Below are positions 1 to 64,000 of a stretch of DNA of 64,000 nucleotides, in pieces. The stretch lies in NCBI GenBank assembly GCA_035236585.1, contig CP141139.1, positions 17,562,990 through 17,626,989 on the forward strand, read 5' to 3'. The notes under the pieces were generated by a model that searched no databases, was not told where the DNA came from, and worked only from the letters and a program-made list of their open reading frames with translations. This DNA is from Warburgia ugandensis. Its lineage: Eukaryota; Streptophyta; Magnoliopsida; Canellales; Canellaceae. The number at the start of each line of letters is the position of its first letter. Position 1 is the first letter of the stretch. A program made the position numbers and the translations under genes.

Positions 1-239
1 TAAAAATCATATAGCTTCACTACTGGTTATAAAATGTGACTAATCATAGACAAATCATGCGTTATGTAAAAAATGATAATCAATGCAATCTTGCATATGT
101 ACATTACTCATAGATAAAATAAATATCTCAATAAGGATTATAGTATAATAATATAGATATGATATTCATTCATAAATATAGAGCTAATGAGATGAAATTC
201 TGTAATTTCTAAACAGAAACATGCCTATTATTAAATGAC

Positions 240-966
240 ATTATCTATATCAAACAAAGAACCACTTGTTTGTAGCTCCCAAGTGTGATTCCATTGATTC
301 ACTTGAGTTAGTTTTTGAACTCATGCCCGTAAAAGATACTATTCTTTGGACTCCCGTGATCTCTACATTCGGAAAACATGGGCATGTCAAAGAGGCATTC
401 CCAAATGTGTCAAGCCTGATGAGGTTACTTTTCTGGTTATACCTTCAACTTGCAGTCATAAGGGTTGGTTGCAGAGGGATGTCATTGTTTCAGATCAATG
501 ACAGAGGAAAATTCTGATTCTCCTATACCAGAGCACAATGTCTGTATGGTTGATCTTCTATGCCGAAGTGGGTTCTTGGATCAATATCTTCAATTCATCA
601 ATAGGATGCATTTAAAAGCGACTGTTCGAGTTTGGACGGCACTTCTTAATTCATGTAGGCTCTATGGCAATATCGAGCTAGCCAATTTGCTACTACTCAA
701 GCTTCTCGAACAGGATCTAGAAAACCACAGCATTTACGTGGTTTTGTCAAACATGCATGCTGCAGAAAATTTGGAGAGGAGCAGAGACAATGAAGAAAAG
801 TATGAAGAGAAAAATCAGAAAAAAAGGACCGGGCTGCAGTTGGGTTGAGGTTAAGAATGGAATTCATGTCTTCCTGACAGCAGACAGGTCACATGCACAA
901 GTGGATCAAAATTTATGGAATCTTGACAGATTGACTTCGTGCTTGAAGGATGAAGAGTGTTACTAA
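240..966 (+). pseudogene. Pentatricopeptide repeat (PPR, PLS class with E/E+ tail) gene fragment, frameshifted
   Basis: Intact relatives are organelle RNA-binding proteins of the PLS subclass. In the sequence, a PPR motif (key residues KCDSIDSLELVFELMP then KDTILWTPVI) is read from 266. A second stretch (VKPDEVTFLV) is in another frame from 409. The motif around MVDLLCRSGFLDQ and WTALLNSCRLYGNIE continues in a third frame from about 465, and the E/E+ signature GPGCSWVEVKNGIHVFL ends in a further frame at 966. At least three frame changes and the lack of the 5' repeats show a dead C-terminal fragment. No DYW domain is seen. The family call is secure; the exact parent gene is unknown. Confidence 0.85.
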
Positions 967-2505
967 AGAGTTATTTGTTCATTACGGAACCCCAAAATGT
1001 GCTGGAAGGATGAAGTGTTAACAAAGAGTTATTTGATGATTACATCAGGCCTCACATTCAACTCTCATATTGCGGTATTGAGGAGAAAACACTGAGAAGG
1101 AGACATCTAGAGAGAATAACGGAAATCTAGCAGAGAGTTCTACAAATAGTATGCATCAAAGTGGAAAACCCATTGGAGCAAAGCAGCTGTTGCCAAGCTC
1201 GTTTTTTGTAGAAGGAATTCCTATGTTGTCGTCCAACAACACCAAAAGCTATTTTCCGCCACACAATGGTGGAGGAACTTGTGGTTAACCCAAGTGACAG
1301 CACCTACTTTCACTAGTGTTGAGCCTCGTCTGCGGTACAATGAGGGGATAGGAACAATGGAAAGGAAACAGTCTAGTGTTCGGTCCAACTCACGAAGAAC
1401 ACTCGAATCAGCAAACAGGCACAAAGTAGTATTTGTCTTTTTGAATCAGTCTTCAGGTGCTTGCTCGACTACAGACATGGGGCTGCCCTCGAGAGAACTC
1501 CTGAAATTGCTAACAAAATTTTGTACCTTACTGTTAAATGGGATTCTTTTTTCACTTTATTTCTGTGGGAAAGCAAATTATATGAGAAATATAATAGGTA
1601 AATTATAGGACAAGCGTTGCCCCTCTAGCAATGACTTACTGTCTTAATAAATGATTGTGGTCAATAAAATGAAAAAGAAAAGCGCAGATTCTTGCCCAGT
1701 CAGACTTAGCAAAATCAACTTAATATTTTATTGCAATACGTCTTTTGGGCGAGACATGCAATGCTCCACTGACGAGTTCCAAACACCGTAGCACTTGCCT
1801 GACAAGGCGAATTGAGAACAAAAAGTGACTATTTAAGGCATTTGGTTTGCCACCTAAGAGCTGATTGGGGACCTGCAAGTAACCAGCATTTTGAAATATG
1901 GAGATGCTGATGATCTAAAAGCTGGGAGAGAATGATTGGTAATAACAACAAACTGCAAAATATTTCAAATGTTTGCTTCCTGTACAAAAAATGTCTAAAG
2001 AGACCATTACTTTACCTAACAAATAGAAAGAACCTGTCACAAACGGGACCGAATGATACATTTTACATATACACCAGTGTTACACCTCCCAAACCAGAAG
2101 TGACAATTCATACCCCAATTCCATGTTACATTGCCCCAGTTAATTCCCCTGGGACCAAGGAGGCTTTCTCAACACATCCAGCCTAGCGTGGCACTCGAAT
2201 CAGTTTAAGAAGTTAACTGAACGGCAGAGGTGTCAAATTTGATATCGACCAGATCCTCAATGTTAGGAGACACCGAGCTTGAAGATATTCAAAATATTGA
2301 CAGCTATCTTTGATAATAGGCATGTATTTCATGCATAGCTGACAATGCGCTAATAAACTCCAGTGGCAGCAGGTCTGGTAAACATGGTAATCCTTGCCGC
2401 ACATCAACAGGCCAGCCATCCCATTTTAAGACTTCATGAAAGGAAGAGCGTGGCTTCCAGTACAACTAGAAGTAGAAGCTAAAAGTTATATACAAAAGCC
2501 ACTGG
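967..2505. other. Intergenic stretch including the probable 3' UTR of the PHD-finger gene
   Basis: I see no convincing coding region here. Short open frames at 1221-1608 and 1932-2186 resemble no family I know. The part nearest 2,505 should hold the 3' untranslated region of the minus-strand PHD gene, but I could not fix a polyadenylation site. Confidence 0.5.
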
Positions 2506-5500
2506 TCATGTCTCATCTGAGCTAGAAGAAGAGGCCTCACTCTCAATGGCACCTGTTCTAGCTCCTTGGCTCTCATCCTCACTAAATATGCTTTCAGTGT
2601 CTTCACTTGAATGAGAATACAACCCAAGATCATCATCCGTAACCATGTCTGCTTTCTGCCTTTTCCGAACCTCCTTGATGCCTCTGCCTTGCAGTCCCAG
2701 TCGTTTGCGCTTACGGGCTTTCCGCTTGCCTTTGGGGAAGTCTTCTCGGTGCGAGTCACTGCTCTTACCTTCAACATCCTTTGAGAACCTACCCTTGGCA
2801 TCTTCATTATCTGATTCAACCAGGGGTTGATCAGCATCAAGCTTCCGCCTCTTCCGACTCGAATTGGTCTGAGCAAATTTACTCCATCAGTAAAATGTAT
2901 AATTCCTAAACTCAGCAACAGAACATTTTGATGACAAAACATGCATACAGGAACCGGACCCCAGAAGAGGATATAATGTCTGTTTGTCCTTGGAAAATGG
3001 ATGCTGACAACAGACATCAACTGTGAGTTGTACATATTCAGTATGACAAGTACTTAATGTTAGTGTTTTTCTTACTCATCCAGCACAGAGAACGGAAAGA
3101 AAGTACATCAATTTTTAGTACTCAACCAAGTATCATGACAGTACCCTGAAAGTCTCATCTCTGCAACCAGTATAATCCTAGCAAAAAATGTCATAGTAAT
3201 ATCATTGCCCAAATTTCCCACTATGAATGCACGTTTATTTCAGAGGACAATCATGAGGCTCGTGATGGAGACATTTAATGCTCAATCATCATCATCATCA
3301 TCAAGACCTTATCCCAATTAGGGGTTGGCCAATGCTAGAATAAATAACAGACCTTTCAACAGCACGCACTTGAGTAAAATCTCCCAGGAACTAAGTACAA
3401 CAATAAAAAACAACAAGGTGCTGTGACAACCCCGAAATGATAAATGAATAAATAGAACTGAACATGTAGCATCAGTAACTTCCAGTCTGCATACCTTGGG
3501 TCCACGGTCAATGAGCTGAGCCCATTCATTACGGTTCCTAAGGCAATCAAGAACAGCCTGCGAGTGACTCGAATATGCATATCGCTCTCCATTATGCTTT
3601 CTTAGGTTATGCCAGTGCTGCATGGATAGGCAAAAAGAAACAAAGAAATATCAAAACATATGGCTACAAGAAAAACAGTTGCCCAACAAAATGGATTAGA
3701 ACATACTGGAAGGACAGACTTGCAGAGCTCTTCATATGACATCCGCTTGCCTTTGCTCATGATTTCATCAATCAACCCTGGAGGAGGACAACCACTTCAG
3801 CGTTAAAAAAATAAACTGAAAAGAGCATTAAAGTAATTTTCACAGAATTTGACATGAAATGGACATCCAACAGATGAAAGTGTTATTTGTATGAGAAGCT
3901 ACCTGGCAAAGTGCGAGGAGCAGAACCTGCAACAATACCCGAATCATCATCCGAGGTGTCCCTGGATGAGCTACGTATGGAAGACAAATTCTTATCATTT
4001 GCCTCCATAGAGGAAGAAGGGCCATTTGCATTATTGGGAGCGAGGAGCATATTCTTCTTGGCAGAGGCCACGGCATCAGTACATTTGACGGGTCCATTCC
4101 TCTTGGTCCTATCTGATGAGACATCTGGATCTTGACATCTGTGGTCAGGGGAAGGTGACAACCTTCCTGTCCTTTTAGTTTCATCAGTCAGCTCACGGGC
4201 ACTCCGAGGGCTAACTCTGTATGTCTCTTCCTTGTTTTTCTTCCGAGAGACCTACAAGATGAGCCCAGAATTGGACAAATGATGCCAGATTGAGCAGGTC
4301 ACCAGCAAGTGCAGAAGTTGCATTTCAAGGATGAGAAATAATAATTCATTTCAAGTTTACACTAAAAATTAATAGATAGAAGGGTATCTTACCAGAACCT
4401 GATCCTTAGTTCCATGACTAGAAGGACGTTTGGAATGGGTGCTTGTAGGTGTTGGAGAAGCCAACTGAGTCATGCTGCCTGCATGTCGCATACGTGGCAC
4501 TCGGGGAACTCGAGGTGAGCTGTTAAGTTCTTGGTGCAATAGCAATGCCAGCTGCCAAACACAAAATAAAACTCAGAAATAGCTTCCTCTGAGAAATCAG
4601 ATATACAGAAACAACAGTCTTACTAGTGCCTCACCTCTTGATCACTTAATGTTGGAGAAGGGTTAACAGTTGCTGGAGGAGGCATTGGCGGTGTCTGATT
4701 GAACACTTTGGGTTGTGTCTGAGAAGTTGATTGATTAATCTTTTCACCCTTCTGAAATGAACCTGAAGCTTTAGGCTTTTTATCTAAAGACGAAGTTTGA
4801 GATTGTGACAAACCAGTAGGCTCCCCAGAGTCTAGGGCAGCTCCATTCTGTGTTGCTAATGCACTGGATGATGAACCAAGCACCTGCTTTGTATCTGATA
4901 GGTTATGCTTGTCAGCGTGTAGGGCCTGCTTAGACATGGAAGAATTAGGAACCCTGCTTGTATGTGAGGTGTTTGTTCCAGAATTTGCTGAGCTCTTCGC
5001 GTGATCTTTCAGTGGTCCTTTGGACACCTCTCCGATGATGTCATCCCCTGGTTCATCTTTGGCAGCATTTTCCTTCTTAAGGTCACTGCCTGAGTTAACC
5101 TTCACTCTCTGTTTAGTCAAATGACTGGGCTTCGCAGCAATGGAGGATACAGTCTTAACTTTATTACTACCTGAAACAGAAGATTTCGATAACACTGCAG
5201 ACGATGAAGCAGAAGATTTACCGACACCCAAAACCAATCTACGTAGACTGGGTGCAACCATGCCTGAATTTGGGCTTGCCAGTTTTTCAGGCTCTTCAAA
5301 GCATTTGGAGCCTTGCCTGGAATCTGGGGATCTTTGCTGCAATGGCATGGACCTCCCTAAGTTCTCAGATTCTTCTGCACTCCAATGATGCTCGCCAGAT
5401 CCAGAAACCACTCTCTCTTTTGTTGCATCAATGTAGGAACAATTCGATGCATCGGTTTCCTTCTCACCATCCTGAGACTTGTAATCCCCAGAACTAACAG

Positions 5501-8500
5501 CTGTCTCGACCTGAAGATTCTCAGACAAGTGCCCTGTAGATTTCCCCAGATGTTGTGGCAAGTGCTTTGCAAGATTCGGCTTTCTGTCAATCTGAGGACT
5601 AGGCAGTTCATTCCCAGTAGCTGGATCATCTTCTAAGTCTGTTTTCACTTTACTAGTTGTTTGTGGTGAATTTGGAGGCATAACAGCATCTGAGCCTTGA
5701 GGCAGTTGAACATCTAACACATCAACTTCTGTGCAACTTAATTCCCCATCAGCAGGCTCTGATTTCTGTAAATCCACTGCAACGCTGGAAGAACCTCCAT
5801 TTAGATCCCCCACATCATGGCTCTTGTTGAGATGATTCAAAGCATCATCAGCGGTCTTAACATCCTAATACAACAGGGACAAATTGTTACTTCAAGACCA
5901 AGCAAAACCAAGCAGCAAAAAATGTCGAGAATGAAACTAGTTGATTCACACTACTGATAATCAATTGCCATCAACACAAGCTACAAGCCATCCATCTTAA
6001 GTCATAATAACCTACAATGTTCAGCCACCAAAATCACATTTGAAGCCACTGGCTACCTAGTAACAGAGAGATTGGAGATATATTTACTAGATCCTCATGA
6101 AAAAATAGTACTTAAGAACAATTGCTCTTTTATGGTTTGAAAGTCATACCAAGCAAACTACCTATAGCAGAAAGTTAGAGGTATGGTGTTTGAATATACA
6201 ATACAAACCAACTTCTACAATAATGTTGTACATTAGTTAATTATAAATCTTTTCCTTCATATGAGTGCAAACACATAACAGAAGTGGTAGTAAGGACATA
6301 GAAAGGAATATTACTGAAATTCTTTTGTAAAATGGATATACAAGTTATCTGCAGTTTCTTCTTACTCGGAGAACAAGATGCACCCCCGCGCAAACATGAT
6401 GCTTTTGTAAAGCATACTGCACGTATGGAGCTTGCTTTGATTGCAAGCTACCCATAGCAAACCAATGGTCATGTCGGCCCATCCAACTGTATATCTACCT
6501 CTCCTTAAGACCATCCTCATCTTGAGCAATTTTGCTTTTACTGTCTTTTCATCATACTGAATAAAAGCTTGTGTTATTATTCAAAAGAAAATCACCATAA
6601 AGAAAGATAAGAACACCAATCCTTGAGATTCATGATTCAATTGCTTTACAGGTTAGTGATGAGACATACATCTGACCCAGCAAACTTAAAGCAGTATGGA
6701 AGATGTCCCTCCTTTCTGTTTAGAATTAACTGCCACTCTCTTCCTGCTGAAGTATCCTTAATGGTTATATAGGCTCAGCAATGCATCCACAGACTAACTC
6801 CCAACCTCTATCTTACCAGTTAGACCCAATGCCACATCCAAAACCTAGTCTCCACCAAAAGAAGAGGAAAAGAAAGAGGGGGGAAAGCACCAAAACCAAA
6901 GATCAAGAAATGCTGATTGACTACCACAAACCAAACAATTTAGTCCTGGATAGGTTGCTGATTTAACTATAGCGACTCCCATGAACTGATGATAAGTAAA
7001 GTTGCAACCACACCTGCCAGTGCAATCACCAAAACTTTTCGAGTAAAAGCAGGTAGACCTACCTTCAATATTAGGTATTATGCATAAAATTGTTGAGCTT
7101 TTTTGCAAAAGTGCCATTACATTTTTTGCATTTTTGCAAAAAAGCCCAACATCTTTGGAGTTTGGAAAATTTACCATTAAGTTTTTGCAAGATTTGCAAA
7201 TTGCCATTCTATTAAGTCGCCACCCTCCTTCCTCATTAGTTTTTTTAAGTCTGACATTACCTTTCTCTATTTCTCGATGTTAATACGTTCCAATCGACAT
7301 GCTATCTCACAGACACAGATGATGGACGACAGCTACAACGGATGGTGGCCTTAAAGTTCCTCGGCTCTCTTCCTTCGCCAAAAGTAGGTGCATTTTCTCC
7401 ATTTCTCTCAACGGACTGGTGAACAAGAGGATTTTGCACATGATCTCCCGTTCCATTAATCAATAGAAATCTCTAAAATTGATCATGCTAGATAGAAGAC
7501 ATTGAGACGAATAAGAACCATGTCTTAGATTTTCAATTTTCATTCAAAAAGGCATCAAGCAAAGAGGTTAAAATATGCTACTTGTCTCTGTTTGCGTGAA
7601 CAACAACAGTATTTTGCTTAAGTTTTAAACTTGAATTTTTCTTTAATTTATTGTGCTTTTGATTGATTCGAAGAATTGACTATGTTCTAATTTAAGTTGG
7701 GAAGAGTTTTATATCAGTTTTTTATGAGAAGTCGAAGTTTAAATTGTTAAATTTCATTGAAGAAGCTTAACAGGTACTGTTGCATAGGTTGGTGAACATG
7801 GTTATTTGCAATTGAATATCTCACTATTGGTTGGTTTATGTTGAAATTTAAGGGTAACATTAGATTTCTTGTTATTGAATTGTGTTAGATATCAAGTTTC
7901 ACTAAAACTTTCCATCGGAAAGTCATTAAACTTAGTGGACAAAGTTGGCAACTTAATCACATCTACAACTGGGAAGTAGCAGATCTCTTAGAACATATTA
8001 AGAGAGAGAAATATAGAAGGTAATATCATCATCATCATCATCAAGACCTTATCCCAATTAGAAGGTAATATCCGAATTTTAAAAAAAAAACTAATAAAGG
8101 AGGATGGAAAACTAACAAAATAACAATTTTGCAAAGCTCATGAAAACTTAATGGCAAATTAGCAAAACTCAAAAAATGTAGGACTTTTTTGCAAAAATGC
8201 CAAAATATAATAGCATTTTTGCAAAAAAAACCCTAAAAATGATTACAATAAGTTTTAATGTTTAAACAATAGTACCAGCAGTGCAATGCAATTAGTTTTA
8301 CTTGCTTAAGTTACACCTGCAACTATCTTAGCAATATGCAGTAAAAAATTGAAGTTCCCTGTTTCAAAAAGTTTAAGGAAGTTACAAAACGAACCAAAAT
8401 TTAATAGCTAAATAGAACAGGAACTGTTGCTGGCCATTTAAGTAAAATTTACAGAGTAGATGAGCTAACTGGCAACTTTTCTCCCTGGATACTTTCTAAG

Positions 8501-11500
8501 CAAGCATATTGAGCCTCCAATCATATTGACTATTAGTGTTTTCTTACTTCTTGTGTACTCCTGCATATATCTCTCTCTCCTACTGTATCATGAAGTTCAG
8601 CTCAGTAAACTAGATCTGGATTCCTATCAGGTGGGCAGAACTAACGTTTTGATAGTCCTTGACTAGGATGCTTGAAAGATTTTATTATTCTCTCCATCTC
8701 ATTTCTTAAGATGCCTCCAATGCCAATAGGCCAGAGACCACTCCAAGGAATTGCATATCAAAATATGTCACATCATACCCACTCCCCCAAAACAAGCACA
8801 CACTAAGTCTCCTTTCAATTTATAAATGGATGATACATTTTCTTTTTCACGGAGGTGAAGAATTTATTGATCAATACACAAGCACAGCAGAAAGTAACAG
8901 TGAGGCGGAGATTTTCTAATAATCCTTGGCCAAGATAGTCCATAATCCTAATCATCCTTGTAGGAAGATCAATCAAATAAAAATCAGTACACAAGCCTAT
9001 CACCCCAACAAACCACAAAGGACATTCTCCCAGCCCACGAAATGAAATTTTATAGGCAGGAAATAGTCAGACTCAGTTAGAAGTTTCAGACAGGATAAAT
9101 AATGCTTTCACTTTTGCTTCATTATAATCACTGTAAGTAATCAGCTCAGAAGAAGAGAGGAGAATGCCAACCACATGGTCTTGGTGACCCCCATTAACTG
9201 GCCATCCATGTTCTCAAAGTTGGTACACTTAAATAATGATGTAGGACAGCATGCAAAATGGCCTAATCTATATGCTGAGATCAGAATAGAATTAATTTAA
9301 ATAAGAAAAATGTAAATTAAGCTACCACTAGCATTTTTAATATCAGAAAATAGCCTTAATAAGCATGAACGGCCTACAACAAATTACAGGATCTGCAAAT
9401 CGTCCCCGATCTCTATTGATTAAAGTAAGATCTAAGTTTTAATCTGAATCATCCTTCTGAATGATGAATGATCCTAACAAATGTGACTTCACACCCACGG
9501 GAAGGAAGTTAGAAAGAGGAATCCCCCAAGTCTAATGAAATTTTCATTCATTATTCATCAAAAAAACTCCTTACACAAGAGAAAAGGATCTTAAGTATGG
9601 GCATCCAACCCTAATCTAGAAAAAAGATAAAATTGCCCCTACTTAAGTCACAATACACTAAGAATTCTAATACCCTTAGTGGTAAATATCCAAAGTAAAA
9701 CTAGACTATAACATAATACTAAAAAAACATGGGATGATGGTTCCCATCAATTAAGCTTCTGATGGAGGTGTTCCCACCTAACAATATTTTTAACCTTCCA
9801 ATTTGATCAAGAACCTCCTACTTCCAAAGCAGATCATGAAATGGAGCAACCATGTCTTTCCTTGAAGAAGCCCATGCAAAAATTAATCCATGGATCTGTA
9901 CTAGTCATACAGTAAAGCAATAAGTCCTCTCTTCCCAGCTCCTGAAGAATGCAGGAAAATACCCACAAAATCTCAAAAAGAAGCATTTAGATATCCTCCT
10001 TCCCAACAAACAGTGGAGGACTATATGGTCCATGGCCTCCCACACCAGGATAAAGACGAAATTGGTAAAGATCCCCTTCTCAGTAACCTTGGCAACTCTC
10101 AAAAAGTCCACCAGTTCCCCAGTAACGAGAATGGGGAAGTGGGGGGATATATGCCCAATACCCATTTTCTCAAACAAATTGTGAAGCATGTCCTTTGCAC
10201 AAAATAGTTGATGCACTCCCAATCCAGTAAATCATATGTTTTTACCATATCAAGTTTGTGGACCACATTTTGCTCATTTAGCTTCTTGCAGAATATGTAC
10301 TTACATTAGCTATGAAGATCCCATCTAATTTGCCTCATCCCTCCACAAAAGCCCCATAATTAGGAGAACACTCAGCCCATTCTTATTGCATGATTTTTTG
10401 CAAAAATCTTGTAAATGTTTCCTAAACAATTGATGTTGTTCCCACTTGTTTTAAATCATCCAATTAATGTGGAAGGAAGATAGGATCCTCTAATGGCCCA
10501 ATATGATTGAGAATCCCAATAATCTTGAGAGAAAAGCAAAGGTGAAATCCCGAGTCCCTTATCCATAACCTACTAAAATGATATCTTCCAACTCTTTCTC
10601 ATCAAGGTCCATTATCTTCCAACAAAGACACCGCAAGAGGGTAATCAAGAGTAGGCCACTTACTTTTCCCAAAAGTATATATATTTTTACAATCAGAAAG
10701 CTCTCATGTCCTCCTATTCTCAACTTGGACTTATAAACCATAACATTATTCACCTTTTAGATTTTGCAATCCTGACAGTTTTTTTCCTATCCTTCCTTGA
10801 GCCATAAAGCAAAGGGACATTGTCCCTAGATATATCCCATATTACAATCTCAAGATCCTTTATCAAATCACCTTTTCTTCCACATTCCATCCATGTCAAA
10901 GCCCTTCAAGAGCGAATACTCAATTGATGTTGAAACTCTTGACTCATTGGAAGGCCCTTCCATCCAATAAATTAAACCACTAACTTGTTTTGAAATCCCT
11001 GGTGCACCTTTTTTGAGATATTAAAGAAAGTCAAAGAAAACCTTTTTCAGCCATCTAATAAAGTATAAGAGGATCGTTATTGTATGGCCTCCCACAGCCC
11101 GTCCTTTACATGGAATTTTTCCTACCAGAGACTCAGGTTAAAGGGCAAAACAGCATTATCTTTGAAAGAAAATGCCATAATCCATGATCAAAGCACATTA
11201 CCAGCAAAGATACAAGGCATTCTTAATATGATGAACTAGTAGAGGTACAACATTTAGCTTTCAGGAACATTACACGTGATTCTTTAAATGGGTCAGCTCA
11301 ATTGCTTGAGCAGATTACAAACATAGATATATAAAAGGGCAGACCTGGTGCACGAAGCTCCCACCTATGTGGGGTCCGGGGAAGGGGCAGGCCACAAGGG
11401 CCTATAGTAGGCAGCCTTACCTTGCATTTTGCAAGAGGCTGATTCCATGCCTTGAACCCATGACCTCAAGGTCACATGATGTTGGAAGCCGAAACCAAAC

Positions 11501-14500
11501 ACCTCCATGGAGCCACATATACAAATTAGAGCATAAACCAAACCAATATTGTGCATGAGCTCTATACTTTTCTTTTTGTTTCCTTTTTTGTACTAATTAA
11601 GGAAGAAGTTGTTTCCCCAGGTCTGCAGTTCAACTATTGTTTTTTCTTTTAAAAAAAAATGAGATAATTAAGAAAGAAACTACTTGAAAAGAAAAACTAC
11701 GTCAAAAGCACAAAAAGAAGACAGAAAGTTCTTAAAGCTCCGTCAAATATGGAAAAGGAAATACAGAAAGAGGTTATTTAACCTATCAAATCTCACTGAT
11801 TAAAGTGAGATTCCACTCACTGAAACAGTTTAACTTTGTTTCACATTAAATAGAATCTGGAGAATTTTCCACTAATCAAAAAGCTAACCGGCCAAGGCAC
11901 TAAAAGGAGATCCACCGAGAAGTAAAAAGGGCTTCATACTATTCTGGCAACATGTGAGGATTGCATCCAAATGGCGTCTTTGATCATGAACAACCATGTA
12001 GCTGATAATCTCATAACATGGAGCCACCAAAACTCAACTTATTAATGTTGAAAGGACTAGGTTTACTTCGTCATCATCAAGACCTTATCCCAATTAGGAG
12101 TCGGCCACATGAATCTTGCTCCTCCATTCCCCTCTATTAAGTACCACGGCTTCATTTAGCAAAGGACAAGATTTACTTAAATAACATTTTCAGGCAATTA
12201 AGTTCACTGCCTACAGTAGAAAGAGATAATGATTGAAACCTTGTTCAGAAAGAAATTGTGTTTGGAGGCTTTTTCATGTGGACAATTTTACTTAAATAAC
12301 TTTTTAACAAAAGTATCCCCATGAAAAAGCCTCCAAACACAATTTCTTTCTCAGCAAGGTTTCAATCATTACCTCTTTTTACTGCAGGCAATGAACTCAA
12401 TTGCCTGAAAGCCATTTCTAACAAGGGTCCAGAAATAACTAATCTATTGAAATGTTGGATTAGATGCAAAAGACCTCAACTTATTTCTCAATACCATACG
12501 ATTATTTTACTTGAATCTTGCATAACACTATACAAGGAATAACTTTTGCAAATTTTGAACCTCACTCCAACCAGCATACTAGCTGTTTGCCTCAAAAAGG
12601 AAAAGAGTATATTCAAGACAACCACCTCACCACCTGATAACTTGCCATTGGTAAGTTACCTGTCAACTTCCCCATTTCTTGGGCATAAAACACATATCCA
12701 TTCCTAAAGGTTTCATTTGTTCCCTTTTCTTTTTCAATTCACCATGCAAGAGCTCTTGCTTGTTTCCTTGACCTGCAACATGCTTTCAGCTTTGTGGGCA
12801 ATAAGGCAACAAACAGGCTGGAAGGAAAACAAATTCAAATGCCCAAGGGCATGAAAGCAGCATAAGTGAAAGCTTGAAGGAGGTGAACACTCCATAACAT
12901 TCTATCATTCTAGAATCAATTAGCATCGGTTCCAGAACTCAAAGGAGCCATATTATTAACTGTGCTTCCTACCATAATTTCTAAGACCAACTATCACTTG
13001 AACAAAAAAGCAATTTAAAACAATGACCTAACTTAGAAGTTTGCATAGTGTGTCTGGACAAGGAATTTGACATAAGTTTGAGGTGTTTCTAAAACCAGAG
13101 TATCATCAATATTTGCAGCTCATCTTGTGTTCTTGAAGAGTACTGAACACATAACAGTAGAAGCTGCTCCTCTTTGGGAGATGGTGAGCAGCACAAAAGA
13201 AGACATTCATCCCCTCCCCAAAGCTCCAACAGTCTGAGGTTCTGCTTACAAAGATCATTAGAGAATCAAGTTCTTCCTTCTGCAATACAATGTCAACATT
13301 TCAAATTTTCAAGGAAAAGTTTTGTTAGTTTCAATTGTTTCCCTCCATATCTGTACCCTGCTCAATGTCTCCGATGTTTGTATCTTTCTACTCTTTGACA
13401 TCCTTGATACATGTTTATAAAAGTAAAAAGTAAGTTCCCACACAGAATTATTTATCTTCCCAACAAGTCTTTCTATAAAAGCTTTTGAAATGAGCTAAAC
13501 CAATGGTAAAAAAGCAGGCAAACACAAAAGGATAAAGGTAAGACATGAAACATACCTCTTCTTTTCTAGAAGTTTTGACATCACTAGCTTCTGCTTGAGG
13601 TATAACCATAGCATCAGTTCTGGGAGATAGCCTGGCGCTCATTGCAGCGTGTTGAGCTAGAGCTTCTACCTTTACTTCAGTGTCGGATGGAAAATTATGT
13701 CCAGGTGCTTCATTAGTGAAGGCCTTGAAGGGAGACTTAGCTAAGGACTCATATTTGTGCTCTTCACTCTTATCCGTTGCTTCCAGCTGACCACTGAAGT
13801 TCTCCGAGTGTATGGTCTCCTTCCTCCATTCACTCTTCAGATCTTGAAAATGGGCATCAGCAACCCTGGAATCCCCATCCTCATGGAGTGCCAGTATACG
13901 AGCATCAATAGAAGGAGTTAAACCTAGTCAAGAGTAGTGAAGTTTAAACCACGCTAAAAGATATAAAGATCAGAAGAGCAGCAAAAAGAGTAATAACAAG
14001 CAGGTGCATGACACTTATCACTTTAGGGCTACAAACATCAGCCCCATACCAGCAAAAAAATAAAATAAAGACAAAACAGAGAGCTTGGTAATAAAGGAAA
14101 CTGTACATCAGTGCCAGATTATGGCCAAAAAGAGAATACAACAAACAATGCAAAACACCCAACGCAGTTACTTTGAGGATGAATTACCTTTCTTCTTTCT
14201 ATCCACCTCTTTATCAGCACTTCTCGCCTTTTTCTTTGCATTCCGGTCCTTAGATAATTCCAACTCTTCCTTCCTCCGCTTACCAGAATGAACCCCAACT
14301 GGATGAAGCTGGTTCTTCTCCCTCTTCATGCAGTTCTGCACACTTCCCCCACTGAAAACCTTCACACTATCTTGCTTCTTCATGTCTTTTGGGGACTTCC
14401 TAGCAGCCAAACCTCTCACCCCAGCAAATGTGTCTGCTGGGGGCACATATGGGATAATCTCCTTCGATAAGGAGAAGAGAACATCTGCCCCTCTATCTAC

Positions 14501-15049
14501 TGGATTCTCATTTTCCTCCTCTGGTCTTGTTTCAATCCCTTGCTTCTCATCCCAACAAGGAAACTCCCGGTACTTAAAATTGAATTTCTTGGGTACATAC
14601 CCAGTGCACTTCCATAGTTCTGAAGTGAAAACAGATGATAACCCCTGAAAGAGAGCAGGATCACCACCTGGAACACCCTGTACATGAACCCTCTCCTCAA
14701 TGGGGATATCTGTCCAAAGCCGAAAAGGTGCCCGAGGGGCAGAAGGAGGGTAAGGATTATCCATTCTCATTGTCTTTGTAGGAAGCTCAACAAGCAATTG
14801 AGCAACCTCAGTCTCCTCGTTTTCATTCCGATTCTTCTTGCTCTTGCATTTATCACAGGCAAATGACTTTTCACCCCTCACAAAGCGCGAGCACCGCGTG
14901 TGCACCCAGACACCGCACTCATCACAGTTCACCATTTCCTCTCCGTCATCGAAATTCACTCCGCACACACAGTCCACTGTCCATGAGCCATCGCCCCAGT
15001 CGTCTGGGGCCTCAGAGATCGGCAACCTGTGGTGCGAACGCCCTTTCAT
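2506..15049 (-). CDS. PHD-finger protein (eight coding exons, 1,174 aa)
   Basis: Probably a nuclear chromatin-associated protein that reads histone tails through one PHD finger. Coding exons in order: 15049-14188, 13923-13556, 5864-4635, 4551-4393, 4251-3903, 3777-3707, 3617-3495 and 2868-2506. Every intron has GT-AG ends and phases match, giving 3,525 nt without a stop. The PHD finger spans about residues 26-69 with Cys27, Cys29, Cys42, Cys45, His50, Cys53, Cys65 and Cys68. A conserved block follows (FRLWTDIPIEERVHVQG, about 95-170). Next come a long polar Ser/Lys-rich middle (exon 3), a conserved LALLLHQELNSSPRVPR segment (exon 4), HWHNLRKHNGERYAYSSHSQ (exon 7), and basic nuclear-localisation-like clusters in the last exon. 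The start is the first ATG, just before the finger. From memory it resembles Arabidopsis At1g32810-type PHD proteins; the orthology is inferred, the PHD call is direct. Confidence 0.92.
3283..3331 (-). mobile_element. RTE LINE 3'-tail insert
   Basis: A (TCA)n run followed by AAGACCTTATCCCAATTAGG and GGTTGGCC is the reverse complement of the plant RTE 3' end (CCTAATTGGGATAAGGTCTT then (GATG)n/(ATG)n). It lies in the last intron of the PHD gene. The flanks share AATGCT, a decayed target-site duplication. Confidence 0.7.
7095..8233. mobile_element. MULE-like non-autonomous element with long terminal inverted repeats
   Basis: The left end (GAGCTTTTTTGCAAAAGTGCC, then TTTTTGCATTTTTGCAAAAA) is matched in inverse orientation by the right end (reverse complement GGGTTTTTTTTGCAAAAATG...). 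The inverted repeats run about 120-130 bp and both include a CCATTAAGTTTT-like block. The interior has no transposase. Long AT-rich inverted repeats of this type are known from Mutator-like elements. A 9-bp duplication was not seen, so the superfamily is inferred. Confidence 0.65.
8027..8059 (-). mobile_element. 33-bp RTE LINE tail insert with 12-bp target-site duplication
   Basis: Only (CAT)n plus CAAGACCTTATCCCAATT of the RTE 3' end is present. It is flanked on both sides by AGAAGGTAATAT (8015-8026 and 8060-8071). It sits inside the MULE-like element and is therefore younger. Confidence 0.8.
11336..11485 (-). mobile_element. Au-type tRNA-derived SINE
   Basis: Reads in reverse as the Au SINE: GGCAGACCTGGTGCACGAAG, then the TGTGGGGTCCGGGGAAGGG block, GCAGCCTTACCTTGCATTTT, GCAAGAGGCTGATTCCA and TTGAACCCATGACCTCAAGG (B box on the minus strand). 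The 5' (A box) end is eroded. Confidence 0.85.
12069..12160 (-). mobile_element. RTE LINE 3' UTR insert (92 bp) with target-site duplication
   Basis: The reverse-strand RTE tail (TCATCATCAAGACCTTATCC, then AGTCGGCCACATGAATCTTG) is flanked by AAAGGACTAGGTTTACTT (12051-12068) and AAAGGACAAGATTTACTT (12161-12178), a 16/18 match. It is a strongly 5'-truncated copy. Confidence 0.8.
12191..12407. repeat. Long hairpin with two 92-bp arms, inside PHD intron 2
   Basis: Arm 12191-12282 and the reverse complement of 12316-12407 differ at about 8 of 92 positions, with a 33-base AT-rich loop. The stem core reads AGAAAGAAATTGTGTTTGG / GAGGCTTTTTCATG. It could be a MITE or a small-RNA precursor. No coding potential. 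Confidence 0.85.
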
Positions 15050-15830
15050 GGCTTACCTTCCACCCTAATCTCAAAACCCTAACTCTGCCTACAGCCTCTG
15101 AATCACAGAAAAACTGACTCTAGCCCTAATTCTCATAGTTCACAACGAGGGGAAGAGAGGAAATCCTAAACCTTCTGTGAACTTCCATTCATTTTGCCAG
15201 CCTAAAGATTCAAAGGAACAAGTTCAAATTCAAGGAAAATTACCGGAAACTCGATTTTCTAACAAATTCCTAGGGGTTCAAAACAAGAGCAAGAGCAAAA
15301 ACCCTAGGCTTTGATGTGGGAGAACTCCCACCGCTTTCTCTAACCTAAAGCTTCTTACTGAGACAAACCGGCCTGGTTAAGAGCAAAATACCTGAAAGTC
15401 GATTTTTTTCTGACAAATTGCTCATTGTTTAAACCACAGAAAGAGTGGAAACCCTAGAGAGCGACTTCGCAGAGGTTCCATTGACTTTCTACCCCAAAAG
15501 CTTCAAAGAAACAGATTCGCTCTAAGAAAACTTACCTGAAACTCAATTGCTCTAAGAAATCCACTCGAAGAAGTTACTAGTACAAAATTGTCCAGATTTC
15601 CCCGCAATTTTCCCGAGCTCCTCCTCTCTTTCTTCCTTCTGCTGCCGCGGGAGGAAAAAATTGGAAAACGTCATGGAAAGCTGCCGTCCCTATCCACACA
15701 CGGAAACGGCGTCTCGCACAGAAAGGAGCGGAACCAAAAAGATAACTAACTACAGTTAAAGATGGCTTTGGCGTCCGTTCATGGCTTAGTGGCTTCGCTC
15801 TAAAATATCGGAGGCTAATAAGCGACAAGC
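15050..15830 (-). promoter_or_regulatory. 5' leader and probable promoter of the PHD-finger gene, with repeated splice donors
   Basis: Upstream of the ATG at 15049 are three similar segments, each carrying a possible minus-strand donor: ...TTTCCG|GTAATT near 15,243, ...CTTTCAG|GTATT near 15,392 and ...GTTTCAG|GTAAG near 15,534. This suggests a 5' UTR intron with alternative first exons. A GC-rich stretch at 15,600-15,730 is the likely transcription start area. The open frame at 15577-15828 has no recognisable product. Confidence 0.45.
15171..15562. repeat. Three imperfect tandem repeats in the PHD gene 5' leader
   Basis: Segments near 15181-15270, 15331-15425 and 15471-15562 share the order TTCCATT...TTTCT(A)CC, (A)AAGCTTCAAAG-like, then ACCTGAAACTCGA-like and (T)CTAACAAATTC-like blocks. 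Each unit is about 90-140 bp and diverged. Confidence 0.6.
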
Positions 15831-16384
15831 CGACTTATTCGCGCACGTGCCTTCACCATTCACTTGGGGGACACGACCAAGGAAGAAAACAAAACAATAA
15901 GAGGAATGCTCAATTGACCGGACAAAAGGTGGTCCATCCATCAAATTTATAGAGCGATCTGATTCGTTCATCTCATTGCTCTAGATTTATATGCGTTATA
16001 AATCAAAAAGTATATGATTCGGACGATTGTAGTTATATACTTTTTTAGATAGTAGAATTCTTCAAATTACTTGATTTTTTTTCATCTACAGGGCATCTTA
16101 AAATGGAGCAACCAAATAAACAAGTTGGATCATTCAACGATAGGCCCCGTAAAATGTGATTGCTAAACCGCACAAAAAGAAAGGTAAAAGTTTTTAGGGC
16201 CCACCAAATAATCCAGTGATACCGTTGCTTGCTCTATCAAGGTACACATCCATTTTGATGAAGGCATTGGACCAAAGATTAGCATAGGATTAGAAATTTA
16301 GAAGAGATATTGCAACCACTCGCTAGATCAATCACAATTCCCTGGTGACAGTGTTGAACAACCTATGATTAGTGTGGTGAAAAC

Positions 16385-17510
16385 AGGCTTCTACTATTTT
16401 TTTTTTCTTTTTGCCTGTATTTTTTTTTTTTCACAAGCAAAGAATCACAAAGCAAATAACTCACACACTGAGCAACACTCCTAAATCTAATCCACGCAAA
16501 GTAAACATTCAAATTTGCCACCAAGGATACTTCAGGGAGATTCTGAGTCGCCTCTCATGTACTATGCTAGACATGTGTTAACTCTCTTTATACTTTTAAA
16601 GAGGGCGGCCCAGTGCATAAGTTCCTGCATATGTGGACGGATCTTACTTTGCATTAAAAGAAACTATTTTCACCCTTAAAACCCGTGACCTCACTTTGTA
16701 TATGAAAGAGTGTAACATGATGACCACCGGGAGAGATTATTCAGGTATTGAGTACAATGACGCATGAGTACCTAAGAAGTAAAAGCCACAGAAAATGGTT
16801 CACAATCAGTTCTACACCCAGTCTAGGATGAGAGGTGTGGATCACGAAAGATCATCGGCTTAAAAGTATCACAGATGAGCAAACATAATAAAACTAAGTC
16901 TCGAGTGTCGAGGCTTACATAAACAGGCTTATTCCACGTAACTTGTGTGGGATAATCTATCGCGGTCCAATAAACTAGATTAAAGCAAGTCATTCTCACA
17001 CATTCCTAAATTTAATCTTTGGCAAAAGGAGAGGTTTGGGAGACAATGCCACACAGACAAGAAATGATTATTTTGTTTTTCTTTTCTTTATTTTCTCTTT
17101 GACCTGTTTGACCACGCTTATGTAACCTGGCTGATGCTTATTCTCTATGATTGGGCTCCATATTAATGGAATTTTATTGGATTATAAATGAAAGAACATT
17201 CTCACAAAGTGGAGGCATTCATGTGTTATCCACTCTTTTTTTTTAATTTTTGAAAGTTACACACACAGGCAAATACGTGCATTTGCTCGAACTCTAGTCA
17301 TCCAAGTGAGAGATTTCTAGTGCCATTGACCAAGTAGATAGTCTTTTTTGTTTTTTTGTTTTTTGGTACAAACCAAGAATTGCAAATTACAAAGCAAATC
17401 ACTTACACACTCCTAAATTTATTCTCCAGCCACGGGAAAAATGCAGTTGTTTAAGCCCACGACCAAATATATTCCAAGGAGATGCTAAGTTGTCTACGCC
17501 ACTATTAGCT
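16385..17510. repeat. Two or more diverged copies of an unknown dispersed repeat
   Basis: Segments 16385-16565 and 17335-17510 share a T-rich start, CAAGAATTGCAAATTACAAAGC-like and CACACTCCTAAATTTATTC-like blocks, and an AAGGAGATGCTAAGTTG-like block. A partial copy lies near 16975-17025. No coding content. Confidence 0.5.
16603..16720 (-). mobile_element. Degenerate Au SINE
   Basis: GGCGGCCCAGTGCATAAGTTCC, CTTACTTTGCATT and AACCCGTGACCTCA follow the order of a reversed Au SINE with much decay. Confidence 0.55.
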
Positions 17511-18153
17511 GGTTGTTTGCTCTTAAGGATAAAAAATCAGTGTTCATGGGTATCTCAATCCAAGGATTATTACCCCCAAGCAACAGCCCGCTGGATGCAC
17601 CACCTCTATGGGGATATATGGTGATCAAGACCATCCATTTGTCATCAAGCCACATTCATTTTGATTGCTCATTGTCACCTCAAACCCCTTTTTCTCTTAT
17701 TTACTTCAAATCCATAACCTCGTCATTGTGAGATTGGGAAAGCCTCGTTAGACAAGTGCTCCAGTCCAACATGAATTCCTTTTTCCCGCACTGAAAGCAA
17801 GCTGTTAGCCAGATGGTTTTCATTCATCGAGTTTGCAAGGGTGGACCGGCTAATCAGATAATGCGATTCCAATCCATGATCTATTGGACTCTTCCTCCTT
17901 AACTTCACATTTCTACATTTGATCCAAATAGTCATAAGAAGAACACATAACACATACTATAGTGTGGTTATTTACATCCTTTCTCGTCCAGCTGCCTTCA
18001 CAATTGCAAGACAAAAGTAATAACATCCATCAAAACGAAGAAATGAAATGTGCAAGTGGTTCTTAAAGTAGAAACCTTTACTCAGAGCACTCATGCAAAC
18101 TAGTAAATGTCCATAAGACTCATATTTAGGCTTGTTAAAGAGCTTCCTTTTAT

Positions 18154-18365
18154 TGAAGGGGAGCCTTGGCGAAATAGTAGAGTTGTCGTCGTGTGATCTT
18201 GAGGTCACGGGTTGAAAGCGTGGAAACATCCTCTTGCAAACTGCAAGATAAGGCTGCATATTATTGACCTTTGTGGTCCACCCCTTCCCTGGACCCTACA
18301 TATATGGGAGCTTCTTCCCCCGGACCCTACATATGTGGGAGCTTCATGCATAGAGGCTACCTTTT
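18154..18365 (+). mobile_element. Full-length Au SINE with perfect 19-bp target-site duplication
   Basis: GGGGAGCCTTGGCGAAATAG (A box), GGTCACGGGTTGAAAG (B box), CTCTTGCAAACTGCAAGATA and the TGGTCCACCCCTTCCCTGGA block. The 3' part (GGACCCTACATATNTGGGAG) is present twice. The flanks carry TTAAAGAGCTTCCTTTTAT at 18135-18153 and 18366-18384. Confidence 0.92.
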
Positions 18366-18652
18366 TTAAAGAGCTTCCTTTTATCATTTCTCATGGACAT
18401 TCATGTTTGTCTTTTCTCCTTTTTGTCCTAAAATTTATTTTCACAAAAAGGGAAAAAAAGGTAAACAGCCTAATACTAATAAATCCTTTCTTTTTTGGTT
18501 CTGGCAAGCAAGCAAGGTTTTCTACTATTACATTAGGGTTGTGATATATCTACCCCTTGTTTTCCCTCTTGAGCCCCTCAACAAATCATTACAAGCAGCT
18601 GTAACTTTAGATGGGCCAATATTTTGAAGATCTGTATCGTTCACAATGTTTC

Positions 18653-18712
18653 TCTTGGGTTAGATCGGCCATAATTCAAAGTTCTTGGGTTAGATCGGCC
18701 ATAATTCAAAGT
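18653..18712. repeat. Perfect 30-bp tandem duplication
   Basis: The unit TCTTGGGTTAGATCGGCC...CAAAGT occurs at 18653-18682 and again at 18683-18712 without a mismatch. Confidence 0.97.
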
Positions 18713-19245
18713 TCTCATGCATTGAATTATCCTAGCAACTGCTATCATTGGTTAATGTAAAACATTCCTCAATTCATTTTCCAACTCAAGAAAAACAGCA
18801 AATTCAGCATCATATGGACGTAAAACATTCCTTCACGAAGTATAAGCCATCTAAGTAAAGGAAAACATTATGAATAGTTATGATCTTTAAATATTTGGGC
18901 CTAACCTTAAGTTGTACCTATCCCTATCATTTATTGAGGATCTCATGAGAAAAAGCAAGGAGCATATATCGATACCTTTACATTAATAGTCATTATATTC
19001 TTGTTTGATGAAGTCTTGTTACTTGGCTTTGTAATTTGTTATTCTTTTTCTTCTAAGCTTGAGATTAGTTCAAGCTGCGTTCGGATATAGTTTTTTCCAT
19101 AAAAAAATTTATATCCAATATCCTAACCCAACTTACAAGTCATACATTCTAAAAACAAGTTACTTTTCCCTTTCTTTGTTTAATTGAGTATCTGAAGTAA
19201 TGATCCAACCTATCCATCGAATTCGTAGACCCTCAAGATTGGTAA

Positions 19246-19400
19246 AAGGGCAGCCCCTGTACACCAAGCTTCTGCTTATGCGGGATTCGGGAAAAGGGCG
19301 GACCACAAGAGCCTCTAGTAGGCAGCCTTACCTTGCATTTTGCTAGAGACTAATTCCACGCCTTGAGCTAATAACCTCAAGGTCACATGACGACAACTTT
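19246..19400 (-). mobile_element. 5'-truncated Au SINE with 18-bp target-site duplication
   Basis: Reverse-strand Au SINE (GGGCAGCCCCTGTACACC ... GCAGCCTTACCTTGCATTTT ... AACCTCAAGGTCACATGA), lacking the A-box end. It is flanked by GACCCTCAAGATTGGTAA at 19228-19245 and 19401-19418. Confidence 0.9.
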
Positions 19401-20906
19401 GACCCTCAAGATTGGTAAGGACCAAAAATCCCATCCAACAAAAACCTCTCTATTGGACCCCTTCAACCAAAATATGGACAGTATTAGGAAAAATATACAA
19501 TAATGTCCATATTTTATAGGGAAGAATCTACCATAGATATATCTTTCATCTGTTGCAACAGATTTTTGGTACACATCCATCTTGAGGGTTTGTCAATCTA
19601 ATGAATGAGTTAGATCACTCAAAAATCAAAGGTTGAGGCAAACAACCGGTTAGGACTCCTCCTTCCACATGCTGTGAACATAGACCATGAGAGAGTCCTA
19701 ACAGGGGTCCTTGCTCAAAAGCTATAAAAGGAGTCCACATCAGCCATTGGGCCTTCAATAACTTTTGAGCCCCGATACAAGTCCACACTACAATTTTCTT
19801 AGGGACAGTGATAAGTTTTTATAGATCTAATTATTCATCGTGCAAATGGCTTAGATAGGCTAAATATGAGATTTCATGTCCATTAGATATTTTTAGCCAT
19901 AGTTTCTTTGATTGAAAATCATGACCATCAATCTTTTAAAAAGTTTTTAAACAAAAAAAGCAAGTGGTTAGGATCATCCAAACTCATTGATTTCTCCCAA
20001 TTTCCTAACTTTTGTACTCCAAACACAACGAATGGTTTAGTTCTTTTGAACAAAAGAATTAAATGGTAGTGTGAACAACTGCCACACTTTTAAGTGTGGA
20101 CTCCTACTAGATCTTACTAACTGTGGAAACAGTATCTCATCACATTCTTAATCTCAACTATTAAAACTTTTATTTGCTCTTATACTTAGGGATGGCAAAG
20201 GATCAGGCCAATTAGAGGATCCAACCCTAACAAACCCATAAGGGTCAGGTTAGGAACTAAAAATTTGGTGTTAGGGTCAAGGCTAGAGTCAAAATTTTAT
20301 GCCCAAATTCATATTAGGGTCAGCCTATAGTCAATGATGAAAAAATTAGGGGCTCTAAACAGTTTTCAATACAATCTATATTAACTAAAATGTCCTTGCA
20401 TATATTTTTCTGATACTATAAATGTAAGGCCATTTTGGTGACTAACAATATTCTATTTTTGATACAATACTATACCTCTCTTTAGTAGAAATCTTCTAAT
20501 TTGTTTACATGAAGTAAAAATTGTCAACATGGAGAGATAATTACTTTATAAATGTTATCATTCAATCTTTTCAAACATTAAAAAAATTTAAAAGCTACAA
20601 TTAGGGGACCCAACGCAAATTAACCCATACAAATTAGGGTAAAAGGCAGTAATTCTTAACTCGAACAATTCTAGGGTCAAAAATATATAACCCGAAGTTA
20701 GTAAGGATTAGGGTCAGGGTTGAACAAAACTCTGATTGACCCGCCCCATTGTCATACCCCATTTATATAAATATATAAGCATGTGCATTACTATGTATTC
20801 ATTTATCCTCATCACTAATTTAAGTGTGGTCTATATTTAGAAATAATTCAAAATTTTAGAAATGTCTAATAAGGTTCGCTTTTAATACATATAAATGGAT
20901 AAGAAG

Positions 20907-20912
<6 letters not shown>

Positions 20913-20972
<60 letters not shown>
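20913..20972. repeat. (AG)30 microsatellite
   Basis: An uninterrupted AG dinucleotide run of 60 bases. Confidence 0.98.
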
Positions 20973-20975
<3 letters not shown>

Positions 20976-22659
20976 CAAGAAACCGTGAGAAAAATAATTA
21001 GAAAAGATTAGCAAAAAAAAGCATAGGGATTAATAGTAGAGAAAGTATTCAATTAGAATTAGATTAGATAGAAATGTCATGTAGCTCAAAGAGAAAGGGT
21101 TCTAAAGCAAATTCTTTACGAGGTCCATTCATCCAACTGATGGCACAGGATAAAAATAAGAATAGTTAAATACCCAAAAATGCCTACATGGTGCAAGGAA
21201 AAATAGGATTCGAGTCGACAATGAAAAACGTGATTAGTTTAGAATACAATAGCTAAAATTTTGTCACCATTGAGGAAGTGGAAACACTCAAAACTACTTC
21301 AGACTACTTCAGGAATATAACAGCAATATGAAAACCCAAACTAAAATTGGAACTAGTTTCAGAAGGAAATGGCCCTGCTTTTGTTGCAGATAATTGGTAA
21401 TGACTGTTTATCAAACAGAAGGATTCAAATTTAACCTAACTGCCGGAGAAGATTATCAAGGCCGTTTCCAATGAAAATTCCACCAGATGAAATATGGTAA
21501 CTTGGATTTCTATAAAGATTGTTGGGAAGTTGAATACTTTCCTAGAGTAAATCTGCTGCAATTTTCTGAATACTTAAACATGTATCATAAGCAATTTAGA
21601 TTTGGGCTACTTAATTACATCTAGATAACCTATGAACATTTTCCAGTCATGGGCTGATTAAGGATCGAGATTGCTCAGGCAGCTGGAGCGTCTGTGGCCC
21701 ATAAACAACACTTTTGGATAGTGATTTCTGGGTTCAACTAATGACTGGTTTAATCTCACACACTAAACTGTATGGTGGCTATCTCATTCTCAAAATAATG
21801 GTCCACTTGAAACTGCTACTAAGCATTTTTATGTTTCATGAATAGTCTCAATCAAATTCATTATATGAAAAATGGAGGTTAGTGCAACCCAAAGAGTAGC
21901 ATTCCCTGCTCATTTCTGCTTCTCAGTCTCACTCAACCAATTACTACACTACCTCTGGCTAATTTCAAAGGTAAACTATCCCTCTGCGGTAACCTATCCC
22001 ATTTTCAGTAACAGAAAGGAACCACTGCAACAGTGGCACCCACAACATATGCATTCAAATGAGCACTTGAAGGACATAATTCTTCATTTAACAGAGCAAA
22101 GACGTCCTGTTCCTAATGAGATGTGAAAAGTCATGCAGACATCCGGATGAACCAGAGTTGGACATTGCTTCTAATGTGATAAGCAGACTAATAATGGTGA
22201 ACCAATAGGACTGAATTATGCAGGCTTTTCTTTAGTATCAGAGATTACTGGGCAACTTAAAGACACTAGGCAAGAATCATAACTAGAAAGTAACATTTGG
22301 AACTAGAACTGTGCTTTGAATCTGAACCAGCATTCTTGCGAGTAACCTGCCATTAGAACTGTTACAGTAACTCAAATTATTGAAGCATATCAGGAAAGTT
22401 AACTTTCAAAAAACATTTCATAAAAAAGATTCCCCCTCCAAGTCAATAAACCACCTCATCCAGGGAAATCAGTGTTAAAAAGGTGTCCCTAGCAGATTTC
22501 ACCTCAATTGATTCAACGCATAACATTTGCTTTTCCAGCCCAGGTTCAAGCATAAACCAACGAATAAAAGGAAACACCCAAACAGGCTGAAAACAGAGCA
22601 CAAGAGAGAACTTCAAGGAAAAAATATCATCAATTCTATTTATTGACTTCAATACTAAA

Positions 22660-22913
22660 GATCTTTGTGGTCCACCCCTTCCTTGGACCCCGCATAAGAG
22701 GGGGCTTAGTGCACTAGACTGCCTTTTTCATCAAGGGGAGCCTTAGCGCAATGGTAGAGTTGTTGCCGGGTGATTTGGAGGTCACAGGTTCAAGGCCTTG
22801 AAACAGCCTCTTGCAAAAAAGTAAGGTAAAGCTGCGTACTATAGACCCTTTGTGGTCTGACCCTTCTCGGGACCCCACATAAGTAGGAGCTTTGTGCACC
22901 TGGCTGCCCTTTT
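22660..22913 (+). mobile_element. Tandem Au SINE pair: 3' fragment plus full-length copy
   Basis: A 3' fragment (22660-22730: TTTGTGGTCCACCCCTTCC ... ACTGCCTTTTT) abuts a full copy at 22735-22913. The full copy has GGGGAGCCTTAGCGCAATGG (A box), GGTCACAGGTTCAAGG (B box), CCTCTTGCAAAAAAG and an end reading GGCTGCCCTTTT. Both read on the + strand. Confidence 0.88.
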
Positions 22914-24062
22914 AATAAATCCAAATAGAAATCAACCAGGAAACTTAGGGATCAATTCGCAAGCATTATATAATCAGGTTTCTTGGATTATGCTGGACTA
23001 TTCTATGTAGAAGATAAGCCTATCATCTAGGAAGCTTCTAAATCAGTTCTAAACAAAACAAGCAATCTGCTCCTACTTTCCTAACAATTTATAAGTCCTA
23101 ATTGGAAGTTATCAAACTAATCCAATTCATGTTAACTGATTAAATAACTCAAATTTCCAAAAATGCCCTGTATCTGATCACGTGAACAGTCCCGAGTGAA
23201 TAGTTCCCAATAAAATAATGGAAGATTGCACTGCATAATTCTCATAGATAAGAACAAAACAATCTTCTAATAACATAACTTCAGGACCCAAAGCTACCGA
23301 TGAGAACATATTCACAGTTAATACCATGTCTTCTAGCCTAGCAAAGTATTGGCTCATAGCTGCCGAGTTGGACTAATGAACTACATGAACCAATATTCAC
23401 TACGATAATAATGAGAAAATGGAGCAGAGATGCACAAGGACATGATGATAAAACGTGATTAGTAATGCATAGTTCCCACAGAGAAATCATTGCAAGCATA
23501 ACCAGTACACCCTGAACTTGTATTTCTCTGGTGTTATGAAGATCACTGTTAATAGATGCAATGAAAATAGCTTCATCCTGGTCCTTAAACTGGCACCTAA
23601 GGATTGCACCAAATGTGCTCTATGCCACTTCTGTTGAAAGATTAGAATTAAGTCAATTCACATCAACGTTCACTGTGGAATTCATGAGAAGTTCAGTTTG
23701 CCACTCAGAGGTAATGTAATTGAAGGCTTCAAGCCTATCATTTCAGACTGGAGGAGTTGCATAGGTTATTCTACTGGTACACTTTCACAAGCCCAGTATT
23801 TAGCAGCATAGCTGAATGTCAAACCCTGAGTAAGAAGTGCCTAGTAGAGGGAGAGTACTTCCTAATGCTATCAACAAAAAACTTTATCTTTGGCTTGTTA
23901 CAGTCTTCATTCAATTAACAAGCTAATTGCTTTATGCCTCTGAAGCTTTTCCACATGAGCAAACAGACTGATCATTTTGTTTGGTATTACTCATAATCAG
24001 TTGAGCTAGATGTTTGGGCTCCTTAAACATCCAATTTCCTCCTTGATAACGTTAAGAGTTAA

Positions 24063-25275
24063 GATCTTAAGGATTGGGTTCTCCGTCGGCAATTTTGGAT
24101 TTTTTGACCATCACAAATAGTTTATCTAACTTCCTACATGATGAATGGGTGTGAATTTGGTTTTGGTCATCTTCAAAAACAATGAAGTTTATTTGGATTT
24201 TTGGATCGAACTTTTTTCTAGAGGCATGAAACTTGTGTATCGACCCTGTTTGTGATTACTATGGCTAGATCTCTTCTAATGCATCCCAAGTTTCACCATC
24301 ATTCTACTGGGTAGCATTAATGCCACATAGAACATTATTGTTGTTCTTAAATGTTCTTAAAATAAAAAAAGATATATGAATCATGATCTGTTATACTGCT
24401 CATCTTGGTTAGTTCATTGTTGTTTAGCTAGACCTCTATGTTTTCATTATGAATTATCTTTCACCTGAAATACAGTACAAAGGATCATGACATAAATCCT
24501 TTTAATTGTCCATATCATCACTTTTTTACACTTTTATTGTCCATAGGTGCTTAAAAAATAGCTCTAATAGTGGCAGCAATCCTACAAGTTGGCATCAGCT
24601 AGGATTGCATCCACTATTGGAGCTATTTTTCAAACATCAATGGACAATAAAACTGTCAAAAAAGTGGTGGGATGGGCAATTGAAAGAATTTGCGTCATGA
24701 TCCTCAGCATTGTATTTTAGGTCAAAAGTAATTCATAAATGAAACATAGAAATCAAGCTTAACTATAATGAATTAACCAAGATGAGCAGTATAACAAATC
24801 CTAATGATATAAAGGGGCAGCCCCAATGCACGAAGCTCCAAAGTATGAGGGGTTCAGGGAAGGGGAGGACCACAAGGGTCAATAGTACACGCTCTTACCT
24901 TGCATTTTGCAAAAGGCTATTTCCACGCCTTGAACCCATGACTTCAAGGTCACCCAATCTTATATCCATTTTATTTTAATAACACTGAAGAACAACAATA
25001 ATGTTCCATGTGGTATTAATGCTAACTAGTAGCATGCTGATGAAACTTGAGATACATTAGAAGAGATCTAGCCCACAGTAACCCCAAAAGGATTAATATA
25101 CAAGTTTTGTGCCAATAGAAAACAGTCTAGTTTGAAAATCTCAAATAAAGTTCATTTTTTTGAAGATGATTGAACCGAAATCACTCCCATTCATCAAGTT
25201 AGGAAGTTAGATCACCCATTCCTCACAATCAGAAAATCCCAAATTTCATGCCAACAGAAATCCCAAACAAAGATC
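24063..25275. repeat. Large fold-back (about 520-bp inverted arms) with a SINE in the right arm
   Basis: Left arm 24063-24583 pairs with right arm 24600-25275 around a 16-base loop (stem tip GCAATCCTA / TAGGATTGC). Matching blocks include GTTATACTGCTCATCTTGGTTA, GACAATAAAACTGTCAAAAA, AGATCTCTTCTAATG and CTAACTTCCTA. Without the SINE at 24814-24956 the arms are nearly equal in length. Identity looks like 70-80 percent by eye. No coding region is recognised. Confidence 0.85.
24814..24956 (-). mobile_element. Au SINE inserted in one arm of the fold-back
   Basis: GGGGCAGCCCCAATGCACGA, then ACCTTGCATTTTGCAAAAGG and CTTGAACCCATGACTTCAAG mark a reverse-strand Au SINE, truncated at the A-box end. 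The other fold-back arm lacks it and so gives the empty site. Confidence 0.88.
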
Positions 25276-25773
25276 CTAAATCAATACAAAATGCAAGATC
25301 CACAAGGTTGATCGAGCTTTCCCCAAAAAAATTAAGGTAAAACCCCCATTTTGCTACAATTTTCCTAAAAATTAAAGGTTTCCTAATAGAAATGGAGGGA
25401 TTTCACCTGAAAATCTAAGAACAACCTCTTTCAGGTAAAACCCCTATTTCCATTAACCAAAACCCCAATTTCCATTAATTCTACTAACCTGAAAATTGGC
25501 CGGAGCAGCTGCTTCCTTGCTCCAATCTTCTTCTCTGGCAATGAAATCATAGTCTCCAGCAATGTAGACAGGAACCACAGGTCACAATCTGGGTTAGAGA
25601 ACATCTAGAGTTTTTCTTTCTAACCATTAGAAAATAAACGAGCTGGTTAGAAAAGAAAAAAATCCCCCAGCCTCCATCTCATTAATGGCCTATTCTCCAA
25701 AATAGCTGACCTTGATTATTTCCTGGAAAAAAATTTATAGGAATTTTTTTCAACTAACAGTCTTTTGTTTAAA

Positions 25774-26564
25774 TATCTGCATGAGGAGATTCTATGGTGC
25801 ATGTTATTTGCAAATGATATAGTTTAATTGATGAGACAAGGGAGGGCATAAATACAAAGCTATAATTAAGGAAAGAAGCATTACAATCTAAAGGATTTAA
25901 AATCAGCTAAACTAAAATAGAGTATATGGAATGCAATTTTAGCAAGGAGAGGAATGGGAGTGGAGCACAATTAAAGAGTGATAACCAAGAAATCCCCCTA
26001 AAAGACCACTTTCAGTACTTAAGATCGATGATTCACGAGGGTGGAGAGATTGAGAGGGAGGTTACCTAGAGAATCCAAGCGGGTTGGAATAAATGGAGAT
26101 ACGCCTCTAGACTTTTGTGTAATCAACAAGTACCACTCAAATTGAAAAAAAAATTCCATAGAATCGCTATAAGGCCGGCCATGCTCTATGGATCATAGTG
26201 TTGGGCAATTAAGGAACATCATGTATGTAGGATGAACGTAGCCAAAATAAGAATGTTAAAATGGATGAGTGGGAAGACAAGACATGATAGAATTAGGAAT
26301 GAAAACATTATAAGAAACTTAGGAGTAATACCAATAGGTAACAAGTGAGGAAGATTAGACTTAGATGGTTTGGAAATGTTTAACGGAGACCGAAAATGGT
26401 ACCGGTTAGTTGAAGGTTCTAAAAGGGCAACAGGAAGGCCCAAAAGAACATGGATAGAAGTTGTGAGAAAAGATCTTTAAAATTTGAGAATTAATGAAGC
26501 TATGTGGCCAAAATTCATGTGGCCAACCCCTAATTGCGATAAAGTCTCAATGATGATGATGATG
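25774..26564 (+). mobile_element. 5'-truncated RTE-clade LINE with dead reverse transcriptase
   Basis: Conceptual translation gives the C-terminal reverse transcriptase of plant RTE elements, including MLFANDIV (catalytic box, usually YADD) and FQYLRSMIHEGG, then MLYGS, KIRMLKWMSGKTRHDRIRNE and RLRWFGNV. Several stops and frame breaks are present. The 3' end GGCCAACCCCTAATTGCGAT ... (TGA)n is the RTE tail. Flanks AACAGTCTTTTGTTTAAA (25756-25773) and AACAGTTTTTTGTTTTAAA (26565-26583) form the target-site duplication. Confidence 0.88.
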
Positions 26565-26955
26565 AACAGTTTTTTGTTTTAAAAAGATGACCTCATGTGA
26601 CCTACCAACGGGCATTTTGATCGTTTATGCCATCTATTTCACAAAAATAACTACGACTAACAACATTATTGTTTCTTTTTATGAAAAGGAAACAACGCAA
26701 ATGACCGTCTCTAGAAAACACTCAGGAGATTTTTGGTCCCATATCTGAGCATAACTTAGTGAGAAAAATTTTCTCCTTGGCAACTGATTAGTCATAGCAT
26801 CTTCACCCGTTTGGTGTGGAGAACATTCTTCTTCATAGTGACTCAAGGATGTCTATAACTACTCTTTCCACTTGAGGACGAAAAAATATCTTTAAACACA
26901 CAAATAGGCAACTTATAGGATCTCCCAGTCACCTCATGTTTCATGAGTCTAGTGG

Positions 26956-27626
26956 AATACAGTCAACAGATGAGTTCAAGAGTAGTGCAGATTATACCTT
27001 GAAGCACATGAGATGCTCTAGTACTAACAGTAAAGAACAAGAAGAAGAAAATGAAGAAGAAGATAACTGTAAATTTGACATTATCTGCCCAATGCCATAT
27101 CATTATGATCATTAATAACATGTTTGTCATTGTTAGGAAAAAAAGAAACAGAAGTCCATAATTATCCATAGGAAAATAAGAACTCAGAAGATTCCGAGAA
27201 AAAAACAAGGAGATGAAAGAATTTTCTTTCGACTGTAGAGAACAGGCAGATGAAAGACTCACTACCATCACACACTTAAGTGCCTGACTCATTGTACACT
27301 ATTGTCCTTTCTTAAAAAATTCTTTTAACCAGAAGTGTGAATGAAGCTAATTACATTAGCCCACTTGAATATTTCATGCAGTAGATCCTTAGTCCAATCT
27401 ACTATGGTAAAATGATAAAAGTTAACCAAGAGATTGGAAAAGCATTAGTTCTGTTTTTCATATATAAACAATGCCACTTGTGTTTGAGTCTTGATTTTAC
27501 AAAATAACAACAGATACAGCAGGAATGAACCTCCCCACTGAGCAACAAAGAAGTGACTTTGTCAAGAGCATAACTCTTTTCACACCTAGAAACCTTACCA
27601 ACTATCTGGGAATCTAGAAAATTTAA
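26956..27626. other. Region downstream of TGD1
   Basis: AT-rich and probably includes the TGD1 3' UTR. The minus-strand frame at 26963-27292 is hydrophobic and low-complexity (FFFIFFFLFF) and looks accidental. Confidence 0.45.
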
Positions 27627-28769
27627 TCAACCCATACAATACTTAAGCGAGTCGCCTGCACCCTGGAAGAAAAAATATGAGAGCACAAAATCGGCGATAA
27701 ATATACTGACCAAAGAAATAACCACAGCTGAAGTTGTTGACTCTCCAACACCCTTAGCACCCCCAAGGGTGGTAACACCCCAACCACAGCTTACAACGGC
27801 AATGATCCCACCAAAGACATGCGACTTTATCATTGCACTTATTATATCCCAAGGCCTCAGAGCTCTTTGAGCCGAATCCAAAATAATGTTAATGCTCACC
27901 CCATAAACACCATCTGCCAGGATGGCACTCGAAGCCATCCCCACAGAAAAACACATCAGAGTCAAAATTGGCAAAGCAACAGAGCAAGCAATCACTCTAG
28001 GGGTAATCAGATAATCAACCGGGTCGGCTCCAAGAACTCTCAATGTATCGGTCTGTTCCGAGACTTGCATTGTTCCTAGCTCAGCAGCAAATGCACTACC
28101 TATACGCCCTGCGATAATGATCGATGTGATGACAGGGCTTAATTCTCTTGAAAAGGCTAATGCTAGAACACCCCCAACAGACCTGTTTAACCCTAACCTG
28201 GTGAATTCCCTAACAAACTGGATAGTGAAAGCCATTCCAACAAAGGCAGCTGTTAAGAAACAAACTCCAGCGGATCTGGGTCCAACTTTTTCGAGCTGCT
28301 GGAGGGTATTTCTCCAATGGATTTTGCCTTTTAGGCCTCTGATAATTACCTGTCCTGCAAGGATAAAGACGGACACACCCCTCCAGAGATATCTAGGAGG
28401 ATTCCATTTGCTGAAAAAGATTTCAGGTTGTGGCGCATTGTTTGTGTTTATGTCAGGAAGGCAAACAGATGGATGACAGTCTTCTGCGGATGCTTGTATG
28501 CTCAAATGTTTCAAGGGTCCGTATAACTTACATCTCAGAGGAGTTCCCGCTGGAAAGGAGAATTTGCCAACGAGATGGGTTGATTTTTGCGGCCTTCTTC
28601 GAGGCTGCCAAGTGGGATTTCCCCTGCAAACAGGTTTTGTGCTTCCAATCAAATTGAGAGACAAATAGATGAAAACGTAGAGAGATATAGACATGCCTGT
28701 TGAAGAAATCAGGAAGTGGGCGAAGAAGACATGCGGTTTCCATGGTTTTGGGTGATCAGCAGGTTCCAA
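27627..28769 (-). CDS. TGD1: TGD1, MlaE-type permease of the chloroplast envelope lipid importer (380 aa)
   Basis: TGD1 is the membrane permease that, with TGD2 (substrate binding) and TGD3 (ATPase), moves ER-derived lipid across the inner chloroplast envelope. The single-exon frame ends with the family-typical FFFQGAGDSLKYCMG tail. The MlaE permease domain covers about residues 150-375. It shows the signature AELGTMQVSEQTDTLRVLGA followed by DPVDYLITPRVIA, a GRIGSAFAAELG motif and several hydrophobic membrane segments. The N-terminal 100 residues are poorly conserved and should hold the plastid transit peptide. The first ATG (28769) is taken as start; Met26 at 28694 is a possible alternative. 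Length is close to the roughly 350 residues of the Arabidopsis protein. No damage is visible. Confidence 0.93.
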   Translation of the reverse strand: MEPADHPKPWKPHVFFAHFLISSTGMSISLYVFIYLSLNLIGSTKPVCRGNPTWQPRRRPQKSTHLVGKFSFPAGTPLRCKLYGPLKHLSIQASAEDCHPSVCLPDINTNNAPQPEIFFSKWNPPRYLWRGVSVFILAGQVIIRGLKGKIHWRNTLQQLEKVGPRSAGVCFLTAAFVGMAFTIQFVREFTRLGLNRSVGGVLALAFSRELSPVITSIIIAGRIGSAFAAELGTMQVSEQTDTLRVLGADPVDYLITPRVIACSVALPILTLMCFSVGMASSAILADGVYGVSINIILDSAQRALRPWDIISAMIKSHVFGGIIAVVSCGWGVTTLGGAKGVGESTTSAVVISLVSIFIADFVLSYFFFQGAGDSLKYCMG

Positions 28770-28925
28770 TAACTAAAGCGGTGCAGAACATTTGCTGCGG
28801 CAGGTGAGGGCATCTGAAACTGCTGCTTTTGCTTGCAAACGTCAATTTTTCTTTTGGTAAATGTTCGCCGTACAATCCGAATGCTTACTTAGGAGACGCA
28901 TCAAAGAAAATTGTCACTTTGAGCT

Positions 28926-29010
28926 TTGAGTTCACGGTGTGAAAATAGTCTCCAGTAAAAAATACAAGTAAGGCTGCATATCATAGGCCCCCATGGTCCG
29001 CTTTCTTCTT
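28926..29010 (+). mobile_element. Au SINE fragment at the left edge of the transposon complex
   Basis: GAGTTCACGGTGTGAAAATAG, ACAAGTAAGGCTGCATATCA and TAGGCCCCCATGGTCCGC match the middle of an Au SINE. Both ends are missing. It abuts the CGTGTC-rich terminus of the outer element. Confidence 0.6.
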
Positions 29011-29019
29011 GACACAGTT

Positions 29020-29225
29020 TTAGTGAGTTAAGATTAAGTCTTATCGTGTTCGTATCATTTATTGGGTCAACCGAGAAAAGACACGCTCAAAATCGTGTAG
29101 TGTTCATGTCAACCATTAGGACTTGTCGTGTTGACCGGTTTGATACGTGACCTGTTAAAACTTCGTGTTGACTTGTATGACACGCAACTTGTTAAGACAT
29201 CGTGTTGGACCATATGATTCTTATA
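29020..29225. repeat. CGTGTC-rich terminus, ULP1 side, outer element (truncated)
   Basis: Repeated CGTGTT/GACACG motifs on both strands align with the reverse complement of 57310-57470 of the inner element. The final TAGGGGTGACAA tip is not present. Confidence 0.65.
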
Positions 29226-29229
29226 TAAA

Positions 29230-29902
29230 TATAAGACAGTTACTAAATAACTGTCCTATATTCTTTTACATTATATAGGACAGTTTCTTAATAACAGTCC
29301 TATATTTTAACTAATATAAGACAATTAATAAATAGCCGTCCTATATTTTTATAGGTTATATAGGATGGTTAATAAATAACTATCCTATATTTTATACGTT
29401 TTAACATATTTAACAGTGATAAATATCCATCCTATATTTTTATAGGTTCTATAGGATGGTTAATAAATACCCATTCTATATTTTTATAGGTTCTATAGGA
29501 CGGTAAATAAATAATAGTCCTATATTTTATAAGTTATAATAATTCTATATTTTTACTTATAGAATAGTTAATAAATAACCATCCTATATTTTTATAGGTT
29601 CTATAAGACGGTTTTAACCGTCTTATATTTTATACATTATAACAGTCATATACTTTTACTTATATAGAACTATTAATAAATACACATCCTATATTTTTAT
29701 AGGTTCTATAGGATGACTAATAAATAACTGTCCTATATTTTATACGTTATATAGGATGGTTAATAAATACCCGTCCTATATTACTTAAAAACAGAACCAT
29801 TACTCAAAATAGTCCTATAATCTTATAGAAATATAGGACAGGTTTTACCAACCGACCTTTATGATCTTCAATATAAGACCCTTTTTCAGTGACCGTCCTT
29901 TA
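29230..29902. repeat. Palindrome array 1 (ATAGGACGGTTA family)
   Basis: About 20 short inverted repeats of the form TATAGGACGGTTAATAAAT and ACCGTCCTATA, many degenerate, fill this stretch between the outer element's left terminus and its ULP1 gene. Confidence 0.9.
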
Positions 29903-30049
29903 TTATTCAACTATCTAATATTTACAGTTTACCTATACATTCTATTTTGTTGTTTGTTTCTTGTTGCTACCAACTTACCTATACATTCTTCCTATAGTTA
30001 TATTTATCAAAGTACATCAATCAACAACATGTACGTGAGTGTGACAAAA

Positions 30050-30800
30050 TAACACATTCACTCCATTCTTTATGTTATATTTTATATTTACATTTATTGT
30101 AATTGTACACATTCACTTCCAACATTGCAAATTTGCCCATTCTTAACTTCCCACCCATACTGTCATACACATGACATTGAATTGAACATTTGAACTAAAG
30201 AAAAATAGAATACATTTACAATTATTACACATTTGCTTCTAAGTTCAAACATTGCACATTTAACTTCCCAATATAGTACACTGACTTCACATTAAACTGA
30301 ACATTTGAGTAGGTGAACTAAACTAAAGAAAGCACACCCACATATAATACATTCACAACTCCATTATCTAGTGTACACACACACACACACACACACACTT
30401 ACTCCTCCATAGACAACCTCACATTATCACAACCCTATCTGCTTGAAGTCTTGAACACACCAACCTCTCATCATTCAAAATTTGAAATAAAAAAAGCACC
30501 ACATTGACACACACTTGAATCAAAAGAAAAATGGAATACATCCATAAAAAATGGACTTTTGTAACAAAATAACACATTCACTTTACTTCTGTAACCTGTT
30601 ACATTTGTAATCATTGTCACATTCACTTCCAACATTCTATAACTTCTCTATACAGTTCATATTGAATTGAATAAAAAAAGTACACCCAATCACCCATACA
30701 TGATACATTCACTATTCTTCATGGGCAGCCACATCCCATATGTTTGGTTCAAGACACTAACTTCTCTTCATTGAAAGTTTGAAACAAAAAAAGCATGTAC
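30050..30800. repeat. Degenerate direct repeats downstream of the outer ULP1 gene
   Basis: Blocks such as CACATTCACTTCCAACATT, CATTGAATTGAA and AAAGAAAAATAGAATACAT recur about three times at 170-300-bp spacing. A (CA)13 run lies near 30372-30398. No coding content. Confidence 0.55.
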
Positions 30801-32307
30801 ATTGACACATAGTATACTTCAATCAAAAGAAAAATAGAATACATCTATAGAAATGAACTTATCTTTGTATTATATTTGAGTAAATTTTTTACATGATTGA
30901 TACATTCATTTATATCATGGAACTACAAATTAAAACTCATAACATGATCTGTCCATTTCATTCTAATATCTTCTAGATCCAACTAGGAGTAACTATTGCT
31001 TCCTAAATATGCTAGTAAGAAACATATAATAACTTAGTTCAGACATGTAATCTTGGATTCAGTCAGAAAATATACAAAACTATAACATTGGTCAGTAAGT
31101 CTTATCTTTCTCAATTGCGAGATTATAAATTTATTATGAATGAGGGTTCCCATGTATCTGAGAACATAATACCCACACTCCCAATCGAATTTTTGTTTAG
31201 GGCACTGCACACCAATATCACCAAAGACAACAAAAAAAGTTCAAATATTATGTCAAATAAGTATAGGTTTTAAATTATAGTAAAGAGTCTAAAAAGCAAT
31301 AATCAGTAAACCTTACCTTGACATTCTTCCAATTGAGTTTTGTTGGGTGGTCAATACCTTCCTAGCGTTCCCGCTCAGCCCATTTATGCTAAGCACCACA
31401 CACATATAATTGAAAAGCATTAGATTATGAATATTATGATAGTTGCCACTTATCAAATGAATAGATATATTATAATAAAAGAAATAATAAAGACTTACTT
31501 GTTTATAATTTTCATCAGGTGTTCTCGAATGTGCACTCCACAAGAATCTAAAAACATTGCATGGCCACCATGCACATCTAAAGCCAGCAACATCCAATGG
31601 GACCTATAAAAATAATAATTCAATTATAAGTTCTCAAATCTTAACTGATATAAATATTCATGTGTATGAATTATGAAATTGAAGTGACATAATTTAGCAA
31701 CATATGTTATAACTTACCTGCTATTATAGGGAATCAATAAGGCTTGCCCCTTCGCACAATGCATGAGCCCAGAAATGATATCTTCACTTTGTTTGTTCAT
31801 AAGTCAAGGAACTTGTAAATGTCCTTGACCTCTAATCTTTGTAACTTATCATGCAAAGACCTACATTAGTAATTTTGGTTAATATTAAATAATTATCAAG
31901 TGTTATTAAAAAAGCAAGTAATGTTGCTTTGATTTGTAATAGTCTAATAGAGTAGTTACACGATGACATACCCGATATGGACGATGATGTACATGTATTC
32001 TAGTTGAGCTATATTACATATGGCTAAAAGGTTTTCCTTGAAGAGTGGAACATCAACCACGTCGTCTACAAGCACACCTGCCTATATCCTTACGAGGCTG
32101 ATTTCCCTATCTTTATTGACCAGTCTATACAGTCACCTTAACAGTGGAGGCATGTTAGGTGGAACCTCCACCTGATCTCTACACTATAGATGTAACATTT
32201 TAGAATTTAGTAATGAATATATACAACATATACTGTTATGCGATATATAAAAGAAGAGAGACAATGAGATCAAATTTTATCATACATCTAACATGATACA
32301 ACTATAC

Positions 32308-35300
32308 TGTCACGACCCCAATCCCCGAGGCCGCGATTAGGCTTAATCAAGCCTAACGATTGGCCGAGATAGGCCTACATGGCCTTGCTTTTTTTCTTCT
32401 TCTTTTTTCTATCGTAGCAGAAGTACTGAGAGAGGTAGGTGCTCTTGTCCTGTGCAAGTCACAGTTTACTAGTAAAATATTTTTCTCCTTTAAAAACCTA
32501 GTCTTACCAAAATTTCGGCAATCTCCCCTGTTTTTTGAACTTATGCATTTAACACATGCTATGCGGTTCACCTGATAGACAAATATAGCAATTATAAATT
32601 CCTGAAGGGAGACTCAGTCTCCATACTATCTATCATAATACGCCACTAACACATGCTTGTTTACTAGGAGTTCAAGTGAGTCTCATACATGCCCTTTCAA
32701 GTTAAAACACATAAGATGCATAAGGATCATTGTCAAAAAATAAGATATAACTCATATTTAGTGTCAGCACATATATACATACATATATATATACAATTCA
32801 AAATGCTACATCTTCAATCAAGCTTTCTTCATTTCACTCAACCCCCTTTCTCTTCTCAGCTTGACTAGTACCTGCAAAATAATACAGTGAGCTGCGAAGC
32901 CTAGTAAGGGAAAAGAACTAAACCCATGCATATCCAAGCATTCTTGTTGCTACGCTCAAAAGCACATTCAATACAACACAAGTATTTATTTTCATTTTTA
33001 ACTGGTCATCTACAAAGAAGTTAGCATGCACTATCAAGTAAGGCCTATGGGTATTAGAGCAGAATTGTAGTTTTCCCCCAAATTCAAATATGATGCAACA
33101 ATCATCGCATGCAAACAAGCACACCCCATAAGAATTTTCCATTTGTGTCCAACCACAAGACATTCAATGGATGAGTGACTAAGTCATGGACCTCATTCTA
33201 AAGTTAAATGCAAACCATAAGCGTTACATCCAACAAAGCTGTATACTCATTAATGATTTTCTTAGTAACATTAAACATGCTCAGCATTACACTAGGATCC
33301 AATAGTCATCTCCCTCAAGGATTACCATTTTGGGCAGCCCACTATGAGTATCATCATCAAGGCAGTCAGACCCTCAGGATTTACCATCTTGGGCAGCGCC
33401 AAAGTCAAGTTCTCTCAGGATTTACCATCTTGGGTGGCTCCACCTTAGTCGAAATCAACTAAGCAACCCTTTCCCTCAGGGTTTACCATCTTGGATAACT
33501 CAATATGCCAGCTCATCCCTCAGGGTTCACCATCTTGGGCGGCTCCACTGTGATCCCAAAAGACTAGGCATCCCTTTCCCTTAGGAATTACCATCTTGGG
33601 AGGCTCAATACCTGACAACTCATCCCTCAGGGTTTACCATCTTGGGTGGCTCCACCATGATTCCAAAGAACCAGGCAGCCCTTTCCCTCAGGGTTTACCA
33701 TCTTGGGAGGCTCAATACCAGACAGTCCATTCCTCAGGATTTACCATCTTGGGTGGCTTCACCTTAGTCGCAAGCGACCAAGTAGTCCTTTCCCTCAGGG
33801 TTTACCATCTTGGAAGGCGTCATCATAGCTTACTGGGCAACCCTCAGGGCTTACTATCTTAGGCTTGACTATTTTGTAACAGTTTGCATCATTATAACAG
33901 TTAAGCATAGTAAATCAGACTATAGCATGACCATTTCAATAAGAAATTACAATTTCTATCATCCATTCAACCAAGGTGACAATATATTCATTTTACACAA
34001 GCATAAAGTTAATTTCAATAGAACATAACAACAATAATTTAAAGAATGAAAGGGTTTAGGGTCCTTAGCTGCTCTCAAGGTACAACTTAAAATTTAACTA
34101 CCAACATTGTTCACGCTGCGCTCAATCTCTGCAACAAGTACGAGTTTTAAGTAAATTTCATAATTCCATGGAATTTTTTTTTCTATAATCAGTTCTAGCT
34201 CTTTACTCATAAAGTTCTTAATCTAACCTCATGTATCTATATCAATGATTTGTACACCAATTGGTTGCTATCCAATTGGGCAACACCATTGGTCTTATAT
34301 GAACGGTTTAGATCAAGCACGTACATTTAAAAGTTTCAATTTCCAACCTTTTAGGTAAGTTATTTCACAATTCGATGCTTTTAGCCATAATTCATTGCCT
34401 GATCTCCGTTCTCGACCTCCGATATTCGTTGATCGAGTATTGGACAACTAGATGGGATCTCCCATCAATTTATGCATAATTGGTTAGTCATTTCTATGAT
34501 AATTCATGACCAATGATTACTTGGAGTTATATTTGACCTGAATTTACCTCCCGATCACATTTTTAATGGTCGGATGTTAAGCTCTCAAAATTTTTGTATG
34601 CATAACCAATCTTGTAATCCTAATTTCGTGGACCAATAGATTCCCAATCGACGATCCGTTTTCGCGGATGAAAAGATCACACTCGATTTGTCCATATCTG
34701 AAAATTTTTCATTTTTCACATTTTTAGGGGTCGTCGGAAAATGTTGCTATCGCCGGAGAAGGTGACCAGATTCTGGTCGTCGCCGGCGACCTCATTTTTT
34801 AGCGAAATTTCACAAAAATGCTCAAATTTTCCTAAATTTTTGTTTTCTAATGTTTTCCCCTTTCGATTTTTGCTAAAACTATCATTTTTTGCTGGATTTT
34901 TCAAGGGTTTTTGAACTTACCCTAGGTGCTGATTTTGCAATTTTCGATGTCGTTTCTTGCCGGATCTTTGTGAAACCAAAGGGGTTTCACTCAAAAATGT
35001 CTAAGAAACAACTTGAATGGTTGGATTTTCAATCCAGTTATGTTCCTCCCACTGCATTTCCTAAATCCGACGGTGTTTTTCACCGTCCAGTTCTTCGGGA
35101 AATACAATACATGCATTGAAGAAGAAGGGGAAATGGAGAAGAGTAGGGAGAGGTGGAAGCTTACCCGGGTCGAGCGTGTAGCAGTGTGACCCAAATATGG
35201 TAACTTGCCTCCCTTCTCATCGTAGTTGAAGCTAGGTTGTGTCTCGCCAGAAAGAATGGAGTTAAGGGAAACAAGGGGATGGGGCCAGGCGAGTGGGCAA

Positions 35301-35701
35301 GGAACTTGCTGGAAAGTGATCCAAAGAGGGGGAGAACTAAGGAATGAGGGGTTTGCCAGGAAATGAAAGGAAGAGGGTTGCGGGCTTTGGCTCCCTCTTC
35401 CTGTGTTGCAAATGCGTGGGAGTAGAGATCCAAGCAGTGAGTTCCACTCCCGCGTGTAGAGCTCCTCCCACATGGCCCTTTGGCTTACACGCATTAGAGG
35501 GGGGTGCCATTATCAATCTTGACCCCCTCTACGTCAATGGTAAAATCCCTGGGTCTGTCGCTCCCGATCTCTGTTTCGCGCATTCTTGATGTCGTTGGAA
35601 AGCTCTCTCCGAGCACAATATGATAAATGACTTTGCATCATTGATTTCTAATGTTCTTGATTTTTACATTTTAATCCACTATTTAGGGCATGAGTGTGAC
35701 A
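32308..35701 (+). mobile_element. Solo LTR (3.39 kb) of a probable Gypsy-type retrotransposon
   Basis: Starts TGTCACGACCCCAATCC and ends GAGTGTGACA, flanked by ATAC on both sides (32304-32307 and 35702-35705). The homologous inner element at about 55,235-55,270 is uninterrupted and confirms the insertion point. It contains a minisatellite and no coding domain. Family assignment is inferred from the LTR start, not from a polyprotein. Only 4 bp of duplication is visible where 5 is usual. Confidence 0.85.
33290..33880. repeat. Minisatellite inside the solo LTR
   Basis: About ten copies of a unit with core CCCTCAGGGTTTACCATCTT then GGGNGGCTC, repeating every 60-65 bp with a higher-order period near 125 bp. 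The frame at 33596-33862 is a by-product of this repeat. Confidence 0.9.
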
Positions 35702-38252
35702 ATACAAGTATATATAAATACCTGGAAAGGCTGGGATGGGGCTAAAGTAGCCACTACAACAGAATTTGCTAGCGGGGAGGTTTGCTTCAATGGCACCTTG
35801 TGCTGCTTCTTGTGATCTGACATGTTACAGACAATATTAATTAATTAACAATTTAGAAGGACTTAAAAAAGGTAGCAGAAAATGATGTCATGACATCACA
35901 TATTATATATATATATATATATATACCTTAGAATTGGATATTATTGGTTTGATAAAATCCTCTGGCCATCTCACATGATAACCAATTGTATCCCCAATAG
36001 TTTGAATATCATCCTCTTATATTGAAAATGGAAGGGAAGCATCTGGTTGGATGGCGACAGTAATGCACACACGCTTAGTGTGTGGATGCATTAACTTACC
36101 ATGTAAGGTGGTGGAAGTCATGGACCGAACCTCATACAGTGTTGCCACAACCACATAGTTTTCAAATGTATTTAGCTGCAACATGCACTGACCCACCTGC
36201 ATTTGAGAAATAACATATATATAATGATTAGTGATAAAAATTGAAAATGTTACTAAATAATTAAATATTGTAAAAGTAAACATGCCAATATACATACCTC
36301 ACTGCTTGGAACATCACCTTCAAATACTTGCTCTGCTGCCTCTTCTTCTAATTGAGGAGTACAACTATTGTCATATTGAGCTTACATGAGGTTCTTCTGC
36401 CACTATGGAATTCCTTCAACAAATAATTATTCACCTTGCTATATATCTCCATAACAGTTTGCTCCTTCCATTCTTCCAATTTTTGTAGTGTTGAAGCCTT
36501 TTGTTTCAAGCAAAACTTAGAAGGAATAACGCCGCGACCTTAGCCCCTTACTCGGCCAGGGTACTCGTCCTTGTTTCCCATTGCCCTATATAGAGTCCCT
36601 GTAGTTGTATTTTCTTAAGTCAACTCTTCCTGCACATGTAAATATCATAACATGATCAATTCCCTATTATATATGTAATATTTATATAATGCAAGAGTAT
36701 AAAAGTATAAAACTAGGCAGTAGGCACATAAAATAAAAGTATAAAACTTAAATCACTTACAATTCTTGATGCAATTTCTACAGTTATTTCATTAGTAAAG
36801 GTCTGGGAGTTACGCCCTTTCGAATGTGCCATTTTCTAAAGAAGAGCACTGTCAATGAGCTCCATTGTCCTAGCCTTCTTTTGCTGTTAAAAGAGACACT
36901 AAGTCAGAGTTAATGAAATAAAAATCTACTATGATTAGACATAAATGAAATGTCACATGATATACTTACTTCTTCTGCCTCTAAACATGCATAGCTAACC
37001 CTTGAAATGTAGTGATGCATATGATTAGTTGCATGCACCATTTGTCCTTTTATACGCTTTGCTTGGACATCAAAGTAATGTAATCAAAATACAATCAACT
37101 ATAATAATTAGAGGAATCAAAATATAGCTTGGCTAATTCAAGTTGTGATTACCTCAAAATCAGGAGATAGCCTAAACTGTATAAATTGGCTTCATGCTTT
37201 CTGGTCAATGAAGCAGGAATACAAATGAGGAACCATGTTAAGCCTAGAAGGATTATTGACATTAGGAAGTAAGTACTTCCTTACAAGCTCACTCTTCCAT
37301 TTCCTCCATTGTTCACCGACTCCCTACATTGCCTACTTCTTGCACTCATCAGATGCGGCAAAGGCAGACTACAGAACAAAAGATGAAGCAAGTTAGTGAG
37401 TAGTGACTTAGTGTATCATATACAAAGAAAAACAATATATATGGGACATATTATGTTATATATAGGAAGAATTTACATATCTTGACCATTTCCCATATCG
37501 TATCTTTGACTGTTGGCAACACATGTCTCCAATCAGTCACTAAGACAAGCACCATACTTCTAACAGTTTAGCATATGACGCTAGCATAAGCATATGCACT
37601 ACCACCTATCGCCTGGTCTCTACTTTTGAATTGTATAGTCTCCTTTATTCCCTTTGATGATCTCTTATTTATATGCTTTATTTTTGTTAGCTCTCTACCC
37701 TTTCTCTTGACACGTGGTGTTACTGGTATACATGTGCTCGATTGTTCTACTTCTATGTGTTATTCTTGTTCTACCTATTCTTATACTACTTCATGTTGTT
37801 CTTTCTCTAATTCTACTTCTTCATGTTCCATGTTTACTTCACAAATTGTAATGACTCCATTTTTGGTAATCTTGAAATCCCATGTTGGTAATGAACAGTT
37901 CACTTTTTGAGATAAGGGTATTTTAGTCATTTCACTGTTCACCCTAACTAGACCCAAAAATTTGGTCCTTAAAATGGTACCCTTAGGTGCGTCTCGGAAA
38001 AAGGAATCCAACAAGACCAGAATTACCCAAAACGGAGTTAAAATGAGCAAGTTATGGCCCTTGAAGTTCAAGGGCAAAATTGTAATTTAATTTAAAAACG
38101 AATTTGGCTAGCGAAAACAGGGACCCGTTTTGATATGGGCACCCCCCTTCTTCCCAAACATACTGGAGGTTTCTAAAATGGCGGCGTGTAGGGGAGAAAC
38201 CACCACCATTCCATGGCGGTAGAAACCCCCTCCAAAACCCTCTTCAAGCTCT

Positions 38253-38260
38253 ATAAATAG
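38253..38260 (+). promoter_or_regulatory. LTR TATA box
   Basis: TATAAATA in the context AGCTCTATAAATAGAGCTC. It is conserved in the other LTRs of the array (ACAAATAG in one) and in the nested 2.6-kb LTR as TACAAATA. It is the probable promoter of the TRIM-like element. Confidence 0.6.
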
Positions 38261-38488
38261 AGCTCTTGGGCGCCTCTAATGGTAGCCCAAAACTCTAGCA
38301 AAAACCCATCTGGGAGCAGTGTGCAAGAGGAGTTTTGGGCTGTTGATAAAGGGATGGTGGTCTCTCATGATAACAATGCGTTTTCCCCTACAGGGGAAGA
38401 ACAAAGCTGTGACTGCTGGCAATGTATGGGCGCCGTCAGTGGAAAGCGGACAATATTGTTACTATGGGCAGACCCCGGTCGTTACAGT

Positions 38489-38500
38489 TGGTATCAGAGC
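38489..38500 (+). other. Primer-binding site complementary to initiator tRNA-Met
   Basis: TGGTATCAGAGC lies two bases after the LTR end. The same site follows the second and third LTRs at about 42045 and 42957. Confidence 0.9.
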
Positions 38501-39023
38501 ATGGTTTGACATTACTCACAGCCCAGTTATGAGGAGAATAACTTATAATCAAGTTTCATCCATGAAAGATTAAGGGGTAATAGGATCACACATACTAAGG
38601 TCTTGTGAATTATTTTGTGATTTGGAAGAAGAGACTTGGGGACCGGAGTCAGAAATGCGAGAAAAGTACCTCGAAATCTTTTGACTGTATATATCGTAGA
38701 ATTTCGAGGGAGAAATTCCCCTAAGGGGGTAAGAATGTAATGACTCTATTTTTTGTAATGTTGAAATCCCATGTTGGTAATGAACAGTTCACTTTTTGAG
38801 ATAAGGGTATTTTGGTCATTTCACTGTTCACCTTGACCCAGAAATTTGGTCCTTAGAATGGTACCCTTAGGTGTATCTCGAAAAAAGGAATCCAACAAGA
38901 CCAGAATTACCCAAAACGGAGTTAAAATGAGCAAGTTATGGCCCTTTGAAGTTCAACGGCAAAATTATAATTTAATTTAAAAACGAATTTGGCCTAAGAA
39001 AACAGGGACCTATTTTGATACGG

Positions 39024-41667
39024 TGTAATGACCCCAATTTTTGTAATATTAAAATTCCATGAAAAGTTCAGTTTTGAAGATAAGGGCATTTTAGTCATTT
39101 CACTATTCACCTTGACTGAACCCAGGAATTTGGTCCTAAAAATGTTGCCATTAGATGCGTCTCGAAAAAAGAAATCCAACGAGACCAAAATCACCCAAAA
39201 CGGAGTTAAAATGAGCAAGATATGGCCCTTTGAAGTTCAGGGGCAAAATTGTAAATTTTACAAAAAAATGGTTTAACCTGCAAAACACAGGGGCCCGTTT
39301 TGATACGAGCACCCCTTCTTCTTCAACCTCTAGAGGGTTCTAGAACGGCGGTGATTGGAGGAGAAATCATCGCCATTCTAGAGGTTTCTCCACCGCCATT
39401 CAAAGGCGGTGAGAGCCCCCTCCAGAACCCTCTCTTAGCTTTACAAATAGAGCTCTTGGGCGCCTCTAATGGAAGCCCAAAACGTTGAAGAAAAACCGTT
39501 GAGGAGCAGTGACCAAGAGGAGATAACGTGGAGAGAAAACCAGCCACGAAGCAGGTATGCCCAAAAACTCCCCAAACCCATCTCACCCATAGTCCTAGGC
39601 TCAGTTTCCCTAGGTTTTTGCATGAAAATCCATGGGGAATAGGCCTCTAGGGAGTCACCAAGGACCCTGGGACGTCCCCAGGGCTGCACTGGTTCCTCAG
39701 GGATGAACCAGAGCATCCCAAGGACGCCCCGGTCCCCCAACAACTGAAACGCCCCAGACGGACGAGACGCGTCGAACGCGTCTGAGAGGAAACCAACAGG
39801 CGCGTTCGTAGACGCGCCCGCTAAAGAGGAAGACGGGCGGAAAGTATCGCGCGTCTGCAGACGCACTCGCTGAGGCGCACGCCACAGACGCGCAGTGCGC
39901 TAGCACTGTGGGTTCTTTTCATTCCTTAAGGAAGCCAGGGCGCACAATGCAGTCGCGCAGCGCCTTAGCATTCCGTTTTTTTCATTTTTAAGACTCTATG
40001 TACATACGACACTAAAACGCTTATAACTTGAGATCTAGAGCTCCGATTGAGGCGCCGCAAAAGGCGTTGTGTCCGTGTCAATAGCACGGACACATATAAA
40101 CTATAAAATCCCTGATCAAGACCCAATCAAAGGTGGGCATGACCCTTAGAATGGGATGGTAGCGTGTGGCCACTAGAACATTGGAAAACTGAGGATACCA
40201 AGGCCCAATTAGGACCTTAGGACACCCATAGGCATAGGGATGGACACCTAATGCCTAAGTAATAAGACCAAGTACTCTAAAACCCATAAAAGATAGGCCA
40301 AACTAACCTTGATTCCCCAAACCATGATCAGGAGCGTCCGAGGACAAAAGGGTTAGCGCGACCTAGCCAAGTAGGTGCTCTATCACAATTAGATTCTTTT
40401 AAAAGAACTATTATTGTTTTGAGAACATATGTTTTAAATATATGACTTGATTTGCATGACTTAATTCAGCATGCATGATAAATGCTTTGTACATAGCCGT
40501 GTTTTGAAATGATTGCATATACATTATGCACATATATGTTTTGCAAACAAGTGCATACACTGCATGATTTAAGTACTTGCAAAGATTGCATGTCTTTGAG
40601 GGTTGCCAAAAGACGCTGGAGTGCCGAGGGCCAGGCAGTTGTGAGGGACCCAAAGAGGACAAGTTTTAAAAAAGAGGTTTTGGCTTATTTAATCTTATGT
40701 GATTTGGGCAAGTAAGCCCGTGGGTGCTATGCCGAGGGGTCTGGGTTGGCCACCCGGCCTCTACAACTATTAGGTGGATGGGTACAACGCCCAAAAAGAG
40801 GCAAGTCCCTACGTCACTGCATGTGGTACAGGGGGCTACCACTGGTGTCACGGCACTGGGTCGACGTGTCATAGGCCCCATGGAGGCTATGACCGAGTGT
40901 CCTCAGGTACCCGGGGACCACACAGTGAGGAGGTCGTGGGCATAGTGGACCCTATGGTTTGATGATTTATGTGCATTGCATATGGCATGATATGAGGTTG
41001 GTCGACCATACCATACTAGAGATCCATGAGTTGGATTCCATGAAGCATTTTATGCATATCATGATGTTATGATATATATGTATATGATACTTTCGATTTT
41101 GGATTATATGATCCTTTAAGTCGTTAGTATTTTAGTTTGACAATGGATTTTGATATTGATATTGAACTTGAGAATTCAGACATGCACATGTTTTGGAAAG
41201 TGCATATGATTTTAAAACATCGCATGCATTATAAAACTAGTAGTGATAGACTCCTACTGAGTATAGTATCTACTCACCCTATCCTTAACATTTTTCAGGA
41301 TAATTCCATCTACGAGTAGAGGGCATCTATATTAGTGCTACAGGCAAGTGAATCAAAAAGGAAACAATCATATATGTAAGTAAACTCTCTACCCTTTGGA
41401 CATGTATTTAATTACAGTTGAAATTTGTGTCTTTGTATTTGGAAAGACCTGGGGAAAAATAATTATGATTTCTAAAGTTTTTCAAAAAACTACTTTGGTT
41501 GTTGTGAAGACAAATGACACTCGGGGTTTTCAAAAATGAGTTTAAAACTAAAGGTTTTCTGCTGCATTGCATGGTTTTTATAGAATGGTTTTCAAATAGG
41601 GATGCATCCCGCCTTAGGAAATTAGGTATTGCATTTAAAAATGCATGAGAAAACTCGGGTCATCACA
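39024..41667 (+). mobile_element. Solo LTR (2.64 kb) nested in the second LTR of the array
   Basis: Starts TGTAATGACCCCAATT, ends GGGTCATCACA and is flanked by the 5-bp duplication TACGG (39019-39023 and 41668-41672). Its first 480 bp or so are homologous to the array LTRs, including the GAGCTCTTGGGCGCCTCTAA block. The rest is unique and GC-rich around 39,700-39,960. No protein domain is seen. Confidence 0.92.
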
Positions 41668-43843
41668 TACGGGCACCCCCTTCTTCCCAAACATATTGGA
41701 GGTTTCTAGAATGGCAGTGTGCAGGGGAGAAACCACAGCCATTCTAGACGTTTCTCCACCGCCATTCCATGGAGGTAGAAACCCCCTCCAGAACCCTCTT
41801 CAAGCTCTACAAATAGAGCTCTTGGGCCCCTCCAATGGCAGCCCAAAACTCTGGGAAAAACCCATCTGGGAGCAGTGTGCAAGAGGAGTTCTGGGCTGTT
41901 GATAAAGGGATGGTGGTCTCTCATGATAACAACATGTTTTCCCCTACAAGGGAAGAACAAAGCCGTGACTGCTGGCAGTGTATGGGAGCCGTTAGTGGAA
42001 AGCGGATAATATTGTTACTATGGGCAGACCCCGGTCGTTACAGTTGGTATCAGAGCACGGTTTGATGTTACTCACAGCCCAGTTATGAGGAGAATAACTT
42101 ATAATCAAGTTTCATCCATAAAAGATTAAGGGATAATAGGATAACACATACTAAGGTCTTGTGAATTATTTTGTGATTTGGAAGAAGAGACTTGGGAACC
42201 GGAGTCAAAAATGCAAGAAAAGTACCCCGAGATCTTTTGACTGTATATATCATAGAATTTCGAGGGCGAAATTCCCCTAAGGTGGTAAGAATGTAATGAC
42301 TCCATTTTTGGTAATCTTAAAATCCCATGTTGGTAATGAATAGCTCACTTTTTGAGATAAGGGTATTTTGGTCATTTCACTGTTCACCCTGACTAGACCC
42401 AGAAATTTGGTCCTTAGAATGGTACCCTTAGGTGCGTCTTAGAAAAAGGAATCTAATAAGACCAAAATTACCCAAAACGGAGTTAAAATGAGCAAGTTGT
42501 GGCCTTTGAAGTTCAAGGGCAAAATTGTAATTTAATTTAAAAACGAATTTGGCCTAAGAAAACAGGGACCTGTTTTGATACGAGCACCCCCCTTCTTTCG
42601 AAACATACTGGAGGTTTCTAGAATGGCGGTGTGCAAGGGAGAAACCATAGCCATTCTGGACGTTTCTCCACCACCATTCCATGGTGGTAGAAACCCCCTC
42701 CAAAACCCTCTTCAAGCTCTATAAATAGAGCTCTTGGGCGCCTCCAATGGCAGCCCAAAACCCTGGGAAAAACCCATCTGGGAGTAGTGTGCAAGAGGAG
42801 TTTTGGGCTGTTGATAAAGGGATGGTGATCTCTCATTATAACAACGCGTTTTCCCCTACAGGGGAAGAACAAAGCTGTGACTACTGGCGGTGTATAGGTG
42901 CCGTTAGTGGAAAGCGGACAATATTGTTACTATAGGCAGACCCCGGTCGTTACAGTTGGTATCAGAGCACGGTTTGACGTTACTCACAGCCCAGTTATGA
43001 GGAGAATAACTTATAATCAAGTTTCATCCATAAAAGATTAAGGGGTAATAGGATAACACATACTAAGGTCTTGTGAATTATTTTGTGATTTGGAAGAAGA
43101 GACTTGGGAACCGGAGTCAGAAATGCGAGAAAAGTACCCCAAGATCTTTTGACTGTATATATCGTAGAATGTTGAGTGAGAAATTCCCCTAAGGGGTAAG
43201 AATGTAATGACTCCATTTTTTGTAATCTTGAAATCCCATGTTGGTAATGAACAGTTCACTTTTTGAGATAAGGGTATTTTGGTCATTTCACTGTTCACCC
43301 TGACTAGACCCAGAAATTTGGTCCTTAGAATGGTACCCTTAGGTGCGTCTCAGAAAAAGGAATCTAACAAGACCAGAATTACCTAAAACGGAGTTAAAAT
43401 GAGCAAGTTATGGCCCTTTGAAGTTCAAGGGCAAAATTATAATTTAATTTAAAAACAAATTTGGCCTGAGAAAACATGGACCCGTTTTGATACGGGCACC
43501 CCCCTTCTTCTCAAACATACTGGAGGTTTCTAGAATGGGGATGTGCAGGGGAGAAACCACCGCCATTCTATGGCAGTAGAAACCCCCTCCAGAACCCTCT
43601 TCAAGCTTTATAAATAGAGCTCTTGGGCGCCTCCAATGGCAGTCCAAAACCCTGGGAAAAACCCATCTGGGAGTAGTGTGTAAGAGGAGTTTTGGGCTGT
43701 TGATAAAGGGATGGTGGTCTCTCATGATAACAATGCGTTTTCCCCTACAGGGGAAGAACAAAGCCATGATTGCTCGCGATGTATGGGCGCTGTCAGTGGA
43801 AAGCGGACAATATTGTTACTATGGACAAACCCCGATCGTTACA

Positions 43844-44440
43844 AATGAAAAGTGAAATGACTACGACTAGAAAAGTGAAAAGTTAATAATCATGCAATCA
43901 TGAATCATGCATGCAAGGGACAACATTCATCTGCAGATCATAGTTGTAGCTTACAACCATGCAGGTAAAGAATATTATTAACCTTAACCCTATCTTTGTG
44001 AGATGTACTATAATAAGAGTGTTATATAACAAAAATAGGGCAGAAAATGGCCACATAGAAATTCCAAGAGCAGAACCAGGTTACCTGAACCTCCTTCCAT
44101 TGCCTCTTATCATTTTTCTTATATTTGTCTTCTTCTTCAGTTCTTCTCTCCCCTATCTCCCTCTCCTTATTCTTCTTCTTACTTGAGGTGTAGTAGGCAC
44201 TTAGGTAGCGGTCGATTTCTGAGTTTCTCTCTTGCTCTCACTCTCTAGTCTATCTCTTCTTCTTCTTCTTCTCTCTCCTTAGTTGGCTAGCATGGTTTCA
44301 CTCTCCCTCTCTCTGCTTCTTCTTCTTACTCTTATGTTGGGGTTTTTGTTGTGGTTTTGTTTGAGGTAGGTTTTGGAGTTTGGACTTTGAAGAAATTTCA
44401 GGAGGGAGTGAAAGACGGGAAAAAGGTTTATAAAGAAAAA
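43844..44440 (-). promoter_or_regulatory. 5' leader region of the outer Transposase_24/ULP1 gene
   Basis: On the minus strand this stretch is purine-rich (GAAGAAGAAG runs). It includes an exon-like end GGAAGGAGGTTCAG|GTAACC near 44090. It continues into the segment that matches the inner gene just 5' of its ATG (AGTCATTT...CATTTGTGAAG). Confidence 0.45.
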
Positions 44441-44444
44441 GAAA

Positions 44445-44795
44445 TATAGGACAGCTATAAGAGTATAGTCCTATATTACCTAAACAATAAAGGATCGTTC
44501 TATGAAACTCGTCCTATATTACAATTATTACAAAAGAAATATAGGACAGTTATAAATAAACAATCCTTTATTGGTAATCTTCATATGACGGTTTAAAAAT
44601 AATCATCCTATAACTAACAAACATCAAATTCACAATATAGGACAGTTAATAAATAATCGTCCTATACTTATCCAAAATATAAGACCATTATTACATACAC
44701 ATCTTATATGTGTAGAATATAAAGGACGATTTTGTATTAACTGTCCTATAGTTTCTAAATATAGGATGGTTATTAGATAACCATCCTATATACAT
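44445..44795. repeat. Palindrome array 2
   Basis: Degenerate hairpins of the ATAGGACAGTTATAAATA ... ATCGTCCTATA type, upstream of the outer Transposase_24 gene. Confidence 0.88.
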
Positions 44796-45373
44796 CTTAA
44801 GTATCAATGCAATTTAGCAATGTTGCTGTTATCTATATCACATTTATGAAATATGAATGGCATGGAATTCAATTCCATTTGTAGTTGGCTATATATGTAG
44901 ATGTACAATGATACATACAGACAGTATATTCATATATTTCTAAAAGTAGACATGCACATGTCAATACATAGTGAATTGAAGCCTCAGAGTCAGAGTCTTA
45001 GTCTCAAACTCTGTCACTCTCAATCTCAATGTATTTAATGTTTAGAGATTTGATTACATATGTACATAGATAATTTGAATTTGGCTTTCCTCTTGAAGTT
45101 TCATCTTATTAGAACCGTTTGATCTTAAGTTATAAACTATAAAGTGTAACATTATTATATCTCAGGTCAATAGGTCAAACTTATTACTAATGTCCAAATT
45201 TGATAATTGTTACATTCATCATAAACATTTTGTGAAGACAATGACATTATTTATGTAAGACCTAAAATTGATAATTGTTAGCAACTAAAGGCGAAGTATC
45301 ATAGTGCAAACTCTGTAGACTGTCAACAGTAGCCAGTAGTGCACAGTGAAATTGATATTACTTAAGCCTTAAA
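44796..45373. other. Spacer of the outer element, left of the inner insertion
   Basis: AT-rich sequence without coding signal. It ends with GCCTTAAA, the left target-site copy of the inner element (45366-45373). Confidence 0.5.
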
Positions 45374-45590
45374 TAGGGGTGGCAATTCAGGTTGGCGGGT
45401 CATGTTCGTGGTGACACGAACACGACACGATTAATAGTCGTGTCAAAAACCTATGACTCGTACATGACCCGGTTCTTAAAAAAATGACACGACACGACTT
45501 GTGTAACATAATTATTGACTGAGTCGTGTTGGATACACGACACGAAATGACACGACACGATATAAAATGACTCAATTTTCCTATTACGAC
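45374..45590. repeat. hAT-side terminus of the inner element
   Basis: TAGGGGTGGCAATTCAGGTT followed by dense GACACGACACGA motifs. The reversed right end of the outer element (61670-62038) is closely similar. Confidence 0.8.
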
Positions 45591-45641
45591 TTGGTAAAAA
45601 AACTGCTCCCAAATGAATGGAGCCAACCCAACCACAAAACA

Positions 45642-46022
45642 TAGGACAGTTATTTTACAACTGTCCTATAAAACATAACATATAGGACGGTTATCCCATA
45701 ACCGTCTTATATGTTATGGGTTTTATACTTTTATAGGACGGTTGTGAAATAACCATCCTATATGTTACGTTGTATAGGACGGTTATGCCATAACCGTCCT
45801 ATATGTTATGTTTTATAGGACGGTTATGTCATAATCGTCCTATAAAAGTATAAAACCCATAACATATAGGACAGTTATGGGATAACCGACCTATATGTTA
45901 TGTTTTATAGGACAGTTGTAAAATAATCATCCTAAATGTTACGCTTTATAGGACAGTTGTACGATAACCGTCTTATATGTTACGTGTTTTATAGGACAGT
46001 TATTTTTTAACTGTCCTATATA
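45642..46022. repeat. Palindrome array 3: nine consecutive hairpins
   Basis: Nine units of about 31 bp such as TATAGGACGGTTATGCCAT plus AACCGTCCTATA, separated by GTTATGTTTT-like spacers. The array also has a higher-order palindrome centred near 45,790 (TATGGGTTTTATACTTTTAT pairs with ATAAAAGTATAAAACCCATA). Confidence 0.95.
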
Positions 46023-46836
46023 TACTATAAATTTGTGACTGAACTTTTGATTATTACTGAACTGAATCTTTGATCACCTGAAGCAATGACAATGAGGTTC
46101 TAGAGCAGAAAATCAAAATTCAGAAATTGCAACTACTTGTTTCAAACTTTCAATGCTTGAGTTTAGCAGAATCAGCACAGTAGCACATTACACTTAAATT
46201 CAATCTAAATGCTTAACTTGAGTAAGCTGGAAGTGTCATCCTTGAAAGAACATGAACTTCATATTCGCGCCTTCTTGTGTAGGGTGTGAAGAGCCTCAGC
46301 CAGCAAAAGAGGCTAGCACGATCAATGAATGGAATTGTTGTGTTGTCGAGGACAAGGAGTAAGGATAGAGGACCTGACAATACACTTTTCAATAAATGGA
46401 AAGAATAGAAGAAGGCCAGATGGCATGGGTTTCAGCTATGAACAACTAAACTTTCAACCCAACCCCCACATAAATTGTTATGATGGAATTCATTTCTCCA
46501 ACTCCTTTCATGCTCATTGTCATTGGTCATTGCTCCATCCACTGATCCACATGACAAGCACATAGACAAACACTGAAAAGCATTACTAACTAGTATTGGT
46601 GAAAATTGAACTATACCAAATTACCAATAAAGTTTTTGTAATATTTTATTATTTTATTTAGAAGCAACATAGTTCTTTACACCACTCACATCACATGATA
46701 TGTAAAAGAGACTGAAATGAATCAAATAACCACAATAGTAGTAAATAAATAGGGATTAAGTAGCACATGAGTGAAATGTACTTCCATCAATGTATTAAAC
46801 ACAACAAATTAAAATAAGTTATGAAAATTATACAAA
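46023..46836. other. Inner-element segment of unknown content
   Basis: Between array 3 and the hAT transposase end. The frame at 46329-46565 resembles nothing I know. This segment and array 3 have no counterpart in the outer copy, so they may be an acquisition of the inner element or a loss from the outer. Confidence 0.4.
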
Positions 46837-49411
46837 TTAATAAAAATGAATTGATCCAGAGTCTTCAGTTAGTTGAGGTGATCCTTTTCCTGCACTGCTA
46901 CTTATGCTTACAATGTCCTCGACAAGCTCATCCATAGCAACTGTAATGGTAGAGTCTACAATTATATAGAATAAACACGCATTAGTCATTACTAAGCTCA
47001 TATAAAATATAATGTAAATATAGAATCATAAACTATTACCTTTCAATCCATATAGCTAATCTCTTACACAAATCAATGCTTGCACGGTATCTGGCTTTAA
47101 AGTAGATCTATATTGGTCAAAAACCCGACCACCAACACTAAAAGCAAACTTTGATGCAACTGTAGATATGGGAATGCTCAAGACATCACGAGCCATGGCA
47201 GCAAGTTTAGGATACCTAAAATCAACATTTGAATCAAATATAAATGTAAATAATATTATAAAAAATAGTGTTTGCATGAGATTATTAGTCAAACAACCTG
47301 TATTGATTGCCTTTTCAGAATGCAAGAATGTCTAGCTTTGACTCTTGCAATCTTGGTTCATCCAAATAAAACTCCAATTGTGATTTTTGCATATCCAAAG
47401 TACCTCCTTCACTTTCAAATGAATCAAATTCCTAATGCAAATGCAATTATATTATTCAACGAACTATATGACAATTCATAGTAAATTTTAATATACTAGT
47501 AGTAAGCAATGTATAATGAAAGATACAATTATAAATAAAATTACCTTCATGACATCTAAAACCTCTTGACTATATGACATGCTGTGTCTATCATTAGCAC
47601 CTCTAACCACTGGGGAAGATGAGGACATTGAGCAGGAGGAAGGAATAGGACAAATCTTAACCATATATTCATTGAAGAGAGAGAATAACTTTTCCCGAAC
47701 TTGAGCAAACTCCAAGCAGCCACTGTCAAACAATTTCTTGTACGAGAATTCCAAAAAGGAGAGCTTATATCGAGGATCCAACACACATGGAATTGCCAAA
47801 ATGGTGTTGAATTCAGACCAGTACTTTGAAATTTTGGGAAACATTTGGGTGGACGTACGCTTCATATAGTCATCATCACTTCTCATGTATTGTGTTAAAC
47901 TCAAATAAATTACAAATGCTACACGAAAGTAGAGATTTGTAGTGGGATACTTGGATTTAGAGAACATGCAGGTGGCATCATAAAAAACTACCAAAAACTT
48001 TGAAATTTTTGTAGCCTTTTCCCATTCATTGAAACAAGGACAATGCTTATAATTTGAGTCACTTAATTCTAAGTGACAAAATCCACAATGGTAACAGAGA
48101 GCACTTTCGAGCATCAAATAGGTTGAATTCCATCTTATAGGACAATCTTATCTTAAGCCCTTTTTTGTCTCAATTGACATATGATTCACACGCTCTAAAA
48201 AATTTTGTTTTCTACTTTGTGATGCTTTGACATACTTGATACTCTCTCTAATTTTTTGAATAGCATCATCAATTTCTTTCAAACCATCTTGCATAATTAA
48301 ATTCAAAACGTGACAACAACAACGTAGATGAAGGAACTCTCCACCACAAACAAGAGTGTTCCTGATGTTTAATTGATGCCTTAACAGCTCAACAAAAGAA
48401 TCATTAGTAGAAGCATTGTCTAAAGTGATTGAAAAAATCTTTTTCTCAATCCCCCATTCTACTAATAATGAGTATACCTTTTCTGCTAATGATATTCAAT
48501 TATGTGGAGGTGGTAGGAAACAAAAATTTAATATCCTCTTTTGTAAGACCCACTGACTATCTAGAAAATGTGCTGTGAGACTTATATAGCCATCAGTAAT
48601 ACAAGAAGTCCACAAATCAGATGTCAAACTTATCCTGCTAGGTGCTAACTCTAACATCTCTTTTATCTCTCCTTTTTCTCTTTTATACATTCTCAAAACA
48701 TCTGCTTTAATTGTATTTCTACTAATCAAGTGCAAATCTGCACGCAAATATTTCAGTAGAGTTCTAATTCCATCATACTCATCAAATTGGAAAGGCAAAT
48801 CATGTAGAACAGCTGTAGTTGCTACTAACTCACGATAAACTTCAGGATCAAACTTATTATCTGAAGCTGCACTTAGTGACATACCTTCCTGACTTTGAGA
48901 TAAAAGTAATTGACCTATATCACGAGAAGAGCTCTGTTGACAAGCCTTTATATGACATTTTAAGTTACCAGTATCAAATTTGCTATCGCAAATATATATT
49001 ACAAAGCACTTCTTGCATTTACACCTTTGCCTTCCATCCTCTGATAGAGGAAGGTGTTAAAAAAAATTCCAAACTGGAGACATTAGTTTCTTGTGCTTTT
49101 TACCTCTATTGGATTTTGAAATTAACTCCACATTCTCCAAATCAGCAAGCTCATCATCGTCGTTGTTGTGTTGCAGCATATTCAAGTTATTAGAAACATC
49201 AATGCTCCCAACTTATGCTTATATTGCAAAATGCAAATGACAAAAAAAAATTAGTTCACACTGACAGTAAACACTACACTACACCAACAATCAATTACTA
49301 ATAAGGGAAGGGAGTGAGAGTGAGGAATGAAAAAAGTCAAAATCATAATTTTATAAAGAAATAACAAACACATACCTGTGGTGCTGTAATAGGGGTGCTG
49401 CTACTCATCAT
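46837..49411 (-). pseudogene. hAT-family transposase, inner copy
   Basis: The probable first exon (49411-49376, MMSSSTPITAPQ) is followed by a BED-type zinc finger (SPVWNFF, RCKCKKC, HIKAC) and the catalytic region (ISLTSDLWTS, GYISLTAHFLDSQW, CCCHVLNLIMQDGL). VLDPRYKLSFLEF and the hAT C-terminal dimerisation motif (YPKLAAMARDVLSIPIST, VASKFAFSVGGRVFDQYRS) come next, ending at 46837. In-frame stops occur at 49057 (inside a possible 63-bp intron), near 48498 and near 48150. The protein would bind the element ends and catalyse excision if intact. It runs toward the left end of the inner element. Confidence 0.88.
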
Positions 49412-49582
49412 GTTAGAAGGGTTGAACTTGAAGAAGATATCTGGAGAGGAAAATCTGAAACAGATGTAAAATTGTAAATTTTAAAAGCAACTTGGGTTGG
49501 CTTGGATTGGGTTGGGTTGGGGATGGAGCCTTTAACCGATTCAGGCGATTCTATTCTGTATATATTTGATTGATGCTATTTA

Positions 49583-50030
49583 TATAAGGCGGTTCGATAA
49601 CAACAATCTTATAATATAACAAAAATTAAAAGACAGTTAATAACAATCGATATTACAGGACGGTTAATGAATAATTGTCCTATTTCAATAAAAATATAGG
49701 ATGGTTATGACGTAATAGTCCTATAATAAGAAAACCAAATAGGACGGACGGTTAACACATAACCGTCCTATATTTATCCAACATACTGATATAGGACAGT
49801 TATACATTAACCGTCCTATATTGTATAAATATAGGACGGTTATGCCCTAATCGTCCTATTTTTACGTAAGAATATATGATGGTTATGTACTAACCGTCCT
49901 ATTTTTATGTAAGAATATAGGACGGTTATGTACTAATCGTCCTATTTTACACATAAACATAGAGAACGGTTACAAATTAACCGTCCTATATATTTTGTAA
50001 ATATAAGACTGTTCTCATATAACCATCCTT
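49583..50030. repeat. Palindrome array 4
   Basis: Hairpins such as ATAGGACGGTTATGCCCTA then ATCGTCCTAT lie upstream of the inner hAT transposase, so they could be part of its promoter. Confidence 0.9.
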
Positions 50031-51785
50031 TTTTTTACACATATGGTTTTTTACTTTACCAATATGTGAGTGTGAGTAGTGACTGTGATGTGCTAGACTT
50101 TCAGTAACCAGCCTGCCTGTGCCGGCAAAAGGCTTAGCCTAGGCGCCGGACTGCCTGACAGAGACTGATTGCCTGCTTTCCTCCAATTCCAAACTGGCAA
50201 GTGGCAACTGGAGTTAATGAAACTTACACTTCAGTCATTGTCAAATATTTTGAGTCCTTAATGTTAGATCCGATGTGTGGGGCCCACTTGTAGTGGCGGA
50301 AAAACAAAATGAAAACTGAAAACATAAAGGTTTAACTAATTAATAATTATCTAGGTCTACTAAGTCAATCTAGTCTAAGGCAATTGTTTTATCTTTTTGT
50401 ATGTAAGTAAGCCCAAATCCAATTATCCAATTGAATTTGAAGTCTTATGCTAAAGCCCCTGCGGCTACCCTGGTTGGTTGTTTACTATAACTATATGTTA
50501 TATTGTTATAACCTAAGACTTAGTTACACCTACACACCGTCTCTAATTTCTTATCAACCATTTTAAGATTAGCTACACATTATTAGTTACAAACTTACAA
50601 GTCACACTTAGTAGAAAATTAGTTAACCAAGTTTTGTAACTTGTACAAGTACAAGTGAGAGACTAACTAACTGTCATATATTGTATAAAATTATAAATGC
50701 TAATGATTTTCTTATATTAATTTCACATGTCATCACCAAACACCAATTGATCTAATATATCTCTTTTTTGTCAAATTCATGAATATCATGTATCCAACTC
50801 ATATTACTCAATATTTGTTTCTCATTTCTAACTCACAATTGATGATAATAGATTGGGAATAACTCGTTCATCCATTGATCTATTATTCATGTAGAGTAAA
50901 ATTTAGTAACTCCCTTAGTAATATCATTCAACATTTGTGTTAATTCAACACATAACTTATATTCTCTGTTCTCATTCTCACCTCACCAAATACTTAATGA
51001 GTTAATTACATAACTAATAATTATTCCCTTCGAACCCTTCATATACTCATTATCCACTAATAAGATAATTACATAACTCTTTCTATACTCATTTTCAAGC
51101 TACTAAGTTAATTACATAACTGTTTCTAATCTCATTCACTCATTCTTACCTAATGAGTTAATTACATGACTCTTTCTTTACTTATCCTCAACAACTTTTG
51201 AATTGAGTATGAGTTACTTACATAACTTTGCTTTTTTAAGTTGATCCTCAATTGAGATCAGATGAGTTAAATACATAACACTTACTTTACTCATCCTCAA
51301 CCTCAACAACTATTGAATTGAGTATGACAATATGAGTTACTTACATAACTTTGTTTAGTTTTTAAGCTGATACTCAATTGAGATGGGTTAATTACATATA
51401 TGCTTTGTCTTTTTAAGTTAGCTCATCCATAAGGACATCCTCAACTAAGATTAATTAATAACTCTTTCTTTACTCATCCAATCATGTCATCCTTAATTAC
51501 ATATATGCTCTATCTTTCTTTAATCTATACTTATTAACTATTTTTTTAAGCACATCCTCGACTAAGATTAATTAATAACTCTTTCTTTACTCATCCAGTC
51601 ATGTCATCCTCCTCAACTGAGATGTGTTAATTACATATATGCCCTGTCTTTTTAAGCTCATCCTTAAGAAAATTAAGATGAGTTAATTACATAACTCTTT
51701 CTTTACTCTATACTTAATAAATATTTTTATTTAAGCACATCCTCAACTAAGATTAATCAAATACATAACTCTTATAGCTTATACC
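50031..51785. other. Central spacer of the inner element
   Basis: AT-rich, no coding signal. It lies between the divergent hAT and Transposase_24 genes. From about 50,980 it turns into degenerate repeats. Confidence 0.5.
50980..51780. repeat. Degenerate repeats with GAGTTAATTACATAACTCTT core
   Basis: Blocks GAGTTAATTACATAACTC, TTTCTTTACTCATCCTCAAC and AACTAAGATTAATTAATAAC recur about ten times at irregular 60-110-bp spacing. Confidence 0.7.
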
Positions 51786-52008
51786 ATTATACGACGGTTA
51801 TGCAACAACACAACAACCGTGAACCATCTACCTTTCTAATAAATAAATAAGACTTAAATAACCATCCTATATAACTTATAGGATGGTTATAAAAAAAAAC
51901 CGTCCTATATATATTTCATTATATATTAAAGGACGGTTATTTAAAAACCGTCCTATATTGTTCTATATATTATAGGACGATTATTTAAAAGTCGTCCTAT
52001 ATTGTTCT
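51786..52008. repeat. Palindrome array 5
   Basis: Hairpins such as AAAGGACGGTTATTTAAA then AACCGTCCTATAT lie upstream of the inner Transposase_24 gene. Confidence 0.9.
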
Positions 52009-52019
52009 ACATATCGTTT

Positions 52020-53135
52020 TTCACCTTGATCAGCCCTAATTTCAATCTTCCAACAGTCCAACCTACTGAGAAGGTGAAAACAACCATTCCTCTTCGATCT
52101 TTCACAGATATAAGCAAAAAAAGGTTTGTATTTATGAATTTTAGCATATGTATACAGTTTGTGTAAAAAACGTAAAAACCAGTACGTTTTTTCATTTTTG
52201 TTGTTGTTTGTTAATGTATTTTCTATAGATCTTGATGGGTTTTAGTCTGACAAGGTGAAAAAGACCATTCCTCTTCGATCTTTCACAAATCTAAGCAAAA
52301 AAAGGTTTGTATTTATGAATTTTAGCATATGTATACAGTTTGTGTAAAAAACGTAAAAACCAGTACGTTTTTTCATTTTTGTTGTTGTTTGTTAATGTAT
52401 TTTCCATAGATCTTGATGGGATTTAGTCTGACAAGGTGAAAACAACCATTCCTCTTTGATCTTTCACAGATCTAAGCAAAAAAAGGTATGTATTTACGAA
52501 TTTTAGCATCTATATACAGTTTGTGTAAAAAATGTAAAAACCAGTATGTTTTTTTTTTTTGTCAACTATTTTCGATAGATCTTGATGGGTTTTAGTTTGA
52601 GAAAGTGAAAACGACCATTCCTCTTCGATCTTTCACAAATCTAAGCAAAAAAGGGTATGTATTTACGAATTTTAGCATATGTATACAGTTTGTGTAAAAA
52701 ACGTAAAAACCAGTACATTTTTTTCATTTTTATTGTTGTTCGTTAACATATTTTTCATAGATCTTGATGGGTTTTAGTCTGAGAAGGTGAAAACGACCAT
52801 TCCTCTTCGATCTTTCACAGATCTAAGCATAAAAAGGTATGTATTTACGAATTTTAGTATATGTATACAGTTTGTGTAAAAAATGTAAAAAGCATTACTT
52901 TTTTTCATTTTTGTTGTTTTTTGTTAACGTATTTTCCATAGATCTTGATGGGTTTTAGCCTGAGAAGGTCAAAATGATCATTCCTCTTCGATCTTTCACA
53001 GATCTAGGCAAAAAAAGGTATGTATTTTCGAATTTTAGCATATGTATACAGTTTGTGTAAAAAATGTAAAAACCAGTACGTTTTTTCATATTTTTTGGTT
53101 TTTGTTAACTATTTTCCATAGATCTTGATGGGTTC
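52020..53135 (+). repeat. Six tandem ~180-bp units that each look like a mini-exon with splice sites
   Basis: Copies of CCTCTTCGATCTTTCACA fall at about 52091, 52271, 52450, 52620, 52802 and 52984. Most units carry an acceptor-like TATTTTCCATAG|ATCTTG, an exon-like stretch with GGTGAAAACGACCATTCC, and a donor-like AAAAAAAG|GTATGT. No long frame runs through the repeats. They lie 0.7-1.8 kb upstream of the Transposase_24 ATG. Confidence 0.85.
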
Positions 53136-53838
53136 TAGTTCTATGTGTATAAGAAACATTCCATTTAGTTCTTTGCTCTAGACTTGAGTTTGTTTTTAGG
53201 TTTTTTTTACTGTTTTTCCGAAGAAATCAGTTACGAAAATAAAAAAAAAGTCGTTGTTTTTTGTATTTCTTCATTGAAACTTATTTCTATCCACATATAG
53301 AGCTTTCTCATGTTGTGTATTCATGTGTGATAATGTTTTCATCTTCTTCTTCTTTTGTAATTTAGTGTTATTTTTTAATTTTTTCAAAAAAAAAAGTTAC
53401 AAAAATTAGGAAAAATTTGTTCTTTTTTTATATTTATTAGTTAATACCTATTATTATCCACGTATATAGCTTACTCATGTTTGAATCTTCAGGTATTAAT
53501 GATTTTTAGCTAATTTTTAGTATTTTAGCTAATCTTTAATGACAAATAATATAATTTTGCGCCTTAGGCAGTCAAGCTCCAGGGCCGCCCTAGGCTCCAG
53601 GCGCACCCCTTTGCGCCTTGGTAAGCCTCAAACCTTTAACTACATATCGGACAGTAGTGATCCGACCCTACTACCCTAGCAAGTTAGCAACCCTAATCAA
53701 CCGAGGAATTGGCTGTCAATTTTGTCCATAAATTGAGATTGTAAATCCTTCTCTATGAATCTATGATTAAACTATAAAAACACTTTTCAATTTTCTTGTC
53801 TAACTGTAGTCATTTTCATTTTTATTTGTGAAGCAAAC
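53136..53838 (+). promoter_or_regulatory. T-rich leader region of the inner Transposase_24/ULP1 gene
   Basis: T-rich stretches to 53,570, then a GC-richer block (GCGCCTTAGGCAG ... GGCGCACCCCTTTGCGCC) and the leader just before the ATG at 53839. The last 40 bases match the same region of the outer copy. No other coding signal. Confidence 0.4.
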
Positions 53839-56753
53839 ATGGAGCAAGTAGAAGAGGTACAAGTAGAACAATTACAACACATAGAAGCAGAACAATCAAG
53901 GCTATTAAGCACATGTCCATCAGTAACACCACCGGTCAGTGTCAAAAGAAAGGTCAGGGGGAGGTGCCCAACACAAATGGATCGTATAAATAAGAGAACC
54001 TCAGTTGGAATAAAAGAAATGGTATAGTTCAACAATAGAGGCCAACCGATTGGTGGTACTGCACATGCCTATGCTAGCTTCATATGTTGCACTGTTAGAA
54101 GACTTGTGCCAGTATCAGTGACTGATTGGAGACTTGTATTGCCACAAGTCAAAGATTCAATATGGGAAACAGTCAAGGTATGTAAATTCTTTGGCATATA
54201 ACATAATATGTCCTTTATATTTATATATTTTGTTTTTGTTTGCATATGAATCACGATACACAAAGTTGCTACAATACTCACTAGTAAGTTAGTCACTTTA
54301 ACATGCTTCTTCTTTTGTTTTGTAATCTGCCTTTGATGTATCTGATGAGTGCAAGAAGCAAGCATTGCTAGGAGCTGGTGACGCTTGGAGGAAATGGAAG
54401 AGTGAGCTTGCAAGGAAGTACATACTTCTAAATTCCCATGATCCTTCTACACTTAACATGGTCCCTCAGTTGTATTCTTGCTTCATTGACCAAGAAGCAT
54501 GGAATCAATTTGTATAGTATAGGCTATCTCCTTATTTTGAGGTAATCACAACTTGAACTAGCCAAGCTAAATTTTAATTCATGTAATTATTATAATTGAT
54601 TGTATTTTGATCACATTACTTTGATATCCAGGCAAAGTGTATAAAAGGACAGAAGGCGCGTGCATAGAACCATATGCCACACCACCTTTCAAGGGTTGGT
54701 TATGCACGATTAGAGGTAGATGTAGTAAGTAGATCATGTGACATTCCATTTGTCTAATCATAGTAGATTTTTATTTATTAACTCTGACTTAGTGTCTTTT
54801 ATTACAGCAAAAGAAGGCTGAGACAACGGAGCCCATCGACTGTGCTATTCTATGGAAAATGGCACATTCGAAAGGGCATAACTCCTACACCTTTGCCAAC
54901 GAGACAACTACAACAATTGCTTTAAGAATTGTAAGTGGTTTAAGGGATGATGTTGAAACTGTTGAGGATGCAATTGGATATCATGTGTGTTGGCCAGATA
55001 AACACATAAAACCAATAATATCCAATTCCAAGGTACATATATACTAACTGTAGTCACGACCTCATTTTCTCCCACCTTTTTTTAAGTCATCCTAAATTGT
55101 TAATTGATTAATATTGTCTGCAACATGTCGAATCACCAAAAGCAACACAAGGGGCAATTGAAGCAAACCTCGCTACCGGCAAATTCTGGCATAGTGGCAA
55201 ATATAGTCACATCCCAACCTTCCCAGGTAGTACTAGTTATATATATTTGCATAGTTGTATCATGTTATATGTGAACTTGAACGATGCCTCAACTAACAAG
55301 TTCAAAGCACTTGTTAGGTACTCACTACTCACAAGTCAGTAGTCACAATGTTATATTATAAAATATTCTAATTTTACCTCACTGTGTCTCTTCTTTTATA
55401 TATGCTAGTATACCAATATATGTTGTATATATTCATTACTAATTTCTAAAATGTTACATGATTACATCTACAGTGTAGGGATCAGGTGGAGGTTCCACCT
55501 AACACGCTTCCATTCCTAAGGGTACTGTATAGACTGGCCAATGAAGGCAACACAATGAACCCTGTAAGGATAGAGGCAAGTGTGCTTTCAAACGATGTTG
55601 TTCAGGTTCCACTCTTCAAGGAAGACCTCTTAGCCATATGTAATATGGATCAATTGGAGTACATGCACATCGTAGTTTATATAGGGTACGTCGTGTAACT
55701 GCTCTACTCTATTAGAGTTAAGACTTACGAATCAATGTAACATTACTTAATACTTGCTTTTTTAATAATACTTAATAATTATTTGACATTAACCCAATAA
55801 CCCAAAGACTAGAGGTCAAGGACATTTACAAGTTCCGTGACCCTTCTCTTGTCTTTCGATGGACTATTTGCTCGCGGACAAACAAAGTGAAGATATCATT
55901 CTTGGTCTCATGAGTTGTGTGAATGGGCAAGCCTTACTGATTCTCTACAATAACGGGTATGTTGTAACATATGTTGCTTAACTATGTCATTTTAATTTCA
56001 CAATTCATACACATGAATACTATATCAGCTAAGATTAGAGAATATTCAATTGAATTGTTATTTTTATAGGTCCCATTGGATGCTGCTAGCTTTGGATGTG
56101 CATGGTGGCCATGCAATTTTTTTTTATTCATGTGGAGCACACATTCGGGAACACCTGATGAAAATTATAAACAAGTAAGTCTTTATTATTCCTTTTATTA
56201 TAATATAACTACTCACCTGGCAACTATAATAATATTCATAATCTAATGCTTTTCAATTATGTGTGAGTAAAGTATGGTATAAATGGGCTGAGAGGGAAGG
56301 CATTCACCACCCACCAAAACTCAACTGGAAGAAGGCCAAGGTACGATTTACTAAATACTGCTCTTTAGACTCTTTAATGTAATTTTAAACCTGAACTTAT
56401 TAGAAATTATATTTTGAAAATTTTTTGTTGTCTTTGGTGGCATTGTTCTGCAGTGCCCTAAACAAAAATCAGATTGGGAGTATGGATATTATGTTCTTAG
56501 ATACGTGAGAACCCTCATTCACAATGGAGTTACAGTCTCACAATTGAGAAAGGTAACACTTAGACTTACTGACCAAGGTTACACTTTTGATTTGTATATT
56601 TCTTGACTGAATCCAAGATTACATGTCTGATCTTTGAACTAAGTTATTATATGTTTCTTGCAGGTGGATTTGGGAACCAAGAGTTACTCCCAGTTGGATC
56701 TAGATGATATTAGAATGGAATGGACAGATCATATTATGAATTTTAATTTGTAG
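53839..56753 (+). pseudogene. Transposase_24 plus ULP1-like protease gene, inner copy, catalytic residues lost
   Basis: Exon pieces give the Transposase_24 region (MDRINKRTSVGIKEMV; GQPIGGTAHAYASF; WRKWKSELARKYIL; KMAHSKGHNSYTFANETT), then ULP1-type protease parts (VEVPPNTLPFLRVLYRLANE; SHWMLLALDVHGGHAIFFYS; DWEYGYYVLRYVRTLI), ending ...MNFNL at 56753. In-frame stops at 54025-54027 and near 54516 break it. The catalytic His is kept, but the Asp position is Tyr (TAT 56125-56127) and the Cys position is Tyr (TAT 56481-56483), unlike the outer copy. It runs toward the right end of the inner element. Confidence 0.8.
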
Positions 56754-57173
56754 TTCAGTGATGTAAATGAATGTATATTATCATTCATGTATATACATTT
56801 TACTCAAATATAATACAAAGATCAGTTCATTTCAATGGATGTTTTCTATTTTTCTTTTGATTGAAGTACACTGTTTCAATGTATGTGCTTTCTTTGTTTC
56901 AAACTTTCAAATTTCAATGATGTTATTGGGAAGTTGGTGTTTTGATCAATAAATGGGTTGATCATCAATTTTCAATGATGGCTTAGATTAGCAAATGGGT
57001 TGTATCATGTACATACAGATACAGTATGGGTGATACTGAAGCAGATAACTTTGGAGAGGGAGGCATATCTGGAGGTTGAAAATTGAAATTACTAATACTG
57101 AAGTTGTAGTTATGATTCATATGAATATGATACCAAAATAAAAACAAATTTATACCAAAATAATGACAAATAA

Positions 57174-57290
57174 GACGGTTCGAGAAGAACTGTCCTATAT
57201 AACTTAGTAATATAGGACAGTTCTTTAGTTCTTGAAGAACCCTCCTATATTACATGAGTAATATAAGACGGTTATTTAGGAACTGTCCTA
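57174..57290. repeat. Palindrome array 6
   Basis: Three hairpins of the AAGACGGTTCGAGAAGAACT / GTCCTATAT type between the inner ULP1 gene and the right terminus. Confidence 0.85.
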
Positions 57291-57299
57291 TATTTTCAA

Positions 57300-57527
57300 C
57301 CATTCCATAGGTTAGAATCGTGTCAAGGTGATGAGTAAATAGGCAGCGTGTCAAACAAGTCGACAAGAGGGGTCAAATTGATTGACTCAAACACAACACG
57401 ATTTTTGGCGTGTCATTTTTGAGTCACCCGAAAATGACATGAACACGATAAGACTCGACCCGAACCCGCTAAATTCGTGTCGGGTTCGAGTCATGTTATC
57501 GTGTCGTGTCATATTTTGTCACCCCTA
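57300..57527. repeat. ULP1-side terminus of the inner element
   Basis: CGTGTC/GACACG-rich sequence ending ATTTTGTCACCCCTA. It aligns with the outer element's left end. Confidence 0.78.
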
Positions 57528-58029
57528 ACCTTAAAGCATAAGGAAACAAAGATAAAGGCTAATTGGCTTAAGCACATGATATAGGAATAGAATTTCCATT
57601 TTTCCATGCTAACAAATGAGTAAATGACTAAAATTAAATCTTAGAGTTTGAATTTGAAAAAAGTAAGTTAATAATAATTTAAATTTGCAAGCCTTAACGA
57701 CCTAAGTCAAGTGTAGCTAAGCGGTCCACATTTCAACTTATCAAGGTTGAGTTCTGGTCTTCAAACCACTTCCTTGACAAATTTTTCTATCTCACGCCCG
57801 ACACCTGCTTTTAAGTTTTTGCCGCCTCTTTGGAAATAGGAAAATGGTCTCACGACTACATAGCCCTGCAAGGTTGCTACACTTCCGATGTCAAAACGAA
57901 CAGGCACATTCCATTAAATTGGAGGAGGTTGTCCAGCGGGAGGCATTCCGGCTCAGACATACACAGCTCACAAACACACACATCGTCACACTCATAGTCA
58001 CCTCATAGGCATAGCTCACATAGACTAAC
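57528..58029. other. Spacer of the outer element, right of the inner insertion
   Basis: Starts with ACCTTAAA, the right target-site copy. A stretch at 57,690-57,790 has weak A-box/B-box-like motifs (TAGCTAAGCGGT, GGTTGAGTTCTGG) and might be a decayed SINE. No gene is seen. Confidence 0.45.
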
Positions 58030-58650
58030 CATCCTTTATGATTATAAAAATAAAGGTGCAATTATAAAATACCCGTCCTTTATGTTTCAAAATATAGGAG
58101 AGTTCAAAATTACTAGTCTTATATTTTATAAATACATAGAAAGGTATCAAACAACTATCTGTCATTTATGTTAATCAAATATAGGACAGTTCTAAAAAAA
58201 ATTGTCCTTTATGTTTAAAAAAAATATAGGACGTTTTGTGAATAACGGTCCCATATTATGTAAATATATTGTTATAGGACAAGTTTCAAATAACTGTCCT
58301 ATATTTTTGTAGATATATAGGACGAGTGTCTCGTAACCGTCCTATATTGTGAGAGTCCACTCCAAACCTCACATGACCACCGTGACATTAACTAATAACT
58401 ATATATAGGACGGGTCTGATATAACTGTTCTATATTTAAGAAAAATATATAGGCAGTTGTTTATTACCCATCTTATATGTTTCTCCAAATTATAGGACTA
58501 TTATGTTTTAACCGTCCTATATTTATAATTAAAATAGGACAGTTATTCATTAACTGTCCTATACTTTTCAATAATATAGGACGATTAGTTAATACCCATC
58601 CTATATTGGGTGATATTATAAGACTGTTGTCATCAAACCGTCCTGTATTA
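58030..58650. repeat. Palindrome array 7
   Basis: About a dozen degenerate hairpins such as TATAGGACGAGTGTCTCGT then AACCGTCCTATA, upstream of the outer hAT transposase. Confidence 0.9.
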
Positions 58651-58802
58651 GGGTTTTTATTTACCTGTTATTTACAAACTCGAGGCGAGAGAGAGGAATA
58701 CATTTAGAATTTAGAGCTTTTGCGTGAAATGGTGAAAGCCCTAGTTGTTTTTACATCTCTTTTAGATTTTTCTTCCCAGATATCTTCAACAATATTTACA
58801 CA

Positions 58803-61428
58803 ATGAGCACACCTACAGCACCATAGGTATGTGTTTCTTATTAGTTCTTTCTTTATCATTCTGTTTCTCTCTTTATTCCTTACTCCCTTGTTTGTGTGAT
58901 TCTTTATATAGTTTGATTATTATTTATCTGATTCTATGTTTCTTTGCTTGTTGCATGTTCTTATTAGCATGACCTTGGCTTTAATGAAGTAATTGGTGCT
59001 TACTATGAACTAAATTTTGCTTGTCAATTGCAATATAAGCACAAGTTGGGAACAATGATGTATTTGATAATTTAAATATGCTGCACGACAATGATGAAGA
59101 TGATGAGCTTGCTGATTTAGAGAATGTGGAGTTAGTTTCAAAATCTAACAGAGGTAAAAAACATAGAAAATTGATGTCTCCAGTTTGGAATTTTTTTTAA
59201 CACCTTCCGATATCAGAAGATGGAAGGCAAAGGTGTAAATGCAAGAAGTGCTCCGCAATATATATTTACGATAGCAAATTTGATATAGGTAATTTAAAAC
59301 ATTATTTAAAGACTTGTCAGTAGAGCTCGTCTCATGATATAGGCTAGTTGCTTTTATCTCAAAGTCAATGGAGTATATCACTAAGTTCAGACAAGTTTGA
59401 TCCAGAAGTTTTTCGTCAGCTAGTTGTAGCTGTAGTTGTTATGCATGATTTGCCTTTCCAATTTGTTGAGTATGATGGAATTAGAGCTGTACTAAAATAT
59501 TTGCGTGCAGATTTGCATTTGATTAGTAGAAATATAGTAAAAGCAGATATTCTAAGAATGTATAAAAGATAAAAAAGAAAGATAAAAGAAATGTTAGAGT
59601 TGGCACTTGATTGGATAAGTTTGACATTTGATTTGTGAGCTTTTGGTATCACTGATGGTTATATAAGTCTCACAGTACATTTTCTAGATAGTGAGTAGGT
59701 CTTACGCAAGAGGATATTAAAATTTTGTTTCCTACCACATCCACATAATGCAATATCATTAGCAAAAAAAGTATATTCATTATTGGTAGAATGAGGGATT
59801 GAGAAAAAGATTTTTTCAATCACTTTAGAAATGCTTCTGCTAATGATTCTTCTGTTGAGCTGTTAAGGTATCATTTGAACATCAGAAACACTCTTATTTG
59901 TGGTGGAGAGTTCCTCATCTTTGTTATTGTTGTTATGTTTTGAATTTGATTGTGCAAGATGATTTGAAAGAAATAGATGATGCTATTCAAAAAATTTGAG
60001 AGAGTATCAAGTATGTCAAAGCATCACAAGGTAGAAAACAAATTTTTTTAAAGTGTGTGAATCAAATGTCAGTTGAGACCAAAAAGGGCTTAAGGCAAAA
60101 TTGTCCTACAAGATGGACTTCAACCTATATGATACTTGAAAGTTCTCTTTATTACCAACGCGCATTTTATTACTTAAAATTAAGTGACTCAAATTATAAG
60201 CATTGTCTTTCTATCGATGAATGGGAAAAGGCTGCAAAAATTTCAAAGTTTTTGGCTGTTTTTTATGATGTACCTACATGTTTTTTGGATCCAAATATCC
60301 TAGAACAAATATCTACTTTCGGGCAGCATTTGTAATTTATCTGAGTTTAAGACAATACATGAGAAGTGATGACAACTATATAAAGAGTATGTCCACCCAA
60401 ATGTTTACCAAGTTTTCAAAGTACTGGTCCTAATTCAGCATCATTTTAACAATTGCATGTGTGTTGGATCCTCGATATAAGCTCTCCTTTGTGGAATTCT
60501 CATACAAAAAAGTGTTTGGTAATTGTTGCTTGGAGTTTGCTCAAGTTCGGAAAAAGTTATTCTCTCTCTTCAATGAATATATGATTACGAGTTTTCCTAA
60601 TCCTTCCTCATCTTCATCTATTGCTAGAGGTAGTGCTCTTGATGTTGATGATAGGCGGCAGAACTTGTCATATAGTTAAGAAGTTTTAGATGTCATGAAG
60701 GTAATTATATTTATAATTATATCTTTTATTATATGTCGCTTAGGATATTAAAATAAAGTTTATTATAAATTGTCTTACATTAATTTGAATAATATAATTA
60801 CATTTACATTAAGAATTTGATTCATTTGAAAGTGAAGAATGTTCTTTGGCTATGCAAAAATCACAATTGGAGCTTTATTTGGATGAACTAAGGTTGGAAG
60901 AGTCAAAGCTAGACACTCTTGCATTCTAGAAAGACAATCAATACAAGTTGGTTGATTAATAATCTCGTCTCATAAAAAAAATATTTTTATAATATTATTT
61001 GCATTTATATTTGATTAAAATATTGATTTCAGGTATCCTGAACTTAATGCCATGTCTTGTAATGTCTTGAGCATTCATATATCTACAGTTGCATCAGAGT
61101 TTGCTTTGAGTGTTGGTGATTGGGTTCTTGACTAATATATAACTGCTTTAAAGCTAGATACAGTGCAAGCATTGATTTGTGTAAGAGATTGGTTATATAG
61201 ATTAAAAGGTAATAATTTATAATTCTATATTTAAACTATATTTTATGTGATACATATATATTATATTTTTAAGAGCTTAGTAATGACTAATGTATGTTAT
61301 TATATATAATTGTAGACTCTGTCATTACAGTTGCCATGGATGAGCTTGCTGAGGGCATTGTAAGTATAAATAACAGTGCAAGACCACCTCAACCAACTGA
61401 AGACTTTGGAACAATTCATTTTGATTAA
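58803..61428 (+). pseudogene. hAT-family transposase, outer copy
   Basis: Clearly the same gene as at 46837-49411: MSTPTAP, then SPVWNFF, RCKCKKC, VEYDGIRAVLKYLRADLHLI, GYISLTVHFLD, VLDPRYKLSFVEF and VASEFALSVGD, ending ...IHFD at 61428. It is more decayed, with a dozen or so stops and several frame breaks (for example 59560-60060 and 60340-60460). It shares the TAA at 59198-59200 with the inner copy. The first exon also reads into TAG directly at the donor. It runs toward the right end of the outer element. Confidence 0.88.
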
Positions 61429-61669
61429 TTTGTACTTGTATAATTTTTATAACTTATATTAATTTGCTTTGTTTGATATCGATGGAAGTGGATTTCTCTC
61501 ATATGCTAGTTAGTCCCCCAATCATTTACTATTACGATTATTTGATTCATTTGAATACTATTATCCTCTTTTAGGACCTTATTAGTAGTGTAAAGTTTTA
61601 TATTGCTTCTGAATAAAACATTACAGTAACTTTATAGGTATGGATAAGGGTTCACTAATAGTATAATAC

Positions 61670-62038
61670 TAAATCGTGTCATGTCAGATGGGTCGTTCCA
61701 TGTCACTAATTATCGTATTACCGAGTTGTGTCGTGTTGACTCGTTTAATAAATAGGTCGTGTTAACGAATTGTGTCGTGTCGTGTAACCCAAACATGAAT
61801 AATTCTCATAATTGTGTCACTCGAGTCGTGTTGTATCGTGTCACTCAAACACAACCCAGTAACGTAATCGTGTTACATGAGTCGTGTCATGTAGATTTTT
61901 TAAGAACCTGGTCGTGTTCAAGTCACAGGTTTTTGACATGACTATTAATTGTGTCGTGTTTGTATCGACCCATATACTCTAATGGGTTAATCCCAACACG
62001 ACACGAACACTACCTGCTAACCCGAATTGCCAACCCTA
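61670..62038. repeat. hAT-side terminus of the outer element
   Basis: Dense GTCGTGTCGTGT and ACACGACACGAAC motifs, ending AACCCGAATTGCCAACCCTA. The reverse complement begins TAGGGTTGGCAATTCGGG, nearly identical to the inner left end. The flanking GTCATGTG (62039-62046) would be its duplication, but the partner is lost. Confidence 0.75.
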
Positions 62039-62469
62039 GTCATGTGGTCAGCTGGATCCATTATTCCCAGCTTTAAATAAAGGGCATTGATAGGAGCAAC
62101 CAATTGACACTTTTTTAACACTTCCCAAGGATCAAATGACAATTACATGGGTGCATTTGCTATTTGAAATGCATGTCCTTATTATTTTTCTAAATAAAAA
62201 AGGAAAAAGAAAATTTCTCTCCTCTCTCTCTTCGAAAATTTCAACGACAAATTACTTCTGGCAAGAAAATCAATCAAGCATGTATCCGCTCTGTTTAGGT
62301 TTTGTGGCATGTTTTTTCTTTGGAAAAATACAGACCTCAATAATTTCCCTGAGGGTCTGTTTATGCTGGCAAATAATTTGCTTTGTTAGAAGAGTCATGA
62401 ACTGTATATTCATCTTGGTGGGCAATTGTGATAACAGATTCATTTCTAGTTTTTGTCATGTATTTTTCA

Positions 62470-62912
62470 GATAGTTGAAATGAAGTCTAAAAACCTGCAT
62501 GAGAATTTTTCAGTGCCAACATCTGAAGGAGAATTACTTAAAAAGAAGACTAAATTATGGTTGAACACCACTAATAACTCCCTGGCAGGATGCTTCATGG
62601 AGTAAATTGTTGTCATCACTTATTGTTGCCTGGTCCCCTTTAGTGCGAGTATGCTCTGAAAATGGTCCTATTTCCAAATAACTTCTGCAACAATTGCGCT
62701 GTACTGGCACAGTTGGATGGAAGTCTGGTAAACTTTCTTTATGGAGAATGCATGAACCACAATGCTATACCATCGAAAATGACACTGTTCCTGTTGATGC
62801 AATGCTCATTGAAACACGGATGGGTCACTGCAATAGTTTGGGGACAATATATAGAAGATGCTTCACATTCCCATTTTCTCTTAGCTACAGGGAGTTCTGA
62901 TGGGGGGTGAGT
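62470..62912 (+). pseudogene. WD40-repeat gene fragment resembling TFIIIC-subunit (GTF3C4-like) proteins
   Basis: Three frames together give a WD40-type stretch: WSKLLSSLIVAWSPLV (from about 62596), NNFCNNCAVLA (62680s), KSGKLSLWRMHEPQCY (62720s) and HGWVTAIVWGQYIEDASHSH with FLLATGSSDG before GTGAGT at 62910. The order fits a single exon of plant WD40 proteins of the TFIIIC/GTF3C4-like type (from memory Arabidopsis At3g49400). Two or three frame shifts mean a relic or a badly decayed exon. A possible further exon starts at TTGGACAATGGCAAAG near 63136. Confidence 0.6.
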
Positions 62913-63291
62913 TCGCTATACCATATATATTGGTCACTGTTGCTTTGTTGTACTTATTTTATTTTATTTCTGTTTTCCTTTGTGACCTTACTAAATTAGC
63001 ATAGTTGCCCCCTTCCTTATAAAATGACTTTAGCTTGTTTATTTTGTTCGCGTTTATACAAGTGGGCTGCAGCGTGTTACAGTCTCTGTGGGAGTAATCA
63101 ACTTACTTTCCTGTGTTTCAGTTTACTTTCCTCTAGTTGGACAATGGCAAAGATTATAGAAACTGGATGGAAATGATTCTGAGCATGAGAAGTGCCGACC
63201 AATAAATCTTAGAGTGGTTCCATTTGTCTCATGTTAAACATATCCTACTTTACTAGACAGTTGTTTTTTCTTGACATCTCAATAGATTGCC

Positions 63292-63462
63292 GAAGGGGAG
63301 CTTGGCGCAACGGTAAAGTTGTCGTTGTATGACCTTGAGGTCACGTGTTCAAGGCGTAAAAACAGCCTCTTGCAAAAATGTAAGATAAGGCTGAGTACTA
63401 TAGACCCTTGGGTCTGCCCCTTCCCTGGACCCCACATAGGCAGGAGCTCGGGGCTGCCCTTT
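63292..63462 (+). mobile_element. Full-length Au SINE with 16-bp target-site duplication
   Basis: GGGGAGCTTGGCGCAACGG (A box), GAGGTCACGTGTTCAAGG (B box), CCTCTTGCAAAAATGTAAGA and an end reading GGGCTGCCCTTT. Flanked by ATCTCAATAGATTGCC (63276-63291) and ATCTCAACAGATTGCC (63463-63478). Confidence 0.93.
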
Positions 63463-63478
63463 ATCTCAACAGATTGCC

Positions 63479-64000
63479 AGATGTTGGTCTTCATCTATAA
63501 GTTAATATTCAATTTTAACTAGTTTAGTGCACATCGGTCATCAAAGATTTTAACCTCTTAATTTGAGAACTTTTTTCTTCCTTTTTTTTCTTTCTTGTTA
63601 GTGTAGGTTAATGTATTATGAAGCTTAGAGGCTGTCATTGTGTTTGCTTCTGTTTTGGACTTTAAACAGAAGCCTATAGAAATCTGATTAAGGAAGTCAG
63701 AGAAATTAGATGGACGGCTGTGATCAACCAAAGTCAGGGATCCATCATTGCCAAGGTGAGGCGCTGCACATTAGCTTGCTGTAGCATCATGGACTATAGC
63801 ATTATGTCTCTTTGTTTGAGTTTGTAGATGGCACATGCTCCTAGTTTTGTTCGAAAAATAGCAGAGGAAAAAGGTACAATTGGGTCCTATTTTTTTCAAT
63901 GATCCAAACCATCTTTCTCACAGCCGATTTTACCAGATAAATCATTCATATCATTGAAATGCTAGGCCATTATAGAGATGATAGCCTTCCAATTATAAAT
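63479..64000. other. Right-edge sequence
   Basis: T-rich intron-like sequence. Short exon-like pieces around 63,670-63,760 could belong to the WD40 relic, but nothing decisive is seen. Confidence 0.35.

Follow-up and report, generated by a model that had tools for sequence, protein, structure and literature searches.

Large hAT transposons of Warburgia ugandensis carry a Transposase_24-ULP1 gene in addition to their own transposase

The genome of Warburgia ugandensis harbours a family of large hAT elements that carry a Transposase_24-ULP1 gene as well as their own transposase gene, and that are inserted at many genome sites. hAT elements are the textbook one-gene plant transposons, and no ULP1 gene in them was found in the literature searched, where the published carriers are MULEs, CACTAs and Cryptons. 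The locus analysed here occupies positions 29011-62038 of a 64,000-nt stretch, referred to as the window (GCA_035236585.1, contig CP141139.1, 17,562,990 to 17,626,989). There is hardly room for doubt that a two-gene hAT element exists, and the family very probably consists of autonomous-type (Ac-like) hAT transposons of about 13.3 kb with two divergently transcribed genes each. An earlier note on this DNA had read the locus as a hAT element and a second gene moving as one unit; linkage, ends, duplications and correlated distances among the genome copies support this reading.

The window contains two copies, of which the inner one is a complete element (45374-57527, 12,154 bp), as the note had proposed. 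It begins with TAGGGGTGGCAA and ends with TTGTCACCCCTA, with TAGGGGTG inverted 8/8 between the tips, and is flanked by the target duplications GCCTTAAA (45366-45373, plus strand) and ACCTTAAA (57528-57535, plus strand), which match at 7/8 positions. Both of its genes are decayed. The hAT transposase gene (46840-49212, minus strand) retains recognisable RNase-H (PF14372, 2.9e-24) and dimerisation (PF05699, 4.9e-19) domains, and the DNA of 46622-49258 recurs at 90-94% identity in at least 39 other genome places. The Transposase_24-ULP1 gene (53839-56753, plus strand) lacks about 0.6-0.9 kb at 54944, a stretch present in the other listed copies having both pieces. Its single short exons gave no ULP or Transposase_24 match in Pfam; a joined gene model was needed, and the domains were demonstrated on an intact genome copy. 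The non-coding centre (49258-53845) contains 181-bp tandem repeats (52066-53139) and no Pfam domain in six frames. Clusters of TCGTGT/ACACGA mark the hAT-side tip (45374-45573) and the ULP-side tip (57320-57527). Palindrome arrays of the form TATAGGACGGTT...AACCGTCCTATA are located on the hAT side (45640-46021), in the centre (49654-50030 and 51857-52014) and on the ULP side (57170-57296). Within the window, such AGGACRGTT arrays are found in the elements only.

The outer, older copy is inverted and colinear relative to the inner copy, which it surrounds. It comprises a ULP-side part (29011-45365), with later insertions or expansions inside, and a hAT-side part (57536-62038). The remains of its hAT transposase gene (59006-61640, plus strand) lie in a region that is 83% identical to inner 46622-49258 over 2,688 columns, and those of its Transposase_24-ULP1 gene (30771-37791, minus strand) align with inner 53846-56910, with 77-79% identity in the three principal blocks. 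The divergent gene order described in the note is seen in both copies, and the colinear, inverted arrangement also stands, but the claim of shared termini holds for one end of the outer copy only. The hAT-side end keeps its tip (TAGGGTTG) at 62038, whereas position 29015 bears no TAGGG tip. The alignment ends at 29011, which corresponds to inner 57481, and the outermost 46 bp are absent. Since the right-flank octamer GTCATGTG is absent from 28400-29100, no target duplication is demonstrable for the outer copy, and with the ULP-side tip lost, the claim for both termini depends on other genome copies. The motif TAGGGKTG occurs 9 times in the window against 3.3 expected, but this count was reached in 1 of 100 shuffles and is by itself weak evidence.

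The first gene is a canonical hAT transposase with BED finger, RNase-H and C-terminal dimerisation domains. In the joined model of one genome copy, L025, the latter two are clear (PF14372, 2.3e-27; PF05699, 1.1e-26), and zf-BED lies just above threshold (3.2e-4, 21.1 bits against a cut-off of 20.6). The three-domain transposase occurs together with 8-bp duplications and short terminal inverted repeats, the combination that defines the hAT superfamily. VANDAL/KAONASHI MULEs are recognised by a MULE transposase and a 9-bp duplication; the present element, with its hAT transposase and 8-bp duplications, does not belong with them.

The two genes are linked across the genome. Partner sites were probed at 20 of at least 39 other hAT places and at 20 of at least 38 other ULP places, the best-scored rather than a random sample. 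The ULP gene was present at 14 of the hAT places, probed 5.6-7.1 kb toward the ULP side, and two further probes met sequence directly upstream of it; conversely, 13 of the ULP places had the hAT gene on the expected side, and one probe met the element centre. At the remaining sites (4/20 and 6/20, respectively) no inner-element sequence was found at the expected position, so that one-gene or disrupted copies may exist. Three additional places appear in both match lists in the correct order, among the matches listed. The note had suggested comparing the trees of the two genes. The distances among copies, taken for each half, do correlate (Mantel r 0.86 for 12 copies, 0/5000 permutations; r 0.66 and 1/5000 without the outer copy). 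However, the young subfamily differs from other amplified copies by 0.08-0.13 in the ULP half and by only 0.03-0.06 in the hAT half, and the two halves have therefore not always shared their history.

The second gene is intact in one young copy, where 13 exons joined by 12 GT-AG introns encode 774 aa without a stop. Both domains score above cut-off in this copy (PF03004, 6.1e-15; PF02902, 1.7e-7). Of the His-Asp-Cys triad and the accompanying Gln of ULP1 (C48) proteases, His, Cys and Gln are present in L025. The catalytic Asp codon has become TAT (Tyr) in all five amplified-lineage copies read, a frameshift immediately preceding the codon in two of these, whereas the outer copy retains Asp (FLDSCG). 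No relative of the 774-aa protein was found in the protein database at E <= 0.001 among 8000 candidates scored. A genome profile search with PF03004 gave no match among 12 candidates, in our opinion because the exons are short, and does not show absence; PF02902 yielded nine exon-level matches. By eye, the PF02992 place nearest to these matches, among the 150 listed, is about 250 kb away, and hence no CACTA-borne gene is at hand for a tree.

Since the genome is rich in CACTA transposases (PF02992: 5074 candidates, of which 150 were scored, with every listed one above cut-off), and since the second gene unites a CACTA-type domain pair, the locus could in principle consist of separate hAT and CACTA elements, adjoining or nested. 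This is very improbable. Both ends were sampled in 14 copies. In 11 of them, a single pair of hAT tips (TAGGGGTG...CACCCCTA in general form) and a single 8-bp duplication (at least 6/8 matching) enclose both halves, the arrangement for which the note had proposed to search; the other three gave no duplication. Selection of the 14 copies required that both halves be located beforehand, and the fraction bears on ends, not on linkage. A hAT-side tip is recognisable at 27 of 29 other loci read, and paired tips fall into a tight long class (16/40 at 12.9-13.5 kb) and a short class (18/40 at 3.8-5.9 kb). A 12-base tip pattern was discarded as insufficiently specific, since it matched 434 times and its reversed control 180 times. 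Both window copies were examined for CACTA tips flanking the ULP module, which the note had named as the mark of separate elements: neither has a pair of CACTA/TAGTG tips accompanied by a 3-bp duplication there, and a six-frame scan covering the inner centre shows no Transposase_21 (TNP2) domain. Duplications and size classes thus reject adjacent or nested elements, which are refuted for the end-sampled copies. The element moved as one unit and generated short copies that share its ends and retain part of the non-coding centre; in none of the six short copies examined did the probed site hold the hAT gene. It carries a CACTA ORF2-type domain pair without being a CACTA. The domain architecture suggests that the second gene may derive from a CACTA element, and we infer that it joined a pre-existing hAT frame. 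Alternatively, Transposase_24-ULP1 could be a free-standing helper module that circulates among the DNA transposons of plants, or could be native to this hAT lineage, with CACTA merely the place of first description. The known occurrence of ULP1 in MULEs, CACTAs and Cryptons fits this, as does the parallel of TET/JBP genes passed among many fungal transposon lineages including hAT (PMC12730594, in excerpt). We consider it possible but unlikely, as Transposase_24 followed by Peptidase_C48 is the reported order in CACTA ORF2 (Jozin, PMC8978399, available part).

It may also be asked whether the second gene is a role-less hitch-hiker, swept up by a hAT element in a Pack-type-like capture. Capture of gene pieces is described for the grapevine hAT family Hatvine-6 (PMC2528002, in the part available), and the missing Asp codon in the amplified copies read and the short copies without a hAT gene at the probed site point the same way. 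On the other hand, the gene is complete in a young copy, and both genes have been under purifying selection between the young and the outer copy. For the ULP gene, omega is 0.47 [0.37-0.61] (0/1000 bootstraps >=1; by part 0.59, 0.38 and 0.46, with 7, 0 and 3 of 1000 bootstraps >=1), and for hAT exon 2 it is 0.37 [0.27-0.52] (0/1000). A passive passenger is therefore improbable. Selection is weaker in closer pairs, with omega of 0.41-1.44 for hAT of L025 against ten genome copies, and of 0.71 for ULP against the inner copy (59/1000 bootstraps >=1). Many copies contain stops, and in the copy whose ULP gene is intact, the hAT gene carries a private frameshift; no copy in which both genes are intact was found.

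The hAT transposase of such families presumably cuts and pastes elements at their TAGGGGTG ends and makes the 8-bp duplications, and it would act on the tip-proximal TCGTGT clusters. The Transposase_24-ULP1 protein may be a trans-acting helper and a putative binder of the non-coding palindrome arrays (AGGACRGTT). It could aid transposition, as TNPA does for En/Spm, or oppose silencing, like VANC of the VANDAL elements; by analogy, such a helper or anti-silencing role is a tentative proposal, if one with a fair number of doubts. With the catalytic Asp codon replaced, the protein of the amplified lineage would probably act by binding more than by protease activity. It is conceivable, though rather doubtful, that the complete system is a two-protein hAT, in which a tip-cutting transposase is joined by a probably protease-dead Transposase_24-ULP1 protein, predicted to bind the arrays and to protect copies from silencing or build the transposition complex. 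If true, this would parallel the VANC-ULP1 of VANDAL MULEs by convergence, and would point to one helper module passed among unrelated superfamilies.

Ac has TAGGG-type tips, and such short tips are common to Ac-type hATs and the present family. Plant hATs such as Hatvine also share the 8-bp duplications, the BED-RNase-H-dimerisation transposase and short same-ended derivatives; however, the present elements are larger, at about 13.3 kb compared with 2-5.5 kb in fixed-length grapevine hAT families (PMC2528002, available part), and unlike Ac-type hATs carry a second full gene and long internal palindrome arrays. As in ORF2-bearing CACTAs (Jozin, PMC8978399, as excerpted), Transposase_24 precedes Peptidase_C48 in their second gene, and ULP is also reported for Cactavine (PMC2528002, same part), but they differ from CACTAs in lacking CACTA tips, in having 8-bp rather than 3-bp duplications and in the absence of Transposase_21 from the centre. 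VANDAL/KAONASHI MULEs, some with ULP1-fused VANC (PMC13317346; VANC in PMC10398659; both in excerpt), likewise combine a transposase with a second, Ulp1-containing gene and have tandem repeats in non-coding parts. In contrast, the present family has a hAT transposase and hAT ends, Transposase_24 replaces the VANC domain, and it is known from sequence, anti-silencing being a feature of VANC. Fungal TET/JBP transposons, including hAT7 (PMC12730594, excerpt), similarly place a possible epigenetic accessory gene on hAT and several other superfamilies, but with a different gene, different hosts and 7-bp duplications. The hAT family is large and has spread recently, and its second gene, which is under selection, is of the CACTA type and shares a Ulp1 domain with some VANC genes; this suggests transfer of a helper module between superfamilies whose transposases are unrelated. 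A 2026 review, in the part available, calls the precise function of ULP1 in VANDAL elements unknown (PMC13317346). The two-gene 13-kb copies, the short copies, the Asp copy and the Tyr lineage offer a natural comparison for the role of ULP1 in transposons.

In the sampled genome copies, the two genes move as one unit between hAT-type ends, as the earlier note had proposed. The ends were read in 14 copies, which had been selected for both halves already being located and hence test the ends, not the linkage. The target duplication is perfect (8/8) in L019, L020, L021, L024, L025, L028 and L031, 7/8 in L026, L027 and L029, and 6/8 in L030 (L019 and L029 scored after a one-base shift), with a chance of an exact 8-bp match of 1 in 65,536 per copy. 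No duplication was found in 3 of the 14, in which the ULP tip was missed (L015 and L032) or the hAT tip is absent (L010). The 11 copies with duplications of at least 6/8 contain both halves; they are 9.6-13.5 kb long, and ULP-gene sequence, in L024 only part of it, lies between their tips. By every feature tested, the family is hAT.

The window (C14:17562990-17626989, in a 1.12-Gb plant genome of 14 contigs) holds two copies. The inner copy (45374-57527) starts with TAGGGGTGGCAA and ends with TTGTCACCCCTA, and its flanks GCCTTAAA and ACCTTAAA form a target duplication of 7/8. It is inserted in inverted orientation within the older outer copy. On the hAT side, the end with the hAT transposase gene, 59006-61640 of the outer copy matches inner 46622-49258 at 83%, and the tip at 62038 is retained. 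On the ULP side, the end with the Transposase_24-ULP1 gene, three main blocks of 30771-37791, separated by other sequence, match inner 53846-56910 at 77-79%. The outer ULP tip is absent: the match stops at 29011, 46 bp short, and neither TAGGG nor a duplication was found there. The description in the earlier note was thus right apart from this terminus.

Linkage was assessed from the genomic matches of each half. The hAT half occurs at 90% identity or more in at least 40 places (915 candidates), and the ULP half in 39 scored places listed (4284 candidates), the window's own included in each case. At C7:29.23 Mb, C2:76.23 Mb and C11:31.86 Mb both halves are among the matches listed, in the order and on the strand seen in the window. 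Probes 5.6-7.1 kb off on the ULP side of 20 other hAT places (the best-scored, a nonrandom sample) found the ULP gene in 14, sequence directly upstream of it in two (L044, L045) and no inner-element sequence in four (L041, L042, L043, L046). Of these four, L046 has sequence in common with L044, and L041 with L040, in which the ULP gene is present. Toward the hAT side of 20 other ULP places, likewise the best-scored, the hAT gene was found in 13, the centre in one (L078) and no match in six (L059, L062, L063, L064, L074, L077); L064 has sequence in common with L041.

The inner hAT gene is decayed, yet PF14372 (2.9e-24) and PF05699 (4.9e-19) are detected. The joined model from L025, a young copy on contig C8 with a private one-base loss in this gene, gives zf-BED (21.1 bits, cut-off 20.6), PF14372 (2.3e-27) and PF05699 (1.1e-26). 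The ULP gene of L025 is intact, with 13 exons, GT-AG at 12/12 introns and 774 residues without a stop. Its protein, from this one copy, matches Transposase_24 (6.1e-15, 56 bits, cut-off 28.7) and Peptidase_C48 (1.7e-7, 31.8 bits, cut-off 20.7); the single decayed exons of the inner ULP gene matched neither domain. A six-frame Pfam search of the centre (49258-53847) at E 0.01 gave no domain, so the CACTA Transposase_21 was not found there. CACTA transposases are common in the same genome (150 scored out of 5074 candidates).

CACTA ORF2 can carry Transposase_24 and then Peptidase_C48 (PMC8978399). In grapevine, ULP domains were reported in five CACTA families as well as in MULEs, and PIF and hAT families hold other captures (PMC2528002). 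C48 peptidases are found in some oomycete Cryptons (PMC3212892), and TET/JBP genes are borne by fungal hAT7 and other elements (PMC12730594). Among the open-access papers listed by our searches, none links hAT elements to ULP1 or Transposase_24 in its title or the start of its abstract, with subscription papers and Repbase reports mostly outside this scope. The second gene is thus one that we have not found reported for hAT.

Both genes appear to have evolved under constraint. When L025 is compared with the outer copy, the ULP gene has an omega of 0.47 (0.37-0.61) and hAT exon 2 one of 0.37 (0.27-0.52); 0/1000 bootstraps are at or above 1 for either, codons with a stop in the outer copy being left out (16/711 in the ULP gene). 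By part of the ULP gene, omega is 0.59 in the Transposase_24 exons, 0.38 in the linker and 0.46 in the C48 exons, with 7, 0 and 3 of 1000 bootstraps at or above 1. In closer pairs, neutral decay blends into the values: 0.71 for the ULP gene of L025 and the inner copy (59/1000), and 0.41-1.44 for hAT between L025 and ten genome copies, highest in the youngest pair.

The distances of the two halves correlate across 12 copies (r 0.86, 0/5000 permutations; the outer ULP piece used is 323 bases only) and, once the outer copy is left out, across the other 11 (r 0.66, 1/5000). Some distances speak against perfectly parallel descent. The young group, which makes up 9/30 hAT loci at ~98-99% identity, differs from other copies of the amplified lineage by 0.08-0.13 in the ULP half and 0.03-0.06 in the hAT half. 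For L020, L021, L025, L028 and L031 of this group, the distance to these copies is roughly double in the ULP half compared with the hAT half. This suggests exchange of halves between subfamilies by recombination, or uneven rates, and one or the other must therefore be allowed for.

The C48 part aligned to SENP5 (Sentrin-specific protease 5, 3.6e-6), and its His, Gln and Cys are retained in L025. The Asp codon is GAT in the outer copy and TAT in 5/5 amplified-lineage copies read. It is in frame, and encodes Tyr, in the inner copy, L025 and L028; in L092 and L093 the frame is shifted by a change in the T run just before it. The codon change makes weak or absent protease activity likely in the amplified lineage. 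The domain is still constrained in comparison with the outer copy.

Each of the four ends has a cluster of TCGTGT/ACACGA words (11 and 13 at the hAT ends, 6 and 5 at the ULP ends, within 0.4-1.0 kb), compared with 2 in the leftmost 29 kb and none in the rightmost 2 kb; by analogy, these words could be transposase sites. AGGACRGTT occurs 39 times in the window, always inside the two elements, in palindrome arrays that lie close to the ends as well as centrally and that, by the same reasoning, may be bound by the second protein. VANC proteins bind non-coding tandem-repeat regions of VANDAL elements and cause silent marks to be lost (PMC10398659), and some VANC genes have a Ulp1 domain (PMC13317346).

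With up to 3 mismatches allowed, there are 1,246 matches to the 28-base hAT-side tip and 2,118 to the ULP-side tip, and 0 to either reversed control. Of the 100 hAT tips listed, the 62 in the region common to both lists (C1, and C2 to 95.16 Mb) were scored for an opposite ULP tip, also listed, no more than 35 kb away. Forty of the 62 are paired: the spacing is 3.8-5.9 kb in 18 of them, 12.9-13.5 kb in 16, and 7.4, 7.7, 16.4, 16.8, 25.9 and 30.0 kb in one each; the 22 unpaired tips carry little meaning, because the lists are restricted to exact matches. Probes at +1.8 kb in six of the 18 short copies (L097-L102) found centre sequence (within inner 50377-51099) at the expected place of the hAT gene in 6/6. 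The probed copies are non-autonomous as regards this gene, and the rest of their length would hardly accommodate a whole ULP gene. Retention of this part of the centre in all six would be unexpected were the ends alone required; the centre may contain a cis-acting signal.

G+C-rich tandem units of ~890-910 bp lie at 37847-43843, in the stretch that separates the outer ULP gene from the inner insertion. Because the same repeats are found upstream of the ULP copy L062, they may be part of an older subfamily's centre. Pfam domains were found neither in 37800-42302 nor in 32300-36002, where the outer ULP gene is interrupted by sequence with a 107-bp tandem repeat of about 4 copies (33414-33818). 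Dispersed repeats of ~110-155 bp (11325-11479, 19236-19390, 24803-24957, 22742-22850 and 63301-63409, and also in L042) look unrelated to the hAT family. Beside the element there are long host-gene-like frames on the minus strand, 27627-28772 and 14168-15052, one of which we take to be ABC-transporter permease-like and the other to have a PHD-finger-like stretch.
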